A stretch of DNA of 64,000 nt. Source: Sabellastarte sp. h YS-2021. Lineage: Eukaryota > Annelida > Polychaeta > Sabellida > Sabellidae. Positions 1-64,000 of the stretch are shown one piece after another. The position numbers were made by a program, and so were the translations under genes. The stretch's first letter is position 1; every line of letters begins with the position of its first letter. The notes beneath the pieces were generated by a model. That model ran no database searches and was not told where the DNA came from. It saw nothing but the letters and a program-made list of their open reading frames with translations. The DNA is taken from contig OZ024936.1 in the NCBI GenBank assembly GCA_964017235.1, positions 94,648,537 through 94,712,536 on the forward strand. The letters run 5' to 3'.

Positions 1-220
1 GTGATTTGGGGGCTCGGTGGTGTAGCGGTTAGAATTCTCGCCTCCAACCTCTGAGGCCGCCGGTTCGAATCTCGGGCCGGGCGCTTCATGTTGGAAAGTT
101 GGTAGTTACTTGCCGATGCCCGGTGGTTTACAGTGCAGTATGCACTGGTTTCCTCCACCTGTAAACTACCCGTCGCAATATGACCCTGGCTGTTGAACGC
201 GACGTAAAACAACAAATAAA
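1..220 (+). mobile_element. tRNA-derived SINE, family 1
   Basis: The head has tRNA-like RNA polymerase III boxes: box A near 18-40 (GGTGTAGCGGTTAGA) and box B near 61-72 (GGTTCGAATCTC). The body ends in the tail motif TGTTGAACGCGACGTAAAAC followed by an A-rich end. Related copies lie at 18921-19109 and 62789-63028, which is what identifies it as a repeat and not a tRNA gene. It lies in the intron after channel exon 9. Confidence 0.8.
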
Positions 221-542
221 AATCTAATTGTGATTTATTTGCTTCATTTCTGTGGATATTATCATTTTTTATTTAAAATATTACTTGGACTGGAGCTGGA
301 TGCGTTTGTTTGGTGCACACATTCTTGACTTTTCATTTTGGATAAATGTCATCATGCATTTTGCCAATTGAAAAACTCTGGGAGATTATTTATTGTAAAA
401 CACCAAAAAACCTTCTTCAGTGATAGATGTGAATCAACCTACTCTGAGAGATTATAAATTGCAAAACCCAATCGAACACACTTTCAGTGATTGGTGCATT
501 ATCGAAGAAGTTGTGCAGCAGAGTTGTGTAAATGAATTAATT

Positions 543-558
543 CCCCCCCCCCCCCCCC
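543..558. repeat. poly-C tract
   Basis: A run of about 16 C. It is simple sequence in the intron downstream of exon 9, and its length is likely to be unstable in reads. Confidence 0.8.
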
Positions 559-858
559 TATTGTAACAAAGGTGATAAAGATCAAAGAAGTTTGGCCTTT
601 TTTGTGTACCGTATGTTGTATAAAGCACTGGAATTTATGGCTTCCGAAAATGTGTAAAATCCTGTGTTATCACTCACGCTGGACGGCGCATTATACATGT
701 AGGTAGGGAGACAAGGTTTCAGATTGGTTAATCTGGAGATTTGGAAAATAGAGGACTGGATAATCGAGGTTTTACTGTATCTAAATTAGCAAGCTTTCAA
801 TAGATAGAATAAATATATGTAACTTCTCAAAAAGTGTGTTTATAACCATGTATCTTAC

Positions 859-968
859 CTCTTTGTCTACCTGACAGCGTAGCAGTATAGACAGACTGTG
901 ATTTGTTCCAACCAGAATTAAACGCGAAGCAATTTCCATACACAGCATCAAAGAATGGTTGAAAATCT
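859..968 (-). CDS. Channel exon 9: DEG/ENaC YGNCFAFNSG segment
   Basis: Acceptor TACACTTTCAG and donor AGAG|GTAAGA bound 110 nt (phase 2 to 1). It encodes DFQPFFDAVYGNCFAFNSGW, matching the family's Y-G-x-C-Y-T-F-N-S-G motif. This should be followed by the rest of the palm, the cysteine-rich thumb and TM2, none of which is in the window. It is the last visible exon of the gene. Confidence 0.88.
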
Positions 969-3900
969 CTGAAAGTGTAATAGAAACTTTGAGTTTAATT
1001 TCAGTTGTTTTCATTTATAACAAGTACACACTATGGATAATAGAACAATAAAACTAAGCTCTTTAATGACTTATAGTGTCTACTGCTTGATGTTGTAACT
1101 TATCTTAATTTGATGCAAAAAGGAAGACATACTATATCTATTTACATTTGGTTGTCCTGTGTAAAATTTATCCACCTCCAAATACCAAAATAAATATTGT
1201 GTCTCGACACAGTGTATCCCCAGATGGGACATGGTTGAAGCATGACATACAGAGTATTATGGTTGACACAAATATACCCCTGTGGGGAGAGGGCATAAGT
1301 GTTTATGGGAGCAACTTGTACTGACACTAAGTAAATAAAATGTTTGCTTAATGAAAGATACATATGTAATTAGATGTAATGCATCAGAGAACCGATGCAG
1401 ATATATCCACCAGAAAGAAAACTCGCCAATCAACCATCACTTAACCTTGAAGGAGGAGCCCAAGGTAAAATCTGACCACATCAAAAGATTCTTAGCCCAT
1501 GATTTCCAATAGGTTGGTGTGACATTGCAAACCTCTAGGAACATGAATAAGTGAGTTATAAGCACTTTTAAGTTGGCTATCCTTGTTTGACCTTGAAGGA
1601 GGAGTCCAAGGTCAAATCTGACCACACCAAAAAGTTCCCAGCCCATGATTTCCTATAGGTTGGTATAACATCCCAAACCTCTAGGACCAATAATAATCGA
1701 GTTATAAGCATTTTAAGTTTGGCTATCCTCATTTGACCTTGACGGAGGAGTCCAAGGTAAAATCTGACCACACCAGAAGATTCCCAGCCAATGATTTCCT
1801 ATAAGTTGGTTTATCATCCCAAACCTGTACTACCAATAATAAGTGAGTTATAGACACTTTTAAGTTTGTCTATCCTCGTTTGACCTTGAAGGAGGGGTCC
1901 AAGGTAAAATCTAACAATATCAAAAGAATCCGGGCCCACAATTTCCTATAAGTGGGTGTCACATTGCAAACCTCTAGGACCAATAATGAGCGAGTTATGA
2001 GCACTTTTAGGTTTTGCTATCCTTGTTTGACCTAGATATGATTTCCTATAGATTGGTTTTCCATCCAAAACCTCTTGGACCAATAATAAGGAAGATATAA
2101 GTACTTTTCATGACTGACAAAAAAACGCCCGTGGCGTCCATCTTGGTTTTCAAGATGAGGCCAAAAATATTTCCAGTCAAGATTTTGTAATGTGGAAGTC
2201 CTTGCTTTAAGTCGAATAAACGTCCTTGGCAGCCATCTTGTTTTTTTCAAAATGAGGCCAAAAATATCCCCATGCAAGATTTTATGGTTATGCATATATC
2301 CTGCAAATTTGTGAAGGCTAGATATAATATTTTTTGTTAGAGTGGTAACCTCCAAAGCTATTTTTATAGTTTCTATGCAATACAGTCAGCATTAAGTGTG
2401 AAAATATCAAAAATGGCCTCAGTGAGGTACTTTGGCGGTCTGCTGATGACCTTCAGTGAAGAGCCTCAAGGTCATATTTCTGCATGCTTACAGAGGACAT
2501 ACATATGTATTATATATACCAACCATAGGATGATCTGACTTTTTGTATATGAGGACTGGGCCAAAATGTGAAAAAATTTGACCTTTAATAGACCACCAGT
2601 GACCTTGAAATTGAAAGTCAAGGTCACAAAACAATAGTGTTCGCCCCATTGCCCATATATACCAAATTTGAAAGGTCTAACTGAAATATTTTTTAAGTTA
2701 TTGCGTCCAAAAGGAAATCTCTGAGGCGGCGGCAGTGTGACCGTACTGAATCCTAAGTATCCCGACTTTTGTCAGGGGATACAATAAGGAAGTTGAAGTG
2801 ATGCCAGAAATTAATTAAATGCATTTGAGCAATTGTGTCTTTATTTCCCAGTGTCCCTTGGTGTGGTTAAATTTTACCCATCTCACAGAAGCAAGTGCTG
2901 ATATTTTTAAGTCTGAGAGATTGTTTTTCATTAAAATCATTAGACAAAACCAAAATGTACATTTAACTAACATCACAGGGAAAAGAAAGGGGCAAATCAA
3001 ACATTAAATCTAAACTGACTAGCATATGTCACCAAAAGATGATATCTCTACAACAGAATTCACCAAGAATTAAACTGCTTCCAATTATTATATATATATA
3101 TTGGTTATACATTTATCTAAATAAATATAAAATATATACTTACTTAAAAAAGAAAGGCAATAATTTACTTACTTAAAAAGAAAGGCAATAATCTACAATA
3201 CATCTTGCATTTCTTTTTTTGGCTATGTATACATGCAAGTTATTATATGTTGTAAAGTAGTGCACAACGACGGGCTATAGGCACTACATTTTCTGAGAGT
3301 GATATTTTTTCAATGGAAAAAATCTTGTGAGAGAAAGTTTGAAAACCTGTAACGACTGGCAGTATTGACGTTATAAAATAGTGTCATACCTAAATATTAC
3401 TGATGTGAAACACAGTGGAAAATAGATATGGGCAAAAAACATTGCACACTCTATCTCTAACATTAGAGATTTATCACTAGAGAAGAAAATTGCACAATCA
3501 CCTAGCTTCTATATCATGGTGTATTCTGCCGTGATAATATTGCAGAAATTTGCACCGTTGGAGTAACTTGCCCATATGTCATTTGCCAGAAAAAGAATTA
3601 ATTAATAGAATTAATTTTCACCAATGGCTAGTTTCCACTTGAGATATTAATACAGGTTTAAAATTCCACAAGGAATTAAATTTTCCCTTCCAACCTCAGC
3701 TAAGATAGGAAAATTTGATGTCTGCTGAAAATTTCATTTTTTACAGTACTTACTAACAAAATATCATAAATATTCCAATGTGTGTACGCCAATAGACAAA
3801 TTAATCTGACTCACTTTTCAGAACACTCTTGCCCATTAAATGAACAATGCAACACAAATTCTGGATATTTATAGCCAAGGGATTGCCTCTCGTTGTCTGA

Positions 3901-6900
3901 AATCTCAGATATAATGCGGATGACATCCCCTTCTTTTGCAAAGTCTTCACGTAGAATTTCACTGTGAAAACAGTTCTAGTATATGTCATTTTGTCATGTT
4001 AATATATTCAAACACTGACATTTTTGTCATGACATTGATATTTATGTAAAGCATTTGGTTTTGTCAATATTTCCGCAAATGATGTAATCCCCTGGGGCCA
4101 GTTTCACAAAGGGTCTTACACTTAGCCATGTTTTTGGCTAAGTCAGGGACTTAAATCTAAGACTTTGGTCTTAGATAGGTCTAGGACTTAAATAGATTTC
4201 ACAAAGGGGGACTTAGCTATGTCCAAGCGTATAAAATAACCACAGTGGTTTTCTGTGTTGTGTGATATTTACAAATGGAAATGGAAAACCTTGTTACCAC
4301 ACAAAATCTTCCCAAAGACTACATTCTTTATACTTTATTTACAGACATTTCCAATTTTGAGAGAAATTTATGGCAGCCATAACTACGTTTTTGTTTAAAG
4401 GTGGACTTACTTTTGAGTCCCAAGACTTAGCCAAGGCTTTGTTTTTGCTGCTTTGTGACATCCATTTAGTCTAAGACGATAGACTTAGCATCCATTAAAG
4501 ACAAAAGTATTTAATTTTCAGTCTAAGTCCAGGCTAAGTCCTTTTGTGAAACCTGCCCCAGGTCGCACAATGTAGAGGGTCTTACCGTCATTTTGGAGAA
4601 TAAAAGAGAATACATGCAATTTTAAATTCACTAGAGGTAGGAAAGTGTGGTCGTATAGTGAAAAGAATTTCAGATTTCTACAATTATTTTAGACTGTCAA
4701 GAGATCAAGCCTCATCAAAGCACAATGATGCTGACTAACTGTCTAACTGCCAACTAGTGAAGACATCTGGCAAATTTCCTTCAGTGACCCTATGCATTAG
4801 CAAAAGTGGACAAAAGTGAATACAATCTGGAAAGACTCTTGTGTCAGAATGAAAGAATCTGTAGAAACCAAAGAAGAACATTCAGAATTTACTGATAACA
4901 AAAAATTAGTATAACTCATTGGCAACTATCCTATGATAGAGTTATGACATAACAGAACGTGCTACTCATTGTGACCCATCATCATGGGGAACTTAAAAGT
5001 TGACAAATACCTACAAGAGTTTGAAAATCAGGTTGTTGTGGGTATAGGGTGGCAAAAGATAAGGATGGTTGAAGACAACAGAGGAACAATGCAAAATATG
5101 AAAAGATTCTATATGCATCATTTGAAAGTACAAAGATTCTCGTTTTTATCTCATTAAAAATCTCTGCAGAAATGGGAGGAAATTTAAAGGAAAAAATCTG
5201 TCAACCATGTAATTCGGTCCAGTGATTGAACATAATCTGGGATGATCCATAAACAAACTTGTGTTAAGGTTATCTCAATTGTGTGAAGATAGAACTGCTA
5301 GGTTACACAAAAAAGATTCCAACTAAGTAAATTGAATTTTAATTGGATTTCAAGCTGAAACTAAGTAGATATTAAATGAATGAAATTTATGTTTACCCAT
5401 TTGGATTTAACAGCGCCTTTGCTTTCTGTGCAGTCGATTCCGTTGAATAAGAAAATACAGAAGTTCCCTCAATCAACGTTGATGTCTCATTCATCATTTG
5501 TGTAAGCATGCTTTCTTGTGTAATTGGAGAGCTAGTAGTGTTTGACTGGGCATAAAGTGCTGTGTCCAAACTTGTAGAGGTAGAGGTCTGTAGACTGCTT
5601 TGGATTTCTGTTACACTTGTACAGACTTCTTTTGTATGTTCAGTAGTGCCTTGATATCCGAATGTAGTTTCAGGTGATCCTAAAATGAAGTCGACAGGAT
5701 TAATGAACTTCAATTGAAGAAAGGTTAAAGTTAGACTTTTATTTACTGTTCAATAGCCAGGGCTGAATTTGGTATAAGCTTTAAAGTGTAACTACTTTTT
5801 TTAGTTAAACCCCGTGGTTAGATGCCAAAGATGCTAGTCATTAGACCACTTAGTACCTGGATTTAGTTTTCGTTGAATGTTGGGATATGTAATAAATTAA
5901 GTGTAACTAATAAAGCTTATCAGCACAAAAGTAGGCTTTGGCTTTCATTGATATTTTTCTGTAATTGGCCCTTAATAAAATCAATAGTTTTATATCAAGC
6001 AACCACCATGATTTGAATTGTTTTGGATATGTTATATCTTGAGAATGATATATACAGGGGGGACAGCGATTGGCAGGGGACAGCGATTCGCCAATTTCTA
6101 TTGTACCTCATTTAAAACTAACATCTGTGTTGATACTGAAGGAGCCTTATAGCATAGAAAATTGTGCAACATGTCTTGATACTTTTCTAAGATTTTATAA
6201 AGATGAATAAAAAAGTTTATATGTCAGTCAGAAATATGCCTAACAAACTGCATCTGACTGATGCAAAGGGCTGTATGTTGTCTAAACTGTGCCTGGGGTC
6301 AATATAAATACTATTTATGACTTCATTAAGTGTTAGAATACAAAAAGAAGAATTGATCTTTAGCTTTAATTATTGTTTACAAAGTGTTTAACAGTCTTTG
6401 TAACTTTTTGGGGAACAGTATAAAATAATCGGCGAAATGCTGTCCACTATCCAACAGCCCTAATCTTATTCCCATGGGACAAGTTCTATGGTTGTATTTG
6501 CATTTATCACAAAATATATTTTATGATGCAACTATCATTTTACAGTTTGAGGAACCTCTTTTCATTCTGATAACTTTTATAAAACCACACTGCATATTTG
6601 GTCTCAGGAAACTGCATTTTGCTGTTTTTATGGGCGAATCGCTGTTCCCCCCTGTATGTTATCCAAGTAACACTAACAAGAATTATCAACACCTGAATTT
6701 GTCATCACAACTACTTGTCGAATGAAATAAGCTTCATCCACTTATATCACAGGTTATGGTAACTGTCTTCATATATACCTGGTGTACACCTCATTTCCAC
6801 TGTTCTAGTTTGCCCACTGAGTGTACTTATTATCTAGAACCTCACATGATCATTATGGTCATTCTCTCCAGCCATTGCTTTTAATCCAAAACTATCTCTC

Positions 6901-9900
6901 TCTCAGAAACCAGAGTGTATTTGGCCCATTGTGTACCAACACACTACTTTACCTCATACTCTAAGTTGTATCTTCTGATAAATATGCTTAAAATATTTAT
7001 AACAATATGTATTTATATATCATATATATGTATTGTATTTATGTATATACGTGTGTGATCAATACAGACATATTAATATAACAATTGTAAAATGTAGTTT
7101 TTGGCAAATTCCCACCATTCTTTGCAGTTTCTATGATGGTGACTTTTTGAGAGGATGTGTTATCTCAACAATCATTACCTCAATTTTTATACACTGTTAT
7201 AACCATTTCCTGTGAGCATTCCCGCCTCAAGTAATTACAACTAATGGTTTTGCTCATAAGTCGCTCACATAAGTCGCTTCTTGTGGAACTGTTGAACAAA
7301 AGTGACCTTTGAAAAAGAAAACTCATTCCACAATAACTTAATTGCAGAGGTGAGCTAGAGCAGATTCATAGATAGAGTGGTTCTGCTCTTTTTTCTACAG
7401 GACTAATCTGAGAAGACTTCCAAGTTATGAATAGGCACACTCCTCGAATAAGCCACATGTATTAGACGAGGGTTTATCTCTTTTGAACTTCCTCTTACAA
7501 TTATTTCACATGGTTCTTTGCTTGGTCATAAGCCTCAAGTGATTAGGCTTGTGTGTTTTCATTTGTGGATCATTGTGGCACAGTCCTCTCCATGTCACGA
7601 TAGGACACAATTAGTACAATTTTGGTAGGACAATTTGAACACAGCTTGGATAGCAATTTGCATTTGGTTCAACTTTTTTTCAAAATATTCAAAAACCTAC
7701 TACAACATCTCACAAGCTATACATAAATATACAATGTAGAGGGATGAGGAGTACCAGGAAGCATAAACGCATATACCATGTGACTCTCTTTTTGGAACTA
7801 TAAGGATGATGTTGGAAGCAGAACCTGTAGAAACTCATCATCCCAGCAAAGAAAGTAGTGACTTAGGTAATGCCAGAATTTACTCATCCATAATCTATTC
7901 TCAAATTCGATTGAAGAGAAGAAATGCCAATCTTACCATTTGTTTCATACGTACAGAGAGGATGTAAACCAGATATGACTCCATTGTTGTTGTGAATCCC
8001 ATCGCAATGAACATTTCTCCATGCGGGCTCACCTGATTCATGTGAAACATACACACACTTCTTGTTTAAATCTGTTGGAGGAGTTCCTGCAATCAGACAT
8101 AAATTCACATGTTCTGTCATATGAAAACTAATCTGGAGAAAACAGGAAAACTTGCTAAATGACATAAACCAATATATCTGGAATGAATGACACCAATAGC
8201 TTTCAAAAATTCAGTATGAAGCTCTCTGCCCTTAATCATCCATAATTGCACCTTGTTTGATCATTTGTGTAGCTTTTCTAGTTTCTTTCACCCATATTCT
8301 GTGTCTGTCTCTTTCTGTGTCTTCAGTCAAGTTTTTGTTGATCGGGAAACATTATTTTAATAGCAAAATCATAGCTACAGGCTTTGACCTGACTTTTGTA
8401 AGCAATGCAGCAATTCCTGCTGGAATCCTAAAAGAGTGGGAGAAAGTTTGAAAAAATAGGATAATACACTGATTTGCTGTAAAACTCCATCACTGAGGAA
8501 AGGCACACTTTATTAAAAAGTGTCAATGCATTACCTGGATCACTCTCCCAGTTACTCCAGCTGAGATCCTCAGAATCAGCCCACTGCCAGGTGCCTGTAA
8601 CTTCATTGTACTTCAGGTCAAGCCACACTGGCCTGGAGCTGTCCAAACAAGAAATTACTAACACAGACAGACACAAGTTGGGGCATTTCACATGCAATAT
8701 GAACAAGGCTGAAAGGGGTTTTGGTCTACTAGCAGGAGCTGTAAAGCCATCCGAAAGAACAAGTAGTGCACTGAAGCAGTCACCCATTCCAGTACTAACG
8801 CAGCCCATTGCCGCTTAAGTTCAAAGAACAGACAGACACTCATCACACTATGCCACAATTTATGAAAGTCCGGAGACAAAAAACAATGAAAAAAGAGATC
8901 TGTTAAAAAATATCCAAGTGGTACATAATTTAAAAATTCATCACAAATAATAATATCACATAATAATAATTTTAAAAGGTCAATATTAACTGTATCAGGT
9001 ATGCAGAAAATTAGCTATGAACTAAATATACAATCTTAAATTTATAACTAGAAATTTCTCTGCCATATTTGAATAGGAAATGCAATAAAAAGAGCAAAGT
9101 TCTGTATCCTATTTAATACTACCACATACTTTTATAGTGTTTAATCTCTTCAAAGGCACACACCCTAAGTATAACACCAGAAACCAATTGAATATCATTA
9201 TACATAACCAGGTTGATATCATTGAGACACCGGGTACTTTTTGTTTTGAGGGTGCAAAGCATATTTAAAGAGATAAGATTTAGCCTTCTCATGAAACAGG
9301 CAAGAGAGAGCAGAATAAACATAAGTCCAAACTGAGAGAGCATCAAAATTGAAACTGTGACCAATGTGTTTTGGCTGTATGTATAGATGGGCAGAATTCA
9401 TTGTGTTACATATATTGGACACTATATTAGTACATTGTATATTACATATATTAGGCACTATATTAGTGCATTGTTTAATTTAAGCTTTATGTTTATAAAT
9501 TGTCATAAAAGATAATTGTGTTGTTGGTTCTTTTTGTGTGTTAACATTTAAAGTAAGGGAGTTATTGATTTTTGTGTTTTAGTGTTTATTGATCTGTTCA
9601 CAGTCTGGGGGAAATCCCCCCTCAGTGGTTATGTTAGATTTGGGGAAACCCAATTGCCAGTAGTTTCTAGAACTTCCTCATTTGGCCTAGATGGCTCAAT
9701 CTTCCTTTGAGTTGGTTCTGTACAATTCCAGAGGAATCTGTGAATGTATATAAGGAATGTACATCTGACCACAAGTGAACTTTGTATTCGCTTGCTATAA
9801 GGAGAGCTATTGTGTTTTGGAGTATACAAAGGTCAAAGTTGGGGTTTTACGTCCCGTTCAACAGCCAGGGTCATATTGGGACAGGTCCTCAGAATTACCA

Positions 9901-12900
9901 CTTGTGGGACTCGAACCCACAGAGGTGACAGCCTATGATTAGATGCCAAACTTGCTAACCACTAGGCCATTGAGGACCTCGTTTTGGAGTATAATATATG
10001 CTTATATCACTGTGAACTTTTACTGGAGTGAACTGGATACATCATCTGGACAGATTTATTGTACTTTGGATATTTTGGATATTGTACATTCATATAACAG
10101 AGAGTGAATTTACTGCATTTTGGACATTGTCCACATCTTGGAGCAGACAGTACAGGTGTGTTAACTCTCTAAATATCTCCAGACAGACATTCTGTGTGAC
10201 TGGATATATAAAGAATAGCAGGACAAGAACCTTTTGTGTTGTTGAGTGTGAGACAGGTCACAAGATATAGATATCCGTGTGTGAGTGAACATTGAACAGA
10301 TCACAGGACAGACCACAGGACATTGGATAGACCACAGAATATACTACAGGACGGATTACGGAACAGATTGCTGGATACGGCGGATAAACTTAACTCATAA
10401 TCTCTGTGGTCAGGTCAGCTAGATGTTATTATTGTATTAGTGTGTTTGGTTAAGAGCATACCAATTGGCTGTAATCATTATTGTTGACTATTAAATAAAT
10501 TTGTTAAGTTTAACTTTTTGCTTTTTCTGTTACAACTTAAAGACAACTGGTAATTGCTACCGCGCTTGCCCGTGACCGTAACAGGAAAATTGGGGGCTCG
10601 TCCGGGATCCAACCATTTGATTACAACTATTTGATCAACCGTTCAATTAACATTTTGAAAATCCATTTGATTTAGTAATTGGTTACAGTCAACAGTGCTC
10701 AAAATGGCTAGTGCTAAAGAGTTTGTACAGTCACCATCTATGGAAGTTCTAGAAACTTTTAAAAAAGATATGTTAATGCAGATAGCACAAGAGTTACAGA
10801 TAGAGGTGAAAAGGTCAACACGTAAACATGAACTTAAAAGGCTTATTGTTGAACAGTTAGTTGATGAAGATGTTTTACCTGATAGTTGTTTAGAAGTGTA
10901 TAAGCCTCTACCAATGGAACCTTCTGGGCAATACGAGATCAGGCGATTAGAAATTGAGAGAGAGCTAAAACTCAGAGAATTTGAGGCTAGAGAAAGAGAG
11001 CTTGAAGCTCGACAAAGAAAAGAAGAGCTTGAGGCTCGAAAAGAAGAGCTTGAAGCTCAAGCTCAAAAGGAAGAGCGAGCGCTTAAACATGAAAGAGAAA
11101 TGAGAGCTTTAGAACTCAATGCCCGTAGAATTGCCCATGAAGAGTCCATTGCTACCAAATTGAGGTCGATAAGTACTTTCAACACTTTGAAAGAGTAGCT
11201 CAAAATTTGAAATGGCCTATAGACCAGTGGCCTTTATTGCTGCAAAGTGTTTTGAGGGGAAAGGCCCAGGAGGCATACACGGCTTTGCCAATTTCTGAAT
11301 GTGTGGACTATATCTCTGTCAAAAATGCTATTTTGAAAGCATATGAGTTGGTACCAGAAGCATATTGTCAAAAATTCAGAAATTATCGTAAACAAGAAAG
11401 TCAAACTCATGTTGAATTTGCCCATGAGAAAGAAGTGTATTTTGACAGATGGTGTAATTCTAGGGAAGTAGGTACAGACTTTGAAAAACTTAGGCAAGTT
11501 ATTTTGATTGAAGAGTTCAAAAGGTGTGTTCGTGATGACATTAAAACCTATCTAGATGAACAGAAAGTTGAAAATTTGGCAAAAGCAGCAACTTTTGCTG
11601 ATGATTATGCGCTAACTCACAAGTCCACCTTCAACAAGAATAAGTCCTTTGGTCCTGCTAAAAAGTCTTATCCAGAAATAGGAAAGAAATCTGAAAATGT
11701 AGCTCCAGAAAAGAGTTCAGATAAGGGTCAAACTTCAAATCAGACTATGAGTAAGGATAGGAAACCCAGATCCTTTGCTCCTGTTTGCCACTATTGTAAG
11801 AAACCTGGGCATGTTATGTCTGACTGTTGGCTCTTAAAGAAGAGAAGAGAAAAGGAGGCAACGCCCAATGCCTTTGTGTCTAGCAAGTCTAACTGGCGTT
11901 CAAATCCCAATAGAGCAGAGTCTAGTATTGGTTTAGACAAGTCTGAGATTATTAGGGAAGAGTTCAAACCTTTTGTGTCTGAGGGTTTTGTATCCTTGGA
12001 AAGTAGTTCCAGTCAGGTCCCCATTAAGATATTAAGAGACACTGGAGCTACTCAGTCCTTACTTTTAGAAGGTGTATTGCCATTGAGTGTAAGCACATTT
12101 ACTGGTGAGAGTGTCATTGCTCAAGGTATTGAAGGAGGCTGTGTGAACGTTCCCTTGCATAAGGTCAAGTTAGTATCAGACTTAGTTACTGGTTCTGTTG
12201 TTGTGGGTACCAGGCCCACTTACCCATTAAAGGGGTATCTTTGTTGTTGGGAAATGATCTTGCAGGTGGAAAGGTAGTTGCTGATCCTAAGGTTACTTCT
12301 AAGCCAATCACTTTGGTTAGCACTGAGAAATTAGAAGAGGTTATTCCTGGTATTTTTCCCTCCTGTGCTGTGACTCGAGCTATGGCCAAAAAGGCCCAAG
12401 AAGAACCAAAAGATTGTAAACAATCTACAGATGTCTTAGTTGATTTGTCAGATACATTCTTAAACAACTATGACCATGATGTGCAGAATTCTAGTGATAC
12501 AAATCCCAAGGCTAGGGTAGATTCTGAAAAACAAGACTCAATTGACTGTCAAGATGTATCACTTTCAAAATCAAAATTGATTTCAGAGCAGGAAGATGAT
12601 CCTGAATTAGCTCCTTTATTCAAGTTGGTCTTGCCACCAGTAGAGCTAGATAAGGTCCCTGTAGGCTATTATGTCAGAAACGGTGTACTTATGCGAAAGT
12701 GGAGGCCACCAAATGTCCCTGCATCTGAAGAATGGTTAGTAGTACAGCAGATTGTTGTGCCAAAAGTGTACCAAAGTGAGATATTAAAATTGGCTCATGA
12801 ATCTCCAATGGGTGGCCATTTAGGCATCAACAAAACTTACAACAAGATAACCAAACATTTCTATTGGCCTCAAATTCGGCACTGTGTGGCAGAATTTTGC

Positions 12901-15900
12901 AAGACTTGTCACATTTGTCAAATGGTAGGAAAGCCAAACCAAAAAATTCCTGTAGCTCCTCTCAAACCCATTGCAGCATTTGAGGAACCATTTAGCAAAG
13001 TGATAATTGACTGTGTAGGTCCCTTACCAAAAACTAAATCCAGAAACCAATATCTTTTGACCATTATGTGCGCCTCAACCAGATTTCCCGAAGCCATACC
13101 ATTGACCAACATAACAGCTCCCAAAATCTCAAAAGCTCTGGTTAATTTCTTTACTCTAGTTGGCTTACCAAAAGAGATCCAGTCATATCAAGGGTCAAAT
13201 TTTATGTCAGGACTATTTCAACAGGTTGTATTTCAGTTAGGTGCCAAACAGATCAAATCTAGTGCTTATCACCCAGAACCCCAAGGTGCACTTGAAAGGT
13301 TCCATTCCACTTTGAAGAATATGATTAGGACATATTGTTTAGACAATGAAAAAGACTGGGATGAAGGCATCAGCTTATTATTGTTTGCAGTTAGAGAATC
13401 TGTTCAAGAGTCTTTAGGCTTTAGTCCCTTTGAGTTGGTCTTTGGCCATTCAGTCCGTGGTCCTCTCAAGCTGTTGAAGGAAAATTGGTTATCTGAGAAC
13501 ACCGAGAGCCTAAATCTGTTAGACTATGTCTCGAAGTTCAGAGATAAGTTGAAGAAGGCTTGTGAGCTGGCGCAACAAAATTTGAAAACTTCTCAGTCAA
13601 AAATGAAGATGCTTTATGATAAGAAATTACAAAATCGTATCTTCAATCTTGGAGGCAAGGCTTCAGTGTCATCACCTGGCCAAATGAATAAACTACAGGC
13701 CAGAGATCTAGGGTCATACCCAGTAGCAAGGAGAGTAGAAACTCTCCAAAAGACCATTAAAAACTGTGATAACAGACATTCAAACCAAATGTGGGAAATA
13801 ACTATGGTAAAGCCATACTTCGAAAGAGGTATAACATAGCTTATGATGGCTATTAATAGAAACACTGTTGCAGATAGGAATTCAGTGTATAAACAGGACT
13901 TTGAAAAAGTAACATATGGCGTCCGCATGGATACGCCCTGTCCAGAAGCTGTATTTAAAGTGCAATTTATATACCTGTAATTAGTAAGTTTATGAAGGTT
14001 ATACATGGTACTAATTTTACATTTGTATTTAGACAAAAATGTTTTGTAAAATGTTATTACCTGTGTTTGTATACATCATGAAAATCTCTTGTAAAATTTT
14101 GTAATCCCTTGGTTTCCAAAATTTTTCTTTAAGGGGTGAGGTGTTACATATATTGGACACTATATTAGTACATTGTATATTACATATATTAGGCACTATA
14201 TTAGTGCATTGTTTAATTTAAGCTTTATGTTTATAAATTGTTATAAAAGATAATTGTGTTGTTGGTTCTTTTTGTGTGTTAACATTTAAAGTAAGGGAGT
14301 TATTGATTTTTGTGTTTTAGTGTTTAGTGATCTGTTCACAGTCTGGGGGAAATCCCCCCCTCAGTGGTTATGTTAGATTTGGGGAAACCCAATTGCCAGT
14401 AGTTTCTAGAACTTCCTCATTTGGCCTAGATGGCTCAATCTTCTTTTGAGTTGGTTCTGTACAATTCCAGAGGAATCTGTGAATGTATATAAGGAATGTA
14501 CATCTGACCACAAGTGAACTTTGTATTCGCTTGCTATAAGGAGAGCTATTGTGTTTTGGAGTATAATATATGCTTATATCACTGTGAACTTTTACTGGAG
14601 TGAACTGGATATATCATCTGGACAGATTTATTGTACTTTGGATATTTTGGATATTGTACATTCATATAACAGAGAGTGAATTTACTGCATTTTGGACATT
14701 GTCCACATCTTGGAGCAGAGAGTACAGTTGTGTTAACTCTCTAAATATCTCCAGACAGACATTCTGTGTGACTGGATATATAAAGAATAGCAGGACAAGA
14801 ACCTTTTGTGTTGCTGAGTGTGAGACAGGTCACAAGATATAGATATCCGTGTGTGAGTGAACATTGGACAGATCACAGGACAGACCACAGGACATTGGAT
14901 AGACCACAGAATATACTACAGGACGGATTACGGAACAGATTGCTGGATACGGCGGATAAACTTAACTCATAATCTCTGTGGTCAGGTCAGCTAGATCTTA
15001 TTATTGTATTAGTGTGTTTGGTTAAGAGCATACCAATTGACTGTAATCATTATTGTTGACTATTAAATAAATTTGTTAAGTTTAACTTTTTGCTTTTTCT
15101 GTTACAACTTAAAGACAACCGGTAATTGCTACCGCACTTGCCCGTGACCGTAACAACTGACCTCCAGAAACATTTTATTTTGTTGCCTGCATCCTGTGTC
15201 ATGTCCACCACAATAAACAGACAAAACAGAACCAAAATAACAAGGATGACTATTATGAAGTGGACATTTTGAAGATGCAGCAATATTAAACTGGAAATCA
15301 ATGGGGTCAAGAGAATAAACAAGTACCAATGTATACTTTTAGCTTGCATAACTGATGATAAATCAATTAAAAACAACACTTGTTTATGTATTTTAATCCT
15401 AATTATCCATGGCAGGGAAAAATAATTACCTAATCTGTATGCCCCAGTGTTTAGATCAAATGCATTGTGTGGTGGATCATAAAAGTACATTGTGATATTG
15501 TGTGTTGTTTAACTTGTTTTGCAATTAATAATATACCAGTTCTGGCATACACCGTGTCATGCAAGAGTCAGTTTACATATTCATATGCGTGGATCTTGTA
15601 TGCGGCGTGTGGATGAAGCTTGCGTTCATAATTTGACAATTGTAATAATAAATAAATCAGCATAGATAATAAGATTTCTTTATACGGCTATAAATGCTTT
15701 CTTCGTGGGGTTTTCATGGATACACTCTTAATATAACTACACATACCTTTTCCTCAGCTGCATCTACAAGCCATATCTACGTACATGTACACAATCACTT
15801 CACAAAAATGCAAAATAAGAGGCTGCTGTGACTAGGTCACTTGGAAAAAAAAGGTATTAATACAGGCAAAACATCATATGATTTAATATCTTCTGCATTA

Positions 15901-18900
15901 ATTTGAGGACTTGTATTATTAATGTTGTTATGTATCAAGACTATGTGGTCATTCTTTTACAGGAGAGTGTACAAGAAACACAGAAGAGATGTGTTTTATA
16001 TCATCATGTAACGTGGTAACACTGTGACGACAAGTCCCAACTATAGAAAATCATCCATGAGTACTTGGTACAGAAAAACTCACTTGTAAAAGCTTTTAAA
16101 AATGCCTAAAATGTGAGATGAACATCCATGTTCACCAGGTGTAAGACTGGAATGATAGGTCATATGATCAATAAGTCTTTCCACAGGGCTACATTATTGT
16201 GGGGATCTGAAAGAAAGCTTGTGAGCGTGGAATTATGATGGTATGGCTGGCATTTCATGAAATACTCTTGAAATCTGACTACAAATAAATATATGTTCTA
16301 ACATGACACGGATGTGTCCTCGATTCTGATTGGCTAAACGACGAAATACTTCACCAGTAAAATACAGCATAATTCTGTGTCTCCCTATTATCACTCATTA
16401 TGGCTGTCCTAACAATAAACGCTTTACAGCAAAATTTGCCATAATTATTCATCTTAAAACAATTTGTCATGTTAAAATAGGAATAGCCCCCTCCCAAACC
16501 ACGGTATACGCAGAATTTTACCATGGTTTGAGGTTATTGCCTATAAATTCTGCGTATACCGTGGTTTGGTCTGGGGTTATTCATATGACAAGCAGTGCCT
16601 AAGAATGTACAAAGCCTAGATTTCATTGTTGCAAAACCATGATTCATTTTTTTATCAAGAGGGGGATCAACCTTGAGGAAGAGCAAGCCACAGATAGACT
16701 TATGTGAAATAATAACCCCAATCTTGTAAATAGTTAGAATGCTGCCAACAGATAGTGCAGAAAATTCCCACAGAAATATGTAACCCAGTTCTAATTCATA
16801 CATTTTTTGAGTTATATACAGAAACAAAGAAAATAAAGAAACAAAGTTAATGTCAAGTTATAAAATAGAGATTGTTGTTATTAACGTGCGACGGGAGGAC
16901 AGGGTTATTGTGATCAGTTTGTGTCAGTGATTCTGTCTGTGCACCATTTTGCCCTTATAACTCAAAATCTTATAATCTCATCCATCGAGCTTAAATTTGG
17001 CGGGCAGGTATTTTCTGGGGTACCGACAGATTTCTCCAAATTTTGGTGTAATTTGATCGAAAATTAAAGTCAGGATAGATTTTTTTTATTTTCAATTGGC
17101 CATATGGAGTGAAATCTAGCTTCTCTTTGTTGCATACATAAAAATCAATGTCATTGCAGGTTTTCTTCCTCACGAGTTTTTGGACTCTCTTTTAATGTAG
17201 GCAATGTGAAATGCGTCCTAATTACATCACCTCATTCATTATTTATTTGCGGGAATATTTGTCAAAGGGATAATATTAAAATGACAATAGATGTACAAGA
17301 ATGCTTTATAATCTCGCGAGTCGGGTCACATTGAGTCAAGCATTCTGCTATCTCCGAGTGCATCTTGTTTCACCTGCAATAGCACAACATTGGATAGGTT
17401 ACTTAGAATATTACAGGAAGATGAATTGCTGTTACTGATATAACTGATGGGAATTCCTAAAGAAGTAAAATCAGATATTTTGTCGACAAACTGAACTCTC
17501 ACTGCCATTTCAATGGTTAAATTTACAGTAAAATAATATGTTTTAGTATCCGTAAGAAAATTGTAGTCGATTGTGATTAGGATTAATGGTTAGTTTTTTT
17601 TCTATTGCAAGAAGTTGTACGTGAACTGTTTAAGGATAATGGATGAAAATTAATATATATTTTTTTTAATTTGTATATTAAAAGTTAATGATTTGTTGAA
17701 TTTTTTTACAATGATTTGTATATTAACAGTTAATGATTTGTTTCTCAATGGCAGTATTGACCAACTGAGATTACTCATATGAGAACGTATACCAGACACT
17801 CAAACATTGATCTTGAGATTCTAATTAACTAAAGCTCCTTTATTTTTATTTTTTGCTGTGGCTACATTACCCAGTAACTCTGACGAAGTATTTTCTACTT
17901 GATGCCATCTCTGTAAGAGGGTTTAACTGGTGAAATATCAGGGACTTTTTGATTGCTGTACTTAGTTTTTTGACAGGTCTTAACCTAAATTTAAATGTTC
18001 ATTACTTCCTTACTTGATGTCCAATTTTGATAATTTGTATGCAGTTTAAGGAAAAGAACTTTCATGTGGACTATGCCTTCATTACCCTCAAAATATCACA
18101 AATTGGCTTGCACTACAAAACATTGTAAGTATGATTTTGATTGGGTGTTGATTATGATTTTAATTGGGTGTTTCCAGAAGTAAAGATAATCAACGAATAT
18201 GTTGTTTAAAAGAAACTACTTGGGAAAAGATATTAAGTGAATAAAATTTGTTGTTTGTTTCTGTCCGTTTAAATTATTCATGTAATATTATTGATTTTAC
18301 AAGATAATGCCTCAGTTATCAGTACCTTTAACAAAGAAACAGAGTTCTAAATGATCCTGAGGCTAAAGGGTGTGATCTGCTGTGTAAAATTATTAATTTG
18401 TAAGAACTTCTTGAGGTTAAATGAAACAGAGTAAAGCTCATTTATTTACTGAAAGGAGTCTCTACTAAAAGTTATCAATTGTTGGCCTGGTGAGAATACT
18501 TACTTTATGTTTCTATATTGGAGACAAGTTGGGGTGCAGGGGATTTTAAGTCTATGTATTCATGTCTACTTATTTTGCATGAAACAGTGTAGCTGCTTTT
18601 TGTTGGTGACTTTTGAAACAGCAGGAAATTCATATATTTGTTAAAGTATTGTTGATATCTCATTAATTATTGTAACCATTATAACTTGTACTGTGTTACA
18701 TGGCATCTTCTTTAAAGAAAATTAGCCCCAGTCTATCTCTAGCCTTTTGAGGGAGCATTGTGGCATTGTGGTAACATATTCATATCCACTCTTATATTGA
18801 GAACAATAGGCAATTGCTTATGGCACAGAATTCTGATCCAACTCTGTACTTTTATCCCCTTCCCTACTCTGTCTTGTATTTGACATTTATACTCTAAATA

Positions 18901-21900
18901 TCTCTTCTACTACTGGCCTCAACTGGGGTTCGGTTCCCGGCACGGCTTCAAGTGAGAAAGCTGGTAGTTGCTTGCCGTTGGTCGGCAGTTTACAGTACAC
19001 AACCCTGATGAACTGTATGTACTGGTTTCCTCTGTACTTCCAACTACCCGTCGTGATATGACCTGTACAGTGTTGAAAGCGACGTAAAACTCCAAATAAA
19101 TAAATAAAATACTACTGGCCTCTAAGTGCCAATTGACTCATCCCTACAGCAGCCAAAGTTCTACCTACTGACATTTCCATAACAAATATCAACAGTCTCT
19201 TAAACTCCCTTTGTCCCTGTTGTTCTTTTATCTGCAATTGGGGATAGGTTCAAACTTATTTGGTGCTATGACAAACCTTTTCACTTTTTTCACTTTAAGG
19301 TTTTTGTGAGTGCATGTTTAAAAACTTTTGAGTAACCCATTCTCCCAGAATTACTTGGGTTTTTTTCAAGTGTTTATGGCCAATATCTTCAGTACTTCTA
19401 TCTTGACAACTGTTTTCATTACATTAACTTTCCTAGCACTACTGACAAATCATATTATGATAGTTTTGTCACAAATTTATAACAGAATCAGTCAAACCAC
19501 ACACACCCTTGACCATAGTCCTGGGTTTAAAACAGAAAGACTGTATAGTTAAATGCAAAAGTGGAACAGTTGCATCAGTCCTATCTTCTAATATTATAGT
19601 GGCTCTGACCTTGTCAATTGTATTGGTTCCAGGAAGATGTGATTAAACTTCTCGACAGTGTCCACCACAGCTAAACTGGCACCCTCTGATTCACAGCGCT
19701 GCTTGGCCTCAACCTGCGAAAGCTTGTCAGTGTTTTCTCTCCAGAAGCACACTTGGGATACTGGTTCTACAGGATTGGGGCAACTGTCTGCAGATATTGT
19801 ACATAATACAAGTTGCTACTGCTCCCTGACATGATTTTATTTTTGTTAGAAGTGTAGTAACATCGATTTATTATCACTAAAATGTGGATTGATACAAGCA
19901 CAAACAATCATTTTAATGAGTTATATTTATCTTCAAAATAATTTGTAAAGACTAATCATTCAGTAGAATTGTAGGAAATGTATACCTGTGTTTTTATCAC
20001 TGGATCTACTTGTGTAATACCAATAATTTTGACAACAATAACTCCTGGCCACAAAATAGACTTAATTGGTTTTGATTTAAAATTTACATGTCTTTTCAAC
20101 ATTTTATGTGGCTCGTATTGGAAGAAACAAGTGCATGTTAATAGGTAAAAATTGTACTTATACACTATTGGGGTCACAGGGCTGTTTTATAAAGGGTCTC
20201 ATTCATGGACTTAAATCTGATGTACTTTATATTGATTCAGGTGGTCCAGTTCTAAAGTGGATTTCACAAAGTTTGAGCTAAGACCAAGCTAAGATCAAGC
20301 TAAGACTGAGTTGTCAATTAACTACACTGGTGTCATGGGACCCTTTATTTCATTTTTAAATACACGTACTGTACAGTTTGACATATGTCCTATGCTTGAC
20401 TTATTTTTTTCTGTTTTAAAAATGTACAATGCAGCAATGAAAAACCTTGTAACAACATAAAACAATTTTCAGATACTACTTTAATAGGTGCTCTGTGTAT
20501 TTATACTTTTTTTCCAGATATTTCAAATTTATGGTGGTGGCTAAACGGCAATTAACTTTATGCCAAAGACTTTAAGTCTAAGCCTGAGCTTCGTATTTTG
20601 TGAAATTGACCAAATAAAAAGCCACATGATTAGAGATGGGACATGACCACACTGCCATGGCTCCTGTATTTTGAAGAAAAATATTTGTGGTCATACTCAC
20701 CCCTCTTACTCCTCTTCCTCCTCCTTCCTTTTTCACTTTGCCAGCTAGCTACAAGTGCCTCCATCCGCGGACTGTGGGTGAGTTCTGACATCTTCACTGG
20801 GTTTGTGTTACAAATGCTGATAGCAGGAAAGGCCAACTCCTTGGAGTCTTGTATGGCTCTTTTCACATACACCTGAAGGATGAATACAGTATATTTTAAG
20901 GTACCATAATGCATGGTTGGACATAGGCTACATAAAATCACATTTGGAAAACTAAAGTCAGATCTTCCCCTTCTGCGGAAAGTACTGGATGCATGGAGCT
21001 ACTGTATAAGTAATAACTTTAGCTGGAACAATATGTCATTGATTCAATTATTGCCCAGTGAAAATGTCAACTTAAACAGTTTTCTTTCAACATTCAATCA
21101 ATTGGTCATTCTTTGTGATATTTAGATATTTAGTAAATTTAAAATAGGCAGTTAAGCCCAGCACGGCTGCATACCATAGTCTATCTGATTATTTAAAGAG
21201 AAATGAATATTTGATTTTCAAATCTGTTTCTTTCTTTAACTTTGTGCTAAAGGGCCCTGTGCGTGAAACATGATGCATGTACCAACATAAGTACTACTAC
21301 TAATTTGATTTCATTTATTTAGTTTGACTATTGCTTTCAACACTTTTTGTAGGTTATATCATGATGGGTAGTTTTAAGGAAAGACGAAACCAGTACATAT
21401 TGATGGGTCAAGGTTTTGTACTGTAAACTGTTTGGCATCGGTAATCGAGTAACCACTTTGTCACATAGGGTCTAGAGTTTGCACCACTGACCTCAGGAGG
21501 CAAGTCTGTTAACCAGTTCAAAAGCACACCCCCATGCTTACCCTTTGAACGAAACCTTATGAATATTCTGACATAGGTACTGCAGGGAAAACAACATGTG
21601 CAATGAATCTGAAGTCTATATATTAATATTTGATCACCTAAACCAATATACACCTGTAATTAAATAAAATAACGTATTTTTGTTGATGTTACTGTGGTCA
21701 ATTCTGTGTAATTACATTTTGCAGCTGTTCTTTTGTAAAAAATATTGGTAGATTTTTACTCATGCATATTTTGCTAAATGTTTTGTAAAATGTATTCTGT
21801 TATGCCAAAGTTGGACAAGACATCTGTCAAGCAAAATGACGTGACATGTCTTTGAATATGAATACATCATCTTGCGGCTTAGCTTAAGAAAGCTATATCA

Positions 21901-24900
21901 ATCTGGTGTATTCAGTTTAACAATGGTTATCATATGTTACATTGGTCATGCCACTATACAACACTTTGACAGGCATAGAAACAATACATGACACTTCAGA
22001 ACCTAAACTGTGAGGCACCAGTCATCAGGATAGAACCATCAGCCTTCACACTTAAGGTATGTGCAGGAGGGGGTGATTTTAAAACTTTTACCTCAGTGTT
22101 ACGGTCACGGGCAAGCACGGTAGCAATTACCGGTTGTCTTTAAGTTGTAACAGAAAAAGCAAAAAGTTGAACTTAACAAATTTATTTAATAGTCAACAAT
22201 AATGATTACAGTCAACTGGTATGCTCTTAACTAAACACACTAACACAATAATAAGATCTAGCTGACCTGACCACAGAGATTATGAGTTAAATTTATCCGC
22301 CGTATCCAGCAATCTGTTCCGTAATCCGTCCTGTAGTATGTTCTGTGGTCTGTCCAATGTCCTGTGGTCTGTCCTGTGATCTGTCCAATGTTCACTCACA
22401 CACAGATATCTATATCTTGTGACCTGTCTCACACTCAACAACACAAAAGGTTCTTGTCCTGCTATTCTTTATATATCCAGTCACACAGAATGTCTGTCTG
22501 GAGATATTTAGAGAGTTAACACAACTGTACTGTCTGCTCCAAGATGTGGACAATGTCCAAAATGCAGTAAATTCACTCTCTGCTATATGAATGTACAATA
22601 TCCAAAATATCCAAAGTACAATAAATCTACCCAGACAATGTATTCAGTTCACTCCACTGAAAGTTCACAGTAATATAAGCATATATTATATTCCAAAACA
22701 CAATAGCTCTCCTTATAGCCAGCGAATACAAAGTTCACTTGTGGTCAGATGTACCTTCCTTATATACATTCACAGATTCCTCTGGAATTGTACAGAACCA
22801 ACTCAAAAGAAGATTGAGCCATCTAGGCCAAATGAGGAAGTTCTAGAAACTACTGGTAATTATCTTTTATGACAATGTATAAACATAAAGCTTAAATTAA
22901 ACAATGCACTAATATAGTGCCTAATATATGTAATATACAATGTACTAATATAGTGTCCAATATATGTAACACCTCCCCCCTTAAAAAAAAATTTTGGAAG
23001 CCAAGGAGTTACAAAATTTTACAAGAGATTTTTACCAGGTATATATACACAGGTAATAACTTTTTATAAAACATATTTATCTAAATACAAAAGTAAAATT
23101 AGTAGTGTATAACCTTTATAAACTTGCCAATTACAGGTATATAAATTACAATTTAAATACAGCTTCTGGACAGGGCGTCCGCACAGATATTATCCTTTCC
23201 TTTAACATGTTCTATTTGAAGATTGTGTTTTTGCAACATTAAACTCCAGTTCAATAATCTTCTATTTTTGTTTTTCATTTTGTGCAAGAAGACTAGTGGA
23301 TTGTGATCTGTGTATACAATGGTGGGTTTTGATGATGAAGATATGTATATGTCAAAATGCTGGATGGCCAAAATGAGTGCTAAACATTCTTTTTCTATTG
23401 TAGAGTAGTTCTTTTGATGAACATTAAATTTTTTTGAAAAATAGCAGATGGGATGTTCAATATCTTCATTATCACATTGCAGTAAAACTGCACCTGCACC
23501 CACATCACTGGCGTCTACAGCCAGCTGGAAAGGTTTACTGAAGTCTGGAGCAGTTAGTACGGGCGCTAAACAAAGAAGGTTCTTTACTTTGTCAAATGAT
23601 TTTTAACAAGTCTCTGACCAGTGATATTTTACATTCTTTTTCAGTAGTTCAGTCAGTGGAGCAGTGACCTCTGAAAAGTTTTTGCAAAATTTTCTATAAT
23701 ATCCCGCCATTCCAAGGAACCTCATTAAGCTTTTCTTATTTTCAGGAATGGGATAGTCAATGATGCTTTTCACTTTAGCTTTGATTGGTGTCACAACTCC
23801 ATGACCTACTACATGCCCTAAGTACACAACCTTTGCTTTTACAAAGTCACTCTTTGACAAATTTACAGTGAGGTTTGCCTCTTTGAGCCGAAACAAGACT
23901 TCTTCAAGCCTTTTTAAATGTTCTTCCCAAGTATCACTAAAGATGACAATATCATCCACATACACTTCAACACCTTCTAAGTCTTTTAAACATATATTCA
24001 TTAGTCTTTGAAATGTGGCTTGGGAGTTCTTCATGCCAAATGTCATTACCTTGTACTGATATAGACCATCAGGGGTCACGAAGGCTGATATTTCTTTGGC
24101 CCGCTCAGTAAGAGGTACACACCAATATCCTTTGAGTAAATCACACTTTGTGATGTATTTGGCATTGCCAATCCGATCAATACAGTCTTCCATCCTTGGG
24201 ATAGGGAAGGAATCCGTTTTACTCAAAACATTGACTTTTCTGTAGTCAGTGCAATATCTGATTGAACCGTCTGGTTTCGGGACCAAAACACAAGGAGATG
24301 CCCAACTACTTTGACTTGGTTCAATTATATCTTTTTCTAGCATGTATTGCACTTCCTGCCTTAATTTTTCGTGTTTCATAGGATTTACCCGATACGGATG
24401 CTGTTTGATCGGACGGGCATCGCCGACATCGACATCATGCATGAGTATATTTGTCCTATTAGGGGCATTTGGGAACACTGACTTGTACTTTAAGAGCAAT
24501 TCAATGAGTGGAACCCTCTTATCTGGTGGTACATGACTCAGCTTGGTTTCCAAATCATCAAGGATCTCAGAATTACTCAACCTAATTTTACATTCAACAT
24601 CATGATCAGGATTGTCCTCCCATATTTCGTGCTCCTGATTACTGTTACTTTCTATATTACAGTCAGTAACCATAACAGGCTTTTTCACACCCCTTTCAAA
24701 GTATGGTTTTACCATATTTACATAACATAGTTGGGTTGACTTTCTTCTGTCCGGGGTTTCAATGATATAGTCCAGGTCACCTACTCTCTTTAACACTTTG
24801 TATGGCCCGTGATATCTGGCCTGTAACGTATTTCCCTGGACAGGTAGTAACACTAAAACCTTGTCACCTGGTTTGAAAGTACGGTTTTGCGACTTCCTAT

Positions 24901-27900
24901 CGTAAAGCATCTTCATTTTTGACTGAGAATTTTTCAAATTTTGTTGCGCCAGCTCACAAGCCTTCTTTAATGGTCTTTTGGAGAGTTTCTACTCTCCTTG
25001 CTACTGGGTATGACCCTAGATCTCTGGCCTGTAGTTTATTCATTTGGCCCTGAAGCCTTGCCTCCAGGATTGAAGATACGATTTTGTAATTTCTTATCAT
25101 AAAGCATCTTCATTTTTGACTGAGAATTTTTCAAATTTTGTTGCGCCAGCTCACAAGCCTTCTTCAACTTATCTCTGAACTTTGAAACATAATCTAGCAG
25201 ATTTAGGCTCTCGGTGTTCTCAGATAACCAATTTTCCTTCAACAGCTTGAGAGGACCACGGACTGAATGGCCAAAGACCAACTCAAAGGGACTAAAGCCT
25301 AAAGACTCTTGAACAGACTCTCTAACTGCAAACAATAATAAGCTGATGCCTTCATCCCAATCTTTTTCATTGTCTAAACAATATGTCCTAATCATATTCT
25401 TCAAAGTGGAATGGAACCTTTCAAGTGCACCTTGGGATTCTGGGTGATAAGCACTAGATTTGATCTGTTTGGCACCTAACTGAAATACAACCTGTTGAAA
25501 TAGTCCTGACATAAAATTTGACCCTTGATCTGACTGGATCTCTTTTGGTAAGCCAACTAAAGTAAAGAAATTAACCAGAGCTTTTGAGATTTGGGGAGCT
25601 GTTATGTTGGTCAATGGTATGGCTTCGGGAAATCTGGTTGAGGCGCACATAATGGTTAAAAGATATTGGTTTCTGGATTTAGTTTTTGGTAAGGGACCTA
25701 CACAGTCAATTATCACTTTGCTAAATGGTTCCTCAAATGCTGGAATGGGTTTGAGAGGAGCTACAGGAATTTTTTGGTTTGGCTTTCCTACCATTTGACA
25801 AATGTGACAAGTCTTGCAAAATTCTGCCACACAGTGCCGAATTTGAGGCCAATAGAAATGTTTGGTTATCTTGTTGTAAGTTTTGTTGATGCCTAAATGG
25901 CCACCCATTGGAGACTCATGGGCCAATTTCAGTATCTCACTTTGGTACATTTTTGGTACAACAATCTGGTGTACTACTGACCATTCTTCAGATGCAGGGA
26001 CATTTGGTGGCCTCCACTTTTGCATAAGTACACCATTTCTGACATAATAGCCTACAGGGACCTTATCTAGCTCTACTGGTGGCAAGACCAACTTGAATAA
26101 AGGAGCTAATTCAGGGTCATTTTCCTGCTCTGAAATCAATTTTGATTTTGAAAGTGATACATCTTGACAGTCAATTGAGTCTTGTTTTTCAGAATCTACC
26201 CTAGCCTTGGGATTTGTATCACTAGAATTCTGCACATCATGGTCATAGTTGTTTAAGAAGGTATCTGACAAATCAACTAAGACATCTGTAGATTGTTTAC
26301 AATCTTTTGGTTCTTCTTGGGCCTTTTTGGCCATAGCTCGAGTCACAGCACAGGAGGGAAAAATACCAGGAATAACCTCTTCTAATTTCTCAGTGCTAAC
26401 CAAAGTGATCGGCTTAGAAGTAACCTTAGGATCAGCAACTACCTTTCCACCTGCAAGATAATTTCCCAACAACAAAGATACCCCTTTAATGGGTAAAGTG
26501 GGCCTGGTACCCACACCAACAGAACCAGTAACTAAGTCTGATACTAACTTGACCTTATGCAAGGGAACGTTCACACAGCCTCCTTCAATACCCTGAGCAA
26601 TGACACTCTCACCAGTAGATGTGCTTACACTCAATGGCAATACACCTTCTAAAAGTAAGGACTGAGTAGCTCCAGTGTCTCTTAATATCTTAATGGGGAC
26701 CTGACTGGAACTACTTTCCAAGGATACAAAACCCTCAGACACAAAAGGTTTGAACTCTTCCCTAATAATCTCAGACTTGTCTAAACCAATACTAGACTCT
26801 GCTCTATTGGGATTTGAACGCCAGTTAGACTTGCTAGACACAAAGGCGTTGGGCGTTGCCTCCTTTTCTCTTCTCTTCTTTAAGAGCCAACAGTCAGACA
26901 TAACATGCACAGGTTTCTTACAATAATGGCACACAGGAGCAAAGGATCTGGGCTTCCTATCCTTACTCATAGTCTGATTTGAGGTTTGACCCTCATCTGA
27001 ACTCTTTTCTGGAGCTACATTTTCAGATTTCTTTCCTATTTCTGGATACGACTTTTTAGCAGGACCAAAGGACTTATTCTTGTTGAAAGTGGACTTGTGA
27101 GTTAGCGCATAATCATCAGCATAAGCTGCTGCTTTTGCCAAATTTTCAACTTTCTGTTCATCTAGATAGGTTTTAATGTCATCACGAACACACCTTTTGA
27201 ACTCTTCAATCAAAATAACTTGCCTAAGTTTTTCAAAGTCTGTACTTATTTCCCTAGAATTACACCATCTGTCAAAATACACTTCTTTCTCATGGGCAAA
27301 TTCAACATGAGTTTGACTTTCTTGTTTACGATAATTTCTGAATTTTTGACGATATGCTTCTGGTACCAACTCATATGCTTTCAAAATAGCATTTTTGACA
27401 GAGTTATAGTCCACACATTCAGAAATTGGCAAAGCTGTGTATGCCTCCTGGGCCTTTCCCCTCAAAACACTTTGCAGCAATAAAGGCCACTGGTCTGTAG
27501 GCCATTTCAAATTTTGAGCTACTCTTTCAAAGTGTTGAAAGTACTTATCGACCTCCAACTCATTAAAAGGTGGTACCAGCCGCACATTTTTACCCAAATC
27601 AAATTTGGTAGCAATGGACTCTTTATGGGCAATTCTACGGGCATTGAGTTCTAAAGCTCTCATTTCTCTTTCATGTTTAAGCGCTCGCTCTTCCTTTTGA
27701 GCATGAGCTTCAAGCTCTTCTTTTCGCTGTTGAGCTTCAAGCTCTTCTTTTCGCTGTTGAGCTTCAAGCTCTTCTTTTCGCTGTTGAGCTTCAAGCTCTT
27801 CTTTCCACTGTTGAGCTTCAAGCTCTCTTTCTCTAGCCTCAAATTCTCTGAGTTTTAGCTCTCTCTCAATTTCTAATCGCCTGATCTCGAATTGCCCAGA

Positions 27901-30900
27901 AGATTCCAATGGCAAAGGTTTATACACTTCTAAACAACTATCAGGTAAAACATCTTCATCAACTAACTGTTCAACAATAAGCCTTTTAAGTTCATGTTTA
28001 CGTGTTGACCTTTTCACCTCTAACTGTAACTCTTGTGCTATCTGCACTAACATATCTTTTTTAAAAGTTTCTAGAACTTCCATAGATGGTGACTGTACAA
28101 ACTCTTTAGCACTAGCCATTTTGACCACTGTTGACTGTAACCAATTACTAAATCAAATGGATTTTCAAAATGTTAATTGAGCAGTTGATCAAATGGTTGT
28201 AATCAAATGGTTGGATCCCGGACGAGCCCCCAATTTTCCTGTTACGGTCACGGGCAAGCACGGTAGCAATTACCGGTTGTCTTTAAGTTGTAACAGAAAA
28301 AGCAAAAAGTTGAACTTAACAAATTTATTTAATAGTCAACAATAATGATTACAGTCAACTGGTATGCTCTTAACTAAACACACTAACACAATAATAAGAT
28401 CTAGCTGACCTGACCACAGAGATTATGAGTTAAATTTATCCGCCGTATCCAGCAATCTGTTCCGTAATCCGTCCTGTATATGTTCTGTGGTCTGTCCAAT
28501 GTCCTGTGGTCTGTCCTGTGATCTGTCCAATGTTCACTCACACACAGATATCTATATCTTGTGACCTGTCTCACACTCAACAACACAAAAGGTTCTTGTC
28601 CTGCTATTCTTTATATATCCAGTCACACAGAATGTCTGTCTGGAGATATTTAGAGAGTTAACACAACTGTACTGTCTGCTCCAAGATGTGGACAATGTCC
28701 AAAATGCAGTAAATTCACTCTCTGCTATATGAATGTACAATATCCAAAATATCCAAAGTACAATAAATCTACCCAGACAATGTATTCAGTTCACTCCAGT
28801 GAGAGTTCACAGTAATATAAGCATATATTATATTCCAAAAAGTAATAGCTCTCCTTATAGCCAGCGAATACAAAGTTCACTTGTGGCCAGATGTACCTTC
28901 CTTATATACATTCACAGATTCCTCTGGAATTGTACAGAACCAACTCAAAAGAAGATTGAGCCATCTAGGCCAAATGAGGAAGTTCTAGAAACTACTGGTA
29001 ATTGGGTTTCCCCAAATCTAACATAACCACTGAGGGGGGGATTTCCCCCAGTCTGTGAACAAATCAATAAACACTAAAACACAAAAATCAATAACTCCCT
29101 TACTTTAAATGTTAACACACAAAAAGAACCAACAACACAATTATCTTTTATGACAATGTATAAACATAAAGCTTAAATTAAACAATGCACTAATATAGTG
29201 CCTAATATATGTAATATACAATGTACTAATATAGTGTCCAATATATGTAACACTCAGACACCGTACTGCATAATATACCACAGTGCTCCTAAGCCTCTGG
29301 GACCATAAAATAAGTTCATGTTTGAAGTGAATTACTCTAAATTAATTGTATTGATAATGAATGAAGAGAAGTTAACTCACAACCAGATTTGAGCTGAGCC
29401 AGATTCTCCTGGAATAATGACTAGAGTCACATAACAGTTCAACAAGATCGTCATCATAAAAAGTAACCAGTTGAACCATCCTTAAAATATGACCAAAAAT
29501 TCAGCTTACAACAGTTGAAATTGATTTTATCTCGAATTAATGACCTGAAGATCACTTCCATACGGTTGAATCAGATTTTCATCGTAACAAAATTATCAGC
29601 AAATAAACATTAAAGAGTTGTCTCAGATTTTCAAAACCATTTCAGGTTTTTATTTTAGTGACACTGTAATGTCACCTTATTCCATGTGACAATGCCATAA
29701 ATCATTTCACTTCAGAATATGCCATAATTTTAGATAGACACATACCAGAAATCCTAGATAAGAATTTGTGATTGCATAAGCATTGTAGCTTAGGCCAGCC
29801 GTACAGCATAAAAACAGCAGCAACCACACAACCAGCTTGATGTAACCTGCAAGAAGAAACAAATACACTACTGAAGCCTACCTATACCAACTAATATTGA
29901 GCAATTTCAATGCGTGTGTAATTGATTGTATGACCTAGTTGTTTCTCACTTAGGGTGTTTTATCCAACAAGTGACAATGCTGAGGATCTGTCCCAATATG
30001 ACCCTGGTTGTTGAATGGGATGTAAAAACCCATCTTTGACCTTAGGGTGTTTTATGATTGCTGCTATGAAGCAGGAATACTGAAAAATATACTTATTTGT
30101 CTCAAGAGAAAGATAAGATCAATAAGATGCCTTTATGGCCTTCCCTTGCCACTGTCACTACTACAATTCATGAAGATTGGTTGGAGGACTTGAGGTCCCA
30201 CTTACTTATGGGGAGGAATCAACACAGTTGTTCAATTTGATTTTTTGTTTTTTGGAGGGGGGGGGGGCAGGAAAAGTTGGGTCAATTTCCACAGGAAGAC
30301 TAGCCTCTCAAATTGATTGGTCGTAAGACAGTTGTGACTGAAAAGATCGATCAGGGTACTCAGGACAGAAAAGCTTAACATATTCACATGTCCGCAATAT
30401 TTTTAATTCTAACAGTATTTTTATAGCGCTTAATCTCCATCTAAAGACAGACTCTAGGCGCACCAAACAGAAGCAGGAAACTATAATCATAAACCTGAGA
30501 CATAGCAAGGGTCAGCACCATGGAGAGAGACCAGGGAGAGCAAAAGTTAGGGTGGATATGCTTGTGCAAAGAGATAGGTTTTGAGCTTCCTTCTGAATGA
30601 GTGGAGAGAAGTGGCCGAACGTACATCATCAGGCAAATCATAATAGAACAATAGCCACAATAATGTGCAAAAGCGCACACAAATGTAAAGACTGGAAGAA
30701 CAAATGACAAGATTGTTCTTCTGACCGCAAACTTGTGGTAATGGATGGCCACCTCACAACAGAGGAGTGGGCTTATAAAGGCCAATTGTAAACAAGAAGT
30801 CCTTTTAAGTAAACATGGTGTGTCATACATACATGAATATATACATTGTTATTAATTCAGCTACCCTAAATATAATTGTTTAATTCCCTTTAGGCAGCCT

Positions 30901-31914
30901 CAGAAATATGAAGAAAAATATACCCAATTGACATGTTTTTGGTTGTTGTTTTTTTTTTGTTTTTTTTTGGGGGGGGGGGGGGGGGGGTTATCATAAGAGC
31001 AGACAAATTATTGCAATATGAATGCCCCGAGGGAAGTATGTTGTGTCTTATCACGAGTTAGTACACTTAACAAGAGTTACCTGTATTATCTAAATCCGAG
31101 CAAATGAAATAGTTCATTAACTACCAACAAAATTGCACTTTCGTAGCTTTGTGTTTATTTTTTCATCAATTTAATGAATCATCAAATGATCAAGATTGAA
31201 TCAATCGAGGGGTCAGTAGCGCAGTGTTATAGAACTTTGGCACTTACCTTGGTCCAAAGTAGTTCTTGGTTTTTAATTCTGTTCATGGAATCTTTTGAGA
31301 TACACTGATGTGGTTTTTAGTAGTTTGAAAGGACATTATTTATAAAGACCGGAAGTGACCAGACCACACAAAACAATGCAGTGCGCATATTTTTGCGTAC
31401 ATTTATCTGAGGCATTAAATGGACGATCACCGATAATGGAGAACCAAACGATACACGCAAAATATAGTGCGACAACTAGGTGTGTATAACAACATATTTA
31501 CAATAACATTTATGGATTAATAAAAGAAACCGGTCTTTATAATAGAAATAAAGTCCCCAGGTTCATACTTTATGACCTCTATAAAAAGACTGAACTTCCT
31601 TTTACAGAGGTCATAAAGTACTCACCCTCGGACTTTATTTCTACATTAAAGCCAAATCTTGGGCTTATTTTAAATCAGGCTTCCAAGAGCACGCCACAAC
31701 TCCCAGAATCTTGGACTACATCACTAAGATAAATCATAATTCACTTACTGGTAGTCCTGCCTAAATGTTGTACACCATGCACTGTGGAGTGTCTACAAAA
31801 CTGTGGGATGATTTCTCTGAATCCAAATCCTTGTGTAATGTATTCACTCTTCGTATAGTAACATTTTGCAACCATCTTCCAAATTGCTGGTGTAACTTTT
31901 GGGTTATCAGTCAT
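859..31914 (-). CDS. DEG/ENaC channel subunit with embedded C-type lectin domain (gene span, 3' end outside window)
   Basis: Spliced gene read from the minus strand. Exons: 31914-31749, 29846-29746, 20872-20701, 19787-19610, 8638-8535, 8086-7937, 5679-5397, 3961-3815, 968-859, about 470 codons. Phases at the eight junctions (1,0,1,2,1,1,2,2) agree on both sides, every intron is GT-AG, and there are no internal stops. Predicted layout: cytosolic N-terminus with His46-Gly47; TM1 about 58-80; FPAISICN at 104-111; polybasic RRRKRSKR at 139-146; C-type lectin domain 149-288; Ser/Thr-rich stalk 292-384; DEG/ENaC extracellular core from 386. TM2 and the C-terminus lie beyond the left edge. By family this is a plasma-membrane, trimeric, amiloride-class sodium channel subunit. 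The ligand and gating stimulus are not readable from sequence. Exons and domains are seen directly; the single transcript is inferred from strand, order and phase. Confidence 0.85.
1440..2110. repeat. Satellite-like tandem repeat, about 146-bp unit, 4.5 copies
   Basis: The phrase ACCTTGAAGGAGG or a close variant recurs at 1444, 1590, 1736 and 1883, and a broken copy starts at 2030, giving a period of 146-147 bp. Short open frames here are repeats of each other, not genes. A reverse-oriented relative occurs at 57305-57625. Confidence 0.87.
2111..2790. repeat. Degenerate repeat with paired sub-repeats
   Basis: Two sub-repeats built around GGC(G/A)(T/G)CCATCTTG and AGATGAGGCCAAAAATAT follow the satellite at about 2130 and 2228. 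Short phrases such as GACCTTGAA and AAGGTCA recur to 2650. The block ends near a small palindrome, TATCCCGACTTTTGTCAGGGGATA (2759-2782), written here only for its symmetry arms TATCCC/GGGATA. It is probably the rest of the mobile unit that carries the satellite; the class is unknown. Confidence 0.45.
3815..3961 (-). CDS. Channel exon 8: DEG/ENaC extracellular core
   Basis: Acceptor TGTTTTCACAG and donor AAAA|GTGAGT bound 147 nt (phase 2 to 2). It encodes EILREDFAKEGDVIRIISE, then YPEFVLHCSFNGQECSEK. The C-x-F-N-G-x-x-C pattern is a strong DEG/ENaC signature and in the family follows the finger domain. The true reading frame differs from the longest open frame here, and splicing phase decides between them. 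Confidence 0.87.
4091..4562. mobile_element. MITE with CTGGGGC-type inverted ends
   Basis: The left end CTGGGGCCAGTTTCACAAAG and the right end TTTTGTGAAACCTGCCCCAG are inverted repeats of about 20 bp. The interior repeats short words of the type GACTTA/TAAGTC on both strands. No coding capacity. A decayed relative lies at 20172-20612. In intron 7-8 of the channel gene. Confidence 0.7.
5397..5679 (-). CDS. Channel exon 7: Ser/Thr-rich stalk
   Basis: Acceptor TTCATTTTAG and donor ATGG|GTAAAC bound 283 nt (phase 1 to 2). About 94 residues rich in Ser and Thr with possible N-glycosylation sites (NTT, NET) and one cysteine. It looks like a mucin-like spacer; no known fold is recognised. It is the exon that moves the phase from the lectin cassette (1) to the channel core (2), so it seems required for the reading frame. 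Confidence 0.72.
5745..5862 (-). mobile_element. Decayed SINE (same family as the one in LTR A)
   Basis: On the minus strand a tRNA-like head (TGGTCTAATGACTAGCATC, then GGCATCTAACCA) is followed by the tail remnant of the TTGAACAGCCAGGG type. The middle of the element is missing. Alignment is by eye against 9827-9980. Confidence 0.5.
6055..6654. mobile_element. 600-bp MITE with TA target duplication
   Basis: Left end CAGGGGGGACAGCGATT and right end AATCGCTGTTCCCCCCTG are inverted repeats. Each side is flanked by TA (6053-6054 and 6655-6656), as for Tc1/mariner-type elements. The left end contains a second, nested copy of the terminus (GGCAGGGGACAGCGATTCGCC). No coding capacity. In intron 6 of the channel gene. 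Confidence 0.78.
6657..7936. other. Intron 6 remainder, no gene seen
   Basis: AT-rich sequence with a short TA-rich stretch near 7010-7040. No splice-bounded coding segment, RNA or clear repeat was found. Confidence 0.5.
7937..8086 (-). CDS. Channel exon 6: C-terminal half of C-type lectin domain
   Basis: Acceptor TCTGATTGCAG and donor AATG|GTAAGA bound 150 nt (phase 1 to 1). It carries KKCVYV, AWRNVHCDG and PLCTYE, the last three canonical cysteines (251, 268, 285). Predicted disulfides are 149-160, 178-285 and 251-268. The calcium-site WND motif is replaced by WRN. Confidence 0.88.
8535..8638 (-). CDS. Channel exon 5: middle of C-type lectin domain (WIGL-like core)
   Basis: Acceptor TTTGGACAG and donor CCAG|GTAATG bound 104 nt (phase 2 to 1). 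It encodes VWLDLKYNEVTGTWQWADSE, in which WLDL stands for the conserved WIGL core, followed by LSWSNWESDP. The usual EPN or QPD sugar-selectivity triad is absent (ESDPGTP at that place). It is separated from exon 4 by an 11-kb intron containing retroelement A. Confidence 0.88.
9120..9400 (-). mobile_element. Probable LINE 3' fragment
   Basis: On the minus strand the end resembles the 3' UTR of the CR1/L2-like family at 42.5 kb: short words like GAGATTAAACACTATAAAAGT close to the end. Strongly diverged. Element A begins immediately to its right. Confidence 0.35.
9747..9754 (+). promoter_or_regulatory. LTR TATA box
   Basis: TATATAAG inside the 5' LTR, repeated at the equivalent place in the 3' LTR (14486-14493) and, inverted, at 28901-28908 in element B. 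Confidence 0.6.
9827..9980 (-). mobile_element. SINE inserted in the 5' LTR of element A
   Basis: Flanked by a perfect 13-bp duplication GTTTTGGAGTATA (9814-9826 and 9981-9993), and absent from the 3' LTR. On the minus strand it has a tRNA-like head (box A TGGCCTAGTGGTTAG, box B GGTTCGAGTCCC) and a tail containing TGTTGAACGGGACGTAAAAC, which resembles the tail of the SINE at 1-220. It must have arrived after element A. Confidence 0.93.
10591..10608 (+). promoter_or_regulatory. Primer binding site, tRNA-Pro type (element A)
   Basis: TGGGGGCTCGTCCGGGAT lies 7 nt after the 5' LTR. It is complementary to the 3' end of animal tRNA-Pro, the same primer used by some gammaretroviruses. The same site occurs in element B. 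Confidence 0.9.
10704..12277 (+). pseudogene. gag-protease region of element A (broken)
   Basis: From MASAKEF at 10704 to a stop at 11198, then a second open stretch at 11207-12277 in another frame. The break is a 46-nt deletion relative to copy B at about 11162, with a 3-nt microhomology. Parts in order: an N-terminal SAP-like helix pair, a charged Glu/Lys/Arg-rich coiled coil (shorter than in B), capsid-like sequence, a CX2CX4HX4C zinc knuckle (about 11800-11843, CHYCKKPGH), and a retropepsin motif DTGA near 12040. The frame fails again near 12235, just downstream of protease. By family it forms the particle and processes the polyprotein; this copy cannot. Confidence 0.85.
12241..13839 (+). 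pseudogene. Integrase of element A (active-site mutant)
   Basis: Contains the HHCC zinc domain (HLGINKTYNKITKHFYWP, then CKTCHIC) and the DDE core. The first Asp (IIDCVG) and the Glu (ALERFHSTLK) are present, but the second catalytic Asp is Tyr (QSYQGSNF; copy B has QSDQGSNF). The C-terminal 60 residues are much more divergent from the full-length type in copy B than the rest, yet still end in MVKPYFERG. Translation stops there and no RT follows. Inactive as integrase; it could still be mobilised in trans only if another copy supplies enzymes. Confidence 0.88.
13840..14141 (+). other. 3' non-coding tail of element A and polypurine tract
   Basis: About 75 nt follow the integrase stop, then a short stretch homologous to the RNase H end and 3' UTR of copy B (from about 13920). 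AAGGGGTGAGG at 14131-14141 abuts the 3' LTR and is the likely plus-strand primer. The RT and RNase H block present in B is missing here. Confidence 0.75.
14142..15155 (+). repeat. 3' LTR of element A
   Basis: 1014 bp, TGTTAC...GTAACA ends. It lacks the SINE found in the 5' copy. The small open frame inside (14600-14842) recurs in all LTRs because they are recent copies and is not taken as a gene. Confidence 0.92.
16481..16582. repeat. About 40-bp inverted repeat (hairpin)
   Basis: Left arm 16481-16520 and right arm 16541-16582 are near-perfect reverse complements (core AACCACGGTATACGCAGAAT) around a 20-nt loop. It has the look of a very small foldback element. Confidence 0.8.
16640..16735 (+). 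repeat. Interspersed repeat fragment, also at 53290-53385
   Basis: Shares TTTTTTTATC, GGATCAAC.TTGAG.AAG and AATAACCCC-type words in the same order with 53290-53385. Family unknown. Confidence 0.45.
18921..19109 (+). mobile_element. 5'-truncated SINE, family 1
   Basis: Flanked by a 13-bp duplication TACTACTGGCCTC (18908-18920 and 19110-19122). It keeps box B (GGTTCGGTTCCC) and the body and tail (GAAAGCGACGTAAAAC, AAATAAATAAATAAA) but has lost box A, so it inserted already truncated. Confidence 0.9.
19610..19787 (-). CDS. Channel exon 4: N-terminal half of C-type lectin domain
   Basis: Acceptor ATATCTGCAG and donor AAG|GTCAGA bound 178 nt (phase 1 to 2). It encodes CPNPVEPVSQVCFW and then AKQRCESEGASLAVVDT. 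The first two cysteines (149, 160) mark the long-form C-type lectin fold; C178 and the GASLAVV strand match the family core. It lies 0.9 kb after exon 3 with matching phase. Confidence 0.88.
20172..20612. mobile_element. Decayed MITE, relative of 4091-4562
   Basis: The ends resemble GGGCTGTTTTATAAAGGGTCT and, inverted, TTTTGTGAAATTGACC. The centre shares GAAAAACCTTGTAACAACA and TTTATACTTTTTTTCCAG-like words with the first copy. In intron 3. Confidence 0.5.
20701..20872 (-). CDS. Channel exon 3: first palm strand and polybasic site
   Basis: Acceptor ATCCTTCAG and donor GGG|GTGAGT bound 172 nt (phase 0 to 1). It encodes the DEG/ENaC hallmark LAFPAISICNTNPVK (residues 102-116), then a short helix-like stretch and a very basic end, GRRRKRSKR, whose last residue is R146. 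RRKR and RSKR both fit the furin consensus R-X-K/R-R. ENaC alpha and gamma subunits are activated by furin in the finger domain, so a processing site here is plausible but unproven. The next codon is completed by the lectin exon. Confidence 0.87.
22097..22971 (-). repeat. 3' LTR of element B (138-bp deletion)
   Basis: 875 bp versus 1013 bp in the 5' LTR. The missing block corresponds to about 29003-29140 and is flanked by AATT microhomology. Ends TGTTAC...GTAACA intact. Confidence 0.92.
23153..23602 (-). pseudogene. RNase H domain of element B
   Basis: In the same frame as RT but separated by a stop codon (TAA at about 23605-23603). It contains GAGAVLLQ, the EKECLALILAI helix, VYTDHNPL and the terminal ADALSR motif typical of Ty3/gypsy RNase H. 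The stop at a position where the family usually has a charged or polar residue suggests one nonsense change. Immediately followed by the element's 3' UTR and polypurine tract AAGGGGGGAGG next to the LTR. Confidence 0.85.
23603..24965 (-). pseudogene. Integrase C-terminus plus reverse transcriptase of element B
   Basis: Begins with a second copy of the integrase C-terminal region (KACELAQQNLKNSQSKMK; GPYKVLKRVGDLDYI; MVKPYFERG), then a linker, then RT: SSWASPCVLVPKPDGSIRYC, the aspartate of KCDLLKGY, FGMKNSQATFQRLM and the catalytic YVDD (VYVDDIVIFSDTWEEHLKRL). RT motifs look intact. The segment is out of frame with the upstream gag-INT frame, so no single polyprotein can be read. Start of the segment is the recombination point at 24965/24966. 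Confidence 0.9.
24868..25163 (-). repeat. Internal 98-bp direct repeat at a recombination junction
   Basis: About 98 bp of the integrase C-terminus (24868-24965) is repeated at 25066-25163, offset 198 bp. The intervening sequence (24966-25065) matches the divergent integrase tail of element A up to GACCATTAAA, then jumps to AAGGCTTGTGAGC. This marks a switch from an A-like to a full-length-type template. Confidence 0.87.
25036..28119 (-). CDS. gag-protease-integrase polyprotein of element B
   Basis: One open frame of 1027 residues from ATG at 28119. In order: SAP-like N-terminus; Glu/Gln/Lys coiled coil with a 9-residue repeat EAQQRKEEL; capsid-like region (WPTDQWPLLLQ, TDFEKLRQVI); zinc knuckle C-X2-C-X4-H-X4-C with V where the usual Gly stands (CKKPVH); retropepsin DTGATQSLLL; integrase HHCC and DDE with D-X35-E spacing, all three acidic residues present (IDCVG, SDQGSNF, ALERF). 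It ends early at GGKASGPNE* after a frame shift in the A-like integrase tail. Structural and integration functions by family; fused RT is lost. Confidence 0.92.
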   Translation of the reverse strand: MASAKEFVQSPSMEVLETFKKDMLVQIAQELQLEVKRSTRKHELKRLIVEQLVDEDVLPDSCLEVYKPLPLESSGQFEIRRLEIERELKLREFEARERELEAQQWKEELEAQQRKEELEAQQRKEELEAQQRKEELEAHAQKEERALKHEREMRALELNARRIAHKESIATKFDLGKNVRLVPPFNELEVDKYFQHFERVAQNLKWPTDQWPLLLQSVLRGKAQEAYTALPISECVDYNSVKNAILKAYELVPEAYRQKFRNYRKQESQTHVEFAHEKEVYFDRWCNSREISTDFEKLRQVILIEEFKRCVRDDIKTYLDEQKVENLAKAAAYADDYALTHKSTFNKNKSFGPAKKSYPEIGKKSENVAPEKSSDEGQTSNQTMSKDRKPRSFAPVCHYCKKPVHVMSDCWLLKKRREKEATPNAFVSSKSNWRSNPNRAESSIGLDKSEIIREEFKPFVSEGFVSLESSSSQVPIKILRDTGATQSLLLEGVLPLSVSTSTGESVIAQGIEGGCVNVPLHKVKLVSDLVTGSVGVGTRPTLPIKGVSLLLGNYLAGGKVVADPKVTSKPITLVSTEKLEEVIPGIFPSCAVTRAMAKKAQEEPKDCKQSTDVLVDLSDTFLNNYDHDVQNSSDTNPKARVDSEKQDSIDCQDVSLSKSKLISEQENDPELAPLFKLVLPPVELDKVPVGYYVRNGVLMQKWRPPNVPASEEWSVVHQIVVPKMYQSEILKLAHESPMGGHLGINKTYNKITKHFYWPQIRHCVAEFCKTCHICQMVGKPNQKIPVAPLKPIPAFEEPFSKVIIDCVGPLPKTKSRNQYLLTIMCASTRFPEAIPLTNITAPQISKALVNFFTLVGLPKEIQSDQGSNFMSGLFQQVVFQLGAKQIKSSAYHPESQGALERFHSTLKNMIRTYCLDNEKDWDEGISLLLFAVRESVQESLGFSPFELVFGHSVRGPLKLLKENWLSENTESLNLLDYVSKFRDKLKKACELAQQNLKNSQSKMKMLYDKKLQNRIFNPGGKASGPNE
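27700..27830 (-). repeat. 27-bp coding minisatellite in gag
   Basis: Four near-identical 27-bp units encode EAQQRKEEL (first unit has W for R). Element A has a shorter, altered version in the same place, so the coiled coil varies in length between copies. Confidence 0.85.
28215..28232 (-). promoter_or_regulatory. Primer binding site, tRNA-Pro type (element B)
   Basis: Reverse complement of the site in element A (TGGGGGCTCGTCCGGGAT), 7 nt inside the 5' LTR. Confidence 0.92.
28240..29252 (-). repeat. 5' LTR of element B
   Basis: 1013 bp, TGTTAC/GTAACA ends, TATA box at 28901-28908. Only a handful of differences from the 3' copy outside its deletion, so a recent insertion. Confidence 0.93.
29746..29846 (-). 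CDS. Channel exon 2: first transmembrane helix
   Basis: Acceptor CTTCTTGCAG and donor CTG|GTATGTG bound 101 nt (phase 1 to 0). It encodes YIKLVVWLLLFLCCTAGLSY, a hydrophobic helix starting with a charged residue, at the place where DEG/ENaC proteins have TM1 (about residues 58-80). It directly follows the His-Gly exon and precedes FPAISICN, as in the family. Confidence 0.85.
29965..30046 (+). mobile_element. SINE 3' half
   Basis: CCCAATATGACCCTGG, then TTGTTGAATGGGATGTAAAA and a CTTTGACCTT end match the tail of the SINE in LTR A. Head missing. In intron 1 of the channel gene. Confidence 0.65.
30405..30800 (-). mobile_element. 5'-truncated CR1/L2-like LINE, 3' end
   Basis: On the minus strand one frame ends in SFRRKLKTYLFAQAYPP and a stop, close to the C-terminus of the LINE at 42.6 kb, then a 3' UTR ending GGAGATTAAGCGCTATAAAA. 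The RT part is frameshifted. In intron 1. Confidence 0.75.
30946..30987. repeat. Homopolymer tracts (T then G)
   Basis: A T-rich run is followed directly by about 19 G at 30969-30987. Length uncertain in sequencing. A shorter G run is at 30257-30267. Confidence 0.75.
31205..31285 (+). mobile_element. Possible tRNA-like SINE head
   Basis: GGTCAGTAGCGCAGTG resembles box A; a box B-like GGTTTTTAATTCTG follows 55 nt later. No clear tail. Confidence 0.3.
31337..31643. repeat. Two adjacent inverted repeats, MITE-like
   Basis: A pair TTATAAAGACCGG (31339-31351) and CCGGTCTTTATAA (31530-31542) is followed at once by a 38-bp hairpin, arms 31543-31580 and 31606-31643 (AGAAATAAAGTCC on one side, GGACTTTATTTCT on the other). 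Located less than 120 bp from exon 1 of the channel gene, in intron 1. Confidence 0.7.
31749..31914 (-). CDS. Channel exon 1: start codon and cytosolic N-terminus
   Basis: Reads from ATG at 31914-31912 (an alternative in-frame ATG at 31875 has a better context) to the donor A|GTAAGTG. The residues FCRHSTVHGVQHLG contain the conserved DEG/ENaC His-Gly pair just before TM1, a gating element of this family. The exon ends in phase 1, which fits the next exon. An AG near 31833 could instead be a splice acceptor, in which case the real start is further upstream. The end of the exon is secure; the start is less so. Confidence 0.72.
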
Positions 31915-32880
31915 TAAGTTACTGTCACTAGCACATTGAAGTATATTTCGTTTAATCGAGATATTTAATATTGCTTCTTTTTATTTTTCCAACTAACTTT
32001 CTGTCAATTATATTTTGTTCATACGGGTATATATAAGACTTTATAAATAATAGTCTTTTAAGGTTACAAATTATACATTTGGCATATATCATAAAACCTG
32101 TGATGGTTTCACCTTTACTGTGTAAATACAAAAGTCTTGGTTGACAAGAGAAAAAACATCTACAAAATTCCCTCAGATCTGTTTTACAAAATCTCTAATG
32201 TCATTTCTCTCACACAAGTATATTCAACATCAAAGCTCTCTGGACCTGCAAGTTTAAAAACTCAGTGAAGTATTTCATTTATAAATTTCATCTTAATGTC
32301 TACTGGACCATCTTATCTCTTTGAAAATACATGCCTAATTCTTATATTTTCGGTACAGTTTTTCTGACTTAATCTCCTTAACTCAATGGTTAATTAAGAA
32401 TGGCATGTTTTAATAATACATATTTTCTATTATGCATCTTAGATCCTGTCGGTATAGAGATTAAGCACAACGAAAGTCTCATTAGATTGCATTAGATTAT
32501 AGTCTCTGCCTAATGCCAAATGATACAGTAGGTTAAAACATTACTGTGGTTGTAAGTCTGTTAACATACTTGAATGTATGGTTAGAATGCCATGGATTCA
32601 ATTGTTTTATATTGAGTTATTTGTTAGATACATGAATATCCCACATAATGGGTTAATATATTTATTATGTTCGTATTTAGGACATCTTTAGCAAGGTATT
32701 GTCTATGTTTATAGGCGTGTTCTTATATTTGGGTGCAATATAATTGACACAACACTCGCCTTGAGATGACAAAAGGACAGAACCATATTGCAAATTCCTA
32801 CATTTGGATGCAAGATGACATCAATAAATACATACCATTAGACAACAAGGGGACTGTCTTCTGCCCAGCAGACTCACACA
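31915..32880. other. Upstream region of the channel gene
   Basis: AT-rich. A TTTATAAAG-like word on the minus strand near 32045 could be a TATA element for the gene, but this is weak. GTATAGAGATTAAGCACAACG at about 32454 looks like another LINE 3' end remnant. No gene seen. Confidence 0.3.
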
Positions 32881-33118
32881 ATCTATCCGGTCACCATACA
32901 CAGTAACAGGGTCTAGAAGCCACTTAAAAACCTACTTGTTTAGACTAACATATCATCCACTATAGTATACCTCCTCTGGTGGGTGCTTAATTAGATTTTG
33001 AACTGACATATTCCCCGACTTTTCCATTTTGACCTCAAGTGCATAAGAGGATGTTGCATCAGTTATGTGCTATATAAATGTTTCTATTCTATTCTATTCT
33101 ATTCTGTTCTATTCTATA
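32881..33118 (+). mobile_element. LINE 3' end with TTCTA microsatellite tail
   Basis: SRSHLKTYLFRLTYHPL, the usual C-terminal motif of CR1/L2-type ORF2, then a 3' UTR ending GTGCTATATAAATG and a (TTCTA)n tail at 33083-33118. Only the last few percent of the element is present. Confidence 0.75.
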
Positions 33119-33880
33119 CATTGATGAAATAAATTCTGTCAAAAAACCTCTTTCAGTATCTCTCTCTATATATTTAATCAACTCATTTAACCTTTCCCCA
33201 AGTTATGTTTCATTTTCTTTTGTTTTATATTACATTGTCTCATGCATTTACACAACATACATACTAACATTTCATGAACTAATTATAATTGACTTATGTT
33301 ATGGCATTAACCTCACACAGATAATTTTTTTTACTGAATAGAAACTCTCACAAAAACCGCAATGAATTCTGGGAATTTACCAAGACCTATGTTTTATAAT
33401 TTATATGTTAATTTGTACATCTTGATCATACTTTCTGTATATAAATATAAATATTAAATAATATATATTCAAGATATATATATATAGACACTACAGTTTC
33501 TGAACGACATAGCTTTCCATTAGAAAAAAAATTCAGGAGAGAATGTTATATAACTTCCCACCATGAACAATCACCAGAAAGTTATCCGTAGTAATAAACT
33601 TCTACAATAAATAGTATTTTCGTGACAAGACAAATAATTATCCAAATGTATGTTGCGTTTCTTAAGCAATTTACAGCAGAATCCCAGTTAGTTCATGTTT
33701 TGAACAATATATAGCCTAACTACCTGTATCTTAAGAACAACATTTCTTTCACCTCATTAAACATGTTCAATAAAGGGATTGATCTTGAGGGATAAAAAGA
33801 AAAGACGGGAAAATGAACCTATTTAACATTACTGTTTCAATTTTCATTCTAAGTTCTTTTTATTCCACCAGTATAACTAT
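33119..33880. other. AT-rich spacer, no gene seen
   Basis: Low-complexity sequence including a TA run near 33460-33485. Nothing else recognised. Confidence 0.4.
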
Positions 33881-33972
33881 TAAGTGCTTATGCATCTGCC
33901 AGTGTTATCTAATGGGTCACACACTTGCCTCAGAACACAGAGGACAGGAGTTTAATCCCAGGTACAGGCAGT
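33881..33972 (+). mobile_element. SINE head fragment, family 2
   Basis: TGCCAGTGTTATCTAATGGG and AGTTTAATCCCAGGTACAGG correspond to boxes A and B of the SINE at 50290-50622. The element stops after the head. Confidence 0.65.
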
Positions 33973-33974
33973 TA

Positions 33975-34190
33975 CAAAATGAATTAATTGATAAATTAGA
34001 TAATTAATTCCTTAATTAATTCGTTTATTAATCAATTAATTGTTTAATTGTTTAATCCTAGTTAATTCCTTGATGGATTGGTTGATTATTGACCAATTGA
34101 ATATTTAATAAAGATGAATTTATCAATTTATTAATCAATTAATCATTCAGTTAACCAAATTATTAATTAATTTATCCCTAAGCTGGTCAA
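33975..34190. repeat. AATTAAT-rich low-complexity array
   Basis: Repeated words AATTAATT, GATAAATT and ATCAATTA for about 210 bp. No fixed period. Confidence 0.7.
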
Positions 34191-36980
34191 TGAGCCATAT
34201 ATTTGGCTCTCAGTTATTCGGGTTTAGGTCCAGTCAATGATAACATGGTGAACTCATCGAGGACGTTTCCTGATACGACTTTAACTTTGAAAGTGAAATA
34301 AACAAAGCTTTTAGTTTCAATTTATCATTGACCAAAACATTTAAAAAATGAAAACTACAAATCAGTTTTTCTCCTAGTTATTAAAATTTATTCTGGTGAA
34401 ATATTTTTTTTTAATTTCTGAAGTGAAATAACGAAATTTGGCTGTAGCTTATATTTTCACAAATACAGTAAGCTCCTTGCACTGCAAGCATTTTTTTGTT
34501 TCTGAGTTCTTTGATATTGAATTATTTCCCCCCAACATTTCTTGGGAAATCTATAACGTGTCTTGAATTGAGGTAACATTTGAAACTGTAGCAGAAGTAA
34601 TGACATTGTTTCGTGTAAAATTTCACCCTACTGCTAATTTCACAATGTTAACATCTCTGCAGGAATCTTAAAATGGCTTTCCAAATAATGTTCATGTAAT
34701 GTTTTCTGCAATAGATACATATTTGAAATGGTACATCCTGACCAGCTCTACTGGCCAATTTCACTTCCAGTGTGAAGTCTGTCATTCCACTGTTCACTAC
34801 TTGCGTTTCTGATTGCTTCCAAGCGTTGGGGCTTGTTTCATAGTTTTGACGGTTTCCCCGCCATAGGCCTCATTTGGTGAAACGTCCCAGTCCTTGGATC
34901 ACTGCCTGACGTCTGATTGCAAAGTCGCGAGTCAGTGGCAAAACCTCCATTACCTTGCATGTCCTACAAAAGTTTCAAACTGTTTAAAATTTTCATCTCT
35001 GATTTTGGGACTGTGAGCATGTGCAGAAGTAAGCGAACATGTGCAGATGAATTTCTTGCCATGATAACTGAGGGTGTGGTCCACGGCGTATACCATAAGG
35101 TTGTGACTCGGTTATCTTTCAGTGTAACGTGGTAAAATAAAGTGAGTGGAAGTAATTGGACGTTTTGCCACTGTGTCACAAGGTCGCATACAAACCTCAG
35201 GAAGGACAGGGGCGGTTCCGCCCAATGCCTATAACTGCAAATTATAGCTGCTGTAGTGTCGAATACTGTGAAACATACCATCTGTAGTGTAAAAGGGCTA
35301 TTAGCTACTCCACCTAGCTGTACCTTCTCTGGTATGACCTGGTTCTGTTAATTGACCAACTCTTAATATGTTTCTGTATAGTTGCTTCTTAGGATATGTC
35401 ACATGATGGAGATTAAGTGCTATGAAATTTCTTATTAGGTTAAATAGATAGATTGATCTTATCGTATTTTATTTGCTAAAATTTAAGGAAGAAATTGTTG
35501 ATATGCTGTCTAGGAAATAATAAGTAAGTACATATAGTGGAATTATAAAAGCATTATCATATTAAATTCAGATTAATCATACGTTATAATAGATCATACA
35601 AATATACAAATTCTCTTGTAAATTGAAATAATTCCTGTTTGGCTTGATAACTTGGCACACATCTGAAATTGGCACAAACTGAAATAAAAATTGAATGCAC
35701 TATGTAGCCAATCTCGGTGAGTGATACAAAATCCTCTAAAGGTTAGTTTGCTATTTTTGTGTTAATAATATTTATAATATTATGTGTTTTATCAATAAAT
35801 ATTACATTCAAAAGAACCCCATCTTAATGCATGAAACTGCGGGAAACTGGTCAACACGAACCTATCTTGGCCCTCACCAACTTGACTTTGTCTTTGCAAA
35901 CTCGGCCCAATCAATTAGAATTGGAAGTTTTTAATTGTGGATATACCATTGACATAATCTTGAATCAGATTTATATAGTTATAGTAATATGTACAAAATC
36001 GTTTATCAAATCCAGTGGTAATAATTTTAATAATGTAGCCATCATTTGTAAAATACTATCTTGAAAAACCTTTTCCATTGATATAAGATAATTCTGAGCA
36101 CATTTCATGTGCAGTTGTTTTACAAATTTATTTCATAAAATACACGATACATTATTACCATATGCTGAACTACATATAAAAGCTGGGCCAACTTTTTGGG
36201 GTAGACTTTTGAAGGCGGCCAAGTTTGCGACAAAATGAGTCCAAGTTAGCAAGGGCAGAGTTGGCAAATGGCCAAATTCTCCATGATTGATACTAAGTAA
36301 TGCAAATTACGAAAAGGTGTTAAAAATATATAAACTATAGTAAAAACCCCTCTATCCACCATGTAGCGTATTTCACCCAAATACTGGGAGAAACTCACAT
36401 GGTGACTTGTTGTATTGTCTGCCTCACTTAAGGCTATTTCCAACACTTACAGAAACGATGATGGAAAGGTAACTTTAATTTTAGAATGGTTTAAAAATGT
36501 GCCAGCTTTCCAACTGTACTCAAAATGGAAACGTAAGCAAGGATGATTTGGAAGTCTAAATTTAACATTCAGGTGCCATCAATCGAGCACATGTTAATGC
36601 ACATTAAGGGTCTGTGTCAACAGACCCAAATAGTACAGTTTACTAACAAAAACACGCTATTTGTTGGATCATTCAAGTTGGAGAAACTACAGTGTTTCTG
36701 ATGGCAATTCAACACAAATTGAATGAACAATTAAAATGCTCTGATACTCATTCAATTTGTATATCCAGTAGATTATTTTGGCTGAACGTGTTTGCAAAAA
36801 ACAAATGATCAAAATATAGAACAAGAAGAACCCAAACTGATTAGCACAGACAAGCCAAGCATTTCACAGAAGCATAATCAATTTGTAACTCTGAGGATAT
36901 GAGTTCAAATCCAGATGATGGTTATATGTGGAAATCATGGAGTATTTGTCCTGATATGCCATGAAGCTACTCTTACAGCC
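34191..36980. other. No gene seen; one probable LINE tail
   Basis: 35310-35460 ends in GATGGAGATTAAGTGCTATG, similar to the 3' UTR of L2-like LINEs. The rest has no coding segment with splice sites, RNA or clear repeat. Open frames of 60-105 codons here show no family resemblance. Confidence 0.4.
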
Positions 36981-36984
36981 TTTA

Positions 36985-38330
36985 GTTAAGCTTCTCTTAA
37001 GCCTCTCTTACATCCCATAGCATGTGCACGTACGTCCTGGTTACAGGGAAAATCGGCTGATTTGGAAAGGGACGTTTAAGCTACACTTGTGATTTTATAA
37101 CAGAATTTTGAGGTTACAGAGACCCCACAATGAAACTTGGCATGCACATTATTCTCTGCATGCTGACAGCTTGGCTACAAATGCACATACCCCCCAGTGA
37201 CTTAAAAGGTTACCACTTCCTGTAAGATACACTCACGTGTACCTTGCATGTATATAAACCCACTGTGAGGCCTGTAGACAGTTGCAGTCTGTTCTTGGAT
37301 ATTCAAGAAGTGACACTATTGGTGGGAGAATATTTGTTTACAACTGCAAATCTCTACTTCCCCACTACTAGGCTACGCTCATATTTTAAACAATATTTGT
37401 AGCACGCTTACATGTGTATAAATGTACAATGAGATGTAAGAGAAGCTTAAGGGTTATAACATGCATGGGCATTACATTTTTTTGTGAAATTTACAGACGT
37501 AAGCAGTTTGTGCGGGAAGTAAATGTTTGCATGTGTGTCTCTCTTAGATCCTGTTGTATGTGTATACACACGTAAGTGTGTCCCAAATATTGTTGAAAAA
37601 CATGAACGTAGCCTGGTAGTGGAGTAGCAGAGATTTGCACGTGCAAATAAGGTGAATTCTGCTAGCAACAGTGTCACAAATTGAAGATCAAAGAATAAAC
37701 TACTACTGGCTACAGGTCGTACAGTGGGTTTATATACTTGCAAGGTACATGTGAGTGTATTATACGGCATCTGCAACAATTGCAAGGGAAATGCACGTGC
37801 GCAAGTCTCTAAGAAGTTACCTTTAAGAAATGGATGCGTTTATGGCCATACTGCATGCACGCAGAGAAAATGTGGATGTCAATTTTCATTGTAGGGCCTG
37901 TGCGACCTATAAATTCTGTTATAAAATCGCAAGTGTACCTTAAGTGTGCCTTGCAAATCAGCCGATTTTTCTCTGTAACCAGAACGTGCGTGCACGTACG
38001 ACGGGATGTAAGAGAGGCTTAAGCTACTCTTACATCCCATCGTACAGATTATAGCATGTTCAGGGCCTGCAATTTTTGGGCAGTTTGTATGGAAAGTATA
38101 TGTCTGCAAGTGTGTCTTACTTGCTGCAAAGCAAGTGAATCCTGTGGCCTGGCTGTTCATCAGTTGTTTCTACATCCACACAGAAAATATTTTGCATTCC
38201 AATTTCTTTTCTGCATCCTCAAAATACCTACCACAGAACTGCCTTTCGCTTGAATGTCACTGGCAAGCAGAGTTTTTTTCTGATAAGCAGCATGTAAGGA
38301 CAGGTACGGTGTGTTGTCTGAGATGCTTTA
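36985..38330. repeat. Foldback cluster: three copies of one element in opposed orientation
   Basis: Copy 1 (about 36995-37447, plus) begins CTTAAGCCTCTCTTACATCC and ends GATGTAAGAGAAGCTTAAG. Copy 2 (about 37430-38022, minus) has matching sequence throughout, including AATCGGCTGATTTG, ATATAAACCCACTGT and TGCAAATCTCT. Copy 3 (38030-38330, plus) is a partial copy. The ends are inverted repeats of about 20 bp. No coding capacity. A large hairpin could form between copies 1 and 2. Confidence 0.82.
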
Positions 38331-38465
38331 GCTGTTAAGAAGGGCATAAACTTAATGCAAACTTAATACAAAATGTTAAAATGTACAATTCATAAGGAGC
38401 TTTGTCATTTAAAATTTACTGCTGCAGTTGATGCCGTTACTGTTCTACATCTGATGTCCTTATTC

Positions 38466-38650
38466 CGTGTCTGATGCTACTACTACTTGTACTACTACTA
38501 CCGTTGTTGATACAAGTACCAATACTACTGCTGCTGATGTTGCTGCTGTAACTGATTCTTTAGTTGGTACTATTGCTGCTGCTGCTGCTGCTACTACTAC
38601 AAATACCACTAATACTATTGCCATTGTACCACAACTACAACACCTACAAC
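38466..38650. repeat. Imperfect ACT/GCT trinucleotide array
   Basis: Runs of CTACTA, GCTGCT and ACTACT make a Thr/Ala-rich open frame that is a by-product of the repeat. Confidence 0.85.
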
Positions 38651-39153
38651 TATTATTATTGTATCTTGTGTCATTTCAACAGGACTCTATTGCAGGTCTG
38701 GCAAATAAGAACGAAAACAACTCATTATACTACTTTAGAATAATTTATTATTTTTCTGCAAGATACATAAACATTTTCCGTTCCAATAACCTAATCAAAT
38801 ATTTTCACACTAACCGCAATAACACATTTTTCTAGTGAAGAGAAATCAATTAGGTTCTTTACTCCAACCTACTCTTGTGAGTGAAAATTTCCCTTATTAT
38901 TTTCACTTTTCAAGAAATTTATTAAAATTACCTTTCAATAGCAAGTAGTTTTTGGTCAAAAGAACTTGATACAGCTGTCAAATTTTAGCAGCCATTATAT
39001 TTCACTGTTAAAGGTGTAAATAGCTAAAGTTGATGCTAGGTGAAAATGTAATTTATTCAGTATTCAGTCTATATCAAACAAGTTCATTTCATTTCTAAAA
39101 TCTGTTGCTCTGTATTTCATAACATTCCGTTTTCATTTATTTTGTCCTTTTTT

Positions 39154-39186
39154 GGGGGGTGGGGGGTGGGGGGTGGTGGTGGGGTA
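39154..39186 (+). repeat. G-rich repeat with quadruplex potential
   Basis: Three GGGGGGT units in tandem followed by GGTGGTGGGG satisfy the four-G-run pattern of an intramolecular quadruplex. Confidence 0.65.
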
Positions 39187-39357
39187 AGCTTTTGCACAAT
39201 AAGTTTCAAATGTGCAATTTGAATATTTATCAACATTCTTACTTATTCTCCCTGATTTGTTTGTCCATTCATAACTCAGTCAAATGTTTTAGTTACAGTT
39301 TTGCTTTTGGTGCACACTTAGTGTTGAATGAGTGACCTGATGGGTTCATGCCTAATC

Positions 39358-39545
39358 CTGTATTGTATTTATACTCAATGGAATATCCCTATGTACTACA
39401 GGACACAAAGTGCTATCCCAACTGCACAAATACAGCCCGGGGTCTCAAGTTACTGACATTCCCCTAACTGAAAGACAGAGGCTCAAGGATGACCATTTAT
39501 GCACGCCCTTCAGGTTCTTTAGCCTGCAGATATTGCCTCCTGCAG
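39358..39545 (-). mobile_element. SINE fragment, family 2
   Basis: Minus-strand body and tail of the family at 50290-50622 (CATTCCCCTAACTG, GAGGCTCAAGGATGACCATT). Head missing. Confidence 0.65.
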
Positions 39546-39604
39546 ACAGAAACATAAGTCTCTTCCTTAAAGCATGTCCACCATAGTCTTTTCATTAATC
39601 CTGC

Positions 39605-39835
39605 ATCTTGATATTATTATATGGTGTGTTTACACTCACCATAATATCTCTTTGTACTGCAGTACTACAGTACTACAGTATCAGCTCCAAAAGTACAGCC
39701 CAAGTTCTCTAGCACCAAATATTCCCCTAACTGCAAGAAGCAGACTCAATGATGACCATTTATAAATGTCCCTGGGGTTCTGTAGCCTGCCACTTGGGAT
39801 ACGACCAAACGACAGAGGATTTAGCAGTTGATTTA
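39605..39835 (-). mobile_element. SINE fragment, family 2
   Basis: Second minus-strand copy, same order of words (CCCCTAACTGCAAG, GATGACCATTTATAAATGTC, GCCACTTGGGATA). Carries a local TACAGTACTACAGTA duplication. Confidence 0.65.
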
Positions 39836-40499
39836 GAAGTAGAATTATATTTATTCGGTGTAGTAATTTCCAACATGGAAGCCACCTATCTGGACCATCC
39901 CGCCTGCTCTCAAGCAGGTCGAAGCATTTCCAAGTTACTGCTCTAAGTTAATTGCATATGTTTCAAGCTGCACGTATACCACAAAACAAGCATTCTCAGT
40001 TTTAGGAGCAAATTTAAGATATATCAAACTGATCTCTCTACCAACCATATTATCCATATTCATTTAGATACACGATGCCTTACATGGTGTATTGATTTTG
40101 ATTTATTGAAAATCCTCCAGGAAAGAGGCCATGCCATTGTTGGATTCTGTTTGTTTGTTGGCAAGGTTATTACATGGATTAAATTTCCACAGGAGGGGAA
40201 GTAAGAATGGGAAATGATTTTCAACTAATTCTTGATCTACGAGTCTTTGAGATTGCCTTTTGTCATGGGATGCACATTGAACAATTGGATTTGATTGCAA
40301 AATTTGAGGCCTTTGCAAATGTAATCATCTTGTAAACCTCTTGCTCGCTCATCTATCGACAGTTGGTATGAACTAGACATTGACATGTAGGAGCAACATT
40401 TCTGTAGGTTATACATCTTACGGTTTTACAGATGCAGATCAAGAACCCAAAAGGATTGATCATGGCTGCACATCAATAACATCAGTTAGCATGCCCCAA

Positions 40500-40765
40500 T
40501 GATTGTTTACATCTGGCAGTTTCACAGTAGCTGCTCCCAAAGATTGGAATAAGCTCCCCCAACCCATCAGAACTGTGGAAAGTATCGCTGGATTTAGAAA
40601 GCAGGTTACATATCTTTCAGATTATCCTATCATCCACCACAGCCTGTTTCCCCTATCAGACGCTAACATGGACACTGACCTCTTTCTGAAACTGGACTAT
40701 ATCATTTTACATCAGCAATTTGGCGCTTTATAAATCCTTCTTATATACTTACTTATCTCTTTCGT
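40500..40765 (+). mobile_element. LINE 3' end
   Basis: FTVAAPKDWNKLPQPIRTVE and AGFRKQVTYL are the C-terminal motif of CR1/L2-type ORF2 proteins. The 3' UTR ends GGCGCTTTATAAATCC with a CTTATATACTTACTTA tail. Confidence 0.75.
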
Positions 40766-40954
40766 CATAAGACTGTTATAACCGATGGTTTAGGAGTGTC
40801 CCTACAACTGCACTAGAGTGGTTTGGAACTTTGGTAACCTTTATGAGTCTTAGCAGTTGGGAACTGGTCACAATAATACTACAAGTATACATAAAATTGC
40901 TTCATTAATATAGACATCTCTAAAAGCACTGCTGTCCAAAAGGGATAGTCCAAT

Positions 40955-41070
40955 AATCAGAGTCTGTTTCACTGTTGATGTCCCAAAGGGGAGAAGTCTA
41001 TAGGCAGATAATTGAGTCTGTTTCAGTGTTGATGTATGAAAGGGGAGAAGATTATAGGTGGATAATCGAC
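40955..41070. repeat. Two-unit tandem repeat, about 58 bp
   Basis: AGTCTGTTTCACTGTTGATG and AAAGGGGAGAAG repeat once with small changes. Confidence 0.7.
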
Positions 41071-41689
41071 TCTGAAAAGGAAAGTCTTTAGCTATCGTTC
41101 AACCACAGGGTTCTGACTGGTTGAGGAGATTTATAAGGGATGTATATGGATGTATCACTTACTTTTTTCACTGAACAGAGTCACGCATTTTGATGTTTGC
41201 TAGCTTGGCTAGGTTAGTGGAACTGGGGTATAAATGTACCGACCCTAATTTCCTTCAGCATTAGAGGTTATGTTTTTGATGTCATTGCAAAAGAACTCAA
41301 TAAGGCATTGATGGAATTTGATTAAATTTTCAAATAATGGCATGAGGACAACAATGAAAGGAAACAGGTGATTCGATTTTCAATCCAAATCACTATCTGG
41401 AACCAATTTTTGGAATGATCTGTTGTCTTTGCGAGATAGGACCATTTCTGGTATACGTGTATACAATTCCATAATTCATTATCAGATTGCCTGGCAAGAA
41501 ATTACAGGACACTCTTACAACAGTGTATACAATGTGTCTTAGTTGAATCAGAATCCCAGCAAAATACCGGATATAATCCAGAAGAAGAAAAATTAAGGAT
41601 AGCAAGCTGCTTGGTAGAGGTTGGCACTTTCTGGGTGCTTTTCTGGTTACATTTTGGCAACAGTAATTAACAAAAAAAATTACAATAAG

Positions 41690-41815
41690 TAGGCTTTGAC
41701 CATTTTGGGGGGCTGTACCTGTACAGTCGGATTGGTTAAATAGCGCTTTGAGTTCTGTCGTATATGAAGATATTGCGCTGAGTATAAATACATAATAATA
41801 ATAATAATTTTTTAT
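41690..41815 (+). mobile_element. SINE 3' tail, family 2
   Basis: GGGGCTGTACCTGTACAGT, GGTTAAATAGCGCTTTGAG, ATATTGCGCTGAGTATAAAT and an (ATA)n end match the tail at 50290-50622. Confidence 0.75.
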
Positions 41816-42089
41816 TACAAATGTTATACTATTGAAGTGCACTTTCCAAGTTTCTTTGTCAATAGATTTTCTTTTGCCCTGATTTTTTCAGTAGATTATG
41901 TGGTGAGAAAATAGCCAAATGTCTTCTGTTGTTCAAGTGCTGAATCATTTAACCAATTGATAAAAAGAGGGTCACTTGTTTGAAGACAGTTCTGGGGAAA
42001 CTATGTTATATTCATCCCTGTTTGTCTGTCTGTCTAGATAGCTAACTTAGTAGCTAGATTTATTCAATAATAAAAGATAAAATACAAAA

Positions 42090-42225
42090 TAATTCTAATA
42101 GTATTTTATAGCGCCTAATCTCTATCTAAAGACAGACTCTAGGCGCACCAAACATAAGCAAAAAACTGTAATCATAAACCTGAGACATAGCAAGGGTCAG
42201 CGCCATGGAAAATAATAAAATACAA
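42090..42225 (-). mobile_element. LINE 3' UTR fragment
   Basis: Nearly the same sequence as 30405-30535 (AGACAGACTCTAGGCGCACC, AACCTGAGACATAGCAAGGG). Very short 5'-truncated insertion next to the larger LINE. Confidence 0.75.
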
Positions 42226-42619
42226 GTACAAATACAGAAATCACACTTGTTCTCAATGGAATACTGTTCAGTGTTCAAAACTACTTCAGTTCCTTACAAG
42301 TTTCTTCAAACTGGTTGTTCTATATAATATGCTGCTTGTCCCCAAGTTATTTGGTTCTATTTGTTCAGGTAGTGTCAAGGTTAAGGTAGACTTATTGTGA
42401 CTCAATAGGTTTGTGTCTCCATTCAGGTTCGATTGAAATAATTCTATTAAGGCTCTGCTTTTGATGTACCTGCAGTATTGAATTCTAATTCTAATTTGAC
42501 TTTTATGGCGCTTAATCTCCACTGAGTAGTGGACTCTAAGGCGCAACAAGACAATAGCAATTCAAAGTCCAGGGACAAAAAACAGGTCGGCACCACGGAG
42601 AAGCCATAAGAAAAGTGAG

Positions 42620-44245
42620 CTAAGGAGGATAAGCCTTTGCGTAGAGATAGGTTTTGAGCTTCTTTCTAAAAGAGGCCATAGTGGGTGATGCACGGATGTC
42701 TTCAGGGAGTGAATTCCAAACAGTGGGGGCATCAAAGGCAAAACTGAAGCCAAACTGCTTAGTGGACTTGTGAATTGTGGGTTGAAATTTTGGTACATTG
42801 AGGAAATTGGCAACACTCTGACTGCGTCTAGTATTGTAAGTAGTGCGGTATGTGGACAGATGTGGAGCAAAATATTTAGGGAAACCAGTATGAATAAACT
42901 TGTACACCAGGGTAGCCAGTTTCAACTCTGAGCGAAACTGAATAGGGAGCCAATGGAGTTTCCTGAGTACGGGTGTTATATGAGTGTATCTACATGAATT
43001 TGTGACAATTCTAGCAGCACAATTTTGGATTGACTGTAATCTATGGAGACTGGCTTTAGAGAGACTCCTGAAAAGTGAGTTACAATAGTTCAACCGACTA
43101 CTAACAAAGGCATTGGCAACCGACACAGCAGCATCCTGAGTCAAGAACTGCCTGATATTTCTAAAATCCCTCAGTTGACAAAAGCAGCCATTGCAAACTT
43201 TCTGTACGTGTTTTGAGAAGGAAAAATCAGAGTCAAACCACACACCCAGGTTCCTGACAGACTCGGTGGGGTGAAGGGGGTTGCCCAGGATATCGATTGG
43301 GAAACATGCACTTAACCTTTCTCTCTGCTTCTTGGAGCCAATAAGTATGAACTCAGTTTTATCAGGATTGAGTTTAAGTTTGCTAGATGACATCCATTCT
43401 TTTACATCTTGAAGGCATCTATTCAACTTATCAAAGGCAGCAGAGGCATTTCTGTGTGAGAGATGGACATAGAGTTGTGTGTCGTCCGCATAAAAATGGA
43501 AGTTTACACCTTTGTGTCTACCAATCAGTGTACTAAGGGGAGATGTGTACAGAGAAAATAGGAGAGGACCCAAAACAGAACCTTGAGGCACACCAAACAG
43601 GAGTTTTTTTAAGTTAGACAATGTGAAACCAATCTTTACACACTGATAGCGTTCAGTCAAATATGAAGAGAACCATTTCAAAGCTGAACCGCCAACACCG
43701 AACCAATCCAGAAGACAGCCAAGGAGAGTGGAATGATCAATAGTATCAAAGGCAGCCGAAAGATCTAGAAGTACCAAGGCAGTGGCTTCACCCCGAGATA
43801 GTGACAAATGAATATCATTTTTGATGGAAAGCAGAGCCGTCTCAGTTGAGTGACCTGACTTATATGCAGACTGGTATGAGTTATCCAAGTCATGTTGATG
43901 AATGTGAGTAACCAGCTGTTTAGCAACTACATGCTCCACCAGTTTAGAAATGAAGCTAAGTCCAGATACTGGGCGGTAGTTTTTCAAGTCCTCAACAGGA
44001 AGAGAGGCCTTCTTGATAAGTGGAGTGACTACGGCTTTTTTGAAGCCATCTGGAACCAGTCCCTCACTAAGTGAACAATTGACCAACTTGGTTATTGATG
44101 GTAGAAGGATGTCCATGCATTCCTTAATAAGAAATGTGGGTAATGGGTCAATTTCATCTTGAGTGACTTTAGTAAAGTCTGTTAGTTTTGGAGGGTCAAA
44201 GGGGTGATGTACAGTGTTACAAGACTCAGATGAAGAAAAACTCAC
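42620..44245 (-). pseudogene. LINE ORF2 reverse transcriptase
   Basis: 541 open codons from 44245. Motifs: NYRPVSGLSFISKLVEHVV, LVLLDLSAAFDTIDH, GVPQGSVLGPLLF, catalytic FHFYADDTQLYVH and LNPDKTEFI, then the C-terminal AFDAPTVWNSLPEDIR and SFRKKLKTYLYAKAYPP. The RT itself looks undamaged; the upstream frameshift at about 44240 separates it from the endonuclease. Confidence 0.92.
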
Positions 44246-45063
44246 GAATTTTCAAAATTTTATTTGAGAAAAAAGTAGCAAAGCGATCAGCCAATGACTT
44301 TGATGATTCACAAGAGGGCAGAGTGGTGGCATGGGATCTATGTAGGACTTTATGTAACTCCTGCCATAGTTTCTTAGAATCATGGCAATTATCGGAGATT
44401 AGTTTCCTGTAATAGACAGTTTTATCCCTGTTTGCAAGACGATTACACCAGGCAATTTGACGTCGAAGACGACTCCTGTTGTATTGGCTTTTATCTTTAC
44501 GCCAAGCTCGTTCAAATTGACGTCTCAGTGACTTAGCAAGGCGATAGGACACAGACAACCAGTCAGCACGCTGTTTTGTCTTTAAACTGGACACGAGCGG
44601 AGCATGCCTGTCAAGTACACAACTCAAGTCTTGTACATACTGATCATAGAGCTGTGAGACAGAATTTGCTGGACATTTGACAAAAGGCATTTCCTTAAGG
44701 TCAGACCGAAAGTCTGACATATTGATACGATGATACCTCCTATAGGAAATTCAGCAGGAGAGGAAGCAACAGGAGAGGAAGCAACGTCGATAGCACATTT
44801 AATAACTGCATGATCTGATATGAATTCGCAGAGGTCAACATGCAAGCACATATCCTGATCACTGGGGGAAAGAATGAGATCTAGGATATGACCGTGCAAG
44901 TGAGTGGTCTTGTTTACTGACTGTCTTAGATTACATGATTCTAAGAGGGCTTTCAATTTGTCGCTATCAGTACAAGGTACATCTACGTGTATATTGAAAT
45001 CACCACATATGAAGTACTTGCAATCAACAGAAGACAGAAAACAAACAAAGAACATAAATTCAT
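44226..45063 (-). pseudogene. LINE ORF2 endonuclease end and linker
   Basis: Continues in another frame with CGDFNIHVD, ILDLIL and FISDHAVI, the GDFN and SDH catalytic motifs of the apurinic-type endonuclease. A further shift near 44740 leads to RINMSDFRSDL and the arginine-rich linker to RT. Confidence 0.82.
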
Positions 45064-45675
45064 CTAAAAAATGGAAGAACACGGTCCAGGAGGGCGGTAG
45101 ATAGAAGCTAGGAGCAAAGTTCGACCTGGAACTGAGACTGATATGACAATATTTTTAAAGGAACCATAATTTGGGGTATCTACTTTGCGACATTTGTATG
45201 ATTCACGAATGAAGAAACTAACGCCACCACCAGTACGTGTTGAACGTGGCCTATGTATCAAAGAGAAACCATCCGGGGTAAGTGAACGAAGGAAACTATC
45301 AGAATCAGTGGTACGAATATGTGTTTCAGTCAGACAGAGAAAATCAAAGGAGTGAGATGCTATGGTATCAGCAAGGAGAGGGCCCTTATTCCGGATTGAC
45401 CTTGCATTTACTAAGCCAAGCATGGCTGGTCCAGGATTTATGGCAACATCACCGCACATAAGTATCAATAGCATGAGCCCGCTCTGTTTTACAGTAGGGG
45501 GAAAAACATGGGAGGTGGAGCTATAGGAGTAATTTTTGGCAATCCTTAACATGGATGGAATGAGAAAACCATTTCCCAAAAAATTATGTGAGACACTCCT
45601 GAGATGAGTAGCAACCATCAACATGGTGCAGAAGAGTAGAATGCGCACGGCAAACATCTTGGTTGTGTTGGTCAA
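45064..45675 (-). pseudogene. LINE ORF2 N-terminus: signal-like segment, 2A-like motif, endonuclease start
   Basis: Residues 1-30 are hydrophobic and resemble a secretion signal (MFAVRILLFCTMLMV). CGDVAINPGP at 45456-45427 follows a hydrophobic run (LMLLILM) and has the D-x-x-x-N-P-G-P core of 2A peptides, with Ala for the usual Glu. Then the endonuclease: NARSIRNK, TETHI, GGGVSFFIR and YRPPGP. The frame breaks after CSSIF at a T run. Confidence 0.83.
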
Positions 45676-46489
45676 CTGATAAATGCCCTAGGATCTAAAA
45701 ATCACCTGTGGGTGGCCTAAAACCTTTATGGCCTTAAGGACTCACACTTGAAAACTTCGTCCCATGGGCGACTCACGGGCACCCTAGCAACCCACACTAA
45801 AGCCACCTTAGGAAACTCAACAACCACAACCAACAGAGAATTTTGACACTAAAAATAAAAGAAAGTCTGACAATCTGACAAAAAAGAAACATCAGGTCAA
45901 TTAAAACATTGGGAAAAGTGATTAGCACAATTAAATATACATACAGTTAGCAAGAATAGACAGTAGGCATTGACAGGTTGAAAAACAGTTACCGGTAATT
46001 CCCGTCTGAGTGGGCGATAATACCTGAATAGTTATACAATCACAATAAGAGTGTATAGCAAACAAAATCAACTCTACATCAGGTAGATAATAAAATAAAT
46101 ATAAAAACTACACCATAAAAGCACAAAAATACTGTATATTGGCCACGAGATGTTATTGTTTACAACTATTTTAAAAAGACGCGTTTTCTCCGTGGTGCGT
46201 ACTAAATCCGATCCATTGAATGACTTGAGCCGAACAATTCTGACCCCGAAGGTATTTGGCTGGCTTCAGAAAGAAACTTAACCATTACCTCCTTATTTAC
46301 CCCACGTCTCAGTGGTGATGGCATTATATTTTGAAACATGTTTATCATTTCCCCGTTTTTTAAAATAAAAAGTTGTTCTTGTTTACAAGTACCCCACAAT
46401 GTGCTTTTCAAGCACTATAAAAGTTGCTTTAGGTTCCATTTCCCAAATTCAATATAAAGAAAAATCTTTTAAATAATAAGTTCATTCGG

Positions 46490-46775
46490 TCAAAAGTATT
46501 GCCCATGAAACTCCAAGTAACTGGATCCCTGAGGACATCAGCAGCTTAATTCTCTTACCATCTTTCAGGTACATATTGAAGACATACTTGTCCAGTGAAG
46601 AGTACCCCCCACAGCACCCCTATCTTCCTGGCTTCTCTGGAGTCAGCCTGCTATGTCTCTGGATTGCGACTGTTTTCATCCTTTCTTTGTGACTCTAGTA
46701 TCTTAATAACTGCCATATGATGGGGATAAGTGTAAACGTACTCATATTACATTGTGTTAAATATGGGCTTTTCCT
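46490..46775 (+). mobile_element. LINE 3' end fragment
   Basis: One frame reads NWIPEDISSL and SFRYILKTYL, a degenerate C-terminal ORF2 motif, followed by a 3' UTR ending ATGATGGGGATAAGTG. Confidence 0.5.
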
Positions 46776-46929
46776 TTTTGGACAGCAACAAGTTAAAGGA
46801 TGTTCTTATCAAAATAGCATTTCGCAAATGTCAATCAGTTTTATAAAGTAGACGACATCACAATCAAAATATAAAAATTGTCCTGGATAAAACTGTATTT
46901 TCTTCTAATCTTGTGACAATGGAAACGCA

Positions 46930-47080
46930 AATTGTGCTAGTACTAGTAGATTTAGTAGTAGAAGTAGTAGTATTAATAGTAGTCTCAGTATTAACAGTAT
47001 TAATATTAGTAGTATTAACAGTATTAGTTAAACAATTAGTTGCAGTAGGATCAGCAGCAGTGCCAGTAGTAGGTGTTTAG
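46930..47080. repeat. Imperfect AGT/ATT trinucleotide array
   Basis: Repeated TAGTAG, AGTATTAA and CAGCAG words over about 140 bp. Confidence 0.8.
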
Positions 47081-48325
47081 AAAATATAACTCACCTAGGT
47101 CTACAATTATAACAACGAAAATCAAATAGAAACAGCCATTTGTAGAATTGGTGCTAAGATAGTATTGAACAGTTTGAAATATTTGATGAAACCTTCAATA
47201 TGGACATAACATCAAGATGTTGAGGTCCTCTTTAAAATGATGATGCCAGACTTTTTTAGAAATAGCACATTTTTCACAATTCAAATACTTGGTATATGAG
47301 CATCATCTTATCGGAAAAGTGTGAATGGTTATACAACCTCGAATAATTTGTCACTGTGCAACATCCGTCATCTGTTTAAAAAAACTGGGTTTAAACAAAC
47401 ATTTTAAACAAAACATTTTCTGTCAACAGATGAACAAACATACATTCAGCAAAACATAGTTTTTGCTCTACTTTTATTCTCCACCGGAAGTGGCCTGGAT
47501 AAACAAGTGGGACAGGCCATTGTTACAAGCTATTGCTTTCTTAGTTTTCTCTTTGAAGTAAGACCAAATAACATTGTGTCCAGCCTTATGATTTGTTTCC
47601 ACGAGTGCAGCCATTTTCATTGTGAAAACAATTTTTTAAGCAAGAAGGAGTTTAGTCCATTTACCAGAGGAAAATATTAATGTAACACATTTTTGTGCAT
47701 AATTGATAAAACTATTATTTGATAACAGTCTTGAAACAATTCATGAATTTCAAAGAGACTGGTGTTCTAGAAAAAGGAAACCCATCCCTCAGCCGCCCGT
47801 CCCCTATTCAACAAAAATGCATCCTAAACTCACCCTGGCTTAATACTGAATACAGAATACTAAATTGGTTGTCATTGGCAACTCTTGCACATTTTCTTGA
47901 GTGTATTGAATTTATGGTCACATAAAATTATAAAAGAACTGCCAAGTCATGATGATCAAAGTGACAATTGATCACATATTTCGGGGAATTACAACTGCAC
48001 CTTCCACACTTTATGTTAATTTTACTTGGTTGCATTTGGGTGCAAACGGGCTCATTCCTGGACTTTGCTGTATACCTTAAATTCTGCACTTTGTCAAGAT
48101 TATTCATTATGTTACCCGTTCTGTCATTGGTTGGTGTGGACTGACCACTGAAAGTGACCAGTGCTTCTGCCATTTCAAATCTGGTGGCCAGAGGGATAAC
48201 ATCGTTTTCAGCACAGCAGTATCAGCACTACATTCATAGCAGGTGGTTGTTTCTTTTTTGTATATTATTTTATATGTTTTATTATTATACATTTTAGTCA
48301 TTTTTAGTTTTTTTATTTTGGTCAT
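47081..48325. other. No gene seen
   Basis: AT-rich sequence without a supported coding segment, RNA or repeat. Confidence 0.4.
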
Positions 48326-48330
48326 ACAAT

Positions 48331-48735
48331 GTGCATAAACTGATGGAGAACAGGCAATATAACCTCCGTTCGGCCAACCGTGACACAACACAAGTACCAG
48401 TACAACTTCAACTTGATGATATTGAATTTATGTCCAGAGTTTTTGACAAAAACAAATCTTCAGTAAATGATTTGGATTGTGATTCAAATGATCCGCAAAG
48501 TGATCTGGATTGTTCGGGTTTGCTGAACTTGTCCAACGATGACGAAAATTCAAAATTATGTGGTAATGATTTAGGAAAAGCTACTGAGTCGGGAAGCCAT
48601 ATGCAGGCTTCTACAAGCAGTGGTGACTTCAGCGCTCAATCAGTAATAGACCAACAAATCCTAGAGCAATTACAGAATATTGGTCGTAAGTTTGAGCAAA
48701 ATACTTCGGATTCAAAAAAGATAAAAAAGAAATGA
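48331..48735 (+). pseudogene. ORF1-like remnant of a probable DIRS-type element
   Basis: 134 residues; the acidic, Ser-rich sequence includes NRQYNLRSANR and VPVQLQLDD near the start and a lysine-rich end. It lies just before the broken fragments at 48839-49330. This arrangement resembles ORFs found upstream of DIRS-type reverse transcriptases in mollusc and cnidarian genomes, from general recollection. No such RT is visible here. Confidence 0.5.
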
Positions 48736-48838
48736 AAATCAAAACAAAACACAGACGTGAAGGAGCACACTTCCATGCTATCAAATGCTAGTGGCATGTC
48801 GAAAACACGTCCAGATGTATTTGTAAAAATAGGGTAAA

Positions 48839-49355
48839 GTGGCCCCACGAATTTGTTCTGTCGGGTTGAAAAAAGAAAGAATAACTTATGATCAGTTTAC
48901 CATTGTACAGTGGGTTTTTGTCACACCATGCAGGGGGGAATCAAAAATGAAGGAGCATATGTTAGATTATTTGATTTCTTTGATGGACGATGCTATGGAT
49001 TTCTCCTGGGGGGGGAGGGGGGGCAAAAGCCAGTCATGCTCTACTTCTGTGCAGAATGGAACAAGGAGAAATGCAAGCTTATAGTCAAATTGAGAAAAAT
49101 TGATCGCATAAGGAGAGCCAATGCACAGAAGCACATGCAGCCAACTGCACAAAAACCTTCACTAAATGACAAGAAACCTTTCATAAAAGTCACAAAATCT
49201 ATGCCATGTTTGTACTACAACCCAAATCCGTGTACACATAAAAAAAACTCATGAAACTAAAGGAGTTTCATACAAATATGTCTGTTCGGCATGTTTTGCA
49301 AATTCTGGCAAGACTATTCCTCACCCTAAAAGTGAATGTAGAAACAAAAACGAGT
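48839..49355 (+). pseudogene. Continuation of ORF1-like remnant with Cys/His motif
   Basis: WPHEFVLSG, KKERITYDQFTIVQWV, HALLLCRMEQGE and IDRIRRANAQKHMQP occur in order but in different frames, so at least three frameshifts are present, one in a G run near 49010 and one in an A run near 49240. The end carries spaced Cys and His residues (CLYYNPNPCTH and then CSACF in another frame), perhaps a zinc motif. Confidence 0.5.
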
Positions 49356-49829
49356 AGGTATGGGGTATGGTGACTAAGGAGTCCCATACCCATAGGAAAC
49401 ATAAAGTTTTTTGGTCCTCTGTCAAAAATTCTGATGGCTTCTTAGTGAAACCGGCTGTTTGGCATAAGTGGTTACAGACTGCCAATGCATTTAACAACTT
49501 ATGCAATGGCAGGTCTTTTGCTTCAAGTTGTAGCAGGTTGGAATAAAGTCCCATATAAGTCTAGTACAAATCTTGCTAGTCATACAGTTCAACAGAGACG
49601 TAAATCTGATACTATGGAACTTTCATGTTTGAAAGTTACACAAACAAGTTCTTTCATCACTTTGTCCTGATGATGGTGCTTATGATGTAAGAAAAGTCAA
49701 AGGTCATGCATTACCTGTGGTCATGAAAAAGATGTTTTTGTCAATACTCACCAAATGGCTGTAAAAAATTTTTAAAAAATATAACCATAGCAAAACACAG
49801 AGTCAATAACAGGTCATACTGACTCACAA

Positions 49830-50790
49830 TAAATTTGCTTTGTTGCAAGACTTGCCGGATACTGATACATGTGATAATCAACAAATCAAAGTCCACTTGC
49901 AACTAGCAAACTTCAAAAACCACAGAAAGATACACATACAAATAACAATGTGGTACGACATGCTGACCAGCATGGTCCGATATCTGACGATCATTATGAC
50001 GCTTCACCTTTGGAGCTTGACAAACAAGGTCATGCAACTGATCTATGTACACAAACTTCTTCATCTGGTCATCAAGGAAATGAGGAGATGTTTTCTTTTA
50101 CTCATGCTCAAGAGGTATCATCTGATAACAAAATTCCCCAATTGATATGGGATAATAGATATAATTGTACTTATTATGTCGCTTGTACATCACAAATGTC
50201 TGTGCCTTTTGAATTTGATACCTATATCCCCACTTAAAGTGTACAATGGTCCACCTATACACTTGCAAACAGTACCAGATATGATTAAATTATTATTATT
50301 ATTATTATGTATTTATACTCAGCGCAATATCTCCATAGACTACAGTACTCAAAGAGCTATTTAACCAATCCAACTGTACAGGTACAGCCCCAATTCACAA
50401 GTAACTAACATTCCCCTAACTGGAAGATAGAGGCTCAAGGATGACCATTTATCAACATCCTTGAGGTTCTTTAACCTGCCACTGGGGATAGGACCCAATG
50501 ACAGAGGACCGCCATTTTAAGTGGTCATCCGAGCCACTATATATCTGCCTGTACCTGGGATTGAACCCACGTCATCTGAGATCCTAGACAAGTGTGTTAC
50601 CCGCAAGGCCACAGTGGCAGATAAAAGCTCATAAGATAATCACTGAATCAGGCTTACCAAATTTTTTAAATGTAGAATACCTGTCAAAACACAACTAAAA
50701 CCACAAGGTTGGAGCAAAGTTAGAAAAAATACGAGCATATATTTATGCTCAGTTACCATAACGTGTCCGTAAAAATAGGCATAGGACAAT
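49830..50790 (+). pseudogene. ORF1-RT linker remnant, interrupted by a SINE
   Basis: MSVPFEFDTYIPT and KVYNGPPIHLQTVPDM precede the SINE, and AHKIITESGLPNFLNVE plus IPVKTQLKPQGWSK follow it. The two halves read as one protein region of the DIRS-like family suggested for 48.3-49.3 kb. Everything is frameshifted. Confidence 0.45.
50290..50622 (-). mobile_element. Full-length tRNA-derived SINE, family 2
   Basis: On the minus strand: tRNA-like head (CACTGTGGCCTTGCGGGTAA, then GGGTTCAATCCCAGG), a long body, and the tail TATTGCGCTGAGTATAAATA ending in (AAT)n. It is the longest copy of this family in the window; partial copies are at 33881, 39358, 39605 and 41690. No clear target duplication was found. 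Confidence 0.85.
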
Positions 50791-51321
50791 GAAAAAAATT
50801 TCCAGTCTGCATTTAGCTCAATTTTGATCCGGACACATGGTAGATAACTAATTACTGGCTAGCATGAAAAACTACACAGGGTCTGAATAAGCTGTCATAC
50901 ATATTTATGTTTGTATTTTTCCCCTAGCAATATTTTCTATTTCATTACTTTTCCTGTAGTTTTCGATTTATCTCTCTACTATCGTTAAATTTTGATCAAA
51001 GCTTTTCTTCCCAGGGTAATGATTGATATATTTTGCACTAAATACCAACTGGACAACTAGAGCACTTCTGGTGAACAAACATCCGCCAAGGTCTGCAGAA
51101 CTATTGTGGAGACTAGAGAAGGAACCCTGTTTTTTTAGATATTAATAAAAAGTTCAAGTTACCTTTCAATTCTTTTCTATCACATACTATGTTTCACCTC
51201 AATACTCAGGAATAAAGATCCTGGTCCCTGTGCTATGAAGTTAAGTAAATTGTGAGAGCTAACTGACTTTTCATAAATAATTCAATAACTAGGTTACCCA
51301 GAGATATGCTATATTGGGGTC

Positions 51322-52200
51322 TCATATGCCTTAGTTGGTAAGGTGTTGGACTCATAATCCAAGGGTTAGGGTTCGATCCCCACTGATGCCAACTTGTTTC
51401 ATGTGGGATAACATCCTTGGGCAAGATGTCAAACAATTCTGTGATATGGTTTCAGCTAAAAATCCTTTATAGAATCTTGGGCACTAATCAATATTTGCAT
51501 AAAATAGGGTTGTCAGATAGCCCCCTTTGTTCTAGATGTAATACTACATCCGAAAGTATTTTACATCTATTGTCTCAGTGTAATGAATCAAGGAATTTTT
51601 GGATTTCATTGGAAAACCTTATTTATGAAAAGATAAAATTTAGAATTAAATTTAATGATTCCAACATAATACATGGCTATCTATCTATAGATCAAAATAA
51701 TATTCCGTTGAATACATTAATAATTACTGCAAAAAAGTATATATTTGATTCTGTTACATCTAAAAGTCGATTGCAGATAATGGCTTTCAGGCACAAATTC
51801 TCAGATATATACACTGAACAATCATTTGTTTCAAAATTTAGCGAACAAGAGGCAAAATTTAAGAAAACTTGGCAAAAATGGCTTCCTCTGGTTGAAACAT
51901 AATTGCCGCTATCCAAGCACTATCACCAGATACTTTTTCAACACTTTTTCATAATGTTAAAAAGTGCAACATGTGAAAACTGAAAGAATGTCATAAGTGC
52001 TAGGAGTTTAATGAATTATCTCAATTTTTTCATGTATTTAATGTGTAACTTTAAATACTTCTGTAAAAATTATCGTTTTTGTATATACACTGTTGTTATG
52101 GGAAACAATAAAACAAAAAAAAAAAAAAAAAAGATGTCAACCTGGACTGAGCTTCTGTCCACCCTGGGGAAAATATGGGAACTCAGCTGTAAGGGATACT
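51322..52200 (+). mobile_element. tRNA-Met-like SINE, split by a LINE
   Basis: Head at about 51322-51390: TTAGTTGGTAAGGTG (box A), CAT at the anticodon place, GGTTCGATCCCC (box B). The body runs to 51432, is interrupted by the insertion at 51433-52130, and resumes at 52141 (ACTGAGCTTCTGTCCACCC). The end is indistinct. Confidence 0.7.
51433..52130 (+). mobile_element. 5'-truncated L1/Tx1-like LINE
   Basis: Flanked by AAGATGTCAA (51423-51432 and 52131-52140) and ending in about 18 A. An open frame to 51902 encodes the ORF2 C-terminus: WFQLKILYRILGTNQYLHK, then CSRCNTTSESILHLLSQC, the Cys/His motif common at the end of L1/Tx1-type proteins. The rest is 3' UTR. Confidence 0.88.
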
Positions 52201-52882
52201 TTTCAAAGATTTTTTTAAATCAACTGCATGTTGAAATGGTAATCCATTTTGTGTCAAGTATGTCTTACCCAAATACAAGTCCATACCTCAGAAATCCGAT
52301 TGTGAAAAATTAAGATTATATATATATATCCACTTGTACTCTTTAATATAAATGATTTTCGTTTATTCTTAAGGATGTATGGGTTAATTTTGCTGATTAT
52401 TCAAATAAAATGGTGACAAATAAATGTAAAATAATTCCTGGGAAGTCAAAGTGAAAGTTACAATTTACAACAGTTTCCAGTCAAAAACATGCTAGTAATG
52501 TCTACACAGACAGGATCTCAAAATGCGCCCTCTGAAACTGTTTTAATATTAAGTGAAAATTTGTTGATTTTCAGGCACATATTTAATGTTAATTATAATT
52601 TATTTATCAAGCTTGATATATATTAGTAAATACAATTTCAATATCAAGTATTGTATTCAGTTCCAGCTCTGAACAAGCACACCCTGAGACAGCACAAATC
52701 CATGCCATGTTGCAAACCCAGGACGGTTTTAACTCAGGACACCCCGTACACTAAAGCGATAAAAACTTGATAAAAATAATCGCACTACCCAAAATAATAT
52801 ATATTTTTATTAATTTTTACCATATTATTCCTGAGCTGATAGAGTGACACTTACAGCCAGTACAGATATACCATGACATTGC

Positions 52883-53155
52883 AGGGGCGGATCCAGCTTT
52901 TATGTAAGGTGGGGGTTCACATCGCGTAAGGTGGGGCTTCACATTGAGTAAGGTGGGGGTTCACATCAGACATATTATAACTAAGGGGGTCGGGGGGCAT
53001 GCCCCCCTGGAAAAAAATTAATTTTTGGTACAAATAGAGTGCATTTCCTGTAAATTTAACACCACTGTCAAGAAATAATTTTGTACTTTGGGTTGAACCC
53101 CTTTATATTATTTTTCAAGGGGGGGGTTCGAACCCCTGGATCCGCTAGTGCATTG
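52883..53155. mobile_element. MITE with GCGGATCCAG ends
   Basis: AGGGGCGGATCCAG at the left and CTGGATCCGCTAGTG at the right are inverted; CATTGC occurs on both flanks (52877-52882 and 53151-53156). The interior has three units of TAAGGTGGGG(G/C)TTCACAT and G-rich runs. Similar ends are known from hAT-like MITEs; assignment is tentative. Confidence 0.65.
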
Positions 53156-53289
53156 CTGAAATTAATGTCCCTTGTGCACAACTTACATCCTTATTATTTT
53201 GTGTGACATTTTGTTTTTACAGTAAATGTTACAAAATAAACACAGGATATAATAAAAATCACATGAGTGTACGGCTAAAAAAGATCTGG

Positions 53290-53385
53290 ATTTTTTTATC
53301 CAGACCTGGATCAACTTTGAGAAGGACCAAGTAAAGGGTAGACTTTACCTTGTGTAATAACCCTGATCCACTGTAGTTTTTGAGT
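53290..53385 (+). repeat. Interspersed repeat fragment, also at 16640-16735
   Basis: Same word order as the copy in intron 4 of the channel gene; it contains a small hairpin ATCTGGAT...ATCCAGA. Confidence 0.4.
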
Positions 53386-54149
53386 TAAGTATGTGGATGT
53401 TTACCCCAAAAGACACCAAAACAATATTGGATACATGATAGACTATTTTTAGGAGAACCGAGCTACTGGTATATCCTAGTTTATGACCCCAATATAAAAG
53501 GTTTTGGGTTGTCTAGGCTACATAAAAAAGAAACAGCAGACACATGGACTCGATTACTATAATGCAGATCAACTGGGCGAGGGGCAAGGGCAAAAACACC
53601 CCACCTTCCAACACTTGTGGTTTTTCATTTGAATGGTTCTGTCCATGCAGTTTCCCTATGCGGCTGTTAATATTTTCAGTTTAGATTATATTAACACTTT
53701 TTTCACAGAGTCTATTATTTTCAAATTATATGACTGGTTAAGTGCTCTAGGTATGGGTGTAGAAATTGACAAAAACACAATATATTTTGCTGTATCTCGA
53801 AAAGAAATCTGTTTTTTTTTTTCAACCATCACAGTGTGTGGGAATGTAGAAGCCATATCTCAAAATTACAAATGACAATGCAAGATATGTGCTAGTTATG
53901 TTATTATATTCACTCCAAAATAGCAGTATTTTTTACATACTTACATAATCCCAACAGATGCTTTAGTGACCTACCATTCTGTCAAGGACACAGAGAATGT
54001 GTCGTGCCATTTTTTTTTACTGAAAGTGCACACGTAAACCCTAGCGGACACCTGCTGGAGGTTATAGATCCTCTGTAAGTTGGTATTTTTATTTTGGCCC
54101 GCCGTCGAGTGCACACACATTCTTTTTGGTGCTTCAAAGTATTTTAATC

Positions 54150-54672
54150 ATGGCTGAGAAACAAAGAAAATGTTTGGTATGTGTAACTGATTACACCAAG
54201 CGTGCATTAAATGCAGGAGTGAGAAGAAAGGCAAAGACAAATGCGTTTCTGGTAAGGACTCAGATTTGTGCTAGCTGTTTGAAGGTATACCCATAAGAAG
54301 AAATCATCTAAATCTAAATCTTCTGAAAAGTTTGGTGATTCATTATTAGATGAACTTACACCTTCCAAATCATCACAATCCTATCCTTCCACTCCTGATT
54401 CCTCTTTTCAGGATCTGATTAAGAACATGAGCTCCCAGTTGGCGTCTCTGACTTCCCAGTTTGAGGAATTCAAATGTAAAGACAAACCTTCGTCTCAGAA
54501 AGATTCATTTTTGTCACAGGAGCAGGGTATGTGTGCCCCTGCATCCCAATCAAAACCTGAAGCATCAGAAGGAGAGCTTTCTGATGAGGATTCCTTGCCT
54601 TTTAGGAAGCGTCGCAGATCTAGATCTCCTCAAAGTGAGGGAGATTCACATCAGCAGGAGTTGGACCCCTAA
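54150..54672 (+). pseudogene. DIRS gag-like ORF (frameshifted)
   Basis: MAEKQRKCLVCVTDYTKRAL starts at 54150 with CxxC pairs (CLVC, CASC) and stops at 54296. A second frame carries a Ser/Lys-rich part, a short coiled coil (LIKNMSSQLASLTSQFEEF) and a basic end (FRKRRRSRSP). Typical composition for the first ORF of DIRS elements. Confidence 0.65.
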
Positions 54673-54963
54673 TATGCGGAGATGTTAAATGCTATCGGGG
54701 TCTCCTTGACCTTGAAGTCCCACAAGTAGAGTGCCTTGTGGCCCCTTCTGCCTTCTCAAAGAAACCTCCTAAGCAGGTTGTAAGGAAACAGAACTTGGCC
54801 TTACCCTCTGTTCAGGACATTCAAACCATGTGGGAGTACAGATTCAGGAAAGCTTCTGGTACTACATTGAAGGACAAGGCTAGCTCAGAATCCTGGTCTC
54901 AAGGCCACTTTCTTGTCTTTGAGAGGCCAGATATGATTTACTATACAACTTCCCCCCATATTA

Positions 54964-55640
54964 TTGTCAGGAGTTGGACCCCTCATATCGTCTCGTCTAG
55001 ATTTCAAAATTCTTCCAAATTTGTCAAAAATTCTACTCATTTTGAGCGAATATCACAACAAAAACAAAGATGGCGCCCTCCACGAGGCAGTTCAGGCCAT
55101 GCTAACAAAAGAGGCGATAGTTCATGTTAGGAAGCTCACATCTCTGGGATACTACAGCAGACTATTCCTGGTACCCAAAGCCTTGAAAAGGTGGAGACCA
55201 GTGATAGATTTAAGTATTTTAAACAGTCATTTGAATGTACCAACTTTCAAAATTGAAACAGCCACATCTATCAGGAAGTCTATTCGAAAGGGGCAGTGGA
55301 TCACCTCAATAGACCTAACAGACGCTTATTTTCATGTTCCAATTCATCCACAATCTCAAAAATACTAGTATCTGATATTTCAAACCAACAAAGGGGTTTT
55401 CCAATTTCGGGCACTCGCAACAGCTCCCCTAGAGTTTACTCAGATAGTAAAACAGGTAAAATTCATAGTTCAGGCCAGGAATCTCAGAATTCATCAGTAC
55501 CTGGATGACTGGCGTCTTCGGTCACTTATGAAAGAGCAATGTCTCATAGATTTTCAAAATTTGGTAAAATTGGTACAAGAGCTAGGTTGGCTCATCAATT
55601 TTTAAAAGTCGGAATTGGTACCCACACAAGTACGTTTTTG
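54964..55640 (+). pseudogene. DIRS reverse transcriptase (partial, two stops)
   Basis: In one frame: RPVIDLSILNSHLN, IRKGQWITSIDLTDAYFHVP, FQFRALATAPLEFT, catalytic YLDDW and LGWLINF. Stops at 55366-55368 and 55603-55605. The RT ends where the internal complementary region begins. Sequence is DIRS-like, not LTR-type. Confidence 0.88.
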
Positions 55641-55890
55641 TGCAATAAAATTGGCTAAAAATACTTACATAATCCCAACAGGGAGAGTCCCACCCTCTTG
55701 CCCTCTACCATCTTCTGAGGGTTAGGGTCAAAATTAGAATGACAACTTACAGAGGATCTATAACCTCCAGCAGGTGCCCACTGGGGTTTACGTATGCACT
55801 TTCAGTAAAAAAAAATAGCGCGACACATTCTCTGTGTCCTTGACCAAACGGTAGGTCACAAAAGCATCTGTTGGGATTATGAAAGTATTT

Positions 55891-57300
55891 TTATTTATAA
55901 AAATTCCAATTACAATAAAATTAACCAAATTCCAACTATAGCATTTTTGTGAAATATTTGATTTATAGCTGTTTTTATTGCTTTCATGAAATATAAGCTA
56001 TGCAGAATGATAAGATTCAAAGTTGTACAAGTACTAGAACTTCATTATGCAAAGTGGATGTTACTGTTTTCTACCTCCCTCCCGACCAACAGTATCGTTA
56101 GAATGTGATTGATAATTATGTATAAGATATGACCTAGATTAGGAATGTTAGTGAATACCGCCCCAGGTCCGAAAAGTTAAAGACACAAAATTCACAGGGA
56201 GACTATGGCAGAGGCTATTGCAGGTAGGTTTTGAGCTTTTACCTGAAAGAGACAATAGATGTTGCACTGCGTAAATGTTGTACTGGTATCAATTGCCCAT
56301 AATTTACACTCCATCAAATTATCCCCCCATATTCTCCTGCCACCCCACCCCACTCACATTTTTAACCTGACAAAGTAGTTCCCCTATGCCATCCGGGTGG
56401 CAGCAGGCACAAAACTTGTGGGTGTTCAACAACCAAAACCCATGCGTGGATTTTCACCAAATTTTCACGCTATGTTTCTGCGAAGAGAGCTGATTTAGTT
56501 TTGGAGGGTATTTGGCAACAACTGTTGCCCGTAGCAACGCTTTTTAAATTTCTGAGTCTTTAGGTTTGTTGGTATTCCATATTCCTTATCAATATCAAAT
56601 TTTGGGTATCATTCACAACTATTTTAATGCAAAGACATTGTTTCCAGAAACCATCATTATGTTTATGGAGAGGAAAAAAATGTGCATACTTGACTATGTG
56701 AATATCAAATTGCAAGCTGAATTTGGGTAGCTGGGCTACCGGGGTGGATTTCAGCCACTTGTCAGAGCTTTAGTTTTTGGGGGAATCAGGTGACAATTGT
56801 TGCCTTTGCAACACTTTTAAGATTTTGAGGTCTTAAAGATTGTGGGTTTTGCACAGTCTAAACCCTTCTTTTTCCAACAGGATCTATAGCTTGTTAGCTT
56901 TGAAGGGGGGGTATCTGGCAACAGCTGTTTGCCATGGAAATTTTTTAATATATGTACTTGTCGGTCTTAAACTTAGATTATAAAACACTTCCCATGCATG
57001 TGTGTGTGCATGCGTACTTATGCATGCATATGTCTATCACATTTTACATAAACATTTATATCTCATTCATTTGTGAGTGTATCTTCGCCAAATTTGCCTA
57101 TAATGTTTATACTATGAACACATGTCTGTTAAAATTGTCTTCATTTAAAAAAAATATATCTGTCATAGCCAATTGTTCAAACATTATTATTTTATTCTAA
57201 AACTTAAAATATTCGACCTACCTTCATTGGATTTGCACAAAATGTGTATGCCTAGGAAACCTTGCCGGCAAGTAATTTTGGCCTTGTTCAAAAAACAAAA
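55891..57300. repeat. Diverged tandem repeat region
   Basis: Words of the type GGTATTTGGCAACAACTGTTG recur near 56508, 56790 and 56918, suggesting an old tandem repeat. No gene or RNA seen. Confidence 0.4.
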
Positions 57301-57304
57301 TAGT

Positions 57305-57625
57305 TGTTATGTCACATTTTAAATGTCAAATAGGGGGGCAGGGTCATCACATCACAAAGAGGTTCAGAATGATAAAAACAACTTATAGGAAAGCATGGCT
57401 TGGGAATCTTTTGCAAGTGACAAATTTGGCCTTTGACATCTTCTTCATTTTGGGTCATCAAACTGAAAAGTTATTATATATTTTTTTATTATTGGTTCTA
57501 GAGCTTCCAAATACAAAAACAACTTATAGAAAACCATGGCCTGCGAATCTTTTTCAAATGTCAAATATGACCTTTGACCCCTGCTTCAAGGTCAAGCGGT
57601 GTCATCATACTAAAACAGCCATATA
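57305..57625 (-). repeat. Satellite remnant, two units of about 140 bp
   Basis: AAAACAACTTATAG recurs at about 57376 and 57516 with CATGGC and CCTTTGAC following. Reversed, the unit aligns by eye to the 146-bp satellite at 1440-2110. Confidence 0.65.
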
Positions 57626-58300
57626 TCTTATATATTCATCCCTGGGCTTGGAACTCACACATAACAGATACCAAATATTATTCTACTGTGTTTCTGAAAT
57701 GGTGTCATTATTATTGTCCCAAGTCTCCATTTGTGAATGCTTTAATCGGGACCTGAGTGGTACAGGAATTATTATTATTTATTACTATTGATTACAATCC
57801 TACAAACTTCAACAAAATGTTTTCAGAGCACTTGAATGACAAAATCAGGATTAACTAATCATGAGCAATGGATACACTTCCTATTTGAACTTACAATAAC
57901 CACGTAACTGACAGTTTCTGGTTGTTAAATATGTTTAAGCTTCATGTACCGAAGTTGCACTGTTTGGTTAAATTCACACGATTTTCTTAACATATACATT
58001 TTCATTATTAAGATGGAAATTCGAATTACATGTAATAGAAACATTAATTTTCATAATTTAAGTAAGAGTTTTTTCTTTAAAACTCAATCAAAAATGCAGT
58101 CATCGATGTAACTCACCTTTTCGGTCTCGGCCAGAGTTTTTTTCCTACCCAAAGCTCTGCAATATCAGAAACAGTAATTCAGAATATATCTGTGCATGAT
58201 TGCTTTACCATTTTAGTTAGAGTGGTGAAATTAGCTTTTATTGACAGTACGTAAAATGCCTTACTAGTGTAGTGAATTGCGGGCGGAGACGATCTCGCTG
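57626..58300. other. AT-rich spacer, no gene seen
   Basis: Nothing supported. It may contain the start of the LTR of the next element. Confidence 0.35.
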
Positions 58301-59932
58301 TTAGAATAGCCACTTGCAAACGGCAATATAAAAGGTGAAGGTCGTTGTGACAACGAGAGATCCAATACCAAGTATCGAGAGTAGTAGTTTGAAATGCCGC
58401 CATTTTACAAAGACATTGTAGTTAGAAGAAATATTACAGACAGATAGTTGTGTAGAAAGGAAATGTATAAAGAGAAAGACATTTATAAAGGACGTTTGTA
58501 TCATCAGTGTACCACCAAGTGTCCAGAGAAGTGGGATGCTGCAAACAGTGACTGGTGAGTTACAATACTGGTACCAGGGTGCCAGGTGATAGAATCCACG
58601 TGGTATATCACAGTGTGATTTAATTTGGTCCTTTAAATACAATTATTTTGTGGTTTAAGGTTGGTGGTTAAACCAATGTATTTTCTGTGTATTTTGATGT
58701 TCAGATTACCGTCAGTTTGAACATTAAATTACCGTGAATGTGACAGCTTGTGACATGAAAGCTGGGTTTGCCAGTTTTAAGGCTGGTGTACAATAAAGCC
58801 AAATTACTTTTAGTGCAGTAATTAAATTGAATTTACCTCCGGAATTGTGAATTTTTGGTGGAATTCAATTTGATTGAATAAATTTGGTGTTGACCATTGG
58901 TGAACCAATTTGGTCTGAAATTTGAATTACGGTCACTGTGTTTATCAAATTCATTAGGCAAAATTGGGCAAATCCAAATAAAATTTGGGATTATTTGAAA
59001 TTGTTTATATTTAATCCATAACTTAGGTTTATTTGGAAATTTATTTGCAATATTCATTGAATTTTTTCCCCTTCAGTAATTTCGAATTGTCATATAATTT
59101 TAAAATTATAATTTGAATATTGCAGTTACATAAATCTTAATTTATATCTAAAGTTTAAATTGTTACACTTTAATCTTGATTTAAGTAACAAATTTTTGAA
59201 TAATTATCTTCTGGTAAAATTGTGTACAAGTGGTATTCGTTCAGTAAATTACTTCAATTTGACCATCAGTAAATTATTATTCAGTAAATTATTTTGAAAA
59301 TAATTACAGTAATACTCAGTAAAATCTGTAAATTATCTTTTAATATCAATACAGTAATTTTCAATTTTTTCAAATTTATAAATTAATTCTTTTAAACATA
59401 TTATTTGCATTTAATGTACATTGTATATTATATTTAAGAATTAATTGTACTAATATCATAAATTGATTTGCCTGTTATGTAATGAAATTACAATTACAAA
59501 ATCAAGTTTGACTCATTTATGTTTGGGTTGAGGACGTTTAATTTGGAATATTGATTATATTGATTTGATGATTGACTGATTGGTTGATTATACTTGCTTA
59601 CAAAATCAAATAGTGCATGTTTTAGTATATCAAATCAATTTTGAATAATATAATAAACATTTATTTTTGGGAAATATATTTTTGGCAGTATTGGTTTGCA
59701 CAGGTCGACCAGTTTTTGTAAAAAAAAGTGGTACTAAGAGTATCAAGTTTTCTGATTTGATTTCTTAGTCTGAAGTTGGGGAAAAAAAACATTGTCAAAA
59801 CTTTTGCACTTTTTGACTGGTTATGTTAACTTTGTTAAATCATAGTTAAGTAACCTTTATTTTGCAACTTTACCTTTTTTGTTACATTAACTTTGATAAA
59901 CCATAGTTAAGTAACTTGTGTTGAAATTCAAG
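58301..59932 (+). other. Probable LTR and leader of element C
   Basis: TATAAAAG at 58327-58334 and AATAAA at 58792-58797 have the spacing expected inside an LTR. LTR limits and a primer site could not be fixed, because the matching 3' LTR is outside the window. The leader is extremely AT-rich. Confidence 0.35.
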
Positions 59933-61732
59933 ATGGCTACCAAACCATTGAACATCAATGTTGCGTCAAAGAAGGAGTTGGAGGATCTGGTTGACATTGG
60001 ATCAAAGCGTGCCGCATTGATCGTTGACATGAGGAAGGCAGTTGGGTCAAACAGTGAAAGTGTATTCATGATGTTGGACATCCCCAAGCATATCAAAGAG
60101 AGGATTGTCCAGCAAGGAGAACTTGTGTTTGATCCTGTTGGAAGCCCGATGAAGTCAGAAGCCATTGACTTGAAGCAGTTTTGTCAGACGATGACCGGGG
60201 CATTTGACTCTGTCAAAGCTGAAATCCAACAACTTAGTGGGAAAGTTTCTGGTGAAATTCAATCCATTAAGGATGATGTGTCCAGTATTCACGGCCGAAT
60301 AGACCAAATGGCTGATGAATTTGATGACATCAAGAAGGACGTCAGTGACTTGAGAACGAAGGTCGAGCGAAGGTCGTCAGGCTCAAGTAGGTCAAGTAGT
60401 GGATCCGACAAAGAAAAACAACATGTTGTGAAGCCAAAGATAACAAGTACTGGACAAGAACATTTTCCAGATCATATGAAGCAGGAAGCTAGGAAACAAG
60501 CAGCATTGGATCAGCTTGAAGAATCCTATGAACAAGCACGGCAGATGAAGCAGGATAGATCGAATTTTGAGTGTGAATATCTTGCAAAATCAAGAAAGGT
60601 GCCGATCCGACATAGTGCAGACAGACATCGACAAACGCAACCTGATTACGCAATACAAAAGTTATCGGGGGAAAATAAAGTGAGAATGTTGTCACTCAAT
60701 GTAAAGACAAATGCTGTGGTACGTAAGATCAACCAAGGTGCAACTGAACTCAAGCAGAAGTTTGGTGTAACTTACCCGTTTGAGTCAGAGGTAGATGAAC
60801 CAGAGTGGACGGGTTTGGATTTGAGCTTGTGTCAGACCCACAACCCTGATCGACATCTGTTAGATTCCCCTGTTCCACAGATACTCCCCAGGTATCATTA
60901 CCCCCAGTCTAACCCTTTCCCTTCCAAGTTTGCAGAACAAAAACCACAGTCTCCCCCTTTCCCACCTAAGTCTGTGCATTATGGACAACCGTCGCAGCTT
61001 AGAGGTGCGCCACATGACCAACCTTGTGACCCTCAACCTAAGCCCATGACACAGTCAAGACTTCCACAGTCATATAGCAGAAAGTCACGGGAATTGTATC
61101 ATCTACCCGCCTTTCGCAACACTTCACAGCAGGAAAAAAGGGATACAATTCAGCCACGACAATCAGTTGGTCATAATCAGCCTCAAGTTGTCATGCCCCA
61201 ACTCAGTCCAGTTAAAAGGGACTTTGAAACCATGATGAGAGAGGTGATAAAAGAGGAACTGAAGAAGACCATGGAGCCCTTGAGGAGTGCAAATCATTCA
61301 TCAAGGAGTGCCCGAAGGAGAAGAAATAGGTCTTACAAATACAGCAATTCATCAAATTCAACAAACTCAGATGATGAAAATAGCTTTAGACCGAATACCA
61401 GGAATAACCGTTCCATTGCTAAATTTTCCAGGATGCAAGTTCCAAAGATGTCCTTCTCTGGTGAAGGTTGGCGAGGATTCATCTCCCAGTTTGAGACCGT
61501 AGCTGACCATTGCAGATGGTCTGAGCAAGAGAAATTGGACAACTTCTCCATGTGTTTGAAGAAAGATGTGGCAGAGTATTATAGTGTCTTGCTGGAGCGA
61601 AACAAAATAAATTTCTTGGAAATCAAAAAGAGGTTCAAGGGGTTCTTTGACAAAACTGAACCTGCGTCTGCCATTCGTTGGGACATCCTCAACATTGAAC
61701 AAAGAGAGGATGAAGCACTTGAAAATATTTAG
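59933..61732 (+). CDS. Gag of Ty3/gypsy element C with helix-hairpin-helix
   Basis: 599 residues from ATG at 59933 (an upstream in-frame GTG at 59918 is not needed). Residues 6-35 (LNINVASKKELEDLVDIGSK and on) match the ComEA-like helix-hairpin-helix. A coiled coil (about 70-145), a Pro/Gln-rich middle, a Ser/Arg-rich part and a capsid-like C-terminus (MSFSGEGWRGFISQFETVAD) follow. It stops in the capsid part where the next frame continues, a single-nucleotide loss or shift at about 61730. By family a particle protein. Confidence 0.82.
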   Translation: MATKPLNINVASKKELEDLVDIGSKRAALIVDMRKAVGSNSESVFMMLDIPKHIKERIVQQGELVFDPVGSPMKSEAIDLKQFCQTMTGAFDSVKAEIQQLSGKVSGEIQSIKDDVSSIHGRIDQMADEFDDIKKDVSDLRTKVERRSSGSSRSSSGSDKEKQHVVKPKITSTGQEHFPDHMKQEARKQAALDQLEESYEQARQMKQDRSNFECEYLAKSRKVPIRHSADRHRQTQPDYAIQKLSGENKVRMLSLNVKTNAVVRKINQGATELKQKFGVTYPFESEVDEPEWTGLDLSLCQTHNPDRHLLDSPVPQILPRYHYPQSNPFPSKFAEQKPQSPPFPPKSVHYGQPSQLRGAPHDQPCDPQPKPMTQSRLPQSYSRKSRELYHLPAFRNTSQQEKRDTIQPRQSVGHNQPQVVMPQLSPVKRDFETMMREVIKEELKKTMEPLRSANHSSRSARRRRNRSYKYSNSSNSTNSDDENSFRPNTRNNRSIAKFSRMQVPKMSFSGEGWRGFISQFETVADHCRWSEQEKLDNFSMCLKKDVAEYYSVLLERNKINFLEIKKRFKGFFDKTEPASAIRWDILNIEQREDEALENI

Positions 61733-62496
61733 CCCGACTTCAAGGAATGATCATGAGAGCATACCCAGGTTCCAGCCCAAGTGAACAAGATAACACCCTG
61801 TTCATTGAGGTCTTCCTGAAGGGATGCCGGGAGAAAGGAGCTGTACTTGCCATTTGTGACAAGAAGCCGACAAGCCTGGAGGAAGCCTACAAGTTTGTGC
61901 AATCAGCTTCACAGTACAGAAGAGCAGTGTTGGGCAAGAAAGGTCAAAACAAGAAGGTGCATCTCATCCAAACTGCTGGCAAGTCAAGTAACAGCAACAG
62001 TGATGAGCTGGATACTACTACCGAGGAAAAACCTCTGGTGCGCAATATTCAGAATAAATCAAGACCACCAACAACCAAACCACAGCAGGAGCACTCATCT
62101 GTTGAAACAGAAATGCGGGAGCTGAAAACCATGTTTGGAAAAATGTTGAACTTGTTACAAAATCCACCAAACCAGGGTTATAGATCGCCACCCAGAAACC
62201 AAGGTTGTTTTGAATGCGGATCTCCAAGTCATTTTGTTAAACAGTGTCCTAGACGACGAGGATCACCAAATTCAAGCCCTAGGAGGAGTGATGATCGCAA
62301 TTGGAGATCGCGAGGCGACAGTCAATGTGCGTCTAATCCAAACTGGAGGCAGAAAGATCAGGGGTCAAGGTCGCCACCATCCCAGTCCTGGAGGTCATGT
62401 GAGCAGGATTACTGGTCACCACCACCAGTGACTAGTAGGCAGAAGCTATCAGGAGTGGAAGATTGGGACACCATTGCAGGGGCAGCCTGGAGATAG
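61733..62496 (+). pseudogene. Gag C-terminus of element C: capsid end and zinc knuckle
   Basis: In frame -1 to the preceding: RAYPGSSPSEQDNTLFIEVF, then CFECGSPSHFVKQC, a CX2CX4HX4C nucleocapsid knuckle (about 62209-62250), in an Arg/Ser-rich tail that ends with TAG at 62494. With the upstream part this would make a normal gag. Confidence 0.82.
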
Positions 62497-62511
62497 TCAA
62501 GTTAAGTTTAA

Positions 62512-63316
62512 TTTAAACTATTAGACCGGGACGGGCGAATTCCCAATGATCTGGCCCAACATAATAGTTTAGATTCATTAGTTAAGACAGTTACCAAGCA
62601 TGTTCATAGATGCAGTAAAGGAGTCAGTTTTGCATGTCAACAATTGTGTCAAGAGAACCAAAATAATTTTAGTGCCTTAATTCTGTGTTCATTAAATGGA
62701 ATACAGGTGAATGCCTTATTAGATACCGGTTCAGAAGTAACTGTAGTAAACTTTGATGTGTATAACAAATTGATTCCAAAACCTTGTTAGGGGCCACGGT
62801 GGGAGAGTGGTAACACTCTCGCCTCCCACCTCTGCGGCCGGGGTTTGATCCCCATCATGGCCTTAAGTGGGAAAGCTGGTAGTTGCTTGCCGTTGGTCGG
62901 CAGTTTACAGTACAGAACCCTAGCGAACTATATGTACTGGTTTCCTCTGCCCTTCCAACTACCCGTCGTGATATGACCTGTACATTGTTGAAAGCGACGT
63001 AAAACCCCAAATAAACAAAATAAACAAACCAAAACCTTGTTTGAAAGAAAAGGTTAGGTTAAATGGTATTTGTAGAGAAGTAGATGTTGATGCTTGGTTA
63101 CTTGAAGGAATTGAAATAACTTTTGGACAAACAAAAAACTTTTGGAATGTTTATGTAGCACAGATAGCTGAACCCTTTATCATTGGGATTAATTTTTTAT
63201 GCCATTTTGGAGCAAAATTAGATTTTCGGAACTACATATTCACATTGAATGATGGAAGAAAGGGATTCACTTGTTCAAAACAGAATCAGGAGATAGTTTT
63301 GAAGTTTGCCCTGTAA
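62512..63316 (+). pseudogene. Retropepsin of element C, interrupted by a SINE
   Basis: Starts after stops at 62494, 62503 and 62509, in the same frame as the zinc-knuckle segment. The catalytic ALLDTGSEVTVV is followed by the SINE at 62789. After it the frame continues and ends with GINFLCHFGAKLDF, the usual end of Ty3/gypsy proteases. A 1-nt shift near 63270 leads to the next segment. Confidence 0.85.
62789..63028 (+). mobile_element. SINE in the protease of element C, family 1
   Basis: 13-bp duplication CCAAAACCTTGTT at 62776-62788 and 63029-63041. Complete: box A GTGGGAGAGTGGTAACAC, box B GGTTTGATCCCC, body, AAAGCGACGTAAAAC tail and A-rich end. It places a stop in the protease, so it came after the element lost function or killed it. 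Confidence 0.95.
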
Positions 63317-63864
63317 CTATAGATAAGAAGACTGTTATACCTCCTAATAGTGTAGTTAGAACTTTAGTTAAGTCTTCTTTACTAAATGAAACCTATGCTA
63401 TACATTCAGTCAACAGTCAGGGGTTGCTGATACCAAACACTGTGGTCACCGGTGGAGGCACACATGTTCCGGTACAACTGGTGAATGATCAGAACAGGTA
63501 TGTTAGATTGAAGAAAGGTCATGTCATTGGGCATGCTATTCAATGTGATGTGGTGCCAGAGGTTATAGACACCGATTTGTCATTCAAAGTGAGGTCAATA
63601 ACAGATAAGCCACCATCCCAACAAGTAGATGAATTACCAGAACATTTGTCAGGTTTGTTCAGTCGTTCTGTTAACAACTTAGACAATTCAGAACAGAAAC
63701 AGTTAAAGACACTTTTGTTAGAATTTCAACATATTTTCTCTAAAGGTAGTGGAGATTTGGGTTGTTTTTCTGAAATTAAACATAAAATTAATACCGGAGA
63801 TGAAAGACCTGTAAAACAACCAATGCGTAGGACACCAATCGGTTTTGAAAAGGAGGAGGAAGAG
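63280..63864 (+). pseudogene. pol linker and start of reverse transcriptase, element C
   Basis: In frame with the junction: FEVCPVTIDKK, NTVVTGGGTHVPVQL, then HIFSKGSGDLGCF, KHKINTGDERPVKQPMRR and TPIGFEKEEEE. This is the conserved stretch before RT motif 1 in Ty3/gypsy Pol. RT proper is missing; the sequence leaves the element at 63865. Confidence 0.82.
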
Positions 63865-64000
63865 AATAAAGTGAGAATGTTGTCACTCAATGTAAAGACA
63901 AATGCTGTGGTACGTAAGATCAACCAAGGTGCAACTGAACTCAAGCAGAAGTTTGGCGTAACTTGCCCGTTTGAGTCAGAGGTAGATGAACCAGAGTGGA
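63865..64000 (+). repeat. Second copy of a gag segment (repeat of 60674-60809)
   Basis: 136 bp with two differences from 60674-60809, offset 3191 bp. It is joined in frame to the pol sequence and runs off the right end of the window. Confidence 0.93.

Follow-up and report, generated by a model that had tools for sequence, protein, structure and literature searches.

The locus analyzed here raises the question of whether a single gene of Sabellastarte sp. h YS-2021 encodes a DEG/ENaC channel subunit with a C-type lectin-like domain set into its extracellular part and, if so, what a lectin fold at that place might do. The window, the whole stretch of 64,000 nucleotides that was analyzed, is C14:94648537-94712536 of a 1.786-Gb assembly, on a contig (C14) of 99.7 Mb. 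A sequence-only reading of the window had proposed nine minus-strand exons running from a His-Gly motif and TM1 through a lectin domain and a Ser/Thr-rich stalk back into channel sequence, free of stops and with eight matching phases. All nine exons could be rebuilt in that order with AG/GT borders at every one, and joined they leave 1411 nt open (470 aa), with junction phases 1,0,1,2,1,1,2,2. The features of this gene, referred to here as gene A, within the window are the following; genes B to E are paralogues in the same genome.

31749..31914, minus strand: exon 1, cytosolic N-terminus with the His-Gly motif QFCRHSTVHGVQHLGRT
29746..29846, minus strand: exon 2, TM1 YIKLVVWLLLFLCCTAGLSYNAYAITNSYLGFL; also in genes B and C
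20701..20872, minus strand: exon 3, first part of the ectodomain with FPAISICN and, by alignment, finger helix alpha-1; polybasic end, donor in phase 1
20702..20725, minus strand: furin-type polybasic site RRRKRSKR, directly preceding the lectin domain
19610..19787, minus strand: exon 4, N-terminal half of the C-type lectin-like domain, entered in phase 1; matched in B, C and E
8535..8638, minus strand: exon 5, lectin domain, WLDL...WQWADSEDLSWSNW; matched in B, C, D and E
7937..8086, minus strand: exon 6, C-terminal end of the lectin domain, left in phase 1, lacking EPN, QPD and WND; matched in B, C, D and E
5397..5679, minus strand: exon 7, Ser/Thr-rich stalk, phase 1 in and 2 out
3815..3961, minus strand: exon 8, ectodomain picks up again, LGYKYPEFVLHCSFNGQEC
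859..968, minus strand: exon 9, YGNCFAFNSG; the gene continues to the left of the window

The start of gene A is either M1 or M14, the latter aligning with the M taken as the start of gene B. Exon 2 came from a scan for an open, hydrophobic exon with the required phases; six of the 12 rows were overlapping variants of this exon, of which the one with the acceptor richest in pyrimidines was chosen. The stalk encoded by exon 7 has 36 S or T among its 94 residues and two sequons, N337 and N354.

The joined 470-aa part matched the Pfam families ASC (4.8e-26, in two stretches, with the N-terminal part covering ASC positions 1-107) and Lectin_C (7.1e-10, above cut-off). When exon groups were scanned alone, exons 1-3, 4-6, and 8-9 were each above cut-off, corresponding to ASC positions 1-97, Lectin_C positions 3-98 of 107, and ASC positions 134-188, respectively; exon 7 scanned alone in Pfam matched no family. 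In the 64-kb window, neither tRNA scans nor Rfam at gathering scores returned anything. Among the repeats in the introns are a tandem array of four copies of a 146-bp unit (window 1444-2033, intron 8) and two copies of a gypsy-type retroelement on opposite strands (window 9982-13761, intron 4, and 24966-28840, intron 2) that are 94.6% identical over 3887 bp.

The gene does not stop at exon 9. Seven further exons follow on the same strand, 5-26 kb to the left of the window, and the suggestion that TM2 would be reached by extending leftward was borne out, with TM2 in exon 16. These exons (loci L009-L011) lie at the following window positions, negative numbers being to the left.

-5185..-5348, minus strand: exon 10
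-7067..-7174, minus strand: exon 11
-17522..-17654, minus strand: exon 12
-21023..-21095, minus strand: exon 13
-22872..-22929, minus strand: exon 14
-23909..-24058, minus strand: exon 15
-26004..-26486, minus strand: exon 16, TM2

Homology with eight single-exon DEG/ENaC frames from this genome, and with paralogue B, led to exons 10-16. Their splice sites, like those of gene B, were selected by reference to the other copy and to the phases, and the exon-11 acceptor of A is the second best by a simple splice score. The complete model of gene A has 16 exons and 859 aa. DEG/ENaC channels are trimers that conduct an amiloride-sensitive cation current, and a His-Gly motif and a G-x-S filter in TM2 are motifs of the family. 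The gene A product has the His-Gly motif (STVHGVQHLG), TM1 (exon 2), a cysteine-rich ectodomain, and a TM2 that holds GLWLGCSVFSLLEILE with a G-C-S filter. At full length, ASC (PF00858) is matched at 3.4e-79 in A and 2.1e-86 in B, in two stretches each, the better stretch spanning positions 128-454 of 455. Lectin_C is matched at 1.8e-9 in the same full-length gene A protein, and Pfam at E up to 1 gave only ASC and Lectin_C for proteins A and B. The cytosolic tails encoded by exon 16 of both also have NPAY and RRRST motifs, of the type found at endocytosis and kinase sites. It is nearly certain, judged from sequence, that the predicted product is a full ENaC-like subunit whose finger carries, after a furin-type site, a lectin-like domain followed by a mucin-like stalk.

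Could the lectin nevertheless belong to a second gene? A secreted lectin-mucin gene might lie within an intron of an ENaC gene, or unrelated exons might have been joined in the model, as the long introns (up to 10.97 kb) and the absence of a family match for exon 7 would allow. The phases argue against this. Exons 4-7 total 715 nt (1 mod 3), and joining exon 3 directly to exon 8 shifts the frame. Thus, a transcript in which exons 1-3 join exons 8-9 without exons 4-7, the observation that the sequence-only reading held to count against it, could not encode a channel. To keep the frame, exons 6 and 8 must be separated by a 1-mod-3 exon, and exon 7 is one, with its 283 nt. Furthermore, the 913-bp intron 3 offers three first-exon candidates for a separate lectin gene, one of them signal-like, with a poor donor. 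The strongest evidence that this alternative is very improbable is that the same interleaving is repeated elsewhere in the genome.

The ENaC-lectin-ENaC order was found in six genes on four contigs: A, B, and C (C14), E (C1), F (C19), and G (C4). Gene B, a tandem copy 56-101 kb to the left of the window, was modelled with 16 exons and 965 aa, and its phases equal those of gene A at all 15 introns. This equality is partly by choice, in that sites were chosen with A in view; the best-scoring B sites give A's phase except for the exon-15 acceptor, for which the second best was used, and exon 7 of B was found only by a scan requiring phase 1 in and 2 out. That exon is Thr-rich and mucin-like (82 of 171 residues S or T), longer than its counterpart in A and in the same place. 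Gene C, also in tandem and to the left of B, shows exons 1-6, 8, and 9 arranged in this same order. The remaining genes are unlinked: gene E has exon 3, a lectin over two exons, and exon 8; gene F has exon 3, one lectin exon, and exons 8 and 9; and gene G has exon 3, the N-half of the lectin, and exons 8 and 9.

Two more genes show the order only in part. Gene D, to the right, has channel exons 8 and 9 preceded by lectin exons 5 and 6, and its N-terminal part was not found in the genome-wide exon search, in which 90 of 217 candidates were scored. Gene H, unlinked on C20, has exons 2-3 and then a lectin exon; its remaining exons were not found in the genome-wide lists, in one of which 150 of 305 candidates were scored. 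The channel exons of H match those of A at E about 0.004-0.005 only, and its short exon-3 piece matches no Pfam family. Lectin_C (PF00059) is above cut-off in B (6.2e-7), E (5.3e-11), and H (7.3e-14). The single lectin exons of F (0.011) and G (0.018) are below cut-off. In the G exon, Urotensin_II (0.009, also below its cut-off) ranks before Lectin_C, and in the genome lectin search gene G was matched at E 0.37. Because these lectin matches are weak, the assignment of F and G leans on position besides similarity.

Eight loci have an exon-3 match together with an exon-8 or exon-9 match, and among the matches listed a lectin match lies between them in six. The other two are a gene designated J and C21:11.264-11.273 Mb, the latter as matches only. 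These counts are lower bounds for the exon search, with its 90 of 217 candidates scored, as for the lectin search, in which all 38 of 38 were scored. The whole genome (G000) holds at least 101 ASC matches, several of them in tandem groups of long open frames, from a list in which 93 of 534 candidates were scored; this is a large DEG/ENaC set. Identity between A and E is 45% in exon 3, 49 and 43% in the lectin, and 40% in exon 8, and that between A and F is 43, 41, and 53% in exon 3, the lectin, and exon 8. Lectin identity thus tracks channel identity, as expected if the two were fused before the duplications among A, E, and F.

The paralogues also bear on an assembly error, in which intron repeats would have brought together fragments of two genes, one for an ENaC and one for a lectin. 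Introns 1, 2, 4, and 8 do hold sequence repeated elsewhere in the window. However, introns 3, 5, 6, and 7, which lie at or within the module borders, have no match elsewhere in the window (the comparison being within the window), the same order recurs in B, C, and E, and the contig is 99.7 Mb long; such an error is extremely improbable. Both interleaved genes and misassembly were rejected in view of the phases, of the junction introns that are repeat free within the window, and chiefly of the paralogues.

The sequence-only reading had placed the lectin where DEG/ENaC proteins carry the finger domain. This holds in that the alignment puts the insert within the finger, after helix alpha-1; it does not hold for the finger as a whole, which is not replaced. 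The insert is flanked by ASC positions 97 and 134, which by alignment places it between finger alpha-1 and alpha-2. The ENaC alpha, beta, and gamma subunits likewise have an insert after finger alpha-1 with a furin-type site at its start, and the lectin and stalk of gene A appear to occupy the place of this GRIP insert. The two inserts differ in kind: that of ENaC is a small strand domain, whereas that of gene A is a C-type lectin-like domain plus a mucin-like stalk. They also differ in the number of furin-type clusters, of which there is one in gene A and there are two in ENaC alpha and in gene J. In inserts of the ENaC type, a protease site stands on either side of the inhibitory tract. Passages in PMC6197857 place the GRIP insert between helices alpha-1 and alpha-2 of the finger, describe sites for furin and other proteases there, and propose that removal of the insert shifts finger and thumb.

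How the lectin may have come to this position is suggested by its exon structure and by the lectin-less relative.

C4:88325601-88329900 (locus L044): gene J, lectin-less relative

Exons 4-6 of gene A total 432 nt and are entered and left in phase 1, a symmetric 1-1 module, so that skipping of the lectin alone keeps the frame. A symmetric 1-1 module in a phase-1 intron is a signature of exon shuffling. Exon 3 of gene J closes with a polybasic stretch and a phase-1 border, the next homologous exon starts in phase 1, and no lectin-like frame was seen in the 0.9 kb between them. Because a phase-1 intron exists at the same polybasic loop in this lectin-less gene, the lectin has the appearance of a 1-1 module of exons that was shuffled into a phase-1 intron at the GRIP position. 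On this reading, the lectin-less state would presumably be the older. Gene J also has two tandem versions of exon 9 (at about 88328704 and 88329740) with splice-site-like borders, which are possibly mutually exclusive.

All seven lectin-ENaC genes read (A, B, C, E, F, G, and H) have an R-x-[KR]-R motif close to where the exon-3 frame ends, gene D's exon 3 being outside this count. The site is at the splice donor in A, B, E, F, and G; it was seen in C as translation only, and the donor of H is unfixed. In contrast, none of the eight DEG/ENaC frames with a single exon from this genome (L001-L008) has the motif in the 220 residues scanned, starting 40 residues past the His-Gly motif. Seven K or R in eight residues, as in gene A, arose in one of 20000 shuffles of its 470-aa part. 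Gene J has two furin-type sites five residues apart, the second of which, RSKR, opens the exon after exon 3. Since the lectin-less J has the site too, the furin-type site, on sequence criteria, is a mark of the multi-exon branch and not of the lectin itself. Gene E (L034, C1:64052201-64058200), which keeps the lectin and the furin-type site, is without both cysteines of CxFNGxxC, having SSMYNGREL instead. With those cysteines lost, not all members need be normal channels.

Among solved chains, full-length protein A scored best against ENaC beta (196 bits), with 133 bits for the FaNaC (7yvb) and 130 bits for ASIC2. The FaNaC was the best DEG/ENaC match for the in-window part, and membership in the FaNaC group, which that part hinted at, was not upheld by the full protein (133 versus 196 bits). 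The 470-aa part, which is what was scored, gave 104.5 bits against the NCBIfam model TIGR00859 (ENaC), for which 428 are needed, and 124.9 bits against TIGR00867 (deg-1), for which 598.45 are needed. FaNaCs, which are FMRFamide-gated sodium channels, resemble gene A in their DEG/ENaC fold and in having a ligand that acts on the finger, and they differ in that the corresponding segment is about 32 residues in the 7yvb chain versus about 278 in A, lectin and stalk included. According to passages in PMC11026163, FaNaC1 binds FMRFamide between the finger helices, the outer corner of the finger is important for gating throughout the superfamily, matrix tethers have been proposed, and finger residues align poorly even within FaNaCs.

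Other channels carry extra extracellular domains. The Caenorhabditis elegans proteins EGAS-1 to -4 are DEG/ENaC proteins with an added domain, given as "EGF plus ASC" in part of PMC10424705. The added domain there is EGF, whereas A and B have a lectin and no EGF match in Pfam. Polycystin-1/polycystin-2 is similar in having a C-type lectin domain in the ectodomain of a channel complex, the channel being of the unrelated TRP type. Polycystin-1 differs in having GAIN/GPS self-cleavage, PKD, and REJ domains, none of which is matched in A or B (Pfam). As reported in sections of PMC7728438, its lectin domain is essential for channel activation, also within a free fragment, and is removed by proteolysis. 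A DEG/ENaC channel with a lectin was not found described in an open-licence library, most subscription papers and animal protein databases being out of reach. A large protein collection yielded no lectin-ENaC relative, and no animal protein surfaced from it, so that result is uninformative for other animals. Bacterial, archaeal, and viral contigs, equally uninformative for other animals, also yielded no relative, and none of 18 pattern-matching stretches in genome contigs was confirmed. A DEG/ENaC protein with an added domain (EGAS) and a lectin in a channel complex (polycystin-1) are both known already.

The overall explanation that we prefer, with a probability of about 0.5, is that a furin-cut, stalked head would sense or tether a partner and thereby gate an ENaC-like channel, as read from the domain order and by analogy with the channels above. 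Furin would cut ahead of the lectin during export, leaving the lectin as the free N-terminal head of the larger chain. This head would be held on the mucin-like stalk, which is joined to the finger helices, and would bind a protein or glycoprotein partner on the matrix, in mucus, on another cell, or on a neighbouring subunit. Pull on or displacement of the stalk would then move the finger and alter channel opening, as happens on ligand binding in FaNaC and, it is proposed, on loss of the GRIP segment in ENaC.

The same GRIP position and furin-type site would also suit a lectin and stalk that act as a removable plug. After the furin cut, a second extracellular cut in or after the stalk would shed the lectin, and the channel would open more, on the model of GRIP removal in ENaC; the shed lectin would perhaps be a signal, like the N-terminal fragment of polycystin-1. 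The two sites of the lectin-less J, five residues apart, fit such an arrangement, and lectin fragments of polycystin-1 are described in part of PMC7728438 as acting in solution. However, the 470-aa part of A has no second R-x-[KR]-R (only furin-type sites were sought, and ENaC gamma has other protease sites), and the lectin is conserved like the channel, beyond what a plug would need. A plug therefore seems rather unlikely.

That conservation is evident from Nei-Gojobori counts of dN/dS between genes A and B. Over the 143 codons of the lectin the ratio is 0.165, the two channel parts have 0.199 and 0.184, and the tail has 0.189; the lectin is under purifying selection. The stalk has a dN/dS of 0.419 and 33% identity, in a region where the alignment is poor. 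The poor conservation of exon 7 and its lack of a family match count against the head as a gating element, and a gating role for the lectin head falls just short of an even chance. Synonymous divergence is roughly doubled in the lectin exons (dS 1.34, against 0.60-0.70 in the channel exons on either side), and gene conversion within the channel parts might be a reason.

The lectin of gene A has a W-rich core and six cysteines (149, 160, 178, 251, 268, and 285), six being the long form of the C-type lectin-like domain. EPN or QPD together with WND are the motifs of canonical calcium-dependent sugar binding, and a search for EPN, QPD, and WND in the gene A lectin found none. By eye, no sugar motif set is present in the C-half of the lectin in B, D, E, F, or H, the last having KPD without WND. 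Sugars, which the sequence-only reading had named among the possible ligands, are unsupported as stated there, with EPN/QPD and WND missing in A, B, D, E, F, and H. These missing motifs also lower the odds of a sugar-gated channel. The sequence SDPG[TA]P after the lectin core is common to A, B, E, and F. The closest solved chains to the lectin are LY75, the mannose receptors, and their kin, so that the mannose receptor family (LY75, MRC1, MRC2, and PLA2R) provides the nearest solved lectin-like domains. In that family the domains form arrays on receptors, not channels.

With the canonical sugar motifs missing, the head might bind a partner subunit or a matrix protein. It may thus serve subunit assembly, sorting, or cell adhesion instead of gating, with protons, peptides, or shear working the gate. 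The NPAY and RRRST motifs in the A and B tails hint at other regulation. Against a head that takes no part in gating is its insertion in the finger, a moving part during gating of known members, and we regard that alternative as unlikely. The preferred reading, a stalked head that gates, may amount to a new gating design for DEG/ENaC channels, in which a furin-freed, mucin-stalked head of lectin fold would sit at the place of the inhibitory tract, and binding or pull would open or shut a sodium channel. We propose this design tentatively, as possible but doubtful.

If the gating head is real, gene A would represent a second, independent ion channel controlled by a lectin domain, besides polycystin-1, and its paralogues would form a sensor family spread over several contigs of this genome. 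The finger helices vary strongly among DEG/ENaC proteins and are a site of peptide, protease, and perhaps matrix action, as parts of PMC11026163 and PMC6197857 describe. A binding module plugged into the finger would be a natural chimera for the question of how finger movement opens the pore, and it would bear equally on whether tethers pull DEG/ENaC channels open. The evolutionary step would also be visible in this genome, in a relative that lacks the module, shares the intron phase at that place, and carries furin-type sites there.
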